Below are positions 1 through 64,000 of a DNA stretch of 64,000 nucleotides, piece by piece; positions within the stretch are counted from its first letter, which is position 1, and every line of letters starts with the position of its first letter. Both the position numbers and the translations under genes were made by a program. Origin of the DNA: Chondrosia reniformis (taxonomy: Eukaryota > Porifera > Demospongiae > Chondrillida > Chondrillidae); the NCBI GenBank assembly GCA_947172415.1, contig OX359190.1, forward strand, positions 2,108,001 through 2,172,000. The letters are read 5' to 3'. Under the pieces are notes generated by a model. The model searched no databases and was not told the DNA's origin. It saw only the letters and a program-made list of their open reading frames with translations.

Positions 1-335
1 GCGGAGATTCATATTCTTTTAAGGGACAAGTTAGAAAGCGAGAAACTGATTCCGTAATCTTTTCCATAACTGAATAGCCTTTTTGTTGCTCTACTGGTGG
101 GAATTACTTTATCACTGTATATTCGTACGTTATAAAGTTTACTAACTTGACTACGTATGAGCCATGCATGCACGTTACGACAAGATTTACGTTAAGAATA
201 TTTAGACAAGAAGATTTACGGCACTTACAGACCTCAAAGTGTTCTTACAATAAGCTGTAACAGAACTTGCTCTTTCCATGTCATTCAGTTCCTCCAAACA
301 GTGAATATTATCTTTTCTTTCTTGTCTCTAATTAG

Positions 336-3300
336 GTATTTCAAAGTGACCTCCTGACAGCTGGAGGAGGCCACGTCCTCAAACCAACTGAAATACCGGA
401 AGCGCTAATTGGTACCAGATTTGGCAAAACTGTTGTACACAATCAAAGAGTATTTGTCTGCGGAGAGCAGAGAGTTCAGATTTACGATGTTAAAACCAAT
501 AAATGGTCAGCACTACCTCCATCTCATTCTTACAGTGGAGCCACCATCATAAATGATCAGTTAACTCTGATAGGAGGTGAAGACACTCATTACACTCCTA
601 CAAGCAAGCTAGTGACATGGACAGGTGAAGAATGGTTAGAACTATATCCTCCAATGCACACTGGCCAAACCGATCCAGGTGTTCTTGCTATTGGAGACTT
701 AATAATTGTGTCTGGAGGAGATGGAGCAGTTGGCAGATCAGTAGACACAATTGAATTCCTGGATATTAACAAAAGAATATGGATACAGTCGAATCTGAAA
801 CTTCCTCGACCATTCACCATGATATCACATCACCACATGTCATTGTGTGGTGAATACATTTACATCTACTACAGGAATGGATATTTTTGGAGAATGAATA
901 AGAAGAATCTTATGGCTTCACTTACAACTAATGATGTACATCACTGGGAAGAGCTCGAGAATGCATCAGAGTGGAGTTCACTTTTACAATACAGCATCCT
1001 ACCAGTCCTAGTAGGTCCAAAAGGAATCTTCATTTTCGAGAAGAAGAAGTGGACACAAATTAGTAAAGAAACATCTTCTAATAACACTTGTACGGCTTCC
1101 CTCAACGAAAATACTTTTCTCACCATTGGAGGAGGATTAGGAGAATATCAGACAAGAGCTGTACAGTATGATATTGCAGTTGAAGTTAGTAACTTATTTA
1201 ATTACAAAACATTACATTTAAGTATTAAAAGTCTTGTTAACATTCGTTGCGCGTTTCGCGTACACTTTCTCCTTCAAATAGAAACATTAGAAGGTTTTAT
1301 TTCCTTCGTTAGAGTCACCTAACTTGTGCGCTCAGTGTACATGAAGCGCGTGTCAATGTTAACAAGACTCGTATTGTTTTAAGTTCTCGAACGAGTGTGT
1401 TCTACGAGCACTCTCACGAGTTTAAGTGGTAACTTCATTTGCTCTTTGCATTTGAAGGAGTGTGTACGTTTTATAAAAGTGCCAAGTTTTAAAACGGTTT
1501 CTTGTCGCGCTACACATGTAATTTAAGAGAAAGTAGTTTTATAGAAGTGCTAAGTTGTAAATCGACATTTAGACATACACTTGGAATTAATTTAACATCT
1601 TGTGTACGTTCATGTGATTAGTTATTCTTAGGAGGGAGATGCTAGCTTGAAGGAGGGAGACACTAGCTTGAAGGATGAATTTATCATTTTCAAGGTAGGT
1701 TTGTTGAAAGTTTATTTAGATATTTTCAACTGATATATTGTCATGTTGTAGGAGAAGGAAATGAAGGAGAAGCAGACATTGATTGATCATGTAGAGAGAT
1801 TGAAGCAATCTGAAAGAGAGTACGAACTAAAGGTCAAAGAACTGATGGAGAGAAACACTCAGTTGAAGGTACGGTATCCTACTGTAGCACCTCCCACACC
1901 TCTGCTGATTTAACCTGGCTGAATGTATTACCACTGCCTGCACACAACATCACTAGTTATCCACCAGTTTACACCCAATAGAGTAAGAATGGCTTCTGTA
2001 ACTGCTTCCAACTTATCTCTTGATGGTTCGTCTTTTGACTTTTTGGACATCTAAAGACGCAGTATTTTGTTGACAAAAGGTTTACTAAACTGTGTCTTTA
2101 GATGTCAAAAGATGAACCATCCAAAAGATACAGTACATATGGTACATACAGACACTTTGTTAAATAGATAGGCCAATTGAAGTCTCATCCAGACTGGTGA
2201 AAGTACATTGTGGACTAGAGAGCCGATAGTGCACTGACATTACAGATTATTTACAAATTAATGAGTTCCACCTCTTGACTTTGGTTTATAGGAATCTATA
2301 GCAAGTTAACACATCTCATGTATGTATGAAGATATAGGTTGTTGGGAATGCCTAATTTCCAATATATATTCAGAATCTTAAGATCTAGTGCTTAATGTGT
2401 CCACCTTTTTAATGTACTTTCTATGATGCAATTTTGAATTAACTGTGTAGTTTTTGAGTATTTGAAATTTACTTAAATCTTTCTACAAATCCGAGTCACT
2501 TCCATTGATATATGCTCTGTTGTGTGTATATACAGACGGAAGTAGCTGATTTGAGCAGCAAAGGAACAGAGACACAACAGAAATTCATTGGACGTCTTGA
2601 GGTATGAAGACACTGGAGAGGATTTATAATGTGTTATTTGACTTACAGGCTCTTAATACTGTAGGAGAAGATAGCTGAACTGACCAGAGAACTGAGAGAC
2701 ACTCAGAAAGACAATCTACACCTGAAAGAACGTAATACTGATTTGAAGGAATCCAACATTGAATTAAAGGAATCTAACATTGAATTAAAGGAATCCATTT
2801 CAGAATTGAGGAAAACAAATTCAGATTTAAGGGATTCCAATAGCCAGACTACTGTAAGTATCACTGTTGACATGCGATCAATACATATGTTATTTAATTT
2901 ACTTGTCCAATTTTCTTATTGTAGGAGAGGATAGCTGAACTGACCAGTGAACTGAGAGACACGCAGAAAGACAATCTACGCCTGAAAGAACGTAATAGTG
3001 ATTTGAAGGAGTCCAACAGCCAGTCTACTGTGAATGTCACTGATGACATGTAATGAATATGGTTTTTGATTAACCCTCTTATATTGATGTAGGAGAAGTT
3101 GGCTGAACTGACCAGAGAACTGAGAGACACTCAAAGAAATATAGCTGAAGTAACCAGAGAATTGAAAGATACTCAAACGAATGTAGACAAACTAGAAGTT
3201 TCCAAAGGGCACCTGGAAGAACGAATCAATGACTTAAATAAAACCAATTCTCATCTGGAGAAAACCAATTCTCTTCTGGAAGCAGGAAATTCTGATTTGA

Positions 3301-5284
3301 AGGTAATCCATTATTTTGACATGTTAATTTCATGTATGTATATAATGATAAGTGTAATGAGCTGAATGAACACTCTATATGTAACATGAGAATGTGTTAT
3401 TGCCTATTAATCTTAGATGGCACTTTGTACGTATATATAATATGTGCATAAATGTCACAACTAGTAACTGATTGACAAGACATCTATATACTGCAATGTA
3501 GACTAGACTACAGCAGCAACAGCAAAGTACAGAAAGAGTTGCAGAGTTACAAGAGGAGAACATCAAACTGAGAGAAGAGAAGGTATTTCATTTCACTATT
3601 ATTATACTCGGGAGTGATTATTGGTACTTCCTTTTAGCATGTTTCACTCAACTGCCACATAATATATGTGATAATTTAATGTAAAGTGGGACAACTCATC
3701 ATTGGGAAAACAATTTTCTCAAATTATAAGTATCAGCTGTCGATTATATACATGTGCAAGACCCGAGGGCAAGAGCATGTATAATCGATACACCACAAAG
3801 TGACGTTGTATAACTGTTAAACACTCCACCCCTAGGCCTTTTACAAGCTTTTAGGTATTCCATGCATGTATTCAGTTATTACGAGCTAGGCCAAAATGCC
3901 TCTTATTATAGTTATACAATGTTTATGGAATATAATTTGCCTTGATTGCCCCAGCAACAAAATGTATGACTGTAGAGACATCATATTTAGAGCAATTTGT
4001 CAATTCCATTTTTTTCATTCCTACTTGTGTAGAGCTCTCTTGAAGCTTCCTTAAATACTCTGAAAGAAGAGAAGGCTAAAGTTGAAAAGCAAGCTGAAGA
4101 GTTGAGGAGTGACATGTTGGGAAAGGTTGAAGGATTTGGTGCCATGTTAGAAGAAATGAAGAAATTATTAGACGTGTTGGAAGGTTAGCTTTAGCAGTCA
4201 TTATTTTGCAAAGAAGTGTGGACTTGTAAATTGAGCTATTTGATTCATTTCAACTATTTAGAGAAGCAAAGCAAAGGAGAATTAATGAGGTGAGTATATA
4301 TAGAAGCAATTGTATATATTATATAATTATATATCCTTAAGTTGGTCCTGATACAATAGTCTATTACAATTGACTTGTAACTATTTCTACTCATCAGATA
4401 TTGTGTAAACCTCACCACTGACAATAGTCTACAGGTGTGAAGGAAGTTAGTAATTTGACTTTAGTTGGGCGAAGTTGTTGTTACTTGTTTTTGAAAATAT
4501 AGAGAAACTGACTGACTCAAATTTGAAGGAATAATTGTTAATTTTTCAGTGAAGGTTTATTAGTCTAAAAGAACCAGTACTAAACCCACTTATGGTTAGT
4601 TCGTGTAATACAGTCAATTTTTAGAGAACTTTGACTCCCGCTAATTCCTTCACCAGTAAGTCTTCCTACTTTAATTGTACTCAAATTGTTGGCTCATTTG
4701 AAAGGTCTGCCAGACATCCTCTGCAGTCCCTGATCTCTGATTAAAGTATGTAAATGGAGTATATATTAAGGGGAGTCACTTCTCTAATATTATTATATAA
4801 TTACTCTTTAATGATACTCATAGAGTATGTCTTGTAGACTAGAATTCTGTGTTATTTTGTCCTTATAATATTCACTCAGAACTTCTACAATAGATTATAT
4901 GAAATGTGTCCGTAGACACTCCTAAAAGGTGCATGATGTACATATCTACGAATTAAGTATTTTATTACTTTCCATAGTACTGAACTCACAACCAATCACA
5001 TGGATGTGCTGCTGAGAAATGTCATAGATAAAGTTTCTCAGAAATGGGAGGAAATTGCAATATTCCTTCAGTTTAGAGATGCCAAGATTACCTCACTTAA
5101 GGACCCAAAGTTGAACAGTAAGGACCTTTGTAAAGATATGCTGAGATCTTGGCTGAGACAAGATAAAGATACTGGTAGCCGGCCAAGGACCTTGAAAACA
5201 TTGTACACTACACTTGTGGATCGAGACTGTAAGCCTGAGGCACTTAAACTTGTAGAAGACGTAAAGGGATTGGAGAAAAAGTGA
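336..5284 (+). CDS. KHD gene 1 (class A): kelch - heptad - coiled coil - Death domain protein, 5' end outside window
   Basis: Exons read by eye from splice sites: 336-1184, 1632-1694, 1752-1868, 2536-2601, 2665-2853, 2925-3029, 3093-3302, 3502-3582, 4033-4183, 4262-4289, 4978-5284. The joined frame is open for 721 residues to TGA at 5282. Exon 1 of the family (five residues) must lie before base 1. Exon 336-1184 encodes a six-bladed kelch propeller: IYDV..NKW, a run of strand-GG motifs, and a closing AVQYDIA strand. Only two seven-residue EGDxSLK repeats follow, ending in DEFIIFK. The next exons are charged coiled coil with Leu every seven residues (LKESNIE repeats). The last exon is a Death domain with QKWEEIA, MLRSWLR and SRPRTLKTLY. 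There is no signal peptide or membrane segment, so a cytosolic protein is likely. Death domains self-associate in apoptosis and innate immune signalling; the kelch part would bind a ligand. The kelch donor is GAA|GTTAGT where other copies have GAG|GTTAGT. AATAAA motifs at 5472 and 5485 may end the transcript. Confidence 0.85.
1632..1694 (+). repeat. coding heptad array, 2 repeats plus constant end
   Basis: Exon of exactly 3 x 21 bases: two EGDxSLK heptads, then DEFIIFK, then the donor gtaggt. This is the shortest array of the six in the window. The intron sequence just upstream is also shortened compared with the other copies. Confidence 0.85.
2022..2122. repeat. intronic hairpin element (imperfect inverted repeat)
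   Basis: The left arm contains GGTTCGTCTTTTGAC and ATCTAAAGAC; the right arm contains their reverse complements (GTCTTTAGATGTCAAAAGATGAACC). Arms are about 40 bases and the loop is short. The same element lies in the matching intron of the other KHD units at 32793-32902, 36101-36207, 51048-51156 and 62594-62708, and is missing from the 12407 gene. It may be an old MITE copied along with the gene, or an intronic RNA hairpin. Confidence 0.7.
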
Positions 5285-6336
5285 TGGTTGGTTTAATGTT
5301 AAGTGTGATAGTCGAAGATTACTTTATGTGGGGAGTATAATGCAATGGGGTGGTACCCTCTACTGGCTAACCTATTGTATGAAAGATGTATACAATTTCA
5401 ACTGTTAAAAATCAGTAGCAAGTAAAGATATGTTATTTAACAACAGTACCTTATATAGTAATAATAATAATAATAAATGCTTAGAATAAAAACTGTACAA
5501 TATAAAATGGCCGTACCATTGTGTAGTGAAAGGGTCTGATATCGTGAGACTATTCCACACCAATACATGTATAGATTGGCTATAAAGTAGACCCAGCATG
5601 TTTTGACCAATACCTTTCCCTCCTCTCCCTCCCATTATTGTGCAAGTGAAGGAGTGGAGAGGGTGGGATTGTTAATCATTGATTAGTACATGTACAGTTT
5701 ATCAGGTCAATGATAAACTGTATAGTTTTGTACAATATCATATAAGTCTTCTTCTTTTTATTTCTTCTTATCCAATATTTCTCATCCTATTTACAGTATT
5801 ACAAAGGAGAGCAACTTTGCAGTCTTTTAACAAACTATTGGATTACAGAAAGAAATACAACTAAATAAGCAATAATCAGAAGTAGTCCTGACAATCTCTT
5901 TTATACGATACGATGTATTTTATTTAGCCTTTAACTGTTTGTCAACCATGTAACATAACAAATGTTCAACTTTAATTTTGTGTCAATGATGTTTGATGTT
6001 TGTAATTCACTGGGCTTCCTGCTAAGTAGCCACGTTGAGCTAAGTGGAGTACCAGTATTATAATGACAGTATTGTATAGGAACATAAAGTGTCATCTGCA
6101 GCGGAAGAATATTCTATAAAAACGTACAATTACGTCATTCATTCGTCTGCACACGTTGTTTGTAAACACTGAACTTGGATATTGCACGTTAGGTCAATTT
6201 AATTGGAGTTTATTACATTATTCTGTGACTATTTATATGCATGTATGTGTGCAGGAGTATATTTGTGAGTTAAGTGGTTTAAGTACTGTGAGGTTTCATG
6301 CAAAGAGGGCGACGAACTGTTCCACTTGAAAAGCAC

Positions 6337-7058
6337 ATGATGACTGGAGCTGCAGATCTTGAAGAGACAGTAGGACTCCGACTAACTGCTGTGACTACTA
6401 AACTTTGCAGTCTACCTAGTTTCCCCCTGTTCGTTGGTTATCTCATTTTCACTTCATCTGCTCGTCCTATTTGGAAGGTGGCTGCACCCGTGGATCTGAA
6501 GATTGCACAATTTGACTTGCTTTGTGGCGAGTGTGTACACGTTCGTTGCTGGAGTGTACGCATTGACAACAACACCGTCTTTGCTCCCTGTTTCTGAAGG
6601 AAACTCGAACGTTATCCACGTCTTATATGCATATTGGATAAGCAAGGTGATTGAACTCTTGGATACCGTATTTATTATCTTTCGACACAAGAAACGGCAG
6701 CTAACGGCGCTTCATGTTTTTCATCACTCGAGTATATATGCTGCTCCTTGCAGATTTCGCTTACAGCAGGACGCGTTGGACTCCACTATCAGTCGGTTTC
6801 ACCATTAATTCCTTTGTACACATAGTCATGTACGGCTATTACAACTTTGCAACCTTCTACAGCCTCAGCTCAGCATGGTGGAAGAAAGGAGTGACACAGC
6901 TGCAGATTATCCAGTTTTTGTTTGTTATTTATGTGGGAGTTTATGGCTACGTGAACTACGGGTATTGTATTTATTCCATTATTTATCCCGTAGCAATCGT
7001 ATTATTCTTTATAAACTTTTACTATAATGCCTACTTATCCAAAAAATTCAAGAAGTAA
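6337..7058 (+). pseudogene. ELOVL-type very long chain fatty acid elongase, frameshifted copy
   Basis: The reading starts at ATG ATG (6337; an in-frame ATG at 6298 is absent from the sister copy) and carries ELO family marks: LDTVFIIF, the catalytic histidine box HVFHH, MYGYYN, and WWKKGVTQLQIIQF. Hydrophobic segments fit a multi-pass ER membrane enzyme that condenses malonyl-CoA with acyl-CoA. The frame is broken twice. Compared with the copy at 54521, about 11 bases are missing near 6502 and four bases (tata) are inserted near 6733, just after the histidine box. The three frames together cover nearly the whole family length up to the basic C-terminus KKFKK, which resembles an ER retrieval signal. 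It has no introns. It lies between KHD gene 1 and the minus-strand ATXN7L3 copy and is probably a dead copy carried by the segmental duplication. A sequencing error could explain one break, hardly both. Confidence 0.8.
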
Positions 7059-7370
7059 TTAAAGAAGACTACGAGGAAGCTAAAGAAGAGACGGTATTTT
7101 AAGAGAGTTTATGTATAACAAGTCTGGAAAGTCTTTTATTTCTATTACGTGCTCACCTTGCATATACATGCACCAAAGCAGCTATTTCTGTGTTGCATAA
7201 TTATAATATAATTAATGTTGAATTGCATGCCCAATTTATTTTCACTATTAAATTTTGGACGGTGTTGAATAAGAGGAATTTTGCAGTTGTAGAAGAGAGA
7301 TTCATTAAAATATATAAATTTTATAATGTTCATGTGACTGTCACATGACCTGATGTTCCTCACATCAGTA

Positions 7371-10300
7371 CTAACAAATGAATGGCATGTCAGGCATATC
7401 TTGTGATGTACTTCGTGTGGGGGAGGACTTTGAACTCTGTCGGGTAGTTCTAGTTACCTCCGGAGGGGAGGTGTCCCAGGAGGGGGTGTGGTCCTTCTCT
7501 TTGGATTTACTCTTCTCAGACTTGACTGGTTTGTGTTTCTTCTTATCAATCTTTTTTTGTTTCTTCTTTGAAGACTTTCCTACAGTGATACAACGTCATA
7601 CAGGGGCTTGGAGTGGAGGGTGGAGGTTGTATAGGATCTATATGTATACACACTTGTATGTTTAACTGATCTAGTCCAGTGTACTTTGACTGTGAAGCAC
7701 ACACTAACTTTATTACACAAAATTTGATACAAGCTGAGAATAGGTTTAGTAATATTCTCCTAAAGTCAATCCATAACTTAATATAGGTACTGTCATTGGA
7801 TATACAGTACAATAAAATGATATAGCACTGGTTACACAAGACATGCTAGGTGCTTCATATTGTACCTTCTTTGTGTAGTGATGATGCAATACTGGCAGCA
7901 CTCCCTGTGGAGCTGGTCTCCCAGTTTCCTTTCTTACTCAGAGGAGGAGCTAACGGTTCATGTTCCTTAATACCTAGCACATTTGAAGTGTATAACAGAC
8001 CATCACATCACAATATTCCATAAAGTATTAATTTAGTAATTCTAAAGTATGTGCAGAAGTTACACAATTCAGAATGCCAGTGAGTGTTGATCTATAGTAT
8101 ATGTAGCGAACAGTACATTGGTCAATAGGTATATTGCTTGCATATATTCTATACACATGTACGTGCATGTTGTATGTGAAGGTCTATTCTGACCAACTGT
8201 ATGGAGGTAGACATTATTACTTTCATTGAGTGAGTCTTCATCTTGAAAAGATGGTCTTCTCTTCCCAAGAGGTGAGAGCTTGGAGGAGGAGCTCAGCAGT
8301 CTTGTTCTTATCTCCTTCCTCTGCTCCTCTGTGTGCTGGGGACACTTGACTGAACGTGTACACAGTCTCTTTGTCCTCTCAGACACAACTCCACAAATTG
8401 AGTTCAATGTACTTCTTTGCTTTTCTGAGGAGAGAGAGAGAGAGGATTAGTAGAGCCAAAAATGTCAACAGAAAACAGAAATGTACTACAATAAAATATA
8501 CATATTTTCAAATTTACTATTAAGTATGGAAGGTATACATCCATAATCTGACTTTAAAAGAAATTTCGTCTCATACATAGTTCAACTGTATCAATCTCTT
8601 AAATGTTCTTAGCATGAAACACACTTGCATTGCACTGAAGTTGAAATGCTTGACAAGCGATTATATTTTTAGACATTCAAAAAGTCCAAAATATCAACTA
8701 TTTCTGTTCAATGTAAAGCTATAGCTACAGCTGGAAGGAAGTCTTAATTTATACTGTTTCCATGGCAACACATACTTACTGACCTTGAGGAAATGTTAGA
8801 AAGTTGGCAACCGTTAGTGGAACAGAAGTTGGCTGAAGGAAATAATTCATTTCACTTATATAATTATTGTATAAATATCATATATACGTATGTACTAAGT
8901 TATAAAGATATACGATCACAATAGTTATACAAACATACTTTAGTCTTCTCTGTGGTTTGTGTGGGAGGGGGAGGAGGAGGAGGGGGCGGGTCTATCTTGA
9001 CACTCCTCTTTGGAGTAGGTGAAGCTGTTCTGTCTTTCTCCCTGTCTCTCTCCCTGTCCTTCTTCGGCCTCTTGGAACCTGCAGTTAAGAAGGTCAGCTA
9101 GGAATGTATGCAGCCAGTTGTGTAATTCATAAGTCAGATCTCTAATAGATATAAGTATATTTGGGTACTTAAATCTAGTCAACTATTGCTCTCAAATAAT
9201 TAATTATGATTGGCTTTCAAATAGTAATGACTTATACGTATTGACTTCTTATAACATCAAATAATTACTATTTATAGTCTTTTACAGATTAAGGTTGTTG
9301 AGAACGGCTGACAAGATTAGAAATTTTGTACTGAATCTCCTAAAATTGCAATACATGTATACCTTGGAAAGTGCACATGTATATGTGTATATATCTTATA
9401 TTCAATAAAAGTGATTGGTGGATCTCATCAAGACTGTACATCAGAGTCTCAATTATGGCCAATCTAATCCATTCCAAAGACATGACATCCACTACTATGT
9501 TATAGTGTTTCCTTTCTTTCATCTTTTTCTCCACTGCCTGTTTCTGGGAATTCCACCCTTCATCAGTGATCCTGGGAGTCTTTGTCTTTATCTTGATCTT
9601 CTGTGAATCCTTGGCATGACTTGACATCCACTACTGGTGTTAAAATTTATTTAAAATCTTTGTTTTATCCTTCTTGCTATTATGTGTGTGTGCAGTCTAC
9701 TCCAGTGTTACCTTTCTTGTCCGGCACATACTCCTCTCCTTCAGAGTCACTTCCCCCACTCTCAGAGTCGAGTATCTGCTGAGGTCTCTTGATGGCCAGT
9801 CTGTTGCGACCAAGTCCCATACACTTCTCAAGATGAGGAGCAAACTTGGGTACTCCGATGGTCACGCTGCACTTTGGACATCTGCAGGTCAGGTTGGGCT
9901 TTTTGAGATCCTGTTTAGTGTTACCAAATACATCCACATCATCAGCTACAGAAAGCACTATGTCTGCAAGGAGTGGGTGGATCAAGGGATCTATTTGTAC
10001 ATACAACATAACATTCATACCCAATGTAGTGTTACCTACCATAAATCAGCCATTTTATTTCTGTCTCCATATAGTTTTATAAATACAAACAATTCACTTT
10101 CCCCATCACTCCAATTCAAACTAGCCAATTGCAAGCTGTTCTAATGGTAAACATTTTATTTACACTTGTGGTTGGGCTGTCCTTATTGATTTCAGTTTTG
10201 GTATATATAGCATGTCACAATAATAAACAATCATCATCATCATCATTATTATTATGTTTAGTATATAGAAATTATGCAGCCATTTATCAGATTAGGAATT

Positions 10301-10540
10301 CGCGTTTAAATTCTTTGGAGACATTTTCTTGTCATAATGTCAAATTTCATCTCGTTACTTATATTCTAAAGTCAAGCATTAGTTCTATTCATGACTCATG
10401 TCTCTCATCTTTCTTACCTCTTCGGTCAATGTTAGCTGGATCTGGGTCGATCATTTCTTTCTATAGTATCACAGTTTAATAGCTCGATGAAGTTCAAAGG
10501 TTACTTCTAGAAATAATTCATCTACGTTTGTAAAAACCAT
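7371..10540 (-). pseudogene. ATXN7L3: ATXN7L3 / Sgf11 homologue (SAGA deubiquitinase module), nearly complete copy with a broken first exon
   Basis: Minus-strand exons in gene order: 10540-10418, 9963-9712, 9078-8939, 8832-8784, 8424-8221, 7973-7866, 7579-7371 (TAG). Phases agree at each junction and an undamaged frame would give about 360 residues. Domains: N-terminal helix (VDELFLEVTFELHRA) that packs in the module; Sgf11 zinc finger CRCPKC...FAPHLEKC; a basic and proline-rich stretch; the SCA7 domain RLCTRSVKCPQH; a lysine-rich tail. ATXN7L3 activates the USP22 histone H2B deubiquitinase and its SCA7 region contacts the nucleosome. In exon 1, relative to the copy at 44081, there is a TGA after AIKL and a two-base insertion, so the product would stop near residue 26. 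The remaining exons look intact, so recent loss or a downstream start is possible. An optional lysine-rich open stretch (9480-9610) lies in the second intron. Confidence 0.8.
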
Positions 10541-10846
10541 AGCATATATATGGTACAGCTGTATTAGTAGTGTTTGCTATATAAATATTACGAAATGATG
10601 CATACCTTAATTAGATTAGTTTTTAATGAGAATTAAGGAAAACTTGCTTGATTCAACAGAAAATATGAAATAATTATAAAATTGTACAAAAATGGTAGAC
10701 TTACAAGTGGTGTATCTAACTGTTCCTGATTGACTATGAGAAGTCTCCATCTTTTGAAAGCAACTGAATATTATATTTGTAACGATAGGAGGAGAAATGG
10801 TGTGATAGATTATTCATTAAGTATACCCTAATTTTTATGCAAAGTG

Positions 10847-10929
10847 GAAGTTGTGTTTATAAACAAACAAACAATTAAAAGGTCACTAATTATCAAATTG
10901 CTGGAAGTTGTGTTTATAAACAAACATGG
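10847..10929. repeat. 60-base tandem duplication upstream of the ATXN7L3 copy
   Basis: The motif ggaagttgtgtttataaac occurs twice, about 60 bases apart, separated by a piece containing aattaaaaggtcactaatta. The same double motif is present near 58470-58550 and a single copy lies near 44518, so unequal exchange has changed its number between units. The rest of 10541-11625 shows no gene. A METSH-like mini reading frame at 10705-10750 is discussed under rejected items. Confidence 0.6.
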
Positions 10930-11625
10930 ATGGATTAGGACTTAGAACAATCACTTTTAGAAGTAAGCTTCAATATTCAAAATATTCAAAAAGATGAGAT
11001 GTTTGCAAATCAATTGCAAATACCATACATTTTAAGATTGGAAATAAATTAATTTCTTAATTCCCTTATACGTACATTATAGGACCAAAAAGTGACGCAT
11101 AACACATTATGATAAACAGTAGCTTCACAAGAATGTTGGGAAACAATAGGTAACCATTAATCACAACTCAGTCAATCTCACAAGTGTATGCATAAGGACT
11201 TTTCAGCAGTGTTAAAATGAGGAAAATTTGATAGCCTGCATAAATTAAATCATTGTGGCCTTTGAAGGCTGTGCTAGCACAGTGGTATCTTAGTTGTGGG
11301 TACGTGGTCTACTTTTCTAAGACCTTTTACACGTTACTCCCTACACAATGCACATGCTATGTAGCAATCACAGTGTATACGTACATGTCAGGCTATACGT
11401 AGGTATACAAATGATGATTCAGCAACTAAATCAATGTATCCTTTTAATGGTTTATCCTTTGACTTTTGAGTGTCTATAGAAACAGTATTAGTAACTCTTC
11501 AAATCAACCAGATCAATTCACATGTGAGTAGGTGTTGGTAGGAGGCTAATTGCATTGTGTGTTTATGGACCTCAAAAGAGTTATGCACCACCAAAATTCT
11601 CAAAATATTTATACATAGACGGCCA

Positions 11626-11729
11626 TTTTTCTAACACACTGCTTGGAAGATGTACATAGCAACTAAAAGCTATCTAGTATAAGGAAACTCTTCTATCTAT
11701 GTACGTATACAGACAGTGTGTCAGAAAAA
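11626..11729. mobile_element. small inverted-repeat element (MITE-like), copy 1
   Basis: The ends are TTTTTCTAACACACTG and its reverse complement (one mismatch on the right in this copy), 104 bases apart. The interior contains agctatctagtataagg. Copies at the same place relative to KHD promoters occur at 20932-21036, 45220-45324 and 59255-59359. No coding capacity. The four copies move with the duplication unit, so they are probably one old insertion rather than four. Confidence 0.65.
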
Positions 11730-11750
11730 CTTTAACTTAAACTTGTTCCA

Positions 11751-11849
11751 CTCTCTCTAGTGTGACCACCTCTCTAGTGTGACCACCTCTCTAGTGTGAC
11801 CACCTCCCTAGTGTGACCACCTCTCTATTGTGCCCACCTCTCTAATGTG
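11751..11849. repeat. 17-base minisatellite (tgtgaccacctctctag), about 6 copies
   Basis: Tandem copies of a 17-base unit with single-base variants. Longer arrays of the same unit are at 20690-20882 and 23294-23569. Non-coding. Confidence 0.85.
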
Positions 11850-11879
11850 ATCACACTAAAATTAACTTAAACTTGTTCC

Positions 11880-12085
11880 ATATGCCTCACATACTTCACA
11901 TGTAGGTCTGCCATCCTTGCCATATTCTGCAGACTAACCTCAACTAAGTAGGACCAGTAATTCCCCTGGACCAGAAAGACCTGCAGATCCAGAAGCTCCT
12001 TGTTCACCAGCTGCACCAGTTGGACCACAATCTCCAACTGTTCCAGGTAGACTCTGTAGTAATGTATTACCAGGCATAGGAGCAA
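11880..12085 (-). pseudogene. collagen-like Gly-X-Y fragment, copy 1
   Basis: On the minus strand this reads GTV GDC GPT GAA GEQ GAS GSA GLS GPG, nine triplets of collagen pattern, then a stop a few codons on (ELLVLLS*). A second stretch (EYGKDGRPTCEVCEAYGTS) follows in another frame and may be a separate exon after an intron with ends GTTAGT and CTGCAG. Similar copies lie at 21052, 23611 and 45336, each divergent to a KHD promoter. It may be the start of an upstream-running collagen gene or a remnant. I see no complete gene. Confidence 0.5.
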
Positions 12086-12457
12086 CAGGTTCTTTCACCA
12101 ATTATCTCCACCAGCTTCTGCATGGTAGACCGTCTTTGATCACATAGATCTTCTATAGCAGTTTGTAAAAACCATAGCATACATGATAAAGCTGTATTAG
12201 TAGTGTTCGCTATATAAACATTACGAAACGATGCATACCTTACTGTATTTGGAAGGCAACACTAACTCGGGTTTTCCTCTCAGGAGAGGCGGGATAAACC
12301 AGATCTACCGCCAATAGTTCAACGTGTCAATAGTTGTTATAGTGACAGTTACAGTTAGAACAATTATTGAAGTGTTTTTCGCAATTTTGTTCGCTTTGCT
12401 GAAGAAATGAACAAAGATAAAGTGAGTTTACTTAATTGTCTTTTGAAAGTAAAAGAT

Positions 12458-12485
12458 GGGCGGAGCCGCCTGGAATCGAACGGTC
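12458..12485. other. conserved GC palindrome with tRNA B-box-like motif in KHD intron 1
   Basis: Just after exon 1, GGGCGGAGCCGCC is followed by GGAATCGAACGG. On the minus strand the second part reads CCGTTCGATTCC, close to the Pol III B box. It is kept at 24193, 45958 and 59731, where the palindrome GGGCGGAGCCGCCC is perfect (one end base differs here and at 24193). It could be a tRNA-derived SINE remnant or a regulatory element. I found no full tRNA cloverleaf. Confidence 0.45.
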
Positions 12486-14733
12486 TGACTGCGTCTCCTA
12501 CACTCATTTAAAAAGACACAGGCTATAGACCTGAAATACTTAAAGCGTTGGGATGAGTCTAATCGTAGAACAGATATCGCAAGTGAACCTGCTCTGTCGG
12601 GACGTAGCTGGCATATCTTTACAGAGACTGTAGTTTCTGTTCGATTGGGTTTCTTTAGACTGTAGTTTTAAACCAGTCGACTATACGTATAAAGACACAA
12701 GCGATTCATATCCTTTTAGGGGACAAGTTAGAAAGCGAGGAACTGATTCCGTAATCTTTTCCATAACTGAATAGCCATTCTGTTGCTCTACTGGTGGGAA
12801 TTACTTGATCACTGTATATTCGTACGTTATGAGTTTACTAACTTGACTACGTATGAGCCATGCATGCACGTTAATACAAGATTTACGTTAAGAATATTTA
12901 GACAAGAAGATTTACGGCACTTACAGGCCTCAAAGTGTTCTTGCAATAAGCTGCTACAGAACTTGCTCCTTCCATGTCATTCAGTTCCTCCAGACAGTGA
13001 ATATTATCTTTTCTTTCTTGTCTCTAGGTATTTCGCAGTGACCTTCTGACAGCTGGAGGAGGTCACGTCCTCAAACCAACTAAAATACCGGAAATGCCTC
13101 AAGGAACCAAATTTGGCAAAGCTGTTTTACACAATTAAAGAGTATTTGTCTGCGGAGACCAGAGTGGAGAGCAGATAGTTCAGATTTACGATGTTAAAAC
13201 CATCAAATGGTCAACACTACCTCCATCTCCGTATTCTTGCAGTGGAGCCACCATCATAAAAGATCAGTTAACTCTGATAGGAGGTAAAGACACTCGTGGC
13301 ACTCATACAAGCAAGCTAGTGACATGGACAGGTGAAGAATGGTTAGAGCTATATCCTCCAATGCACACTGCCCGATACTGGCAAGGAGTTCTTGCAATTG
13401 GAGACTTAATAATTGTGTCTGGAGGAGTAGGAGCAGATGACAGAGAAGTAGACACAATTGAATTCCTGGATATTAACAATAAAAAGTGGATCCAGTCGAA
13501 TCTGAAACTTCCTCGACCATTATCACTACACCACATGACATTGTGTGGTGAATACATTTACATCTACTACTACTACAATGGATATTTTTGGAGAATGAAT
13601 AAGAAGAATTTTATGGCTTCACTTACCAATAATGAAGTACATCACTGGGAACGGCTCGAGAATGCACCATGGGACAGTTCACTTTTACAATACAGCACCC
13701 TACCAGTCGTAGTAGGTCCAAGAGGAATCTTCATTTTCGAGAAGAAGAAGTGGACACGAATTAGTAAAGAAACGTCTTATTACAACACCTGTACGGCTTC
13801 CCTCAATGGAACTACGTTTCTCACCATTGGAGGAGGATTAGGAGGAGAATATCAGACAAGAGCTGTACAGTACGATATTGCAGTTGAGGTTAGTAACTTA
13901 TTTAATTACAAAACATTACATTAAAGTATTACAAGTCTTGTTAACATTCGTTGCGCGCTGTGCGTGCACTTTCTCCTTCAAATAGAAACATTAGAAGGTT
14001 TTATTTCCTTCGTTAGAGTCACCTAACTTGTGCACTCAGTGTACATGAAGCGCGTGTCAATGTTAACAAGACTTGTATTGCTTTAATGTTCTCGTACGAG
14101 TGTGTTCTACGAGCGCTCTCACGAGTTTAAGTGGTAATTTGATTCCACTAACTAAGACTGTTAAGTCTTCTTGCTCTTAGCATTTGAAGGAGAGTGTGTA
14201 CGTTTATAAAAGTGCCAAGTTTTAAAACGGTTTCTTGTCGCGCTACACATGTAATTTAAGAGAAAGTAGCTTTATAGAAGTGCTAAGTTGTAAATCGGCA
14301 TTTAGACCTACACTTGGAATTAATTTAACATCCTGTGTACGTTCGTGTGATTAGTTATAACTCTGCAGTAGTGTTGATTGTAGACACAATTAATAAACTA
14401 CTTCCCAAACAGTAAATTGCTACAAAGTTTATTTGGCCGCTGAGTCTAAAGTCGGCCATTTGACCAGTGAAAAATAGTCGTCAGCATCTTAGGCAGATGA
14501 TTATTACTCGTATTAAAAAGATGTTGCTTTCTTGAATTATATTGTTAAGGAAAGATAAATAAAGGCAAATAGATTTGTCAGTTGTCATTGACTCCTACAA
14601 TGACTTGAGATGTGTTTGTTTTGTACAGTATAATTGAACCATAACTTTAAATAGCTTGAATACTTTTTTTATAAATACTATTCCAAAGCTGTAGTGTACG
14701 TAGGTGTATAAGAGTATTAACATGTATTCTTAG

Positions 14734-15132
14734 GAGGAAGACGCTAGCTTGAAGGAGGGAGACAGTAGCTTGAAGGAGGGAGACAGTAGCTTGAAGGAGG
14801 GAGACAGTAGCTTGAAGGAGGGAAGTGCTAGCTTGAAGGAGGGAGACAGTAGCTTGAAGGAGGGAGACAGTAGCTTGAAGGAGGGAAGTGCTAGCTTGAA
14901 GGAGGGAGGCGCTAGCTTGAAGGAGGGAGACACTAGCTTGAAGGAGGGAGGCGCTAGCTTGAAGGAGGGAGGCGCTAGCTTGAAGGAGGGAGACAGTAGC
15001 TTGAAGGAGGGAGACACTAGCTTGAAGGAGGGAGGCGCTAGCTTGAAGGAGGGAGACAGTAGCTTGGAGGAGGGAGACACTAGCTTGAAGGAGGGAGGCA
15101 CTAGCTTGAAGGATGAATTTATCATTTTCAAG
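14734..15132 (+). repeat. coding heptad array, 18 repeats plus constant end
   Basis: The exon is exactly 19 x 21 bases. It begins EEDASLK, continues with EG[DSG][STA]SLK units and ends DEFIIFK. Each 21-base unit encodes one seven-residue repeat with a single Leu. The array is also open on the minus strand (SFKLxxP repeats), a side effect of its base composition. Confidence 0.9.
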
Positions 15133-15823
15133 GTAAATTTGTTGAAAGTTTATTTAGATGTTTTTTCAAATGATATATTGTCATGTTGTAGGAGAAGGAA
15201 ATGAAGGAGAAGCAGACATTGATTGATCAAGTAGAGAGATTGAAGCAATCTGAAAGAGAGTACAAACTAAAGGTCAAAGAACTGATGGAGATAAACACTC
15301 AGTTGAAGGTACGGTATCCTACTGTAGCACCTCCCACACCTCTGCTGATTTAACCTGGCTGGATGTATTACCACTGCCAATAGTGCACTGACATTATACA
15401 TTATTTGCAAATTTAATGAGTTTCACCTCTTGACTTTGGATCACAGCAAGTTAACACATCTCATGTACGTATAGATACATATTATGCTAGTCTGTTGGGA
15501 ATACATTTACCAGATGCATTCAGAACCGAAATATCTGGTGTTGATCTTTTTAATGTACTTTTTATGAAGCAAATTGAATTTAGTACATATCACTGATTAA
15601 TTCCTTCCACAAGTGTTTGAAATTTGTTTAAATCTTTCTACAAAATACTACATCTCACTTCCATTGATATATGCTCTGTTGTGTGTATATACAGACGGAA
15701 GTAGCTGATTTGAGCAGCAAAGGAACAGAGACACAACAGAAAATCATTGGACCTCTTGAGGTATGAAGACACTGGAGAGGATTTATAATGTGTTATTTGA
15801 CTTACAGGCTCTTAATACTGTAG

Positions 15824-16658
15824 GAGAGGATAGCTGAACTGACCAGAGAACTTAGAGACACTCAGAAAGACAATCTACACCTGAAAGACCGTAATACAGA
15901 TTTAACGGAGTCCAACAGCCAGTCTACTGTGAGTGTCACTATTGACATGTAATGAATATGGTCTTTGATCAACCCTTTTTGATGTAGGAGAAGATGGCTG
16001 AACTAACTAGAAAACTGAGAGACACTCAGAAAGACAATCTACACCTGAAAGAACGTAATACAGATTTAACGGAGTCCAACAGCCAGTCTACTGTGAGAGG
16101 CACTATTGACATGTAATGAATATGGTCTTTGATCAACCCTTTTTGATGTAGGAGAAGATGGCTGAACTAACTAGAGAACTGAGAGACACTCAGAAAGACA
16201 ATCTACACCTGAAAGAACGTAATACAGATTTAACGGAGTCCAACAGCCAGTCTACTGTGAGTATCACTATTGACATGTAATGAATATGGTCTTTGATCAA
16301 CCCTTTTGATGTAGGAGAAGATGGCTGAACTAACTAGAGAACTGAGAGACACTCAGAAAGACAATCTACACCTGAAAGAACGTAATACAGATTTAACGGA
16401 GTCCAACAGCCAGTCTACTGTGAGAGGCACTATTGACATGTAATGAATATGGTCTTTGATCAACCCTTTTTGATGTAGGAGAAGATGGCTGAACTAACTA
16501 GAGAACTGAGAGACACTCAGAAAGACAATCTACACCTGAAAGAACGTAATGCAGATTTGAAGGAGTCCAACATTGAATTAAAAGAATCTAACATTGAATT
16601 AAAGGAATCCATTTCAGAATTGAAGAAAACACATTTGGATTTAAGCAGCCAGACTACT
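15824..16658 (+). repeat. tandemly duplicated coiled-coil exons (five in a row)
   Basis: Four 105-base exons and one 180-base exon share the start E(K/R)(M/I)AELTR(E/K)LRDTQKDNLHLK. The introns between them (about 60 bases, with tgacatgtaatgaatatgg) are also nearly identical, so whole exon-intron cassettes of about 163 bases were duplicated recently. The donors alternate between gtgagt and gtgaga. Being phase 0 on both sides, each copy adds 35 residues without breaking the frame. Confidence 0.85.
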
Positions 16659-17489
16659 GTAAGTATCACTTTGTTGACATGTTATCCATACATGTTACAT
16701 ATAGTTACTTATCCAATCTTCTTATTGTAGGAGAAGATGGATGAACTGACCAGAGAACTGAGAGACACTCAAAGGAATGTAGACAAATTAGAATATTCCA
16801 AAGTACACCTGGAAGAGCGTATCAATGACTTAAAGAAAATCAATTCTCATCTGGAGAAAACCAATTCTCTTCTGGAAGCAGGAAATTCTGATTTGAAGGT
16901 AATCCACTATTTTGACATGTAGATTTCTTATTTTCATGTATGTGTGTATTAATGAGCTGAATGAACACTGTATGTAACATGTGAATGTGTTATTGCCTAT
17001 TAATCTTAGATGGCACTTTGTACGTATGTATTTATATATATGTCAGATGCATTCACAACTAGTAACTGATTGACAAGACATCTATGTACTGCAATGTAGA
17101 CTAGACTACAGCAGCAACAGCAAAGTACAGAAAGAGTTACAGAGTTACAAGAGGAGAACATCAAACTGAGAGAAGAGAAGGTATTTCATTTCACTATTAC
17201 TGTACTCGGGAGTGATTATTGGTACTTCCTTTTAGCATGTTTCACTCAACTGCCACATAATGTAGAATGTGATAATTTAATTTAATGTAAAGTGGGACAA
17301 CTCATCATTGGGAAAACACTTTTCTCAAGTTATAAGTATCAGCTGTCGATTATATGCATGCACAAGACCCGAGGGCAAGAGCATGTATAATTGATACACC
17401 ACAAAGTGACGTTGTATAACTGTTATACACTCCACCCCTAGGCCTTTTACAAGCTTTTAGGTATTTACTCAGTTATCAGGGGAAAATTG

Positions 17490-17547
17490 CATTGTATAAC
17501 TATAATAAGAGCTAGGCCAAAATGTCTCTTATTATAGTTATACAATG
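17490..17547. repeat. perfect 22-base inverted repeat in intron
   Basis: The arms CATTGTATAACTATAATAAG and its complement (22 bases each, 17490-17511 and 17526-17547) enclose a 14-base loop, giving a perfect hairpin. A decayed version is at about 52302-52358 and only the right half is clear in gene 1 (near 3900). The surrounding 200 bases are shared by the three genes and may be a small transposon. Confidence 0.7.
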
Positions 17548-18946
17548 GTTATGGAATATAATTTACCTTGAATGCCCCAGCAACGGAATGTATGACTGTA
17601 GACTTCATATTTAGAGCAATTTTTCAATTCCATTTATTCATTTCTTCTTGTGTAGAGCTCTCTTGAAGCTTCCTTAAATACTTTGAAAGAAGAGAAGGCT
17701 AAAACTGAAAAGCAAGCTGAAGAGTTGAGGAGTGACATGTTGGGAAAGGTTGAAGGATTTGGCTCTGTTCTAGAAGAAATGAAGAGATCATTAGACATGT
17801 TGGAAGGTTAGCTTTTGTAGTCATTATTTTGCAAAGAAGTGTGGACTTGTTAATTGAGCTATTTGATTCATTTCCACTATTTAGAGAAGCAAAGCAAAGG
17901 AGAATTAATGAGGTGAGTATGTACGTATAAGCAATTCACAAATCTTTAAGTTGGTCCTGATACAATAGTCTATTACAGTTGACTTGTATCTATTTCTACT
18001 CATCAGATATAGAGTAAACCTCACCACTGACAATAGTCTACAGGTGTGAAGGAAGCTAGTAATTTGACTTTAGTTGGGCAAAGTTGTTGTTACTTGTTTC
18101 TGAAAATATAGAGACTCTGAAACTAAACTGACTCAAGTTTGAATGGAGACTGGAATAATTGTTAATGTTATTTTAATAACGTTTTTTGTCTAAAAGAACC
18201 CGTACTAAACCCACTTATGGTTAGTTTGTGCAATACAGTCAATTTTTAGAGAACTTTGACTCTTGCTAATTCCTTCACCAGTAAGTCTTCCTACTTTAAT
18301 TTTACTCAAATTGTTAGCTCACCATTTGAAGGGTCTGCCAGACCTCCTCTGCAGTCCCTGATCTCTGACTAATGTACACCAGTTAACTGGGCCAGTTGAC
18401 TATGTACACAGGAAGATTAATTTTCTAATTTTATTCATTACTCTTTAATGATATTCATAGAGTATGTCTTATAGACTAGAATTCTGTGTTATTTTATCCT
18501 TATAATATTCACTCAGTAATTCTACAATAGATTACATGAAATGTGTCTGTAGACACTCCTTAAAGGTGCATGATGTACATATCTACGAATTAAGTATTTT
18601 ATTACTCAATGGCTTTGAGTGAAGATATTCTTTTCACAGAACTGAACTGAAAACTAGACACATGGCTGTAGTACAAAGAACAATTATTGATGAAGTGCCT
18701 CAGAAGTGGAAGGGAATAGCAACTTACCTTGAATTTGAACTAAACAAAATTGATACAGTTGAAGCTGAGCATCGACAAAATAACAAGGAGCAGTGTCGTA
18801 AGATGTTGGCAGAGTGGTTGAAATATGCCAAAGATTCTGGCGAGCTACCAAGGACCTTGAAATCCTTGCACAATGCTCTTGTGGATCGAGACTGTAGACC
18901 AGAGGCAGAAAAACTTGTGGAAGAAGTTAAGAGAATGATGAAATGA

Positions 18947-20640
18947 ACAACTATAAGTTAAAAACATATGTATACAGGTTAGTTATGGTTTGTGTACTCT
19001 CAATTTGAGTATCTCAAGTGTCTGGTTTAATGTTTGTTAATCTCATCCCTTCTGACACAGAGGTACAAGAGAGAGCTACTTATATAAAGTCTTTTAACTA
19101 ACAAGTAGAAAAGACAAGAACACTACAGAAACAAATTCATTACAAATACATTTTTTGTTCATAATTTTGATATGCACTTACAGTACATTTCCACTTCGTT
19201 ACAATATACGTATATACGTATATATGTACTTCATGCTTTTATACCTTTCAGTATATAAGGAATGTAATATTAGGCATGACTCCAACTTACTAATCAACAT
19301 TCAATTATTGCAAATTATGGAAACTATATTCAGCCACCAATTGCAAATCAAAAATACTCCTCATGCATTATAATATTGCCTATAGCTAAAGTGATACATA
19401 CCACTACTTAGTGTATGTATCCATGACAAATTCTTTAGTAAATCTTGTCAGTATCATATATAATCACTGAAAAGTGATCAAGATAGTTGGCATGCAGATG
19501 GAAATATGAATGACATTCCATAAGAGCTAAGATGGGCAAGCTCTTTTTCTCAAGCACTAAACATCTCTTTAATGTGACCACTATTAATATTATAATGTTG
19601 CCTATCTTTACTTTCTAATCATGTAATTTTACATGCATATACTCCGTGCATGCTTGTTAGCTTAAACTTAGCAAAACAATGGACAAGCAATACATAATGT
19701 GGAGTGTATTATATAATTAATTTGTAAGTTGTCTGCATTAGAAATATAAAAGGTAAATAAATTGTTATTTGTCATTTGTGAAATTTTGCCATGCATGATT
19801 GCAGTGTATTTGTAGATCTATATATATACATGTAGCAGTTGCAGAATAAACATGCAAATATGGTTCTCCCATCCATCTCTTCAATAATAAACATTCTAAA
19901 TTCAAGTTATAGATTGGCTGATCACGAGAAATGGCAAATATATGAGTAACAGAGTTAATTGCACTAGGTCTGTGCAAAGGCTGTGATGATAAGCAAATAT
20001 AGTTTCTAGCTACTGTCAAATATAGTACAATAGAAAAGAGTGTAGTTGAATGTGTATATAACTGATTGCACTCTCATTTATTTTAGAGTACATAATGTCT
20101 CCGCAGTGCCATTGGGACATACTATACAACCATGGACAATTTATAAGATTTTAATTGTAACCACAAACTATCTACTGTAAACTCCATATATAATGTTACA
20201 TAGTTACAAAGGGCTTCTGTGAAAACTAAATGTAACAGAGAAACTTAAAGGTAGCTCATTTCCCTAAATTTGCCATTCCTGGAATGCAGAATAACTAGTA
20301 ATCTCAATGTATCTCTATATCCATTAGCCTCAAACACTCGATTCATGTCATTTAAATGTGCAATCTTCCATTTGTTATTATGTAATCACTCACATTTCAT
20401 TCTTGTATATTTTTTGGCTTAATTATTCAACAACAACATCTCCTCCCTCTGCACCTTACAGAACTGTTATTATTAACTGTATATATAAAATGCATTTTCT
20501 TGGTTATATAGGTGTGGACATACGAATATAAAGGTTTGAAATCACCTTGTTCCTTAAAATCTTAATTATACATTCTCTACCATGACCATGCACCTGCACC
20601 TCTCTAGTAAGATTAAATTAAAATCTTATAACTTTGCCAT
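18947..20640. repeat. non-coding spacer following class B genes, copy 1
   Basis: After the gene 2 stop, about 1.7 kb is nearly collinear with 40408-42050 after gene 4, with small indels. It probably includes the 3' UTR. Short open frames in it (such as 19155-19373) are not kept between the two copies, so I see no gene. Confidence 0.75.
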
Positions 20641-20689
20641 TCATGGAATACAAAATGTCTCATTCATTAGCCTCATTCATGAAGAAGAA

Positions 20690-20882
20690 TGTGACCACCT
20701 CTTTAATATCATAATCTCTCTAATGTGACCACCTCTCTATTGTGACCACCTCTCTAATGTGACTACCTCTCTAGTGTGACCACCTCTCTAATGTGACTAC
20801 CTCTCTAGTGTGACCACCTCTCTAGTGTGACCACCTCTCTAGTGTGACTGCCTCCCTAATGTGACTACCTCTCTAATGTGAC
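20690..20882. repeat. 17-base minisatellite (tgtgaccacctctctag), about 11 copies
   Basis: Same unit as at 11751 and 23294, with T/C/A variants. Non-coding. Confidence 0.85.
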
Positions 20883-20931
20883 ATTTGTCTGTTGAATAAT
20901 TTATGTAAAACAATTTATATGTAGACAGCCA

Positions 20932-21036
20932 TTTTTCTAACACACTGCTTGGAAGATGTACATAGCAACTAAAAGCTATCTAGTATAAGGAAACTCTTTG
21001 AATCTATGTACATATACAGACAGTGTGTTAGAAAAA
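20932..21036. mobile_element. small inverted-repeat element (MITE-like), copy 2
   Basis: Perfect 16-base ends TTTTTCTAACACACTG / CAGTGTGTTAGAAAAA, 105 bases in all. Confidence 0.65.
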
Positions 21037-21051
21037 CTTTAACTTATACGT

Positions 21052-21235
21052 GTTCCATATGCCTCACATACTTCACATGTAGGTCTGCCATCCTTGCCAT
21101 ATTCTGCTGACTAACCTCAACTAAGTAGGACCAGTAATTCCCCTGGACCAGAAAGACCTGCAGATCCAGAAGCTCCTTGTTCACCAGCTGCACCAGTTGG
21201 ACCACAATCTCCAACTGTTTCAGGTAGACTCAGAG
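21052..21235 (-). pseudogene. collagen-like Gly-X-Y fragment, copy 2
   Basis: Same nine Gly-X-Y triplets as at 11880, and the EYGKDGRP stretch with one base change. The homology to the KHD upstream region stops abruptly at about 21240, so this copy has lost its promoter-proximal part. It is followed by about 2 kb (21240-23290) in which I see no gene, only a segment near 21800 that is repeated at 23131. Confidence 0.45.
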
Positions 21236-21857
21236 GTATTTTGAATGGTTTAGTTGAACTAAAATAACTCTGTAAACTCAATTATATAATTTGTTGTCAT
21301 TTATCCATACATTATTGATTGTTGTATAGTAGTCAAATTGTATACGAATTGTGCCTGATCACAGTATAAATTTCTCCTATATATGAAGACAACCATTTTA
21401 TTGGAGGGTCCAAACCAAGTTATATCTACATTGCTACTGTATTAGTGGGTTAAACTTTCTTCCTCAGTAAACACAAGCCATCCTACAAATGGATGTACAG
21501 CACTTGCATTCAACAAAAGAGAAAGGTATATAACATATAGCCAATTATAACTATATGGTAAAGTCAGATTGATGTACTACAAAAACTTAGAGTACTTTCA
21601 GCCATGACTTGTAGTGTTTCCAATTAAAAATGATGATATCAGCACACTGCCTGGATTAGATTAAAGCATCAACTACATATATACTCCCTTCACTGTGAGC
21701 ACTCCTTCATAGACTTTAGGCCAATTATAGACTAAAGGAGCATTTGTTTTTGTGATATATATGGGTTTGGAAAGGCTTTGTCACCTCCGTAAGCCTGCAC
21801 TTACTTTTAATATGTGCATGATTATAAAAAGGCTGTTTAACCAATCAAGCCTTGAGC

Positions 21858-21886
21858 ATCATCATCATCATCATCATCATCATCAT
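21858..21886. repeat. (ATC)n microsatellite
   Basis: About ten uninterrupted atc units. Confidence 0.9.
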
Positions 21887-23293
21887 ATACTAAAGGGTTT
21901 TATCTCTCTTGTGTCAAGCCTTACCTAATTCAAGTACATATTACAAGTATTCTCACACAAAAGCCATGATCAGAGATTATTGCAGTAATCTCTAAGTATG
22001 ATAGGCCAATCAGGATAAAGCTTTAAAATGCAGAGTAAGAATTCCTTTTACTATAATGCACAGACAGTGAGACTTGTTTGTGCAAGTCATAGATTATATA
22101 TACTTACATAAGCTATGGTGCAAGGTTGTTTTGAAGCCCAACTTTGTATGGTAACAAGGAGTATAGGATGAGTGTTAAGGGACTGGTTGGAATGTTAATT
22201 GTGTAAATCAAGCTAGGAATTGATTTTTTGAGCTGTTTGTGCTTGAAGGGCCTGTAAAGTGTTCATTGTTTGCTCAGTGGCTGTGTTTGTGTTCATTTCT
22301 TGATCTTTTTCCTCTGGAGAACTTAGGCAATCCCTTTATGGACTTTTAAAGGCAAAAGTTCCACAAAATGAAATAGATATATATAGATGTACACAAATAC
22401 ATCTTTCACTAGAGGCTTGTATAATAAGTTCACCACTCAGAAGGAATGGAAAAGGTCAATTATATTCATACTCAGGTGACTACACTAAAAGTGGAAAACC
22501 TCCTAAAGTAGTGTGAAGGGCCTGCCCTTGCCTGCATAGCATTAGTCTTCCCAAAAGGACCACATTGACCAATATGGACATGTAATGAACCAGGGCTATA
22601 CAAACATACAATACAAAACCATTGTACCTTATTGTTAAGTATATGCATTAATGTGTAAACACAAAAATTACTGTATTCTATTCATTACTACACATGTAAG
22701 CTGGCAAACAGAGAAGGAAGCTATTGGTTGGGCAGTTATGTGGGTGTGTGTTGTTAGCTAGCCAAAGGGACCAACTCCAAAGTAAACAACTACTCTCTAC
22801 AATAACATATTCATTGACAATAAAGGTATTCATTAGCTTTGTATACGCCCTCTTGACCTATTGAATATTTTCACTAGATTGAGCTGGGAAGGGGTCTCCC
22901 AAGCTAATGAATACCTTAGAAGGGGCTTGAATGATGTGAGCAGGCAGCATACCACATGCAGATAAGGTCAGACCTCCCTAAAGATGTGATCTGTGAATTT
23001 CATTTTGCAAAACCTTGCCCAAAAAGGTAAAATAGAGGCTTCCTCCAGAGGGTGATCTTATAGCTTCACTAGCTAGCAGTGTCACCACAATGTATGTCAT
23101 TGAATTCACTATAGGAACTACTGAAGTCTGCACTTACTTTTAATATGTGCATGATTATAAAAAGGCTGCTTATATGTTGATTTAACCAATCAAGCCTTGA
23201 GCAGAGCTGACTGCATGGTGCCTAAAGATACCAAAGCTTGTTGTCTATCTAGAGATGAAAGTGCACAGCAGTGAATTCTTTTTACATATATAA

Positions 23294-23569
23294 TGTGACC
23301 ACCTCTCTAGTGTGACCACCTCTCTAGTGTGACCGCCTCTCTAGTGTGACCACCTCTCTAGTGTGACCACCTCTCTTGTGTGACCACCTCTCTAATGTGA
23401 CCACCTCTCTAATGTGACCACCTCTCTAGTGTGACCACCTCTCTAGTGTGACCACCTCTCTAGTGTGACCACCTCTCTAATGTGACTACCTCTCTAATGT
23501 GACCACCTCTCTAGTGTGACCACCTCTCTAGTGTGACCACCTCTCTACCTCTATAGTGTGTCCACCTCT
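23294..23569. repeat. 17-base minisatellite (tgtgaccacctctctag), about 16 copies
   Basis: Longest array of this unit in the window; it lies upstream of the collagen-like copy at 23611. Confidence 0.85.
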
Positions 23570-23610
23570 CTTATATATGAACCATTGCAATGATAGGAGC
23601 AGCTAAACTT

Positions 23611-23821
23611 GTTCCATATGCCTCACATACTTCACATGTAGGTCTGCCATCCTTGCCATATTCTGCAGACTAACCTCAACTGAGTAGGACCAGTAATTCC
23701 CGTGGACCAGAAAGACCTGCAGATCTAGAAGCTCCTTGTTCACCAGCTGCACCAGTTGGACCACAATCTCCACCTCTTCCAGGTAGAGTCTGTAGTCATG
23801 TATTACCAGGCATAGGAGCAA
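23611..23821 (-). pseudogene. collagen-like Gly-X-Y fragment, copy 3
   Basis: The pattern GRG GDC GPT GAA GEQ GAS then Arg-Ser-Ala where other copies have Gly-Ser-Ala, so one Gly has been lost. This copy is more decayed than copies 1 and 4. Confidence 0.5.
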
Positions 23822-24141
23822 CAGGTTCTTTCACCAATTATCTCCACCAGCTTCTGTGGTAGACCGTGTTGTCTTTTGATCACATGGATCTTCTATAGCA
23901 GTTTGTAAAAACCATAGCATATATGGTAAAGCTGTATTAGTAGTGTTCGCTATATAAACATTACGAAATGATACATACCTTACTGTATTTGGAAGACAAC
24001 ACTTACTCGGGTTTTCCTCCAGAAGAGGCGGGATAACCAGATCTACCACCAATAGTTCAACGTTGACAGTTACAGTTAGAGCAGTCAGTTTTTGTGTCAG
24101 TTTTCAAGTGTTTTCTCAGTTTTAGTTTCTTCGCTGAAGAT

Positions 24142-24156
24142 ATGAACAGAGATAAA
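24142..24156 (+). other. orphan KHD first coding exon (MNRDK) with promoter-proximal sequence
   Basis: ATGAACAGAGATAAA followed by the donor gtgagt, in the same upstream context as the first exons at 12407, 45907 and 59679, and followed by the GC palindrome at 24193. No kelch exon follows in the expected 600 bases; homology is lost near 24240. The next KHD exons on this strand are the heptad exon at 32280 and the kelch exon at 33622. It may be the true first exon of gene 4, separated by an intron enlarged by insertions, or a dead promoter. Confidence 0.7.
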
Positions 24157-24449
24157 GTGAGTTTACTAAATTGTCTCTTGTAAGTAAAAGATGGGCGGAG
24201 CCGCCAGGAATCGGACGGTATGACTGCGTCTCCTACACTCATTTAACAAGTAGAAAACTGCTGCCGCCCCCCGAATTTACTCGAACTACTTGGCCGCATC
24301 GTTGGGCTATGATATATTATTCTTAATCCTAACGATTGAGGACGCTTAAGTGTCCTGAAAATTATAAATAGCGACAGAAAAGCTTCATTAACTAAAGCTT
24401 CCTGAACGCCGCCATTTGCAAAAACGATGTATTGACAAGCTGGTGATGT

Positions 24450-24895
24450 ATTGTGATGTTCTTCTATTGCGATGTTCTTCTATTGCGTCATCAACACCTT
24501 CGTATGTCGCTCGGTACACACATTTTGTGAATCATGTGACGTTGCAAAAGCGTCACCGCCTCGTTGCTAAAGAAGATCATCCCTTTCGAGAACGGCTATG
24601 ACAAGTCGACGCTCCTATGAGAAGGAGCTACCGAATAAGCGAGTTGTAGCGAAGGTTAGATAAAGCGTATTTGTATACGTTCATGCTAAGTTTAAGCCAA
24701 AAGTGTTGCTATATATATTGATGTAAAGAAATAAAAGAAATTCGTTTAGACGACCATAGTAAAACTGTGGTACTTTAAGCTCCGTCATGTCTTCTTATGT
24801 TTTCTATTACTTATCCATGTGTGTACGTGTGCAGGAGTGTAATTGGATACGTAGGGGTGGATTTGGATAAATATGCGTGCGTGCAAGCTCATGAG
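24450..24895. repeat. dispersed repeat, copy 1 (second copy at about 31170-31620)
   Basis: About 430 bases (from around gcgtcatcaacacc to tgcaagctcat) are repeated in the same orientation at 31190-31617 with scattered differences. No coding frame is kept between the two. A short local repeat (gatgttcttctattgc, twice) lies at its start. The two copies flank the region containing the Penelope-like element. Confidence 0.7.
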
Positions 24896-25252
24896 TTGAG
24901 TTGAGATGAGTTGAGATAATGAGTTTCACTATAATGAGATTCCACTCTATATACAGTGCAAGTAAATTCATGTACACATTCATCCATGGGCTCCTGTGTA
25001 CCTATTTCCTCATTTAGAGCATTTTAAAAGTCTTTGAATATGACTGTGTGTTCTGTTTGAGTTCTAGAGGTACATTCTAAGGCAAAGTCTACAATTAGTA
25101 ATTTGTGTCTCAAGAAAACATAAATGGGAGATTTTAAAGTTCATTCATTTGCACATGTATAAGGAAACGAAATAATCGCTACCATCCTTTGCAGATTCCA
25201 TACACATTAATGCTCTACATAAGAGTATATACCACCGTATATGCGTAACTCT

Positions 25253-25448
25253 GATAAGAACAGCAATGTTTACATACCCACTACGCAAACACATGCCTCG
25301 CTTCTTAACCATTGATCAAGGTAAGTAAAGCTAGATCGAATCGGCTTACGCAATTGTCAAATCTCGAATAGAACGTTTACGCTGTCCAGGACACTTAAGC
25401 GTCCTGAATGGTTAGGAGTTTTTTTGTCAATATACCGCACCTTGCGCA
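25253..25448. repeat. direct repeat Y, copy 1 (copy 2 at 28994-29189)
   Basis: 196 bases almost identical in both places, starting gataagaacagcaatg and ending caccttgcgca. The second copy lies precisely between the two X repeats at 28531 and 29187. Sequence 24900-26800 is otherwise without a recognisable gene. Confidence 0.85.
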
Positions 25449-26024
25449 AGCTTCAATTGCTTAAATAACGAATCGATAGAAAGGCTTCGTTAACTTTAGC
25501 TTCCTGAACGCCGCCATTTGCAAAACCGGTTGTATACGAACATCGAAAGTAATATAGCAAAATAAATATAAGAGCGCGTGGGCGGCCCACTGTAAACACT
25601 GTCATTGCGTTAATAGATATCCTCTGTTTTATTACTCCTTCGAGTAAAAGAAATCTATTGTTACAGTATATTGTTCCACGTTTTTCCTTGGTGATTTTGC
25701 TTTGAATCAAGTAAATTTATTGATTACATACGTAGTTACTAGCTAGATAAATATATATTGCTAAGAATTTCGAAAGAAGTTAACTGTCTAATCAAATAAG
25801 TTCATTGAGGAATATAGTTCACACTACTATTATTATTTTGACAGGAGTGCCCCTTCAGCCAGTGGCTGGTCTACCAGGGGGTCCTGTAAACAAAGTACAA
25901 TAACAGTACATACAACATGTAAATCAGTCAATTTGTTATCTGCAGGGGGCAGTGTCACTGAAAATCTGGCCTGGGCTTGAACTTGCCACATCCCATAATC
26001 ACTCAATCTTGAATCTATACATTC

Positions 26025-26446
26025 CCAAGATAATCACACTGAGGTAGATAATATAATACAGACTCCCAAAATAATCACTATTAGGTATATAATTAAACAC
26101 TACAAGACTTTAGCCACACTGAAATTCTCAACTTCTGCATACAGAGTAGTAGTCTCTACAGATCATATAAGGTTAAACACATGGCCTTCCAATTACCTTC
26201 TCACACCTTAGTATAGACTCAAGATGATGCATCTGCATGCCATTATCAGCAACAATTCCAGTCTCATGCAGGGGGTCTCAGCCAATATATAATCACAGCG
26301 GATTTGACTTGCCTTCAATGTGAGCTAGGAGTACCTTTGGTTGCTTGCATGCATTCACATAAACAACAGGGTTAGAGACAATTTGGTAACTTGCTCACAA
26401 GGGACATTATGAAATAAATTAAAGGCCCCAGCCTTTATGTCCCTGT
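26025..26446. repeat. dispersed repeat, copy 1 (second copy at about 31802-32225)
   Basis: Shared segment from gataatcacactgagg to ccagcctttatgtccc in direct orientation. In the second location it ends about 55 bases before the KHD heptad exon at 32280. Confidence 0.75.
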
Positions 26447-26819
26447 GATGACTCAGCCTACATACATAGTTAAGTGTATTCATATGTATAGATAGGTTTT
26501 GCAAGTCAGGAAAATGATATCCAGTTATTAGGTACTTTTTGAGGGGATTCTGATGAAAGGTCAGCTTTGGGCTGCTGCATCATGCCCTAGTGTTCTTGAT
26601 TAGAATAAACTTCTAAAAATTTCTCTCTGTAAAGTAGGATACAAGTTTTGCTTATAATAGGTGTCTGGTACTATAGTCTACGTACATTGAAGAATCACAA
26701 TTTGGGAAATAGTTTCATTGAAAAACTTATACATGTATATAACTACAATATAAAAATAGTTCTGCTTTGAAGATCTCTGTGTGGCTAGGTGTATTCATGC
26801 TTCAGAATCTGGAACTGCA

Positions 26820-28500
26820 CTAGCCAAGCGATTGGGACATGTCGCTTGTCAATGATTACCAAACGTTTCGACCCAATCTCGGGTCTTCATCAGTGGTAGT
26901 GAGATTACAGGGCATGGTGACTTATATATCGGTAGGGGGAGGGGCAGGTGAGATGGCTGTGGGCGGGAAGCTGGGAGTGTGGGTGGTCACGTGAGGTATA
27001 TTTTGTGCAGTAAGATAAAAACAAACAGTGCAGTAAGTAAGGAATAAATAGTGAAAGTGTGTGACTGGATGGGTCAAGGGGTGGGTGGGGCTTGACTAGT
27101 CTGAGGATCGAGGCTGGCGGACGAGGAGGTCATAAACCGGGGGGAGGTTGCCTTCATCTCTATTCATTGTGTTCAATTCAGATCGGATGTGCCATGATTC
27201 CAGCAGGCATCTCTGGTGATATTGCTGCTGAACATCCATCACTGTGGCACCCTCCCAGTCAATGTCGTGCGACTCCTGTGCAGCATGCTCTGCCACTGCC
27301 GACTGTGCCAGGTGTCCACTCACTAGAGCCCGTTTGTGTTCCTTCAGCCGTTGGCCCAGTGTTCTGCCAGTCTGGCCTACATACACTCTGGGGCAACTGT
27401 TGCAGGGGATCCTGTAGATCACCCCTGCCTTCTGCTGGAGAGGGACCCGGTCCTTCAAATTGACCAGTGCCTGTCTCAGAGTCCGGTGTGGTCTGAAGCA
27501 GGTACGGATCTTCAGCGGTGAGAGGATGCGCCGAATGGATTCTGACAGATGCTTAACGTAAGGGATGACCACCACGGCTTTGGGAGTGTCCAGTTCAAGA
27601 GGGGAAGTAGAGTGGGGTGTCGGGTGCCAGTTCTTCTTCACCAGTGCAGTGGGGTAACCATTGCTGTTGAGGGCTTCAGTGACCCGTCTCTTCTCAACAT
27701 CTCTGTCTGGGGCACTCCCGCAGATACGATCTGCCCGGGTGAGTAGTGTCCGAGCCACTGCCACTTTGTGCGCTAGAGGATGGTGGGAGTCAAAGTCCAG
27801 GTACCGGTCTGAGTGGGTCTTCTTTCTGAAGACTGTGGTGGTCAGTGAGCCATCACCGTTTCGAGTCACCCTGGTGTCTAGGAATGGGAGTGATCCCTCC
27901 TGTTCCATCTCAATTGTGAACTTGATGGTTGGTTCAATAGAATTGAGGTGGTCATGGAACTGTTGGATCTGCCCTCTGGGTATAACACCGTGAAGGTGTC
28001 GTCCACGTAATGTTTCCAGAATGCAGGTGGGGATGCACAGGTGTTGAGTGCCCTTTGTTCCACATCTTCCATAACCAGATTGGCCACAGTGACAGAAACG
28101 GGGGAGCCCATTGCCGTACCATAGACCTGCTGGTACACCTCTCCTCTGTATGCTAGGTATATGTGGCATCCAGGCAAAACTTCAGGAGACTGACAACCTC
28201 ATCAGGTGATAATGCCGACCGCTCTGGTAGTGATGGGTCCTCAGCGAGGCGTTGACACGCCACCCTGATGGCTAGGTCCGTTGGCACTTTGGTAAAAAGT
28301 GACACTACATCAAAGGACACCATAGTCATCTCCTGGGGTATGGTCTGTCCTGTGATGAAAGAGGCAAACTCTGTTGAGTTACGAACATGTGACTGGGACT
28401 TACCAACCAATGGAGCCAGAATGGAGACCAGGTGCTTTGATAAAGCGTAGGTGGGGGAGTTGACGAATGACACTATTGGCCGGAGGGGGATCACAAGCTT
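26820..28500 (-). mobile_element. Penelope-like retroelement, 5'-truncated, with RT, GIY-YIG and hammerhead ribozyme
   Basis: On the minus strand, reverse transcriptase motifs occur in order: a palm segment with [14 protein letters not shown] (about 28330), GTAMGSPVSVTVANL (about 28110), and catalytic YVDDTF (about 28000), then a connector and a GIY-YIG endonuclease with YVGQTGRTLGQRLKEH and a conserved Glu near the end of the frame (stop near 27096). This order is diagnostic of Penelope-like elements. The frame changes twice (near 28165 and near 28010) and the N-terminal part is missing, so it is inactive. The region is GC-rich compared with its surroundings, as expected for a recent arrival. 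The 3' part (26820-27095) carries the ribozyme motif. Confidence 0.9.
26857..26898 (-). ncRNA. hammerhead ribozyme motif of the Penelope-like element
   Basis: Read on the minus strand: stem I TACCA, core CTGATGA, stem II GACCC-gagatt-GGGTC, core GAAA, a very short palindromic stem III (AACGTT), and stem I closing strand TGGTA. All conserved core boxes are present and both longer stems pair perfectly. Hammerheads with a minimal stem III are known from the terminal repeats of Penelope-like elements, where they are thought to act as dimers. A second small hairpin (CAAGCGA/TCGCTTG) lies just downstream at 26825-26848. Confidence 0.82.
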
Positions 28501-28530
28501 TGAATATGCATTATTTACTTAGCTGCATGT

Positions 28531-28994
28531 GCACCCATATATCCTGTTATGTCTGGCTTTAAATTTGTTTGTTTAGGGAACTCTCCTGGTAATGAATAAT
28601 TTTACGGCTGTTCAATCTCCAGCGCTTTCATGTCATGTCACTTTAGATCACAAACAATTAACTCACCCATTCATGTAACATGTGCAAAATTAACTTTTTC
28701 AATATACACTTACTTAAAGAATTTGAAGGTATAAAAGCTACTAGCACTTTAAGCCTTTACTTTAAGCTGTCTGAAAGGTATTTAGTACTATAAGCCTTTA
28801 CATATATACTGGTATTATATACAAAAAAGGCAGCAAACAGGAGGTCTCTCATGAAAAATTTAAAGGAGAACACCTAAGTTGTCATCCCACTCACTTGCTG
28901 TGGGTAGAATCCTTTGTTAGTTTAACAATGGTTATTTCCCTGGGAAAGTACCTAATTAATGCCTTAGTGTTTCTATAAATAAACACAGACATCG
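28531..28994. repeat. direct repeat X, copy 1 (464 bases)
   Basis: From gcacccatatatcc to acagacatcg, identical in length to copy 2 at 29187-29650 and differing by only a few bases. With the Y repeat between them the layout is X-Y-X. No coding frame. Confidence 0.9.
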
Positions 28995-29189
28995 ATAAGA
29001 ACAGCAATGTTTACATACCCAATACGCAAACACATGCCTCGCTTCTTAACCATTGATCAAGGTAAGTAAAGCTAGATCGAATCGGCTTACGCAATTGTCA
29101 AATCTCGAATAGAACGTTTACGCTGTCCAGGACACTTAAGCGTCCTGAATGGTTAGGAGTTTTTTTGTCAATATACCGCACCTTGCGCA
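28994..29189. repeat. direct repeat Y, copy 2
   Basis: Second copy of the 196-base segment at 25253, inserted exactly at the X boundaries. This suggests one duplication or template-switch event joining segments about 3.5 kb apart. Confidence 0.85.
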
Positions 29190-29650
29190 CCCATATATCC
29201 TGTTATGTCTGGCTTTAAATTTGTTTGTTTAGGGAACTCTCCTGGTAATGAATAATTTTACGGCTGTTCAATCTCCAGCGCTTTCATGTCATGCCACTTT
29301 AGATCACAAACAATTAACTCACCCATTCATGTAACATGTGCAAAATTAACTTTTTCAATACACACTTACTTAAAGAATTTGAAGGTATAAAAGCTACTAG
29401 CACTTTAAGCCTTTACATTAAGCTGTCTGAAAGGTATTTAGTACTATAAGCCTTTACATATATACTGGTATTATATACAAAAAAGGCAGCAAACAGGAGG
29501 TCTCTCATGAAAAATTTAAAGGAGAACACCTAAGTTGTCATCCCACTCACTTGCTGTGGGTAGAATCCTTTGTTAGTTTAACAATGGTTATTTCCCTGGG
29601 AAAGTACCTAATTAATGCCTTAGTGTTTCTATAAATAAACACAGACATCG
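29187..29650. repeat. direct repeat X, copy 2 (464 bases)
   Basis: See copy 1. It overlaps the end of Y by a few shared bases (gcac), a junction with microhomology. Confidence 0.9.
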
Positions 29651-29862
29651 TTAATTGTACTAAAACTGTCAGCTCAGAGAGCTTTATTTAAGGCATTCAG
29701 TGACTGAAGTAAAGGAGAACTAGATTCTTTCTAATTGATGATTACACTTGAGGAAATGTATGTAAACAAGTGTTATCTATATATATATATGTATACCCTT
29801 GGCCATATTATTTAAAATGGCTATATTTCTGTCTTACTACTAACTTATAGTGTTTTCACATT

Positions 29863-30399
29863 ATGGCTGAAGCTCTACTAAATTGTAAATTCAACACTGA
29901 TAAACCAAAAGAGGAAAGCATTGATTCAGAACCTTTAAAAGATAAGGAGGAAGTAACGGTCATAAATATATCATTCCAGCAAAACAATATGATCACACAT
30001 CACGACATTGGCCTCCTTAATGATCTACTTGATGGAAGCCCTTGTAAGAAAGCTAGCCTGATTTTAAATGATTATAAAAAGATGCTGAGAGATAATGTGG
30101 AAACTAGGCTGGAGATACCCAAAGAAGCCCCCGTGAATACTGAAGGAAGGTGGTTAGAGCTGAAGGAAGAAAGAGACCACACAGAGGTCACTTTGAAAGT
30201 TCTCCTCAAACACAAGGAGCATCTCATTAAGCATTTTGGAATACCAGCTGATGTCTTAACCTTCTCCCATGCCTACAAGGGTTGTGTGACCACCTGCTGG
30301 TACATAACTTCAGAAGCAGCGGCCATTGCTATTAAAGAGAAACTTCTGCAAAATGGAGGAATTGAGGTACAGCTGTTACCAATCGTGAATAAAATGTGA
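29863..30399 (+). CDS. uncharacterised 178-residue protein or terminal exon
   Basis: Open frame from ATG to TGA with codon use like a real gene. I do not recognise it securely. The N-terminal half is acidic and polar (residues 1-35), followed by a segment with HHDIGLLNDLLDG, then a helix-rich part (LKEERDHTEVTLKVLLKHKEHL). The last 45 residues look like a compact domain: FGIPADVLTF, GCVTTCWYI, AAAIAIKEKLLQNGG. A branch-like tactaac and acceptor ttatag lie 12 bases before the ATG and the frame is open through them, so this may be the last exon of a longer gene. No homologue occurs elsewhere in the window. It lies between the Penelope-like region and KHD fragment 3. Confidence 0.55.
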   Translation: MAEALLNCKFNTDKPKEESIDSEPLKDKEEVTVINISFQQNNMITHHDIGLLNDLLDGSPCKKASLILNDYKKMLRDNVETRLEIPKEAPVNTEGRWLELKEERDHTEVTLKVLLKHKEHLIKHFGIPADVLTFSHAYKGCVTTCWYITSEAAAIAIKEKLLQNGGIEVQLLPIVNKM

Positions 30400-30553
30400 T
30401 ATTTTTATCTAATCTAATTTTCCGACATTTTTGACTTGAGAAATTCTAAAACGTCTAATTTCGGATTCCACACACCTCCTTGTAGACACACCCGCAAATA
30501 ATGCAAATAACGCCAATACCTAAGGCGGCCATTTTATTCACATTTTCCAAAAC

Positions 30554-30637
30554 ATGGCGGCAGCGAAACGCTCCAATAATTTAACAAGCGACTCCAAGAC
30601 GCGAAAAAGAGCTTCCTCCAAAATTTTAAAAATGTGA
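30554..30637 (+). other. possible transcription start with a 27-residue basic mini-ORF
   Basis: CGGCCATTTT (YY1-like motif, GCCATNTT) about 20 bases before ATGGCGGCAGCG, a context typical of animal gene starts. The frame is short and basic (MAAAKRSNN...KM) and ends in TGA, with no clear donor inside. It may be the first exon of an unrecognised gene or a coincidence. The rest of 30400-31170 shows no gene. Confidence 0.25.
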
Positions 30638-31189
30638 AAATTCAAAAGTCTCAAAAGTTAATAAATGTTTAGTAGAAGATTTACGGTAGTACATACTTTT
30701 CTATAACAACTATTTACAACCACTGGTGCCAATACTTAACACTTGTCTATATATACAGTGCAAGTTACAATATACTAAGGTAATCTAAATAAATAAATAA
30801 TATAATATAATATAATGTAATTAAATAATTCATATGGCTCCAAGAAAGGATCTAGAAACAAAATGGGCATATCATCATAAAGTATAGGGTATAAAACTCA
30901 TTTTAAATTAAGGGATTTCTTATTTAGGCCTCCGTTTGTTAGAAAACCGAGGACAAAGTCTGCATATAAAAGGCCATAGGACTATAGAAAACCTATGAAA
31001 AATTTATAGTCAAACCATGTGTTATATTAATAAAAATTTTCAATTTGTCAGATAACTGTGAAACCAACATATATTGTGGTACATGTGCATAGGAAACGTC
31101 TGGCGAAGTTTTGCTTAATTAAATGAGCAAAATAATCAAGATAATAATGAAGAATTCAATGTTACAATTGCGCAATGTATTATGATGTT

Positions 31190-31617
31190 TCTCTTGTGCG
31201 TCACCAACACCTCTCGTATGTCGCTCCGTAAACATTTAGTGAATCTTGTGACGTTGCGAAAACGTCACCGCCTCGTTGCTAAAGAAGATCATCCCTTTCG
31301 TGAATGGCTATGACAAGTCGACGCTCTCCTACGAGAAGGAGCTACGGAATAAGCGAGTTGCAGTGAAGGTTAGATAAAGTGTATTTGTATACGTTCATGT
31401 TAAGTTTAAGCCAGAATTGTTGCTATATATTGATGTAAAATAAATAAAATAAATTCGTTTAGACGACTGTAGTAAAACTTTGGTAGTTTAAGCTCCGCCA
31501 TCTCTTCTTTTGTTTTCTGTTAATATTTTTACCTATCCATGTGTGTACGTACGTATGCAGGAGTGTAATTGGATACGTAGGGGTGGATTTGGATAAATAT
31601 GCGTGTGTGCAAGCTCA
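31190..31617. repeat. dispersed repeat, copy 2 of the segment at 24450
   Basis: Same orientation as copy 1. It shares cgcctcgttgctaaagaag, the block ending in gctccgccat, and gtgtaattggatacgtagg. Confidence 0.7.
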
Positions 31618-32279
31618 TACGGTACATATAGTCAATCTCTCAGTATATTGCTAGCCCCAGCAAAGGTATATATACTTTTATATGCAGTGCAATTGCAATA
31701 GAGAATATAATACATTTAGTTTAGTGAATATTCGATAGATTCAACTATATACAATCAAGTACTACACAGTGCAAGTTACAAATTTATACACGGATGCAAG
31801 TGACTCCCAAAATAATCACACTGAGGTAGATAATATAATACAGATGCAAATGACTCCCAAAATAATCACAATCAGGTATATAACTAAATGTTACAAGACT
31901 TTACCACAATGAAATTCTCAACTTCTGCATACAGAGTAGTAGTCTCTACAGATCATATAAGGTTAATCACATGGCCTTCCAATTACCTTTTCACACCTTA
32001 GTATAGACTCAAGATGATGCATCTGCATGCCATTATCAGCAAAAATTCCAGTCTCATGCAGGGGGTCTCAGCCAATAATCACCGCAGATTTGACTTGCCT
32101 TGAGTGTGAGCTAGGAGTACCATTGGTTGCATGCATTCACATAAACAACAGGGTGAGAGACAATTTGGTAACTTGCACACAAGGGTCATTATAAAATAAA
32201 TTAAAGGCCCCAGCCTTTATGTCCCAAAATAAGTTTATTTTGATATTTTTGATATAAGAGTAATAACATGTATTCTTAG

Positions 32280-32620
32280 GAGGGAGGCACTAGTTTGAAG
32301 GAGGGAGACACTAGCTTGAAGGAGGGAGACAGTAGCTTGGAGGAGGGAGACAGTAGCCTGAAGGAGGGAGACCCTAACTTTAAGGAGGGAGACACTAGCT
32401 TGAAGGAGGGAGACACTAGCTTGAAGGATGAATTTATCATTTTCAAGGTAGGTTTGTTGAAGTTTATTTGGATATTTTTTACTGATATATTGTCATGTTG
32501 TAGGAGAAGGAAATGAAGGAGAAGCAGACATTGATTGATCAAGTAGAGAGATTGAAGCAATCTGAAAGAGAGTACGAACCAAAGGTCCAAGAACTGATGG
32601 AGAGAAACACTCAGTGGAAG
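32280..32620 (+). pseudogene. KHD fragment 3: heptad exon plus one coiled-coil exon
   Basis: Heptad exon 32280-32447 (8 x 21 bases: 7 repeats, some changed such as EGDPNFK, plus DEFIIFK) and coiled-coil exon 32504-32620 (39 residues). Both have intact splice sites. In the coiled coil, two hydrophobic or linker positions have changed (Leu to Pro in EYEPK, Leu to Trp at the last but one residue), which suggests relaxed constraint. Sequence continues as KHD intron, including the hairpin at 32793-32902, and then switches at about 33254 into intron 1 sequence that precedes the kelch exon of gene 4. No kelch exon precedes it and no Death domain follows it. Confidence 0.8.
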
Positions 32621-33621
32621 GTACGGTATCCTACTGTAACACCTCCCACACCTCTGCTGATTTAACCTGGCTGGATGTATTAACACTGCCTGCACACAAC
32701 ATCACTAGTTATCCACCAGTTTACACCTAATATATTAGGTATAATATATTAGAGTAAGGATTACTTCTGTAACTGCTTCCAACTTATCTCTTGATGGTTC
32801 TTCTTTTGACTATTTGGATATCTAAAGACGCAATTTGGTAAATATTTTGTTGACAAAAGGATTACCAAACTGTGTTATTAGATGTCAAAAGATGAACCAT
32901 CCAAAAGATACAGTACAAATGGGACATACAGACACTTTGTTAAATAGATAGGCCAATTGAAGTCTCATCCAGACTGGTGAAAGTACATTGTGGACTAGAG
33001 AGCCAATAGTGCACTGACATTACACATTATTTACAAATTTAATGAGTTTCACCTCTTGACTTGGGATCACAGCAAGTTAACACATCTCATGTATGTACGT
33101 ATAGATACGTATATGCTAGTCTGTTGGGAATACATTTACCAGATACATTCAGAACCGAAATATCTGGTATTCATCTTTTTAATGTACTTTTTATTAAGCA
33201 AATTGAATTTAGTACATATCACTGATTAATTCCTTCCACAAGTGTTTGAAATTTAATCAAACCAGTCAACTATACGTATAAAGACACAAGCGATTCATAT
33301 CCTTTTAGGGGACAAGTTAGAAAACGAGAAACTGATTCCGTAATCTTTTCCATAACTGAATAGCCATTCTGTTGCTCTACTGGTGGGAATTACTTTATCA
33401 CTGTATATTTGTACGTTATGAAGTTTACTAACTTGACTACGTATGAGCCATGCATGCACGTTAAGACAAGATTTACGTTAAAAATACTTAGACAAGAAGT
33501 TTTACGGCACTTACAGACCTCAAAGTGTTCTTGCAATAAGCTGCTACAGAACTTGCTCCTTCCATGTCATTCAGTTCCTCCAAACAGTGAATATTATCTT
33601 TTCTTTCTTGTCTCTAATTAG

Positions 33622-36600
33622 GTATTTCGAAGTGACCTCCTGACAGCTGGAGGAGGTCACGTCCTCAAACCAACTGAAATACCGGAAATGCCTATTGGAA
33701 TCAATTTTGGCAAAGCTCTTGTACACAATCAAAGAGTTTGTGTCTGCGGAGCGCAGAGAGGAGACCAGAGTGTATTTGTCTACAAAAAGCAGATAGTTCA
33801 GATTTACGATGTTAAATCCAATAAATGGTCAACGCTACCTTCATCTCCGTATTCTCACAGTGGAGCCACCATCATAAATGATCAGTTAACTCTGATAGGA
33901 GGTGAAGACACTCTCACTCCTATAAGCAAGCTAGTGACATGGACAGGTGAAGAATGGTTAGAGCTATATCCTCCAATGCACACTGCCCGATCCAGTCCAG
34001 GTGTTCTTACTATGGGAGACTTAATAATTGTGTCTGGAGGAAGAGGAGCAGATGGCAAAGAAGTAGACACAATTGAATTCCTGAATATTAAGAATAAAAA
34101 GTGGATCCAGTCCAATCGGAAACTTCCTCGACCATTATCACATCACCACATGGCATTGTGTGGTGACTTCATTTACATCTACTACCACTACAATGGATAT
34201 TTTTGGAGAATGAATAAGAAGAATTTTATGGCTTCACTTACCAATAATGACGTACATCACTGGGAACAGCTTGAGAATGCACCAGTGAACAGTTCACTTT
34301 TACAATACAGCACCCTACCAGTCATAGTAGGTCCATATGGAATCTTCATTTTCGAAAAGAAGGAGTGGACACAAATTAGTAAAGAAATGTCTTATGACTT
34401 CAATTGTACGGCTTCCCTCAACGGAACTACGTTTCTCACCATTGGAGGACATGGAGGACAATATGAGACAAGAACTGTACAGTACGATATTGCAGTTGAG
34501 GTTAGTAACTTATTTAATTACAAAACATTACAGTAAGGTATTAAAAAGTCTTGTTAACATTCGTTGCGCGTTTCGCGTGCACTTTCTCCTTCAAATAGAA
34601 ACATTAGAAAGTTTTATTTCCTTCGTTGTGCGCTCAGTGTACACGAAGCACGCGTCAATGTTAACAAGACTTGTATTGCTTTAATGTTCTCAGTTCTCAT
34701 ACGAGGGTGTTCTACGAGCACTCTCACGAGTTTAAGTGTTAACTTGATTCCACTAACGAAGACTGTTAAGTCTTCTTGCTCTTAGCATTTGAAGGAGAGT
34801 GTGTACATCTTATAAAAGTGCCAAGTTTTAAAACAGTTTCTTGTCGCGCTACACATGTAATTTAAGAGAAAGTAGTTTTATAGAAGTGCTAAGTTGTAAA
34901 TCGGCATTTAGACCTACACATGAAATTAATTTAACATCCTGTGTATATACGTTCGCAGTAGACACAACTAATAAACTACTTCCTCAAATTGCTATGAAGT
35001 TTATTTGGCAGTCTGAAGTCGGCCATTGTTCCAGTGAAAAATAGTCGTCAGCGTCTTAGGCAGATCATTATTACTCGTATTAAAGAGATGTTGCTTTCTT
35101 AAATTAGCTTTTCCTTGTTAAAGTTATAAAAGGTAAATAAATAGATTTGTCAGTGAATGTTTTAAAAATTATTCATATGTATTCATATAATTATATTAGG
35201 ATTTTAAGTATACGTAACTATAGGATTGTTCCTTGTTCCTCAATTGTAAGTTGACATTTTACAGTACAAAAATAGGACAGCTAGGTACTACATATACAGC
35301 TAGGTACTACATATACAGCTAGGTACTACATATACAGCTAGGTACTACGTATACAGCTAGGTACTACATATACAGCTAGGTACTACGTATACAGCTAGGT
35401 ACTACATATACAGCTAGGTACTGTGTATACGAATATTGACTTATTGACTCCTACAATGACTTGAGATGTGTTTGTTTCATACAGTATAATTGAACCATAA
35501 CTTTAAATAGTTTGAATCCTTTTTTTATAAAATGCTATTCCAAAGCTGTACTGTACGTAGGTATATAAGAGTATTAACATGTATTCTTAGGAGGAAGACA
35601 CTAGCTTAAAGGAGGGAGACACTAGCTTGAAGGAGGGAGGCACTAGCTTGAAGGAGGGAGACACTAGCTTGAAGGAGGGAGACACTAGCTTAAAGGAGGG
35701 AGACACTAGCTTGAAGGAGGGAGACACTAGCTTAAAGGAGGGAGACACTAGCTTAAAGGATGAATTTATCATTTTCAAGGTAGGTTTGTTGAAAGTTTAT
35801 TTTGATATTTTTTCGACTGATTGTCATGTTGCAGGAGAAGGAAATGAAGGAGAAGCAGACATTGATTGATCAAGTAGAGAGATTGAAGCAATCTGAAAGA
35901 GAGTATGAGCTAAAGGTCCAAGAACTGATGGAGAGAAACACTCAGTTGAAGGTACGGTATCCTACTGTAGCACCTCCCACACCTCTGCTGATTTAACCTG
36001 GCTGGATGTATTAACACTGCCTGCACACAACATCACTAGTTATCCACCAGTTTACACCTAATAGAGTAAGGATTACTTCAGTAACTGCTTCCAACTTGTC
36101 TTTTCATCTTTTGACTTTTTGGACGTCTAAAGACGCAGTTTGGTAAATATTTTGTTGACAAAAGGTTTACCAAACTGTGTCTTTAGATGCCAAAAGATGA
36201 ACCATCCAAAAGATACAGTACATATGGGACATACAACCACTTTGTTAAATAGATAGGCCAATTGAAGTCTCATCCTGACTGGTGAAAGTACATTGTGGAC
36301 TAGAGAGCCAATAGTGCACTGACATTACACATTATTTCAAATTAATGAGTTCCACCTCTTGACTTTGGTTTATAGGAATCTATAGCAAGTTAACACATCT
36401 CATGTATGTACATAGATATGTTTGTATGTTACCACTGCTAGTCTGTTGGGAATGCCTAATTTCCAATATATATTCAGTATCTTAAGATCTGGTGCTTAAT
36501 GTGTCCACCTTTTTAATGTACTTTCTAAGATGCAATTTTGAATTAACTGTGTAGTTTAATTCTCTTTTACAAAAGTATTTGAAATTTGTTGAAAGCTGTC

Positions 36601-39600
36601 TACAAATGCTACATCTCACTTCCATTGATATATGCTCTGTTGTGTGTATATACAGACGGAAGTAGCTGATTTGAGCAGCAAAGGAACAGAGACACAACAG
36701 AAAATCATTGGACGTCTTGAGGTATGAAGACACTGGAGAGGATTTATAATGTGTTATTTGACTTACAGGCTCTTAATACTGTAGGAGAAGATAGCTGAAC
36801 TGACTAGAGAACTGAGAGACACTCAGAAAGACAATCTACACCTGAAAGAACGTAATACAGATTTAATGGAGTCCAACAGCCAGTCTACTGTGAGTGTCAC
36901 TATTGACATGTAATGAATATGGTCTTTGATCAACCCTTTTTGATGTAGGAGAAGATGGCTGAACTAACTAGAGAACTGAGAGACACTCAGAAAGACAATC
37001 TACACCTGAAAGAACGTAATACAGATTTAACGGAGTCCAATAGCCAGTCTACTGTGAGTGTCACTATTGACATGTAATGAATATGGTCTTTGATCAACCC
37101 TTTTTGATGTAGGAGAAGATGGCTGAACTAACTAGAGAACTGAGAGACACTCAGAAAGACAATCTACACCTGAAAGAACGTAATACAGATTTTAAATTAA
37201 CAGAGTCCAACAGCCAGTCTACTGTGAGTGTCACTATTGACATGTAATGAATATGGTCTTTGATCAACCCTTTTGATGTAGGAGAAGATAGCTGAACTAA
37301 CTAGAGAACTGAGAGACACTCAGAAAGACAATCTACACCTGAAAGAACGTAATGCAGATTTGAAGGAGTCCAACATTGACTTAAAGGAATCTAACATTGA
37401 ATTAAAGGAATCCATTTCAGAATTGAAGAAAACACATTCGGATTTAAGCAGCCAGACTACTGTAAGTATCACTTTGTTGACATGTTATCCATACATGTTA
37501 CATATAGTTACTTATCCAATCTTCTTATTGTAGGAGAAGATGGATGAACTGACTAGAGAACTGAGGGACACTCAAAGGAATGTAGACAAACTAGAATGTT
37601 CCAAAGTACACCTGGAAGAGCGTATCAATGACTTTAAGAAAACTAATTCTCTTCTGGAAGAAGGCAATTCAGAATTGAAGGTAATCCATCATACAGTATA
37701 TATTCATACTTATTACCGTCACTTATCTCTATATACATACATACAAAAAATTCTACATTAATTGTTAATTAATTAATTAATTAATTACATGTTGTGATTT
37801 GTGTAAATGTAAGTTTTAATTGTTCACATTTACTGTATTTAAAAATATGTAAAATCCATTTATAATAATGTACGTACTTGTATATTATGAATCATTTATC
37901 TTATGTTTATAATAGTCTCACTACACAAAGTATCTATTTGTAAAGTAAAAATTGTTTAGTTTATGCATATTTCGTGTATTGTGTAAATGTAAGTTTTAAT
38001 TTTATGGCATGTTTATCTAAAATAATAGCACTGTGTATATATGTGTACATTACATACAGTCGACTCCTGATATAACGAACACCAAAATCCCAGCATAAAT
38101 GTTCTTTATAAAAGAAGTTCTTTATAACCAAATGTACTTTATTTGTATATAACTATACAAATAAACTACTCATCAGTGCAGTATGAATACAGTAGAATGC
38201 TTACAAAATTAAAATTACGCAAAATAGTATATTAATGGTACTCAGGGTGGACTTTTCAACTGAAAATTCGTCACAAATACCCTTCTCCTTCCTCCCTTTA
38301 TCCACTTCGTCCAGTTACTTTGGTTAAGATTGATAAATACAGCCGTTTTTGGCTTCACACATACATAATCACAAGTTAACACGTTCGTTATAATAGAAGT
38401 TTGTTTAGGGTTGTTTGTTATAAACAGAAGGAATTGAATGGACAGGAAATTGTTTTTTGACTCGTTCGTTATAACCCAAAATTCGTTATGAGCGAGTTCG
38501 TTATAAGTGGAGTCGACTGTATGTATTTATATATATGTCAGACACATTCACAAGTAGTAACTGATTGACAAGACATCTATGTACTGCAATGTAGACTAGA
38601 CTACAGCAGCAACAGCAAAGTACAGAAAGAGTTGCAGAGTTACAAGAGGAGAACATCAAACTAAGAGAAGAGAAGGTATTTCATTTCACTATTACTATAC
38701 TCGGGAGTGATTATGGGTACTTCCTTTTAACATGTTTTTCTTAACTACCATAAAAGGTAATAATTTAGGACAACTCATCTAACGTTGCCAACCTTAATTA
38801 TGTCCCAAATTACCCTATGCTACACTATATGGACATACATAGTTACTTACTCCTGCAGAATCACTGGATCTGCAATAATACATCTTTTGGTTAAACTAGT
38901 GCATTATGAAATAATAATATATGTACAGTCTGATGTCTGCATTGATAGTAAGCGTGATATATACGTACGTATTATATGAATATCATTATTGAACAAGAAA
39001 TGGTCTCTCTTTCAAACACCTTGTATCAGCTGTGGAATAGACTGTTACAGATTTTTATAGCTTTTCTTCTAATATTTAGAAAACTGTTCATTCTTCTTAT
39101 TTTTACTTGTGTAGAGCTTTCTTGAAGGTTCCTTGAAAGAAACTGAAGAGAGAAGGAAAGCTTTGAAAGAAGAGAAGGATAAAACTGAAAAGCAAGCTGA
39201 AGAGTTGAGGAGTAATATGTTGGGAAAGGTTGAAGGATTTGGTGCCATGTTAGAAGAAATGAAGAAATCATTAGACGTGTTGGAAGGTTAGCTTTATTTT
39301 CCAAAGAAGTGTGGACTTGTTAATTGAGCTATTTGATTCATTTCCACTATTTAGAGAAGCAAAGCAAAGGAGAATTAATGAGGTGAGTATGTATAAGCAA
39401 TTCTTATATTATAAATCTTTAAGTTGGTCATGATACAATAGTCTAATACAGTTGACTTGTATCTATTTCTACTCATCAGATATAGTGTTAACCTCACCAC
39501 TGACAATAGTCTACAGGTGTGAAGGAAGCTAGTAATTTGACTTTAGTTGGGCAAAGTTGTTGTTACTTGTTTCTGAAAATATAGAGATACTAAACTGACT

Positions 39601-40407
39601 CAAATTTAAATGAAGCCTGGAATAATTGTTAATTTTTTAGTGAAGGTTTTATTAGTTTAAAAGAACCTGTACTAAACCCACTTATGATTAGTTCGTGTAA
39701 TACAGTCAATTTTTAGAGAACTTTGACTCTTGCTAATTCCTTCACCAGTAAGTCTTCCTACTTTAATTTTACTCAAATTGTTAGCTCACCATTTGAAGGG
39801 TCTGCCAGACCTCCTCTGCAGTCCCTGATCTCTGACTAATGTACACCAGTTAACTGGGCCAGTTGACTATGTACACAGGAAGATTAATTTTCTAATTTTA
39901 TTCATTACTCTTTAATGATATTCATAGAGTATGTCTTATAGACTAGAATTCTGTGTTATTTTATCCTTATAATATTCACTCAGAAATTCTACAATAGATT
40001 ACATGAAATGTGTCTGTAGACACTCCTAAAAGGTGTATGATGTACGTATCTACGAATTAAGTATTTTATTACTCGATGGCTTTGAGTGAAGATATTCTTT
40101 TCACAGAACTGAACTGAAAACTAGACACATGGCTGTAGTGCAAAGAACAATTATTGATGAAGTGCCTCAGAAGTGGAAGGAAATAGCAACTTACCTTGAA
40201 TTTGAACTAAACAAAATTGAGATAATTAAAGCAAAGAAAAATGACAAGGAAAAATGTTATGAGATGTTGGCAGAGTGGTTGAAATATGCCAAAGGTTCTG
40301 GTGAGCTACCAAGGACCTTGAAATCCTTGCACAATGCTCTTGTTGATCGCGACTGTAGACCAGAGGCAGACAAACTTGTGGAAGAAGTTAAGAGAATGAC
40401 GAAATGA
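33622..40407 (+). CDS. KHD gene 4 (class B): kelch - heptad - coiled coil - Death domain protein
   Basis: Exons: 33622-34500 (kelch), 35591-35779 (8 heptads), 35835-35951, 36656-36721, 36785-36889, 36949-37053, 37113-37223, 37282-37461, 37534-37680, 38595-38675, 39115-39286, 39355-39382, 40107-40407. This gives 827 codons from the kelch exon, all phases consistent, no stop. The usual first exon is not found in the 370 bases before the kelch exon because the intron is joined to fragment 3 at 33254. The first exon may be the orphan at 24142, or an in-frame ATG at 33688 may serve. The kelch part has an insertion also seen in gene 6 (GDQSVFVYKK). The penultimate coiled-coil exon is 21 bases longer than in the sisters, one extra heptad. 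The Death domain is class B (MAVVQRTIIDEVPQKWKEIA). The intron at 37681-38594 has taken up a 463-base transposon. Confidence 0.85.
35277..35428. repeat. 19-base minisatellite (acagctaggtactacatat), 8 copies
   Basis: Exactly 8 x 19 bases in the intron between the kelch and heptad exons. Single unit at about 61876 in gene 6, 27 and 9 units in gene 5 (48177, 49150). Confidence 0.92.
35591..35779 (+). repeat. coding heptad array, 8 repeats plus constant end
   Basis: 9 x 21 bases, very uniform (EGDTSLK), ending DEFIIFK. Confidence 0.9.
38057..38519. mobile_element. non-autonomous pogo/Tigger-like DNA transposon (MITE)
   Basis: 463 bases with inverted ends CAGTCGACTCC...GGAGTCGACTG, flanked on both sides by TA, the target duplication of Tc1/mariner-pogo elements. 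Subterminal ATAACGAAC motifs recur in both orientations. No transposase frame. It sits inside a KHD gene 4 intron and is absent from the other four copies, so it inserted after the duplications. Confidence 0.85.
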
Positions 40408-42050
40408 ACGACTATAAGTTAAAAACATATGTATACAGGTTAGTTATGGTTTGTGCACTTTCAATTTGAGTATTTAAAGTGTCTGATTTAATATTTGTTA
40501 ATCTCAACCCTTCTGACACAGAGGTACAAGAGAGAGCTATAAGTAGCTATAAGTAGTTATAAGTAGAGAGCTACTTTTTAGCTAGCAAGTAGAAAAGACA
40601 AGAACACTACAGAAACAAATTCATTACAAATACATTTTTTGTTTATAATTTTGATATGCACTTACAGTACATTTCCACTTGTTACAATATGCATATATAC
40701 GTACTTCATGCTTTTAGACCTTTCAGTATTATAGGGAATGTAATATTAGGCATGACTCCAACTTACTAATCAACATTCAATTATTGCAAATTATGGAAAC
40801 TATATTCAGCCACCAATTGCAAGTCAAAAATACTCCTCATGCATTATATAGCTAAAGTGATACATACCACAGCCTATATAGTGTATGTATCCATGACAAA
40901 TTCTTTAGTAAATCTTGTCAGTATCACAGGTTGCTTTATATATAATCACTGAAAAGTGATCATGATATGTAGTTCGTAGATGGAAATATGAATGACATTA
41001 ATATTCCATAAGAGCTAAGATGGGCAAGCTCTTTTTTGTAATTTTACATGCATACGTACCCCATCTCTATGTACAAGCAATACATAATGTGGAGTGTAAC
41101 TCTTTTGAATTAAGTTGTCTGCATTAGAATATATTAAAAGGTACATAAATTGTTATTTGTCATTTGTGAAATTTTGCCATGTATGATTGCAGTATATTTG
41201 TAGATCTATATATATACATGTAGCAGTTGCAGAATAAACATGCAAATATGGTTCTCCCATCCATCTCTTCAATAATAAACATTCTAAATTCAAGTTATAG
41301 ATTGGCTGATCATGAGAAATGGCAAATACGTATATATATGAAGTAACAGAGTTAATTGCACTAGGTTTGTGTAAAGGCTAGCGCTGCAGTGATGATAAGC
41401 AAATATAGTTTCTAGCTACTGTCAAACATAGTATAATAAAAAGAGTGTAGTTGAATGTGTATATAATTGATTGCACTCTCATTTATTTTAGAGTACATAA
41501 TGTCTCCGCAGTGTCATTGGGACATACTATACAACTATGGACAATTTATAAGATTTTAATTATAACCACAAACTATATCAGATTCTACTGTAAACTCCAT
41601 ATAATGTTACATAGTTACATGTTATGTTATAACTCCACAAAGGGCTTTTGTGAAAAGAAAATGTAAAAGAAAATCCTTTTAAACCCTAAAGGTAGTTCAT
41701 TTCCCTAAATTTTCCATTCCTGGAATGCAGAATAATGTATTTTTATATCCATTAGCCTCAAATATTCGATTCATGTCATTTAAATGTGCACTTTTCCATT
41801 TGTTATTGTGTAATCACTCACAATCCATTCTTTTATATTTTTATCTTATTCAACAACATCTCTTCGAGCTCCCTCTGCACCTTACAGAACTGTTATTATT
41901 AACTGTATAAAATGCATTTTCTTGTTTATATAGGTGTGGACATACGAATATAAAGGTTTGAAATCAGCTTGTTCCTTAAAATCTTAATTATACATTCTCT
42001 AGTATGACCATGCACCTGCACCTCTCTATATAGTAAGATTAAAGATGTGC
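40408..42050. repeat. non-coding spacer following class B genes, copy 2
   Basis: Collinear with 18947-20630. It ends abruptly at about 42050-42060, where it joins the middle of an ATXN7L3 exon, a duplication breakpoint. Confidence 0.75.
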
Positions 42051-42060
42051 TCTTCAACAG

Positions 42061-44205
42061 TTCAATGTACTTCTTTGCTTTTCTGAGGAGAGAGGGAGAG
42101 AGAGAGGATTAGTACAGACAAAAATGTCAACAAAACAGAAATGTGCTACACTAAAAATATAATGGACACATTAAATGTGTCTAGTGTTGTCTAGTGTTTT
42201 AGAGTCCTATAGATCATCATATATATACCAGTTATATCTCCATATATATGTATATGTTCAGTGTTTCTTTAATTTATCAAGTAATCTATAGAACTACACA
42301 ATCCAAGAGCTGGACATTTGTGACATATTTTCAAATTTTACTTTTAAGTATGGAAGGTATACATCCAAAATATGACTTTAAAAGAATTTTTCGTCTTATA
42401 CAAAAGTTCAACTGTATCAATTTCTTAAATGGTTTAGTTTTAGCATAAAATAAAATTGGATTGCACTGGAGTTGAAATGCTTGATTATAGACATTCAAAA
42501 AGTCCAAAAAGGTCACGATCAATGTAAGACTAACTTGTACTTACAAACGATTATATTCAAAAAGTCCAAAAAATCAACTATTTCTGATCAATGTAAAGCT
42601 ATAGCTACAGCTGGAAGGAAGTCTTAATTTATCATATTTATACTGTTTCCATGGCAACATGTACTTACTGACCTTGAGGAAATGTTAGGAAGTTGGCAAC
42701 CGTTAGTGGAACAGAAGTCGGCTGAAGGAAACAATTCATTTCACTTATATAGTTATTGTATAAATATCATATATTATACGTATGTACTAAGTTATAAAGA
42801 TATACACTCACAATAGCTATACAAACATACTTTAGTCTTCTCTGTGGTTTGTGTGGGAGGGGGAGGAGGAGGAGGAGGCGGGTCTATCTTGACACTCCTC
42901 TTTGGAGTAGGTGAAGCTGTTCTGTCTTTCTCCCTATCTCTCTCCCTGTCCTTCTTTGGCCTCTTGGAACCTGCAGTTAAGAAGGTCAGCTAGGAATGTA
43001 TGCAGCCAGTTGTGTGATTCATAAGTCAGAGATCTCTAATAGATATAATTATATTTGGGTACTTAAATCTAGTCAACTATTACTTTCAAAATAATTAATT
43101 ATGATTGGCTTTCAAATAGTAATGACTTACACGTATTTCCATCTTAGTTGCGAATGGCTGACAAGATTAGAAATTTTATACTGTATCACCTAAAATTACA
43201 ATACATGTATACTTTGGAGAGTGCACATGTATATGTGTATATATCTTATATTCAATAAAAGTGATTGGTGGATCTCATCAAGACTGTACATTAGAGTTAT
43301 GGCCAATCTAATCCATTCCAAAGACATGACAGCCACTACTGGTGTTACAATTTATTTAAAATCTTTGTTTTATCCTTCTCGCTATTATGTGTGTGTGCAG
43401 TCTACTCCAGTGTTACCTTTCTTGTCCGGCACATACTCCTCCCCTTCAGAGTCACTTCCCCCACTCTCAGAGTCGAGTATCCTCTGAGGTCTCTTGCTGG
43501 CCAGTCTGTTGCGACCAAGTCCCATACACTTCTCAAGATGAGGAGCAAACTTTGGTACTCCGATGGTCACGCTGCACTTTGGACATCTGCAGGTCAGGTT
43601 GGGCTTTTTGAGATCCTGTTTAGTGTTACCAAATACATCCACATCATCAGCTGCAGAAAGCACTATGTCTGCAAGGAGTGGGTGGATCAAAGGATCTACT
43701 TGTACATACAACATAACATACATACCCAATCTAGTGTTACCTATACCAAAAATCAGCCATTTTATTTCTGCATCCATATAGTTTTATAAATACAAACAAT
43801 TCACTTTCCCCATCACTCCAATTCAAACTAGCCAATTGCAAGCTGCTCTAATGGTAAACTCTTTATTAAACACTTGTGGTTGGGTTGTCTTTATTGATTT
43901 CAGTTTTTGTATAGCATGTCACAATAATAAACAATCATGCAGCCATTTATCAGATTAGGAATTCGTGTTTTAACTCTTTGGAGACATTTTCTTGTCATAA
44001 TGTCAAATTTCATCTCGTTATTTATATTCTAAAGTCAAGCATTAGTTCTACTCATGACTCATGTCTCTCATCTTTCTTACCTCTTCGGTCAATGTTAGCT
44101 GGATCTGGGTCGATCAGTTCTTTGTAGTACCCCAGTTTAATAGCACGATGAAGTTCAAAGGTTACTTCTAGAAATAATTCATCCATCTATGTTTGTAAAA
44201 ACCAT
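42061..44205 (-). pseudogene. ATXN7L3: ATXN7L3 / Sgf11 homologue, copy lacking the SCA7 domain
   Basis: Exons in gene order: 44205-44081, 43668-43417, 42970-42831, 42721-42673, then only the first 22 bases of the SCA7 exon (42082-42061), where the sequence switches to the KHD spacer. Exon 1 has the undamaged reading DELFLEVTFELHRAIKLGYY...PDPANIDRR, lost in the other two copies. A four-base insertion disrupts the outermost ATG (44205), but the ATG at 44186 is in frame. The Sgf11 finger exon is intact (CRCPKC...APHLEKC). The copy could encode at most an N-terminal Sgf11-finger fragment without the nucleosome-contacting SCA7 domain. Confidence 0.8.
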
Positions 44206-45219
44206 AGCATAAAATTATGGTAAAGCTGTATTAGTAGTGTTTACTATATAAACATTACGAAATGATGCATACCTTAGATTAGTTTTTAATGAGAATTAAG
44301 GAAAAAATGCTTGATTCAACATAAAATATGAAATAATTATAATAAATATAAAATTGTACAAAAATGGTAGACTTACAAGTGGTGTATCTAAGTGTTCCTG
44401 ATTGCCTATATGAGAAGTCTCCATCTTTTGAAAACAACTGAATATTATATGTAACGATAGGAGGAGAAATGGTGTGATAGATTATTCATTAAGTATACCC
44501 TAATTTTTATGCAAAGTGGAAGTTGTGTTTATAAACAAACAAACATGGATGGATTAGGACTTAGGGTAATCACTTTTAGAAGTAAGCTTCAATATTCAAA
44601 ATATTCAAAAAGATGAGATGTTTTGCAAATCAATTGCAAATACCATACATTTTAGGATCGGAAATAAATTAATTTCTTAATTCCCTTTTACGTACATTAT
44701 AGGACCAAAAAGTGACACATAACACATTTATAATAAACAGTAGCTTCACAAAAATGTTGGCAAACAATAGCTAACCATTAATCACAACTCAGTCAATCCC
44801 ACAAGTGTATGCATAAGGTCTTTTCAGTAGTGTTAAAATGAGGAAAATTTGATAGCCTGCATAAATTAAATCATTGTGGCCTTTGAAGGCTGTGCTAGCA
44901 CAATGGTATCTTATATAGTTGTGGGTGCGTGGTCTACTTTTCTAAGACCTTTTACACGTTACTCCCTACACAATGCACATGCTATTTAGCAATCACAGTG
45001 AATACGTACATGTCAGGTCATAGGTATACAAATGATGATTCAGCAACTAAACCCTCTTATAATGGTTTATCCTTTTCAGTATTATAATAACTCTTTCAAT
45101 CAACCAGATCAATTCACATGTGAGTATAGATGTTGGTAGGAGGCTAATTGCATTGTGTGTTTTTGGACCTCAAAAGAGGTTGAATAATTTATGTAAAACA
45201 ATTTATACATAGACGGCCA

Positions 45220-45324
45220 TTTTTCTAACACACTGCTTGGAAGGTGTACATAGCAACTAAAAGCTATCTAGTATAAGGAAACTCTTTGAATCTATGTACG
45301 TTTACAGACAGTGTGTTAGAAAAA
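45220..45324. mobile_element. small inverted-repeat element (MITE-like), copy 3
   Basis: Same 16-base ends as at 20932, same position relative to the following KHD promoter. Confidence 0.65.
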
Positions 45325-45335
45325 CTTTAACTTAA

Positions 45336-45541
45336 ACTTGTTCCATATGCCTCACATGCAGGTCTGCCATCCTTGCCATATTCTGCAGACTAACCTCAAC
45401 TAAGTGGGACCAGTAATTCCCCAGGACCAGAAAAACCTGCAGATCCAGAAGCTCCTTGTTCACCAGCTGCACCAGTTGGACCACAATCTCCAACTGTTCC
45501 AGATAGACTCTGTAGTCATGTATTACCAGGCATAGGAGCAA
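45336..45541 (-). pseudogene. collagen-like Gly-X-Y fragment, copy 4
   Basis: Nine Gly-X-Y triplets as in copy 1, with GFS for GLS. It diverges from the KHD gene 5 promoter. Confidence 0.5.
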
Positions 45542-45906
45542 CAGGTTCTTTCACCAATTATCTCCACCAGCTTCTGTGCATGGTAGACCGTGTTGTCTTT
45601 GATCACATGGATCTTCTATAGCAGTTTGTAAAAACCATAGCATATATATATGATAAAGCTGCATTAGTAGTGTTCGCTATATAAAAATTACGAAACGATG
45701 CATAACTTACTGTATTTGGAAGACAACACTTACTCGGGTTTTCCTCTCAGGAGAGGCGGGATAACCAGATCTACCGCCAATATGCCGACGATATGCAAAG
45801 GGGGCGTAACTGTACACATTTAGCGTCTATGGTTCCAAGTTGTTAAAGTGACAGTTACAGTTATTATTGAAGTGTTTTTCTCAGTTTTGTTCGCTTTCCT
45901 GAAGAT

Positions 45907-48900
45907 ATGAACAGAGATAAAGTGAGTTTACTTAATTGTCTCTTAAAAGTAAAAGATGGGCGGAGCCGCCCGGAATCGAACGGTCTGACTGCGTCTCCTA
46001 CACTCATTTAAAAAGACACAGGCTATAGATCTGAAATACTTAAAGCGTTGGGATGAGTCTAATCGTAGAACAGATATCGCAAGTAAACCTGCTCTGTCGG
46101 GACGTAGCTGGCATATCTTTACAGAGACTGTAGTTTCTGTTCGATTGGGTTTGTTTAGACTGTAGTTTTTAAACCAGTCAACTATACGTATAAAGCCACA
46201 AGCGATTCATATCCTTTTAGGGGACAAGTTAGAAAGCGAGAAACTGATTCGTAATCTTTCCGTAACTGAATAGCCTTTCTGTTGCTCTACTGGTGGGAAT
46301 TACTTTATCACTGTGTATTCGTACGTTATGAAGTTTACTAACTTGACTACGTATGAGCCATGCATGCACGTTAAGACAAGATTTACGTTAAGAATATTTA
46401 GACAAGAAGATTTACGGCACTTACAGACCTCAAAGTGTTCTTACAATAAGCTGCTACAGAACTTGCTCCTTCCATGTCGTTCAGTTCCTCCAAACAGTAA
46501 ATATTATCTTTTCTTTCTTGTCTCTAATTAGGTATTTCGAAGTGACCTGGCAGCTGGAGGAGGTCACTTCCTCAAACCAACTAAAATACCGGAAACGCCT
46601 AATGGAACCAGTTTTGGCAAAGCTCTTGTACACAATCAAAGAGTATTTGTCTGCGGAGAGCAGATAGTTCAGATTTACGATGTTAAAACCAATAAATGGT
46701 CAACACTACCTTCATCTCCGTATTCTCACAGTGGAGCCACCATCATAAACGATCAGTTAACTCTGATAGGAGGTTTGGACACTCGTGGCTATCATACAAA
46801 CAAGCTAGTGACATGGACAGGTGAAGAATGGTTTGAGCTATATCCTCCAATGCACAATGCCCAAACCGATCCAGGTGTTCTTGCAATTGGAGACTTAGTA
46901 ATTGTGTCAGGAGGACAAGGAGCAGATCGCAGAGAAGTAGACACAATTGAATTCCTGGATGTTAAGAATAAAAAGTGGATCCAGTCGAATCTGAAACTTC
47001 CTCGACCATTAGCATATCACCACATGGCATTGTGTGGTGAATACATTTACATCTACTACTGCGATGGATATTTTTGGAGAATGAATAAGAAGAATTTTAT
47101 GGTTTCACTTACAGTAAATAAAGTACATCACTGGGAAGAGCTCGAGTATGCACCTGTGGAAAGTTCACTTTTACAATACAGCATCCTACCAGTCATAGTA
47201 GGTCCAAAAGGAATCTTCATTTACGAGAAGAAGAAGTGGACACAAATTAGTAAAGAAACGTCTTATCCCTACAATTGTACGGCTTCCCTCAACGGAACTA
47301 CGTTTCTCACCATTGGGGGATTAGGAAGATATCAGACAAGAGCTGTACAGTACGATATTGCAGTTGAGGTTAGTAACTTATTTAATTACAAAACATTACA
47401 TTAAAGTATTAAAATTCTTGTTAACATTCGTTGCGCGCTTCGCGTGAGCTTTCTCCTTCAAATAGAAACATTAGAAGGTTTTATTTCCTTCGTTAGAGTC
47501 ACCTAACTTGTGCGCTCAGTGTGCACGAAGCGCGTGTCAATGTTAACAAGACTTGTATTGTTTTAAGTTCTCGTACGAGTGTGTTCTACGAGCGCTCTCA
47601 CGAGTTTAAGTGTTAACTTGATTCCACTAACGAAGACTGTTAAGTCTTCTTGCTCTTTGCATTTGAAGGAGAGTGTGTACGTTTTATAAAAGTTTTAAAA
47701 CAGTTTCTTGTCGCGCTACACATGTACTTTAAGAGAAAGTAGTTTAATAGAAGTGCTAATTTGTAAATCGGCATTTAGACCTACACTTGGAATTAATTTA
47801 ACATCCTGTGTACGTTCGTGCGATTAGTTATAACTATGCAGTAGTGTTGGTTGTCGACACAGTTAATAAACAGCTTCCTCAAATTGCTACGAAGTTTATT
47901 TGGCAGTCTAAAGTCGGCCATTTGACCAGTGAAAAATAGTCGTACGTCTTAGGCAGATGATTATTACTCGTATTAAAGAGATGTTGCTTTCTTAAATTAG
48001 GTTTTCCTTGTTAAAGTGTGTATGAAAGATAAATAAAGGCAAATAGATTTGTCAGTGAGAATTATTCATATAATTATATTAGGATTGTCAGTGAATGTTT
48101 AAGTATATATATCTATAGGATTGTTCCTTGTTCCTCAATTGTAAGTTGACATTTTACTTTACAGTACAAAAATAGGACAGCTAGGTACTGCGTATACAGC
48201 TAGGTACTGTGTATACAGCTAGGTACTGTGTATACAGCTAGGTACTGTGTATACAGCTAGGTACTGCGTATACAGCTAGGTACTACATATACAGCTAGGT
48301 ACTGCGTATACAGCTAGGTACTACGTATACAGCTAGGTACTACATATACAGCTAGGTACTACATATACAGCTAGGTACTACATATACAGCTAGGTACTAC
48401 ATATACAGCTAGGTACTACATATACAGCTAGGTACTACGTATACAGCTAGGAACTACATATACAGCTAGGTACTACATATACAGCTAGGTACTACATATA
48501 CAGCTAGGTACTACATATACAGCTAGGTACTACGTATACAGCTAGGTACTACATATACAGCTAGGTACTACATATACAGCTAGGTACTACATATACAGCT
48601 AGGTACTACGTATACAGCTAGGTACTACATATACAGCTAGGTACTGCGTATACAGCTAGGTACTACGTATACAGCTAGGTACTGCGTATACAAATATTGA
48701 CTTTGATATTTTCAACTGATATATTGTCATGTTGTAGGAGAAGGAAATGAAGGAGAAGCAGACATTGATTGATCAAGTGGAGAGATTGAAGCAATCTGAA
48801 AGAGAGTACGAACTAAAGGTCCAAGAACTGATGAAGAGAAACACTCAGTTGAAGGTACGGTAAGTTTATTTGGCAGTCTAAAGTCGGCCATTTTACCAGT

Positions 48901-51900
48901 GAAAAATAATCGTCAACGTCTTAGGCAGATCATTATTACTCGTATTAAAAAGATGTTGCTTCTTAAATTAGGTTTTCCTTGTTAAAGTTAGTATATACGT
49001 AAAAGATAAATAAATTTGTCAGTGAATGTTTTGAAAATTATTCATATGTATTCATATAATTATATTAGTATTTTAAGTATACGTAACTATAGGATTGTTC
49101 CTTGTTCCTCAATTGTAAGTTGACATTTTACTTTACAGCCAAAATTAGGACAGCTAGGTACTGCGTATACAGCTAGGTACTACATATACAGCTAGGTACT
49201 ACATATACAGCTAGGTACTACATATACAGCTAGGTACTACATATACAGCTAGGTACTACATATACAGCTAGGTACTGCATATACAGCTAGGTACTGCATA
49301 TACAGCTAGGTACTACGTATACTACTTATACGAATATTGACTTATTGACTCCTACAATGACTTGAGATGTGTTTGTTTCATACAGTATAATTGAACCATA
49401 ACTTTAAATCCTTTTTTTATAAAATGCTAAAAGCTGTAGTGTACGTAGGTGTATAAGAGTATTAACATGTATTCTTAGGAGGGAGACAGTAGCTTGAATG
49501 AGGGAGACAGTAGCTTGAAGGAGGGAGGCGCTAGCTTGAAGGAGGGAGACACTAGCTTGAAGGAGGGAGGCACTAGCTTGAAGGAGGGAGACACTAGCTT
49601 GAATGAGGGAAGCGCTAGCTTGAAGGAGGGAGATGCTAGCTTGAAGGAGGGAGACGCTAGCTTGAAGGAGGGAGACACTAGCTTGAAGGAGGGAGACGCT
49701 AACTTGAAGGAGGGAGACACTAGCTTGAAGGAGGGAGACACTAGTTTGAAGGAGGGAGACAGTAGCTTGAAGGAGGGAGACGCTAGCTTGAAGGAGGGAG
49801 ACGCTAGCTTGAAGGAGGGAGACACTAGCTTGAAGGAGGGAGACGCTAACTTGAAGGAGGGAGACGCTAACTTGAAGGAGGGAGACACTAGCTTGAAGGA
49901 GGGAGACACTAGTTTGAAGGAGGGAGACAGTAGCTTGAAGGAGGGAGACGCTAGCTTGAAGGAGGGAGACGCTAGCTTGAAGGAGGGAGATGCTAGCTTG
50001 AAGGAGGGAGACGCTAGCTTGAAGGAGGGAGACACTAGCTTGAAGGAGGGAGACACTAACTTGAAGGAGGGAGACGCTAACTTGAAGGAGGGAGACTCTA
50101 GCTTGAAGGAGGGAGACACTAGTTTGAAGGAGGGAGACAGTAGCTTGAAGGAGGGAGACGCTAGCTTGAAGGAGGGAGACGCTAACTTGAAGGAGGGAGA
50201 CACTAGCTTGAAGGAGGGAGACGCTAACTTGAAGGAGGGAGACGCTAACTTGAAGGAGGGAGACACTAGCTTGAAGGAGGGAGACACTAGTTTGAAGGAG
50301 GGAGACAGTAGCTTGAAGGAGGGAGACGCTAGCTTGAAGGAGGGAGACGCTAGCTTGGAGGAGGGAGACACTAGTTTGAAGGAGGGAGACACTAGCTTGA
50401 AGGAGGGAGACGCTAGCTTGAAGGAGGGAGACACTAGCTTGAAGGAGGGAGGCACTAGCTTGAAGGAGGGAAACGCTAACTTGAAGGAGGGAGACGCTAG
50501 CTTGAAGGAGGGAGACGCTAGCTTGAAGGAGGGAGACACTAGCTTGAAGGAGGGAGGCGCTAGCTTGAAAGAGGGAGACGCTAGCTTGAAGGAGGGAGAC
50601 ACTAGCTTGAAGGAGGGAGATGCTAGCTTGAAGGAGGGAGGCGCTAGCTTGAAGGTGGGAGACGCTAGTTTGAAGGAGGGAGACATTAGCTTGAAGGATG
50701 AATTTATCATTTTCAAGGTAGGTTTGTTGAAAATTTATTTTGATATTTTTTCAACTGATATATTGTCATGTTGTAGGAGAAGGAAATGAAGGAGAAGCAG
50801 ACATTGATTGATCAAGTAGAGAGTTTGAAGCAATCTGAAAGAGAGTATGAGCTAAAGGTCCAAGAACTGATGAAGAGAAACACTCAGTTGAAGGTACGGT
50901 ATCCTACTGTAACACCTCCCACACCTCTGCTGACTTAACCTGGCTGGATGTATTAACACTGCCTGCACACAACATCACTAGTTATCCACCAGTTTACACC
51001 TAATAGAGTAGGGATTACTTCTGTAACTGCTTCCAACTTATCTTTTGATGGTTCGTCTTTTGACTATTTGGACATCTAAAGATGCAGTTTGGTAAATATT
51101 TTGTTGACAAAAGGTTTACCAAACTGTGTCTTTAGATGTCAAAAGATGAACCATCCAAAAGATACAGTACATATGGGACATACAGACACATTGTTAAATA
51201 GAAAGGTCAATTGAAGTCTCATCCTGACTGGTGAAAGTACATTGTGCACTAGAGAGCCGATAGTGCACTGACATTACAGATTATTTACAAATTTAATGAG
51301 TTTCACCTCTTGACTTTGGATCACAGTTAACACATCTCATGTATGTACATATAGATACATATATGCTAGTCTGTTGGGAATACATTTACCATTCGAGTAT
51401 GCATTCAGAACCGAAATATCTGGTGTTGATCTTTTTAATGTCCTTTTTATGAAGCAAATTGAATTTAGTATCTTGAGGTATGAAGACACTGGGAGGATTT
51501 ATAAATGTGTTATTTGACTTACAGGCTCTTAATACTGTAGGAGAGAATAGCTGAACTGACCAGAGAACTGAGAGACATTCAGAAAGACAATCTACACCTG
51601 AAAGAACGTAATAGTGATTTGAAGGAGTCCAACAGCCAGTCTACTGTTCACCTGGAAGAACGTATCAATGACTTAAAGAAAATCAATTCTCTTCTGGAAG
51701 AAGGCAATTCAGAATTGAAGGTAATCCATTATTTTGACATGTAGATTTCTTATTTTCATGTACGTATATACGTTGATATTTATTTTTGATGTACATACAC
51801 GTATATACCAGTGAAATGCATGTGAATGTGTTATTGCATATTAATATTAGATGGCACTTTGTACGTGTATATGTATAATATGTGCATGTACATATATATC

Positions 51901-53702
51901 AGACACATTCACAACTAGTAACTGATTGACAAGACATCTATGTATACTGCAATGTAGACTAGACTACAGCAGCAACAGCAAAGTACAAAAGAATTTGCAG
52001 AGTTACAAGAGGAGAACATCAAACTAAGAGAAGAGAAGGTATTGCATTTCACTATTACTATACTCTGGAGTGATTATGGGTACTTCCTTTTAACATGTTT
52101 CACTCAACTGCCACATAATATAGAATGTGACAATTTGTCTATTATCATTGGGAAAATGTTTTTCTAAAGTTATAATCCTGTATCAGCTGTTGATTATATA
52201 TATATATACATGCACGAGATCCGAGGCGGGAGCATGTATACTGTGATGTTGTAACTGGTATACACTCCGCCCCTAGGTATTTACTCAGTTAGGGAAAAGC
52301 GCATTGTATAACTATAATACGAGCTAGGCTGAATGCCTCTTATTATAGTTATACAATGGTTATGGAATATAATTTGCCTTGGTTGCCCCAGCAACGGACT
52401 GTATGACTGTAGAGACTTCATATTTAGAGCAATTTTTCAATTCCATTTATTCATCCCTACTTGTGTAGAGCTCTCTTGAAGCTTCCTTAAATACTTTGAA
52501 AGAAGAGAAGGCTAAAGTTGAAAAGCAAGCTGAAGAGTTGAGGAGTAACATGTTGGGAAAGGTTGAAGGATTTGGTGCCATGTTAGAAGAAATGAAGAGA
52601 TCATTAGAGGTGTTGGAAGGTTAGCTTTTGTAGTTATTATTTTGCAAAGAAATGTACTAGACTTGTTAATTGAGTTATTTGATTCATTTCCACTATTTAG
52701 AGAAGCAAAGCAAAGGAGAATTAATGAGGTGAGTATTTATAGAAGCAATTCTTATATTATACATCTTTAAGTTGGTCCTGATACAATAGTCTATTACAGT
52801 TGACTTGTAACTTATTTCTACTCATCAGATATAGAGTAAACCTCACCACTGACAATAGTCTACAGGTGTGAAGGAAGCTAGTAATTTGACTTTAGTTGGG
52901 CAAAGTTGTTATTACTTGTTTCTGAAAATATAGAGAAACTGACTCAAATTTGAATGAAGTCTGGAATAATTGTTAATATTATTTTAGTAAAGTTTTAGTA
53001 CTAAACCCACTTATGGTTAGTTTGTGCAATACAGTCAATTTTTAGAGAACTTTGACTCTTGCTAATTCCTTCACCAGTAAGTCTTCCTACTTTAATTTTA
53101 CTCAAATTGTTGGCTCACCATTGAAGGGTCTGCCAGACCTCCTCTGCAGTCCCTGATCTCTGATTAATGTACACCAGTTAACTGGGCCAGTTGACTATGT
53201 ACACAGGAAGATTAATTCTCTAATTTTATTCATTACGCTTTAATGATATTCATAGAGTATGTCTTATAGACTAGAATTCTGTGTTATTTTGTCCTTATAA
53301 TATTCACTCAGAACTTCTATGTGTCCGTAGACACTCATAAAACATGCATGATGTACGTATCTAAGAATTAAGTATTTTATTGCTTTCCACAGCACTGAAC
53401 TCACAACCAGACACATGGATGTGTTACTGAGAAAGGTCATTGATAAAGTTCCTCAGAAATGGGAGGAAATTGCAATTTGCCTTCAGTTTGAGGACAATAA
53501 GATAGCCTCACTTAAGGATGGAAATTTAAAAATTGAAGAACGATGTAGAGCCATGCTGAGATCTTGGCTGAGACCAGATAAAGATACTGGTAGCCGGCCA
53601 AGGACCTTGAAAACCTTGTACACTGCACTTGTGGATCGAGACTGTAAGCCTGAGGCACTTAAACTTGTAGAAGAAGTAAAGGGACACGTGGAGAAGGAAT
53701 GA
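45907..53702 (+). CDS. KHD gene 5 (class A) with 58 heptad repeats
   Basis: Exons: 45907-45921 (MNRDK), 46532-47368 (kelch), 48738-48854 (extra coiled-coil copy), 49479-50717 (heptads), 50777-50893, 51541-51720, 51958-52038, 52469-52619, 52701-52728, 53393-53702. Together 3,075 bases, 1,025 codons, no stop, all phases consistent. This is the only complete and intact KHD gene wholly inside the window. The kelch exon has one residue deleted near its start (SDLAAGGG). The 22-residue exon TEVADLSS... has been deleted; only its last bases remain near 51473. Exon 51541-51720 is a fusion of two sister exons, joined at QSTV-HLEER in frame, without an intron. The final Death domain is class A (VIDKVPQKWEEIAICLQF, MLRSWLR, SRPRTLKTLY). 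It is followed by an ELOVL copy at 54521. Confidence 0.88.
48177..48689. repeat. 19-base minisatellite (acagctaggtactacatat), 27 copies
   Basis: Exactly 27 x 19 bases with variants at three positions (acatat, acgtat, gcgtat, gtgtat). It lies in the intron after the kelch exon and directly before the extra coiled-coil exon at 48738. Confidence 0.93.
49150..49320. repeat. 19-base minisatellite, second array, 9 copies
   Basis: Exactly 9 x 19 bases. The sequences before this array (48865-49149) repeat those before the first array (47895-48176), so the intron was duplicated around a coiled-coil exon, probably by unequal exchange between arrays. Confidence 0.92.
49479..50717 (+). repeat. coding heptad array, 58 repeats plus constant end
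   Basis: A single 1,239-base exon, exactly 59 x 21. Residues follow EGD[STA][SN]LK; the last unit is DEFIIFK as in every copy. A higher-order pattern of about eight to ten units recurs (order DTS, DAN, DAN, DTS, DTS, DSS, DAS, DAS near units 17-24 and again near 35-42), evidence for recent block expansion. There is no frameshift or stop in any unit. Both strands are open throughout. Confidence 0.93.
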
Positions 53703-54520
53703 CAGTTAGTTGATGTTAAGTGTGATGTTGTGTATATAGTCGGAGATCTATGTGGGGAGCATACAAGTACCAGTCAGTACCCTCTAACCCTATATGATGT
53801 ATACAATTTTAACTGTTAAAAATCTGTCAAGTAAAGATAACAACACTGTACTAAGACTTGTGCCTCCTCTCCCTGGTATTGTTAATCATTGATTAGTACA
53901 TATACAGTTTATCAGTTCAATAATAGAAGAATAGTGTTGTTCATAATACATGTATAATTTCTTCTTATCCTCATCCTATTATGTACAGTATTACAAAGGA
54001 GAGCAGTCTTTTAACAAACTATTGGATTGCAGAAAGAAAATTATTGTAACAATAATCAGAAGTAGTCCTGACAATCTCTTTTATACAATACATGTATTTT
54101 TTTAGCCTTTAACTGTTTGTCAACAATGTAATATAACAAATGTTCAACTTTAATTTTGTGTCAATGATGTTTGATGTTTGTAATTCACTGAGCTTCCTGC
54201 AAAGTATATGGAGTGATGTTTGTATTGAGCTAAGTGGAGTAACAGTATAATAATGACAGTATTGTATACATAAAGTGCCATCTGCAGCGGAAGAATATTC
54301 TATAAATACGTACAATTACGTCATTCATTCGTCTGTACACGTTGTTTGTAAACACTGAACTTGAATATTGCACGTTATGTCAATTTAATTGATTACAAGC
54401 ATTATTCTGTGACTATTTATATGCATGTATGTGTGCAGGAGTATATTTGTGAGTTAAGTGGTTTAAGTACTGTGAGGTTTCAAGCAAAGAGGGTGACGAA
54501 CTGTTCCACTTGAAAAGCAC

Positions 54521-55006
54521 ATGATGACTGGAGCTGCAGGTCTTGAAGAGACAGTAGGACTCCGTCTTACTACTGTGACTACTAAACTTTGCAGTTTACC
54601 TAGTTTTCCCCTGTTCGTTGGTTATCTCATTTTCACTTCATCTGCTCGTCCTCTTTGGAAGGTGGCTGCACCCGTGGATCTGAAGATTCCATTAATATTG
54701 CACAATTTGACTTGCTTTGTGGCGAGTGTGTACACGTTCGTTGCTGGAGTGTACGCATTGACAACAACACCGTCTTTGCTCACTGTTTCCGAAGGAAACT
54801 CGAACGTTATCCACGTCTTATATGCATATTGGATAAGCAAGGTGATTGAACTCTTGGATACCGTATTTATTATCTTTGGACACAAGAAACGGCAGCTAAC
54901 GGCGCTTCATGTTTTTCATCACTCGAGTATGCTGCTCCTTGCAGATTTCGCTTACAGCAGGACGCGTTGGACTCCAATATCAGTCGGTTTCACCATTAAT
55001 TCCTGA
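54521..55006 (+). pseudogene. ELOVL-type fatty acid elongase, 3'-truncated copy
   Basis: Start at ATG ATG (54521). The frame runs unbroken through LDTVFIIF, the HVFHH box and SRTRWTP, where the copy at 6337 has two frameshifts. It then ends in TGA at 55006 because about 270 bases (MYGYYN through WWKKGVTQLQ and the basic tail) are deleted; the sequence resumes with the shared downstream segment ttaagagagtttatg. It would give 161 residues lacking the last membrane segments, so an active elongase is unlikely. Confidence 0.82.
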
Positions 55007-55279
55007 GACTGTATATTAAGAGAGTTTATGTATAACAAAGTCTTTTATTTCTATTACACATATATATATATGCACCAAAGCTGCTACTTTTGTGTTGCAT
55101 AATTATTGTTGAATTACATACCCAATTCATTTTCATTATTAAATTAAAATTTTGCATGGTGTTGAACAAGTGGAATTTTTGCATTTGTAGAAAGCTTTTA
55201 ATTCATTAAATAAGATTGATGGATGCAATGTATAATATTCATGTGACTGTCACATGACCTGATGTTCCTCACATCAGTA

Positions 55280-58167
55280 CTAACAAATGAATGGCATGTC
55301 AGGCATGTCTTGTGATGTACTTCGTGTGGGGGAGGACTTTGAACTCTGTCGGGTAGTTCTAGTTACCTCCGGAGGGGAGGTGTCCCAGGAGGGGGTGTGG
55401 TCCTTCTCTTTGGATTAACTCTTCTCAGACTTGACTGGTTTGTGTTTCTTCTTATCAATCTTCTTTTGTTTCTTCTTTGAAGACTTTTCTATAGTGATAC
55501 AATGTCATACAGGGGCTTGGAGTGGAGGGTGGAGGCTGTATAGGATCTATATGTATACACACTTGTATGTTTAGCTGATCTGGTCCAGTGCACTTTGACT
55601 GTGAAGCACACACTAACTTTATTACACAAAATTTGATACAAGCTGAGAATAGGTTTAGTAATATTCTCCTAAAGTCAATCCATAACTTAATATAGGTACT
55701 GTCATTGGATATACAGTACAATAAAATCATATAGCACTGGTTACGCAAGACACATGCTAGGTGCTTCATATTGTACCTTCTTTGTGTAGTGATGATGCAA
55801 TACTGGCAGCACTCCCTGTGGAGCTGGTCTCCCAGTTTCCCTTCTTATTCAGAGGAGGAGCTAACGGTTCATGTTCCTTAATACCTAGCACATTTGAAGT
55901 GTATAACAGACCATCACATCACAATATTCCATAAAATATTAATTTAGTAATTCTAAAGTATGTGCAGAAGTTACATAATTCAGAATGCCAGTGAGTATAG
56001 CGAACAGTTCATTGGTCAATAGGTATATTGCTTGCATATATTCTATACACATGTACGTGCAAGTTGTATGTGAAGGTCTATTCTGACCAACTGTATGGAG
56101 GTAGACATTATTACTTTCATTGAGTGAGTCTTCATCTTGAAAAGATGGTCTTCTCTTCCCAAGAGGCGAGAGCTTGGAGGAGGAGCTCAGCAGTCTTGTT
56201 CTTATCTCCTTCCTCTGCTCCTCTGTGTGCTGGGGACACTTGACTGAACGTGTGCACAGTCTCTTTGTCCTCTCAGACACAACTCCACAAATTGAGTTCA
56301 ATGTACTTCTTTGCTTTTCTGAGGAGAGAGAGAGAGAGAGGATTAGTAGAGACAAAAATGTCAACAAAACAGAATTGTACTACAATAAAATATACATATT
56401 TTCAAATTTATTATTAAGTATGGAAGGTATACATCCATAATCTGACTTTAAAAGAATTTTCATCTCATACATAGTTCAACTGTATCAATCTCTTAAATGT
56501 TTTTAGCATGAAACACACTTGCATTGCACTGAAGTTGAAATGCTTGACAAGCGATTATAGACATTCAAAAAGTCCAAAAAAGTCACAATCAATGTAAGAC
56601 TTGCTTGAAATTTACTGTACTTACAAACGATTATATTCAAAAAGCCCAAAATATCAACTATTTCTGTTCAATGTAAAGCTATAGCTACAGCTGGAAGGAA
56701 GTCTTAATTTATACTGTTTCCATGGCAACACATACTTACTGACCTTGAGGAAATGTTAGGAAGTTGGCAACCGTTAGTGGAACAGAAGTCGGCTGAAGGA
56801 AACAATTTATTTCATTTACATAGTTATTGTATAAATATCATATACGTATGTACTAAGTTATAAAGATATACAGTCACAATAGCTATACAAACATACTTTA
56901 GTCTTCTCTGTGGTTTGTGTGGGAGGGGGAGGAGGAGGAGGAGGAGGGGGAGGAGGAGGACACTCCTCTTTGGAGTAGGTGAAGCTGTTCTGTCTTTCTC
57001 CTTATCTCTCTCCCTGTCCTTCTTCGGCCTCTTGGAACCTGCAGTTAAGAAGGTCAGTTAGGAATGTATGCAACCAGTTGTGTGATTCATAAGTCAGAGA
57101 TATAATTATTATATTTGGTACTTAAATCTAGTCAATTATTGCTTTCAAAATAATTAATTATGATTGGCTTTCAAATAGTAATGACTTACATGTATTTATA
57201 TCTTAGTCTTTTACAGACTAATTTGTTGAGAATGGCTGACAAAATCAGAAATTTTATACAGTATCACCAAAAATTACAATACATGTATACCGTGGAGAGT
57301 GCACATGTATATGTGTATATATCTTATATTCAATAAATGTGATTGGTGGATCTCATCAAGCCTGTACATCAGATATGATTCCAAAGACATGAAAAATCTA
57401 AGATATATACCATTTTCCTACATGCTATGCCTATTCTGTAAAAAAGCCTAGATTGGAACTAAACCTGAAGAGAGCTTTGGATGAAGATACAGGAGTCGTT
57501 TCTTTCTTCTTTTCCTTTCTTTCATCTTCTTCTCCACTGGCTGTTTCTGGGAATTCCACCCTTCATCATTGATCCTGGGAGTCTTTGTCTTTTTCTTTAT
57601 CTTGATCTTCTGTGAATCCTTGGCATGACATGACATCCTACTACTGGTGTTACAATTTATTTAAAATCTTTGATTTATCCTTCTCGCTATTATGTGTGTG
57701 TGCAGTCTACTCCAGTGTTACCTTTCTTGTCCGGCACATACTCCTCTCCTTCAGAGTCACTTCCCCCACTCTCAGAGTCGAGTATCCGCTGAGGTCTCTT
57801 GCTAGCCAATCTGTTATGACCAAGTCCCATACACTTCCCAAGATGAGGAGCAAACTTTGGTACTCCAATGGTCACGCTGCACTTTGGACATCTACAGGTC
57901 AGGTTGGGCTTTTTGAGATCCTGTTTAGTGTTACCAAATTCATCCACATCATCTCTTGTCATAATGTCAAATTTCATCACGTTACTTATATTCTAAAGTC
58001 AAGCATTAGTTCTACTCATGACTCATGTCTTTTATCTTTCTTACCTCTTCGGTCAATGTTAGCTGGATCTGGGTCGATCAGTTCTTTCTATAGTATCCCA
58101 GTTTAATAACACGATGAAGTTCAAAGGTTACTTCTAGAAATAATTCATCTACGTTTGTAAAAACCAT
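55280..58167 (-). pseudogene. ATXN7L3: ATXN7L3 / Sgf11 homologue, third copy with several lesions
   Basis: Exons in gene order: 58167-58045, about 57952-57722, 57038-56897, 56792-56744, 56318-56115, 55884-55777, 55488-55280. Lesions: the same two-base insertion in exon 1 as the 7371 copy, giving AAC TGA after LGYY-like codons; loss of the 5' end and acceptor of the Sgf11 finger exon near 57952; a two-base longer proline-coding tract (frameshift) in the third exon; a TAA in the last exon where the 7371 copy has AAA (in EKSKSKEK). The SCA7 exon itself is intact (RLCTRSVKCPQH). Clearly non-functional. Confidence 0.82.
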
Positions 58168-59254
58168 AGCATATATGGTAGAGCTGTATTAGTAGTGTTC
58201 GCTATATAAACATTACGAAATGATGCATACCTTAGATTAGTTTTTAATGAGAATTAAGGAAAAATTGCTTGATTCAACAGAAAATATGAAATAATTATAA
58301 AATTGTACAAAAATGGTAGACTTACAAGTGGTGTATCTAACTGTTCCTGATTGACTATATGAGATCGAAGTCTCCATCTTTTGAAAGCAACTGAATATTA
58401 TATATGTAACGATAGGAGGAGAAATGGTGTGATAGATTATTCATACAGTATACCCTAATTTTTATGCAAAGTGGAAGTTGTGTTTATAAACAAACAAACA
58501 ATTAAAAGGTCACTAATTATCAAACTGCTGGAAGTTGTGTTTATAAACAAACAAACATGGATGGATTAGGACTAAGGGCAATCACTTTTAGAAGTAAGCT
58601 TCAATATTCAAAATATTCAAAAAGATGAGATGTTTGCAAATCAATTGCAAATACCATACATTTTAGGATCGGAAATAAATTAATTTCTTAATTCCCTTTT
58701 ACGTACATTATACGTAGGACCAAAAAGTGACGCATAACACATTTATGATAAACAGTAGCTTCACAAGAATGTTGGGAAACAATAGGTAACCATTAATCAC
58801 AACTCAGTCAATCTCACAAGTGTATGTATAAGGACTTTTCAGTAGTGTTTAAATGAGGAACATTTGTTAGCCTACATAAATTAAATCATTGTGGCCTTTG
58901 AAGGCTGTGCTAGCATCTTAGTTGTGGGTACGTGGTCTACTTTTCTAAGACCTTTTACACATTACTCCCTACACAATGCACATGCTATGTAGCAATCACA
59001 GTGAATACGTACATGTCAGGTCATAGGTATACAAATGATGATTCAGCAACTAAATCCTCTTATAAAGGTTTATCCTTTGACTTTTGAGTATCTAGAGAAA
59101 CAGTATTATTAGTAACTCTTTCAATCAACCAGATCAATTCACATGTGAGTAGGTGTTGGTAGGAGGCTAATTGCATTGTGTGTTTATGGACCTCAAAAGA
59201 GGTTGAATAATTTATGTATCACCAAATTCTCAAATATTTATACGTAGACGACCA

Positions 59255-59359
59255 TTTTTCTAACACACTGCTTGGAAGATGTACATAGCAACTAAAAGCT
59301 ATCTAGTATAAGGAAACTCTTTGAATCCATGTACATATACAGACAGTGTGTTAGAAAAA
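59255..59359. mobile_element. small inverted-repeat element (MITE-like), copy 4
   Basis: Same ends as the other copies. Downstream, the collagen-like segment present at the other sites is deleted here (the sequence jumps to accaggcataggagc at about 59380). Confidence 0.65.
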
Positions 59360-59678
59360 CTTTGTATGTATATATGTATTACCAGGCATAGGAGCAAAAG
59401 GTTCTTTCACCAATTATCTCCACCAGCTTCTGTGCATGGTAGACCGTGTTGTCTTTGATCACATGGATCTTCTATAGCAGTTTGTAAAAACTATAGCAAA
59501 TATGGTAAAGCTGTATATATATATTAGTAGTGTTCGCTATATAAACATTACAAAACGATGCATACCTTACTATATTTGGAAGACAACACTTACTCGGGTT
59601 TGATAGTTACAGTTAGAGCAGTCAGTTTTTGTGTCAGTTTTCAAGTGTTTTCTCAGTTTTAGTTTCTTCGCTGAAGAT

Positions 59679-62600
59679 ATGAACGAAGATAAAGTGAGTT
59701 CACTTAACTGGTCTCTTGTGAGTAAAAGATGGGCGGAGCCGCCCGGAATCGAACGGTCTGACTGCGTCTCCTACACTCATTTAAAAAGACACAGATATCG
59801 CAAGTAAACCTGCTCTGTCGGGACGTAGCTGGCATATCTTTACAGAGACTGCATGTAGTTTCTGTTCGATTGGGTTTGTTTAGACTGTAGTTTTAAACCA
59901 GTCAACTATACGTATAAAGACACAAGCGATTCATATCCTTTTAGGGGACAAGTTAGAAAGCGAGGAACTGATTCCGTAATCTTTCCGTAACTGAATCACC
60001 TCTCTGTTGCTCTACTGGTGGCAATTACTTTATCACTGTATATTCGTACGTTATGAAGTTTACTAACTTGACTACATATGAGCCATGCATGCACTTTAAG
60101 ACAAGGTTTACGTTAAGAATATTTAGACAAGAAGATTTACGGTACTTACAGACCTCAAAGTGTTCTTACAATAAGCTGCTACAGAACTTGCTCCTTCCAT
60201 GTCATTCAGTTCCTCCAAGCAGTGAATATTATCTTTTCTTTCTTGTCTCTAATTAGGTATTTCAAAGTGACCTCCTGACAGCTGGAGGAGGTCACGTCCT
60301 CAAACCAACTGAAATACCGGAAATGCCTATTGGAATCAATTTTGGCAAAGCTCTTGTACACAATCAAAGAGTTTGTGTCTGCGGAGCGAAGAGAGGAGAC
60401 CAGAGTGTATTTGTCTACAAAAAGCAGATAGTTCAGATTTACGATGTTAAAACCAATAAATGGTCAACACTACCTTCATCTCCGTATTCTTACAGTGGAG
60501 CCACCATCATAAATGATCAGTTAACTCTGATAGGAGGTGAAGACACTCATTACACTCCTACAAGCAAGCTAGTGACATGGACAGGTGAAGAATGGTTAGA
60601 GCTATATCCTCCAATGCACACTGCCCGATCCATTCCAGGTGTTCTTGCTATTGGAGACTTAGTAATTGTGTCAGGAGGATATGGAGCAGATGGAAAAGAA
60701 GTAGACACAATTGAATTCCTGGATATTAAGACTAAAAAGTGGATCCAGTTGAATCTGAAACTTCCTCGATCATTATCACTACACCACATGGCATTGTGTG
60801 GTGAATACATTTACATCTACTGGGATGGATATTTTTGGAGAATGAATAAGAAGAATTTTATGGCTTCATTTACAACTAATGATGTACATCACTGGGAACA
60901 GCTCAAGGATGCACTAGGGAACAGTTCACTATTACAATACAGCACCCTACCAGTCGTAGTAGGTCCATATGGAATCTTCATTTTCGAGAAGATGAAGTGG
61001 ACACAAATTAGTAAAGAAACGTCTTATTACAGCAATTGTACGGCTTCCCTCAACGGAACTACTTTTCTCACCATTGGAGGAGGATCTGGAGGATTTCTCG
61101 GAGGACAATATCAGACAAGAGCAGTACAGTACGATATTGCAGTTGAGGTTAGTAACTTATTTAATTACAAAACATTACATAAGGTATTAAAAAGTCTTGT
61201 TAATATTAGTTGCGCGCTTCGCGTGCACTTTCTCCTTCAAATAGAAACATTAGAAGGTTTTATTTCCTTCGTTAGAGTCACCTAACTTGTGCGCTCAGTG
61301 TACACGAAGCGCATGTCAATGTTAACAAGACTTGTATTGCTTTAATGTTCTCGTAAGAGTGTGTTCTACGAGCGCTCTCACGAGTTTAAGTGGTAACTTG
61401 ATTCCACTAACGAAGACTGTTAACTCTTCTTGCTCTTAGCATTTGAAGGAGAGTGTGTACGTTTTATTATAAAAGTGCCAAGTTTTAAAACAGTTTCTTG
61501 TCGCGCTACACATGTAATTTAAGAGAAAGTAGTTTTATAGAAGTTCTAAGTTGTAAATCGGCATTTAGACCTACACTTGGAATTAATTTAACATCCTGTG
61601 TACGTTCGTGTGATTAATTATAACTATGCAGTAGTGTTGGTTGTAGACACAATTAATAAACTACTTCCTCAACAATACTGCTACAAAGTTTATTTGGCAG
61701 TCTAAAGTCGGCCATTTTACCAATGAAAAATAGTCGTCAACGTCTTAGGAAGATATTACTAAAGAGATGTTGCTTTCTTAAATTAGGTTTTCCTTGTTAA
61801 AGTGTATGAAAGGTAAATAAAGGCTAATAGATTTATCTATTACCCTTTGAATGTTTTGAAAATTATTCATGTGTATACAGCTAGGTACTACGTATTGACT
61901 CCTACAATGACTTGAGATGTGTTTGTTTCATATAATATTGAACCATAACTTTAAATAGTTTGAATGCTTTTTTTATAAAATGCTATTCCAAAGCTGTAGT
62001 GTACGTAGGTGTATAAGAGTAATAACATGTATTCTTAGGAGGAAGACACTAGCTTGAAGGAGGGAGACACTAGCTTGAAGGAGGGAGACACTAACTTGAA
62101 GGAGGGAGACACTAGCTTGAAGGAGGGAGACACTAGCTTGAAGGAGGGAGACACTAGCTTGAAGGAGGGAGACACTAGCTTGAAGGAGGGAGACACTAGT
62201 TTGAAGGAGGGAGGCACTAGCTTGAAGGAGGGAGACACTAGCTTGAAGGATGAATTTATCATTTTCAAGGTAGGTTTGTTGAAGTTTATTTTGATATTTT
62301 TACTGATATATTGTCATGTTGTAGGAGAAGGAAATGAAGGAGAAGCAGACATTGATTGATCAAGTAGAGAGATTGAAGCAATCTGAAAGAGAGTACGAGC
62401 TAAAGGTCAAAGAACTGATGAAGAGAAACACTCAGTTGAAGGTACGGTATCCTACTGTAACACCTCCCACACCTCTGCTGATTTAACCTGGCTGGATGTA
62501 TTAACACTGCCTGCACACAACATCACTAGTTATCCACCAGTTTACACCTAATAGAGTAAGGATTACTTCTGTAACTGCTTCCAACTTATCTTTTGATGGT

Positions 62601-63946
62601 TCGTCTTTTGACTTTTTGGACATCTAAAGACGCAGTTTGGTAAATATTTTGTTGACAAAAGGTTTACCAATTAAACTGTGTCTTTAGATGTCGAAAGATG
62701 AACCTTCCAAAAGATACAGTACATATGGGACATACAGACACTTTGTTAAATAGATAGGTCAATTGAAGTCTCATCCTGACTGGTGAAAGTACATTGTGGA
62801 CTAGAGAGCCAATAGTGCACTGACATTACATATTATTTACAAATTTAATGAGTTTCACCTTTTGACTTTTGTTTATAGGAATCTACAGCAAATTAACACA
62901 TCTCATGTATGTACATAGATATATTTGTATGTTACCACTGCTAGTCTGTTGGAAATGCCTAATTTCCAATATATATTCAGTATCTTAAGATCTGGTGCTT
63001 AATGTGTCCACCTTTTTAATGTACTTTCTATGATGCAATTTTGAATTAACTGTATAATTTTTGAGTAAGAGTATTTGAAATTTGTTTAAATCTTTCTACA
63101 AATGCTACATCTCACTTCCATTGATATATGCTCTGTTGTGTGTATATACAGACGGAAGTAACTGATTTGAGCAGCAAAGGAACAGAGACACAACAGAAAA
63201 ACATTGGACTTCTTGAGGTATTAGGACACTGGAGAGGATTTATATTGTGTTATTTGACTTACAGGCTCTTAATACTGTAGGAGAGGATAGCTGAACTGAC
63301 CAGAGAACTGAGAGACACTCAGAAAGACAATCTACACCTGAAAGAACGTAATAATGATTTGAAGGAATCCAACATTGAATTAAAGGAGTCCAACATTGAA
63401 TTAAAGGAATCCATTTCAGAATTGAGGAAAACAAATTTAGATTTAAGGGATTCCAATAGCCAGACTACTGTAAATATCACTGTTGACATGTGATCAATAC
63501 ATATGTTATTTAATTTACTTGTCCAATCTTCTTATTGTAGGAGAGGATAGCTGCACTGACCAGTGAACTGAGAGACGCTCAAAGGAATGTAGCTGAACTG
63601 ACCAGAGAACTGAGAGATGCTCAGAAAGACAATCTACACCTGAAAGAGCGTAATAGTGATTTGAAGGAGTCCAACAGCCAGTCTACTGTGAGTGTCACTG
63701 TTGACATGTAATGAATATGGTTTTTGATCAATCCCCTTATATTGATATAGGAGAAGTTGGCTGAACTGACCAGAGAACTGAGAGATGCTCAAAGGAATGT
63801 AGAGAGACTAGAAGTTTACATAGAAAAAGGTATCAAAAGTTAGCTAGTATAGTGCTGTTTTGCAAAGAAATGTACTAGACTTGTTAATTGAGCTATTTGA
63901 TTCATTTCTACTATTTAGAAAAGCAAAGCAAAGGAGAATTAATGAG
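59679..63946 (+). CDS. KHD gene 6: kelch - heptad - coiled coil, 3' end outside window
   Basis: Exons: 59679-59693 (MNEDK), 60257-61147 (kelch, 297 codons, the longest), 62039-62269 (10 heptads), 62325-62441, 63152-63217, 63281-63469, 63541-63687, 63751-63829, 63919-63946, leaving phase 2 for the Death-domain exon beyond base 64000. No stop. The kelch exon shares the GDQSVFVYKK insertion with gene 4 and has an enlarged loop in the last blade (GGGSGGFLGGQYQTR). The coiled-coil part is short: the exons TRLQQQQ... and SSLEASL... are missing. Exon 63751 instead ends with a new donor, AAAAAG|GTATCA, 15 bases before the old gttagc donor position, and this restores the phase (1) needed by the next exon. 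Confidence 0.85.
62039..62269 (+). repeat. coding heptad array, 10 repeats plus constant end
   Basis: 11 x 21 bases; almost all units EGDTSLK, ending DEFIIFK. Confidence 0.9.
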
Positions 63947-64000
63947 GTGAGTATATATAGAAGCAATTGTGCATAAATCCTTAAGTGAGTATGTATAAGC

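Follow-up and report, generated by a model that had tools for sequence, protein, structure and literature searches.

A tandem sponge gene family joining a kelch propeller, a coiled coil and a Death domain: candidate intracellular recognition receptors with a variable ligand face

An open question is how animals that lack antibodies come to possess diverse repertoires of recognition. A stretch of 64,000 nucleotides from the sponge Chondrosia reniformis (contig OX359190.1; hereafter the window, with positions numbered from its first letter) raises this question anew, as tandem gene copies in it appear to place a kelch propeller and a Death domain on one predicted chain, for which the initial annotation had considered a role as cytosolic sensor or adaptor. 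Should the reading developed below be true, a compact propeller with a twelve-loop face that outpaces silent sites, on the same chain as a Death domain, would answer this question in a new way, and the variable propeller of fungal allorecognition would have a second, independent counterpart.

Layout of the locus and the shared exon order

The window contains five kelch exons (starts at 336, 13028, 33622, 46532 and 60257) and four Death exons (starts at 4978, 18640, 40107 and 53393); these and all other features described here lie on the plus strand. When every open stretch of at least 25 residues in the six frames of the window was searched by profile, no extra kelch or Death copy came to light, the sole other row being at E 0.74-0.82. 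Gene 1 (336..5284, from the kelch exon to the Death stop) comprises 11 exons and 721 amino acids within the window with two units of a 21-base repeat, a kelch propeller exon at 336..1184 and a Death exon at 4978..5284, while its first exon is expected beyond the window edge. Gene 2 (12407..18946) has 15 exons with 18 repeat units and a Death exon at 18640..18946; its kelch exon (13028..13888) bears an in-frame TAA at codon 42 (13136-13138), where gene 1 has CAA, and this stop may mark a pseudogene, an allele or a sequencing error. Downstream follow an orphan tiny first exon encoding MNRDK (24142..24156), recognized by its match to the other tiny first exons, and the remnant of a gene 3 (32280..32620), which in the comparison between copies consists of a repeat exon and the coil exon C1 only. 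Gene 4 (33622..40407, spanning 13 exons and 826 amino acids between the start of the kelch exon and the stop in the Death exon, with eight repeat units) has its kelch exon at 33622..34500 and its Death exon at 40107..40407; its homology to the other copies begins at about 33259, directly past the gene 3 remnant, and no tiny first exon was found nearby by blastn and alignment. Gene 5 is complete from ATG to stop (45907..53702; 9 exons, 985 amino acids), with the kelch exon at 46532..47368, a minisatellite exon of 58 counted units at 49479..50717 and the Death exon at 53393..53702; an orphan coil exon C1, identified by comparison between copies, sits in its kelch-repeat intron (48738..48854). 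Gene 6 has a tiny first exon at 59679..59693 and runs from the kelch exon to exon C8 (60257..63946) with ten repeat units; the window ends before a Death exon is reached. The first exons encode MNKDK in gene 2, MNRDK in gene 5 and MNEDK in gene 6.

The initial annotation assigned one exon plan to all five copies. The order of kelch exon, repeat exon, coil exons and C8 is indeed shared; the tiny first exon, however, was found only in genes 2, 5 and 6, the number of coil exons varies and gene 2 carries its stop. Genes 1 and 6 have two exons of the C3/C4 type each, gene 2 five, gene 4 four and gene 5 a single fused one; gene 5 is without C2 and has C4 and C5 fused into one exon, and both C6 and C7 are missing from gene 6. 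The stop-free joins that had been proposed were reproduced: in scripted and rechecked joins, genes 1, 4 and 5 read through kelch, 21-base repeat, coiled-coil and Death exons in a single open frame, with zero internal stops and GT-AG at each junction, and the eight exons of gene 6 (the first exon at 59679 excluded) are stop-free to the end of C8 at 63946. All introns are phase 0 up to the 28-base exon C8. In all four copies that have C7 and C8 together with a Death exon, the intron before C8 is of phase 1 and the one after it of phase 2; gene 6 keeps this phase pattern with a direct join of C5 to C8.

That kelch, coil and Death exons belong to one gene, as the initial annotation proposed, is supported by splice phase, by frame-keeping indels and by the selection acting on the Death and most coil exons. 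In pairwise counts, which are not independent of each other, indel length is divisible by three in 53 of 53 cases in the kelch, C7 and Death exons, compared with 26 of 96 cases in four introns. Pooled pN/pS is 0.47 for the Death exons, 0.50 for the coil exons C1, C2, C6 and C7 combined (genes 1, 2 and 4) and 0.39 for 14 exons of the C3/C4 type, of which the initial 93 bases were compared, values which indicate purifying selection on the Death and most coil exons. C6 alone, with a ratio of 0.86, is under weak constraint, C2 has amino-acid changes and zero silent changes among six pairs, and no constraint is apparent in the repeat units (pN 0.055, pS 0.047). On balance it is thus well supported, as read from the genomic sequence, that kelch, coil and Death behave as one translated unit.

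Domains of the predicted protein

Both domain assignments of the initial annotation hold at the level of single exons. The Pfam Kelch_1 profile scores above cut-off in four of the five kelch exons (30.2 bits in gene 1, 40.5 bits in gene 4), and in gene 2, where only the part past the stop was scanned, it reaches 18.3 against a cut-off of 20.1; NCBIfam gives weak matches of the sialate-epimerase kelch type only. An AlphaFold2 model of the gene 5 kelch exon, built from the five window sequences (pLDDT 82.6, pTM 0.82), is a kelch propeller for which Foldseek ranks KLHL20 first (E 1.2e-12), while the best PDB sequence match is KLHL12 (E 2.9e-15), so that motifs and fold agree on a kelch propeller. 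Assigned by hand from the strand list of the model, in which DSSP partly misses strands of blades II, IV and V, the propeller would have six blades with an N-terminal strand closing the ring.

All four Death exons pass the Pfam PF00531 cut-off of 22.6 (23.2, 38.4, 32.3 and 29.6 bits in genes 1, 2, 4 and 5). When the joined proteins of genes 1 and 5 were scanned instead, as had been suggested, gene 5 passed at 23.7 and gene 1 fell below at 19.3. The nearest PDB sequences are FADD (E 6.6e-6) and RIPK1 (E 3.2e-4). The Death model, built from four sequences, shows five helices, against the six of a Death fold, at low confidence (pLDDT 63.4); FADD/Fas is top-ranked in Foldseek, but at E 0.9-1.9, and as 0 of its 51 matches reach E 0.001 or better, the Death assignment rests on the sequence profiles.

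Between the two domains, the a/d periodicity of the coil exons exceeds that of 200 of 200 shuffles in each of the five genes, which lends the proposed oligomerisation through the coil support at the level of sequence, and the coils of joined genes 1 and 5 give weak Pfam matches to scaffold coils. What had been called a heptad linker is a unit of seven codons; with one leucine per seven residues, however, the EGDTSLK repeat departs in our own reading from typical coiled-coil heptads. Pfam detected neither BTB, BACK, NACHT nor LRR (E 0.01) in joined genes 1 and 5, nor any membrane-receptor domain.

Change on the ligand face and exchange between copies

The five kelch paralogues of this one locus were compared by counting methods. 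Over the whole exon pooled pN/pS is 1.21, and this change is concentrated on one face of the propeller. According to work on KLHL20, the BC and DA loops form the ligand surface (PMC6720452). Upon a first labelling, the twelve BC and DA loops give pN 0.223 and pS 0.081 (ratio 2.75), the AB and CD loops of the opposite face pN 0.088 and pS 0.086 (ratio near 1) and the strands pN 0.037 and pS 0.077. Ungapped columns vary in 46 of 75 cases on the BC/DA face and in 41 of 188 in strands and other loops, a share that was reached in 0 of 301 rotations of the labels along the sequence, and the minimum of changes needed in ungapped columns is 74 amino-acid versus 5 silent on this face and 48 versus 20 elsewhere. 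The contrast to the opposite-face loops alone is modest (46/75 versus 18/45, P 0.037).

Because the alignment had been in view when these labels were set, a second, mechanical set was derived from the strand order of the model only. With it the BC/DA face shows pN 0.205 and pS 0.089 (ratio 2.31), a bootstrap pN-pS above zero in 5000 of 5000 replicates and a silent deficit with a binomial P of 0.003, the ratio being 0.69 in strands and 0.96 in opposite loops; 40 of 75 face columns vary versus 17 of 49 in the opposite loops (P 0.045). Second codon positions of the face change most (0.251) and third positions least (0.112), and when each copy is left out in turn, pN of the face stays at 0.206-0.243 and pS at 0.059-0.099. 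As yardsticks, the 300 bases before the kelch exon differ by 0.046 and the 250 bases after it by 0.062, and six of the seven other introns compared by pooled values of 0.033-0.098; the exception is the C6-C7 intron (0.28), which was excluded as a yardstick because that of gene 4 is unlike the other copies (p 0.44-0.45). As amino-acid change on the BC/DA face exceeds both silent and intron change, weak constraint does not suffice as an explanation, and diversifying selection on the ligand face of the modelled propeller is the simplest reading. Two other sources of the pattern were considered and rejected: kelch exons merely older than the introns, as pooled kelch silent change (0.080) is near the intron values, and local hypermutation of the loops, as their silent change is not raised (0.081 versus 0.077 in strands).

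Furthermore, the copies appear to exchange sequence. The 37 two-state informative sites of the kelch exon support nine distinct groupings of the five genes, and 371 of the 666 site pairs are incompatible, as would be expected from gene conversion, to which recurrent change at selected sites adds. The Death exons fall into a type A (genes 1 and 5) and a type B (genes 2 and 4) with a dS between types of 0.88 to 1.14, whereas the abutting upstream intron differs by only 5.6 to 11.0% between types; in the alignment the break lies within a few tens of bases 5' of the Death exon, with little recovery over the 250 bases after it. With such old Death exons next to such similar introns, similar kelch-coil bodies carry either of two old Death modules.

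A putative receptor family among known systems

Taking these observations together, we lean towards a tandem family of intracellular recognition receptors, in which a variable propeller would bind, a coil assemble and a FADD-like Death domain signal. The BC/DA face of the propeller would bind a varying target, either non-self or altered-self; the seven-residue repeat, in 2 to 58 units, would space the propeller from the long coiled coil; the coil would bring chains together; and the C-terminal FADD-like Death domain would recruit Death-domain partners, leading to an inflammatory or cell-death response. We infer the expression, ligand class, oligomerisation and signalling of the family, and equally its cytosolic location, to which a first exon coding only for MNxDK and the lack of a membrane-receptor domain in joined genes 1 and 5 point. 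The sensor or adaptor idea of the initial annotation is thereby supported in part, as the ligand face shows diversifying change and the strands are constrained; a sensor interpretation appears reasonable, and its best support is this selection pattern, which goes beyond what the initial annotation contained. More tentatively, the family might represent a class of animal immune receptor that is diversified in the germline and has so far escaped description (a variable-propeller Death receptor). Its entire ligand face would be retailored by diversifying selection and tandem exchange, its Death exons would be interchangeable, and the minisatellite would determine how far the sensor reaches from the coil.

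One alternative is that the kelch and Death exons reside in separate transcripts or that a kelch-only form is the main product. Beyond the kelch donor, genes 2, 4 and 5 run into a stop after some 11 codons, and a short kelch-only form through read-through into the next intron is possible; separate transcripts, or such a form as the main product, are however improbable, since phase and frame are kept across 8 to 15 exons in four copies, including the phase 1/phase 2 mini-exon, and the indels of the kelch, C7 and Death exons are equally frame-preserving. Similarly improbable is that the loops are under weak constraint and drift, with diversifying selection playing no part: the comparison covers only five paralogues and the opposite-face loops, with a ratio near 1, show loops to be generally less constrained than strands, but drift cannot lift pN to 0.205-0.223 above a pS of 0.08-0.09 and introns at 0.046-0.062, and when the face codons were simulated neutrally 1800 times on a star tree, a ratio of 2.31 was reached four times and one of 2.75 twice.

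Concerning what the joined protein might do, the nearest solved propellers to the kelch exons, the substrate receptors of the KLHL and KLHDC families, and the weak resemblance of the coil to scaffold coils would fit a ubiquitin-ligase substrate receptor or a cytoskeletal scaffold with a Death fold for binding only. We give this little credence, as BTB and BACK were not found in joined genes 1 and 5 and a conserved scaffold role leaves change focused on the ligand face unexplained. A more serious, though still rather unlikely, alternative to pathogen sensing is a family for allorecognition or self-marking, the variable propeller of which would separate self from same-species non-self, in the manner of the fungal HET-D/HET-E propellers, and the Death domain trigger rejection. 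Tandem copies with mosaic variation speak for it, as does the WD40 propeller of the fungal HET-D/HET-E proteins, in which the same loop-limited diversifying pattern has been described (PMC1805685); on the other hand, no outward-facing or membrane part was found in joined genes 1 and 5.

In agreement with the initial annotation, which knew of no named family with this domain order, no protein with kelch propeller, coil and Death domain appeared in the literature, mainly of open-access coverage, among the matches listed for the architecture, for variable kelch proteins and for sponge Death proteins. Scans of viral contigs with the kelch and Death alignments and of prokaryote genomes with the kelch alignment gave 36, 32 and 41 pattern stretches with zero confirmed relatives, which is no surprise for an animal-type gene. 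Of the proteins closest in sequence to the Death exons, FADD combines a Death domain with a DED and RIPK1 a Death domain with a kinase; neither carries kelch. TRIM5alpha resembles the sponge family in that variable recognition loops are linked to a coiled coil and to a domain for signalling or effector function, but has SPRY instead of kelch, RING and B-box instead of Death, and the reverse order.

The BTB-Kelch receptors KLHL20, KLHL12 and KEAP1 share the fold and, as described for KLHL20, the use of the BC/DA loops as ligand surface; the sponge proteins differ in carrying Death and coil, in a ligand face that diversifies between copies and in that BTB and BACK, which define the KLHL family, were not found in joined genes 1 and 5 (E 0.01). 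Animal NLRs with Death domain (NLRD), which are abundant in sponges, equally have a Death domain on a proposed intracellular receptor; in the family analysed here the Death domain is C-terminal and the presumed sensor is a kelch propeller, and the NACHT and LRR that characterize NLRs were not found in joined genes 1 and 5. In the sponge Dysidea avara, 128 Death genes and 25 NLRD have been reported in a study whose main text does not contain the word kelch (PMC12909245). Among the genes responding to microbial molecules, a further study on two sponges lists, for either species, a gene with kelch motif and, as separate entries, genes with Death domain (PMC6208332).

Closest in design, by analogy, are the HET-D/HET-E (NWD) propellers of the fungus Podospora anserina, for which positive selection on the d-a and b-c loops of the WD40 interaction face, in a family exchanging sequence, has been described (PMC1805685) together with a death-type response. 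HET-D/HET-E consist of NACHT, WD40 and HET, whereas the sponge family has kelch and Death with no NACHT found in genes 1 and 5; their likeness is therefore one of working and not of membership, resting on diversification of the d-a/b-c loops, which counting methods recover in the sponge copies as well. Equally, variation is organized differently in the two, as the fungal proteins vary in repeats of high identity, whereas the sponge family varies between propellers each encoded by a single exon.

Exon-level changes within the proposed receptor genes

In two of the tandem putative receptor genes, which join a kelch propeller, a repeat exon, coiled-coil exons and a Death exon, a coil exon has been duplicated in tandem (15819-16572 in gene 2 and 36780-37375 in gene 4); the 164-base unit comprises the entire coil exon together with its short intron, and splice sites and frame are intact in every copy. 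Sequence comparison indicates that the Death exon has been swapped as a module at the exon level. The Death exons with their upstream break region lie at 4937-5284 and 53352-53702 (type A, genes 1 and 5) and at 18600-18946 and 40070-40407 (type B, genes 2 and 4); the introns ahead of both old types are nearly identical, and the similarity between the types breaks a few tens of bases 5' of the exon.

Repeats and retroelement-like sequence

A 19-base minisatellite (35277-35422, 48177-48692 and 49150-49322) lies close to the repeat exons, the 21-base coding minisatellite exons, of genes 4 and 5. Another minisatellite, with a 17-base unit, is intergenic (11748-11854, 20688-20882 and 23294-23547). 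Retroelement-like frames on the reverse strand (27096-28518) contain a GIY-YIG match slightly below the cut-off (21.4 versus 22.6 bits), a domain found in Penelope-like elements. A 182-codon open frame with an early methionine, read from the sequence on the forward strand (29851-30399), gave no match in a Pfam search.

Neighbouring gene copies

Two forward-strand fatty-acid elongase copies (ELO, PF01151) are placed between receptor genes, at 6292-7058 (Pfam, 57.7 bits) and 54497-55006 (76.8 bits); the first may be broken, as its match is split across several frames. Sgf11 and SCA7 zinc-finger pieces (Pfam matches, about 8072-10045, reverse strand), which have resembling sequence near 43385-43783 and 55939-57992 on the same strand, have been copied together with the receptor genes; such pieces occur in ataxin-7-like 3 proteins.
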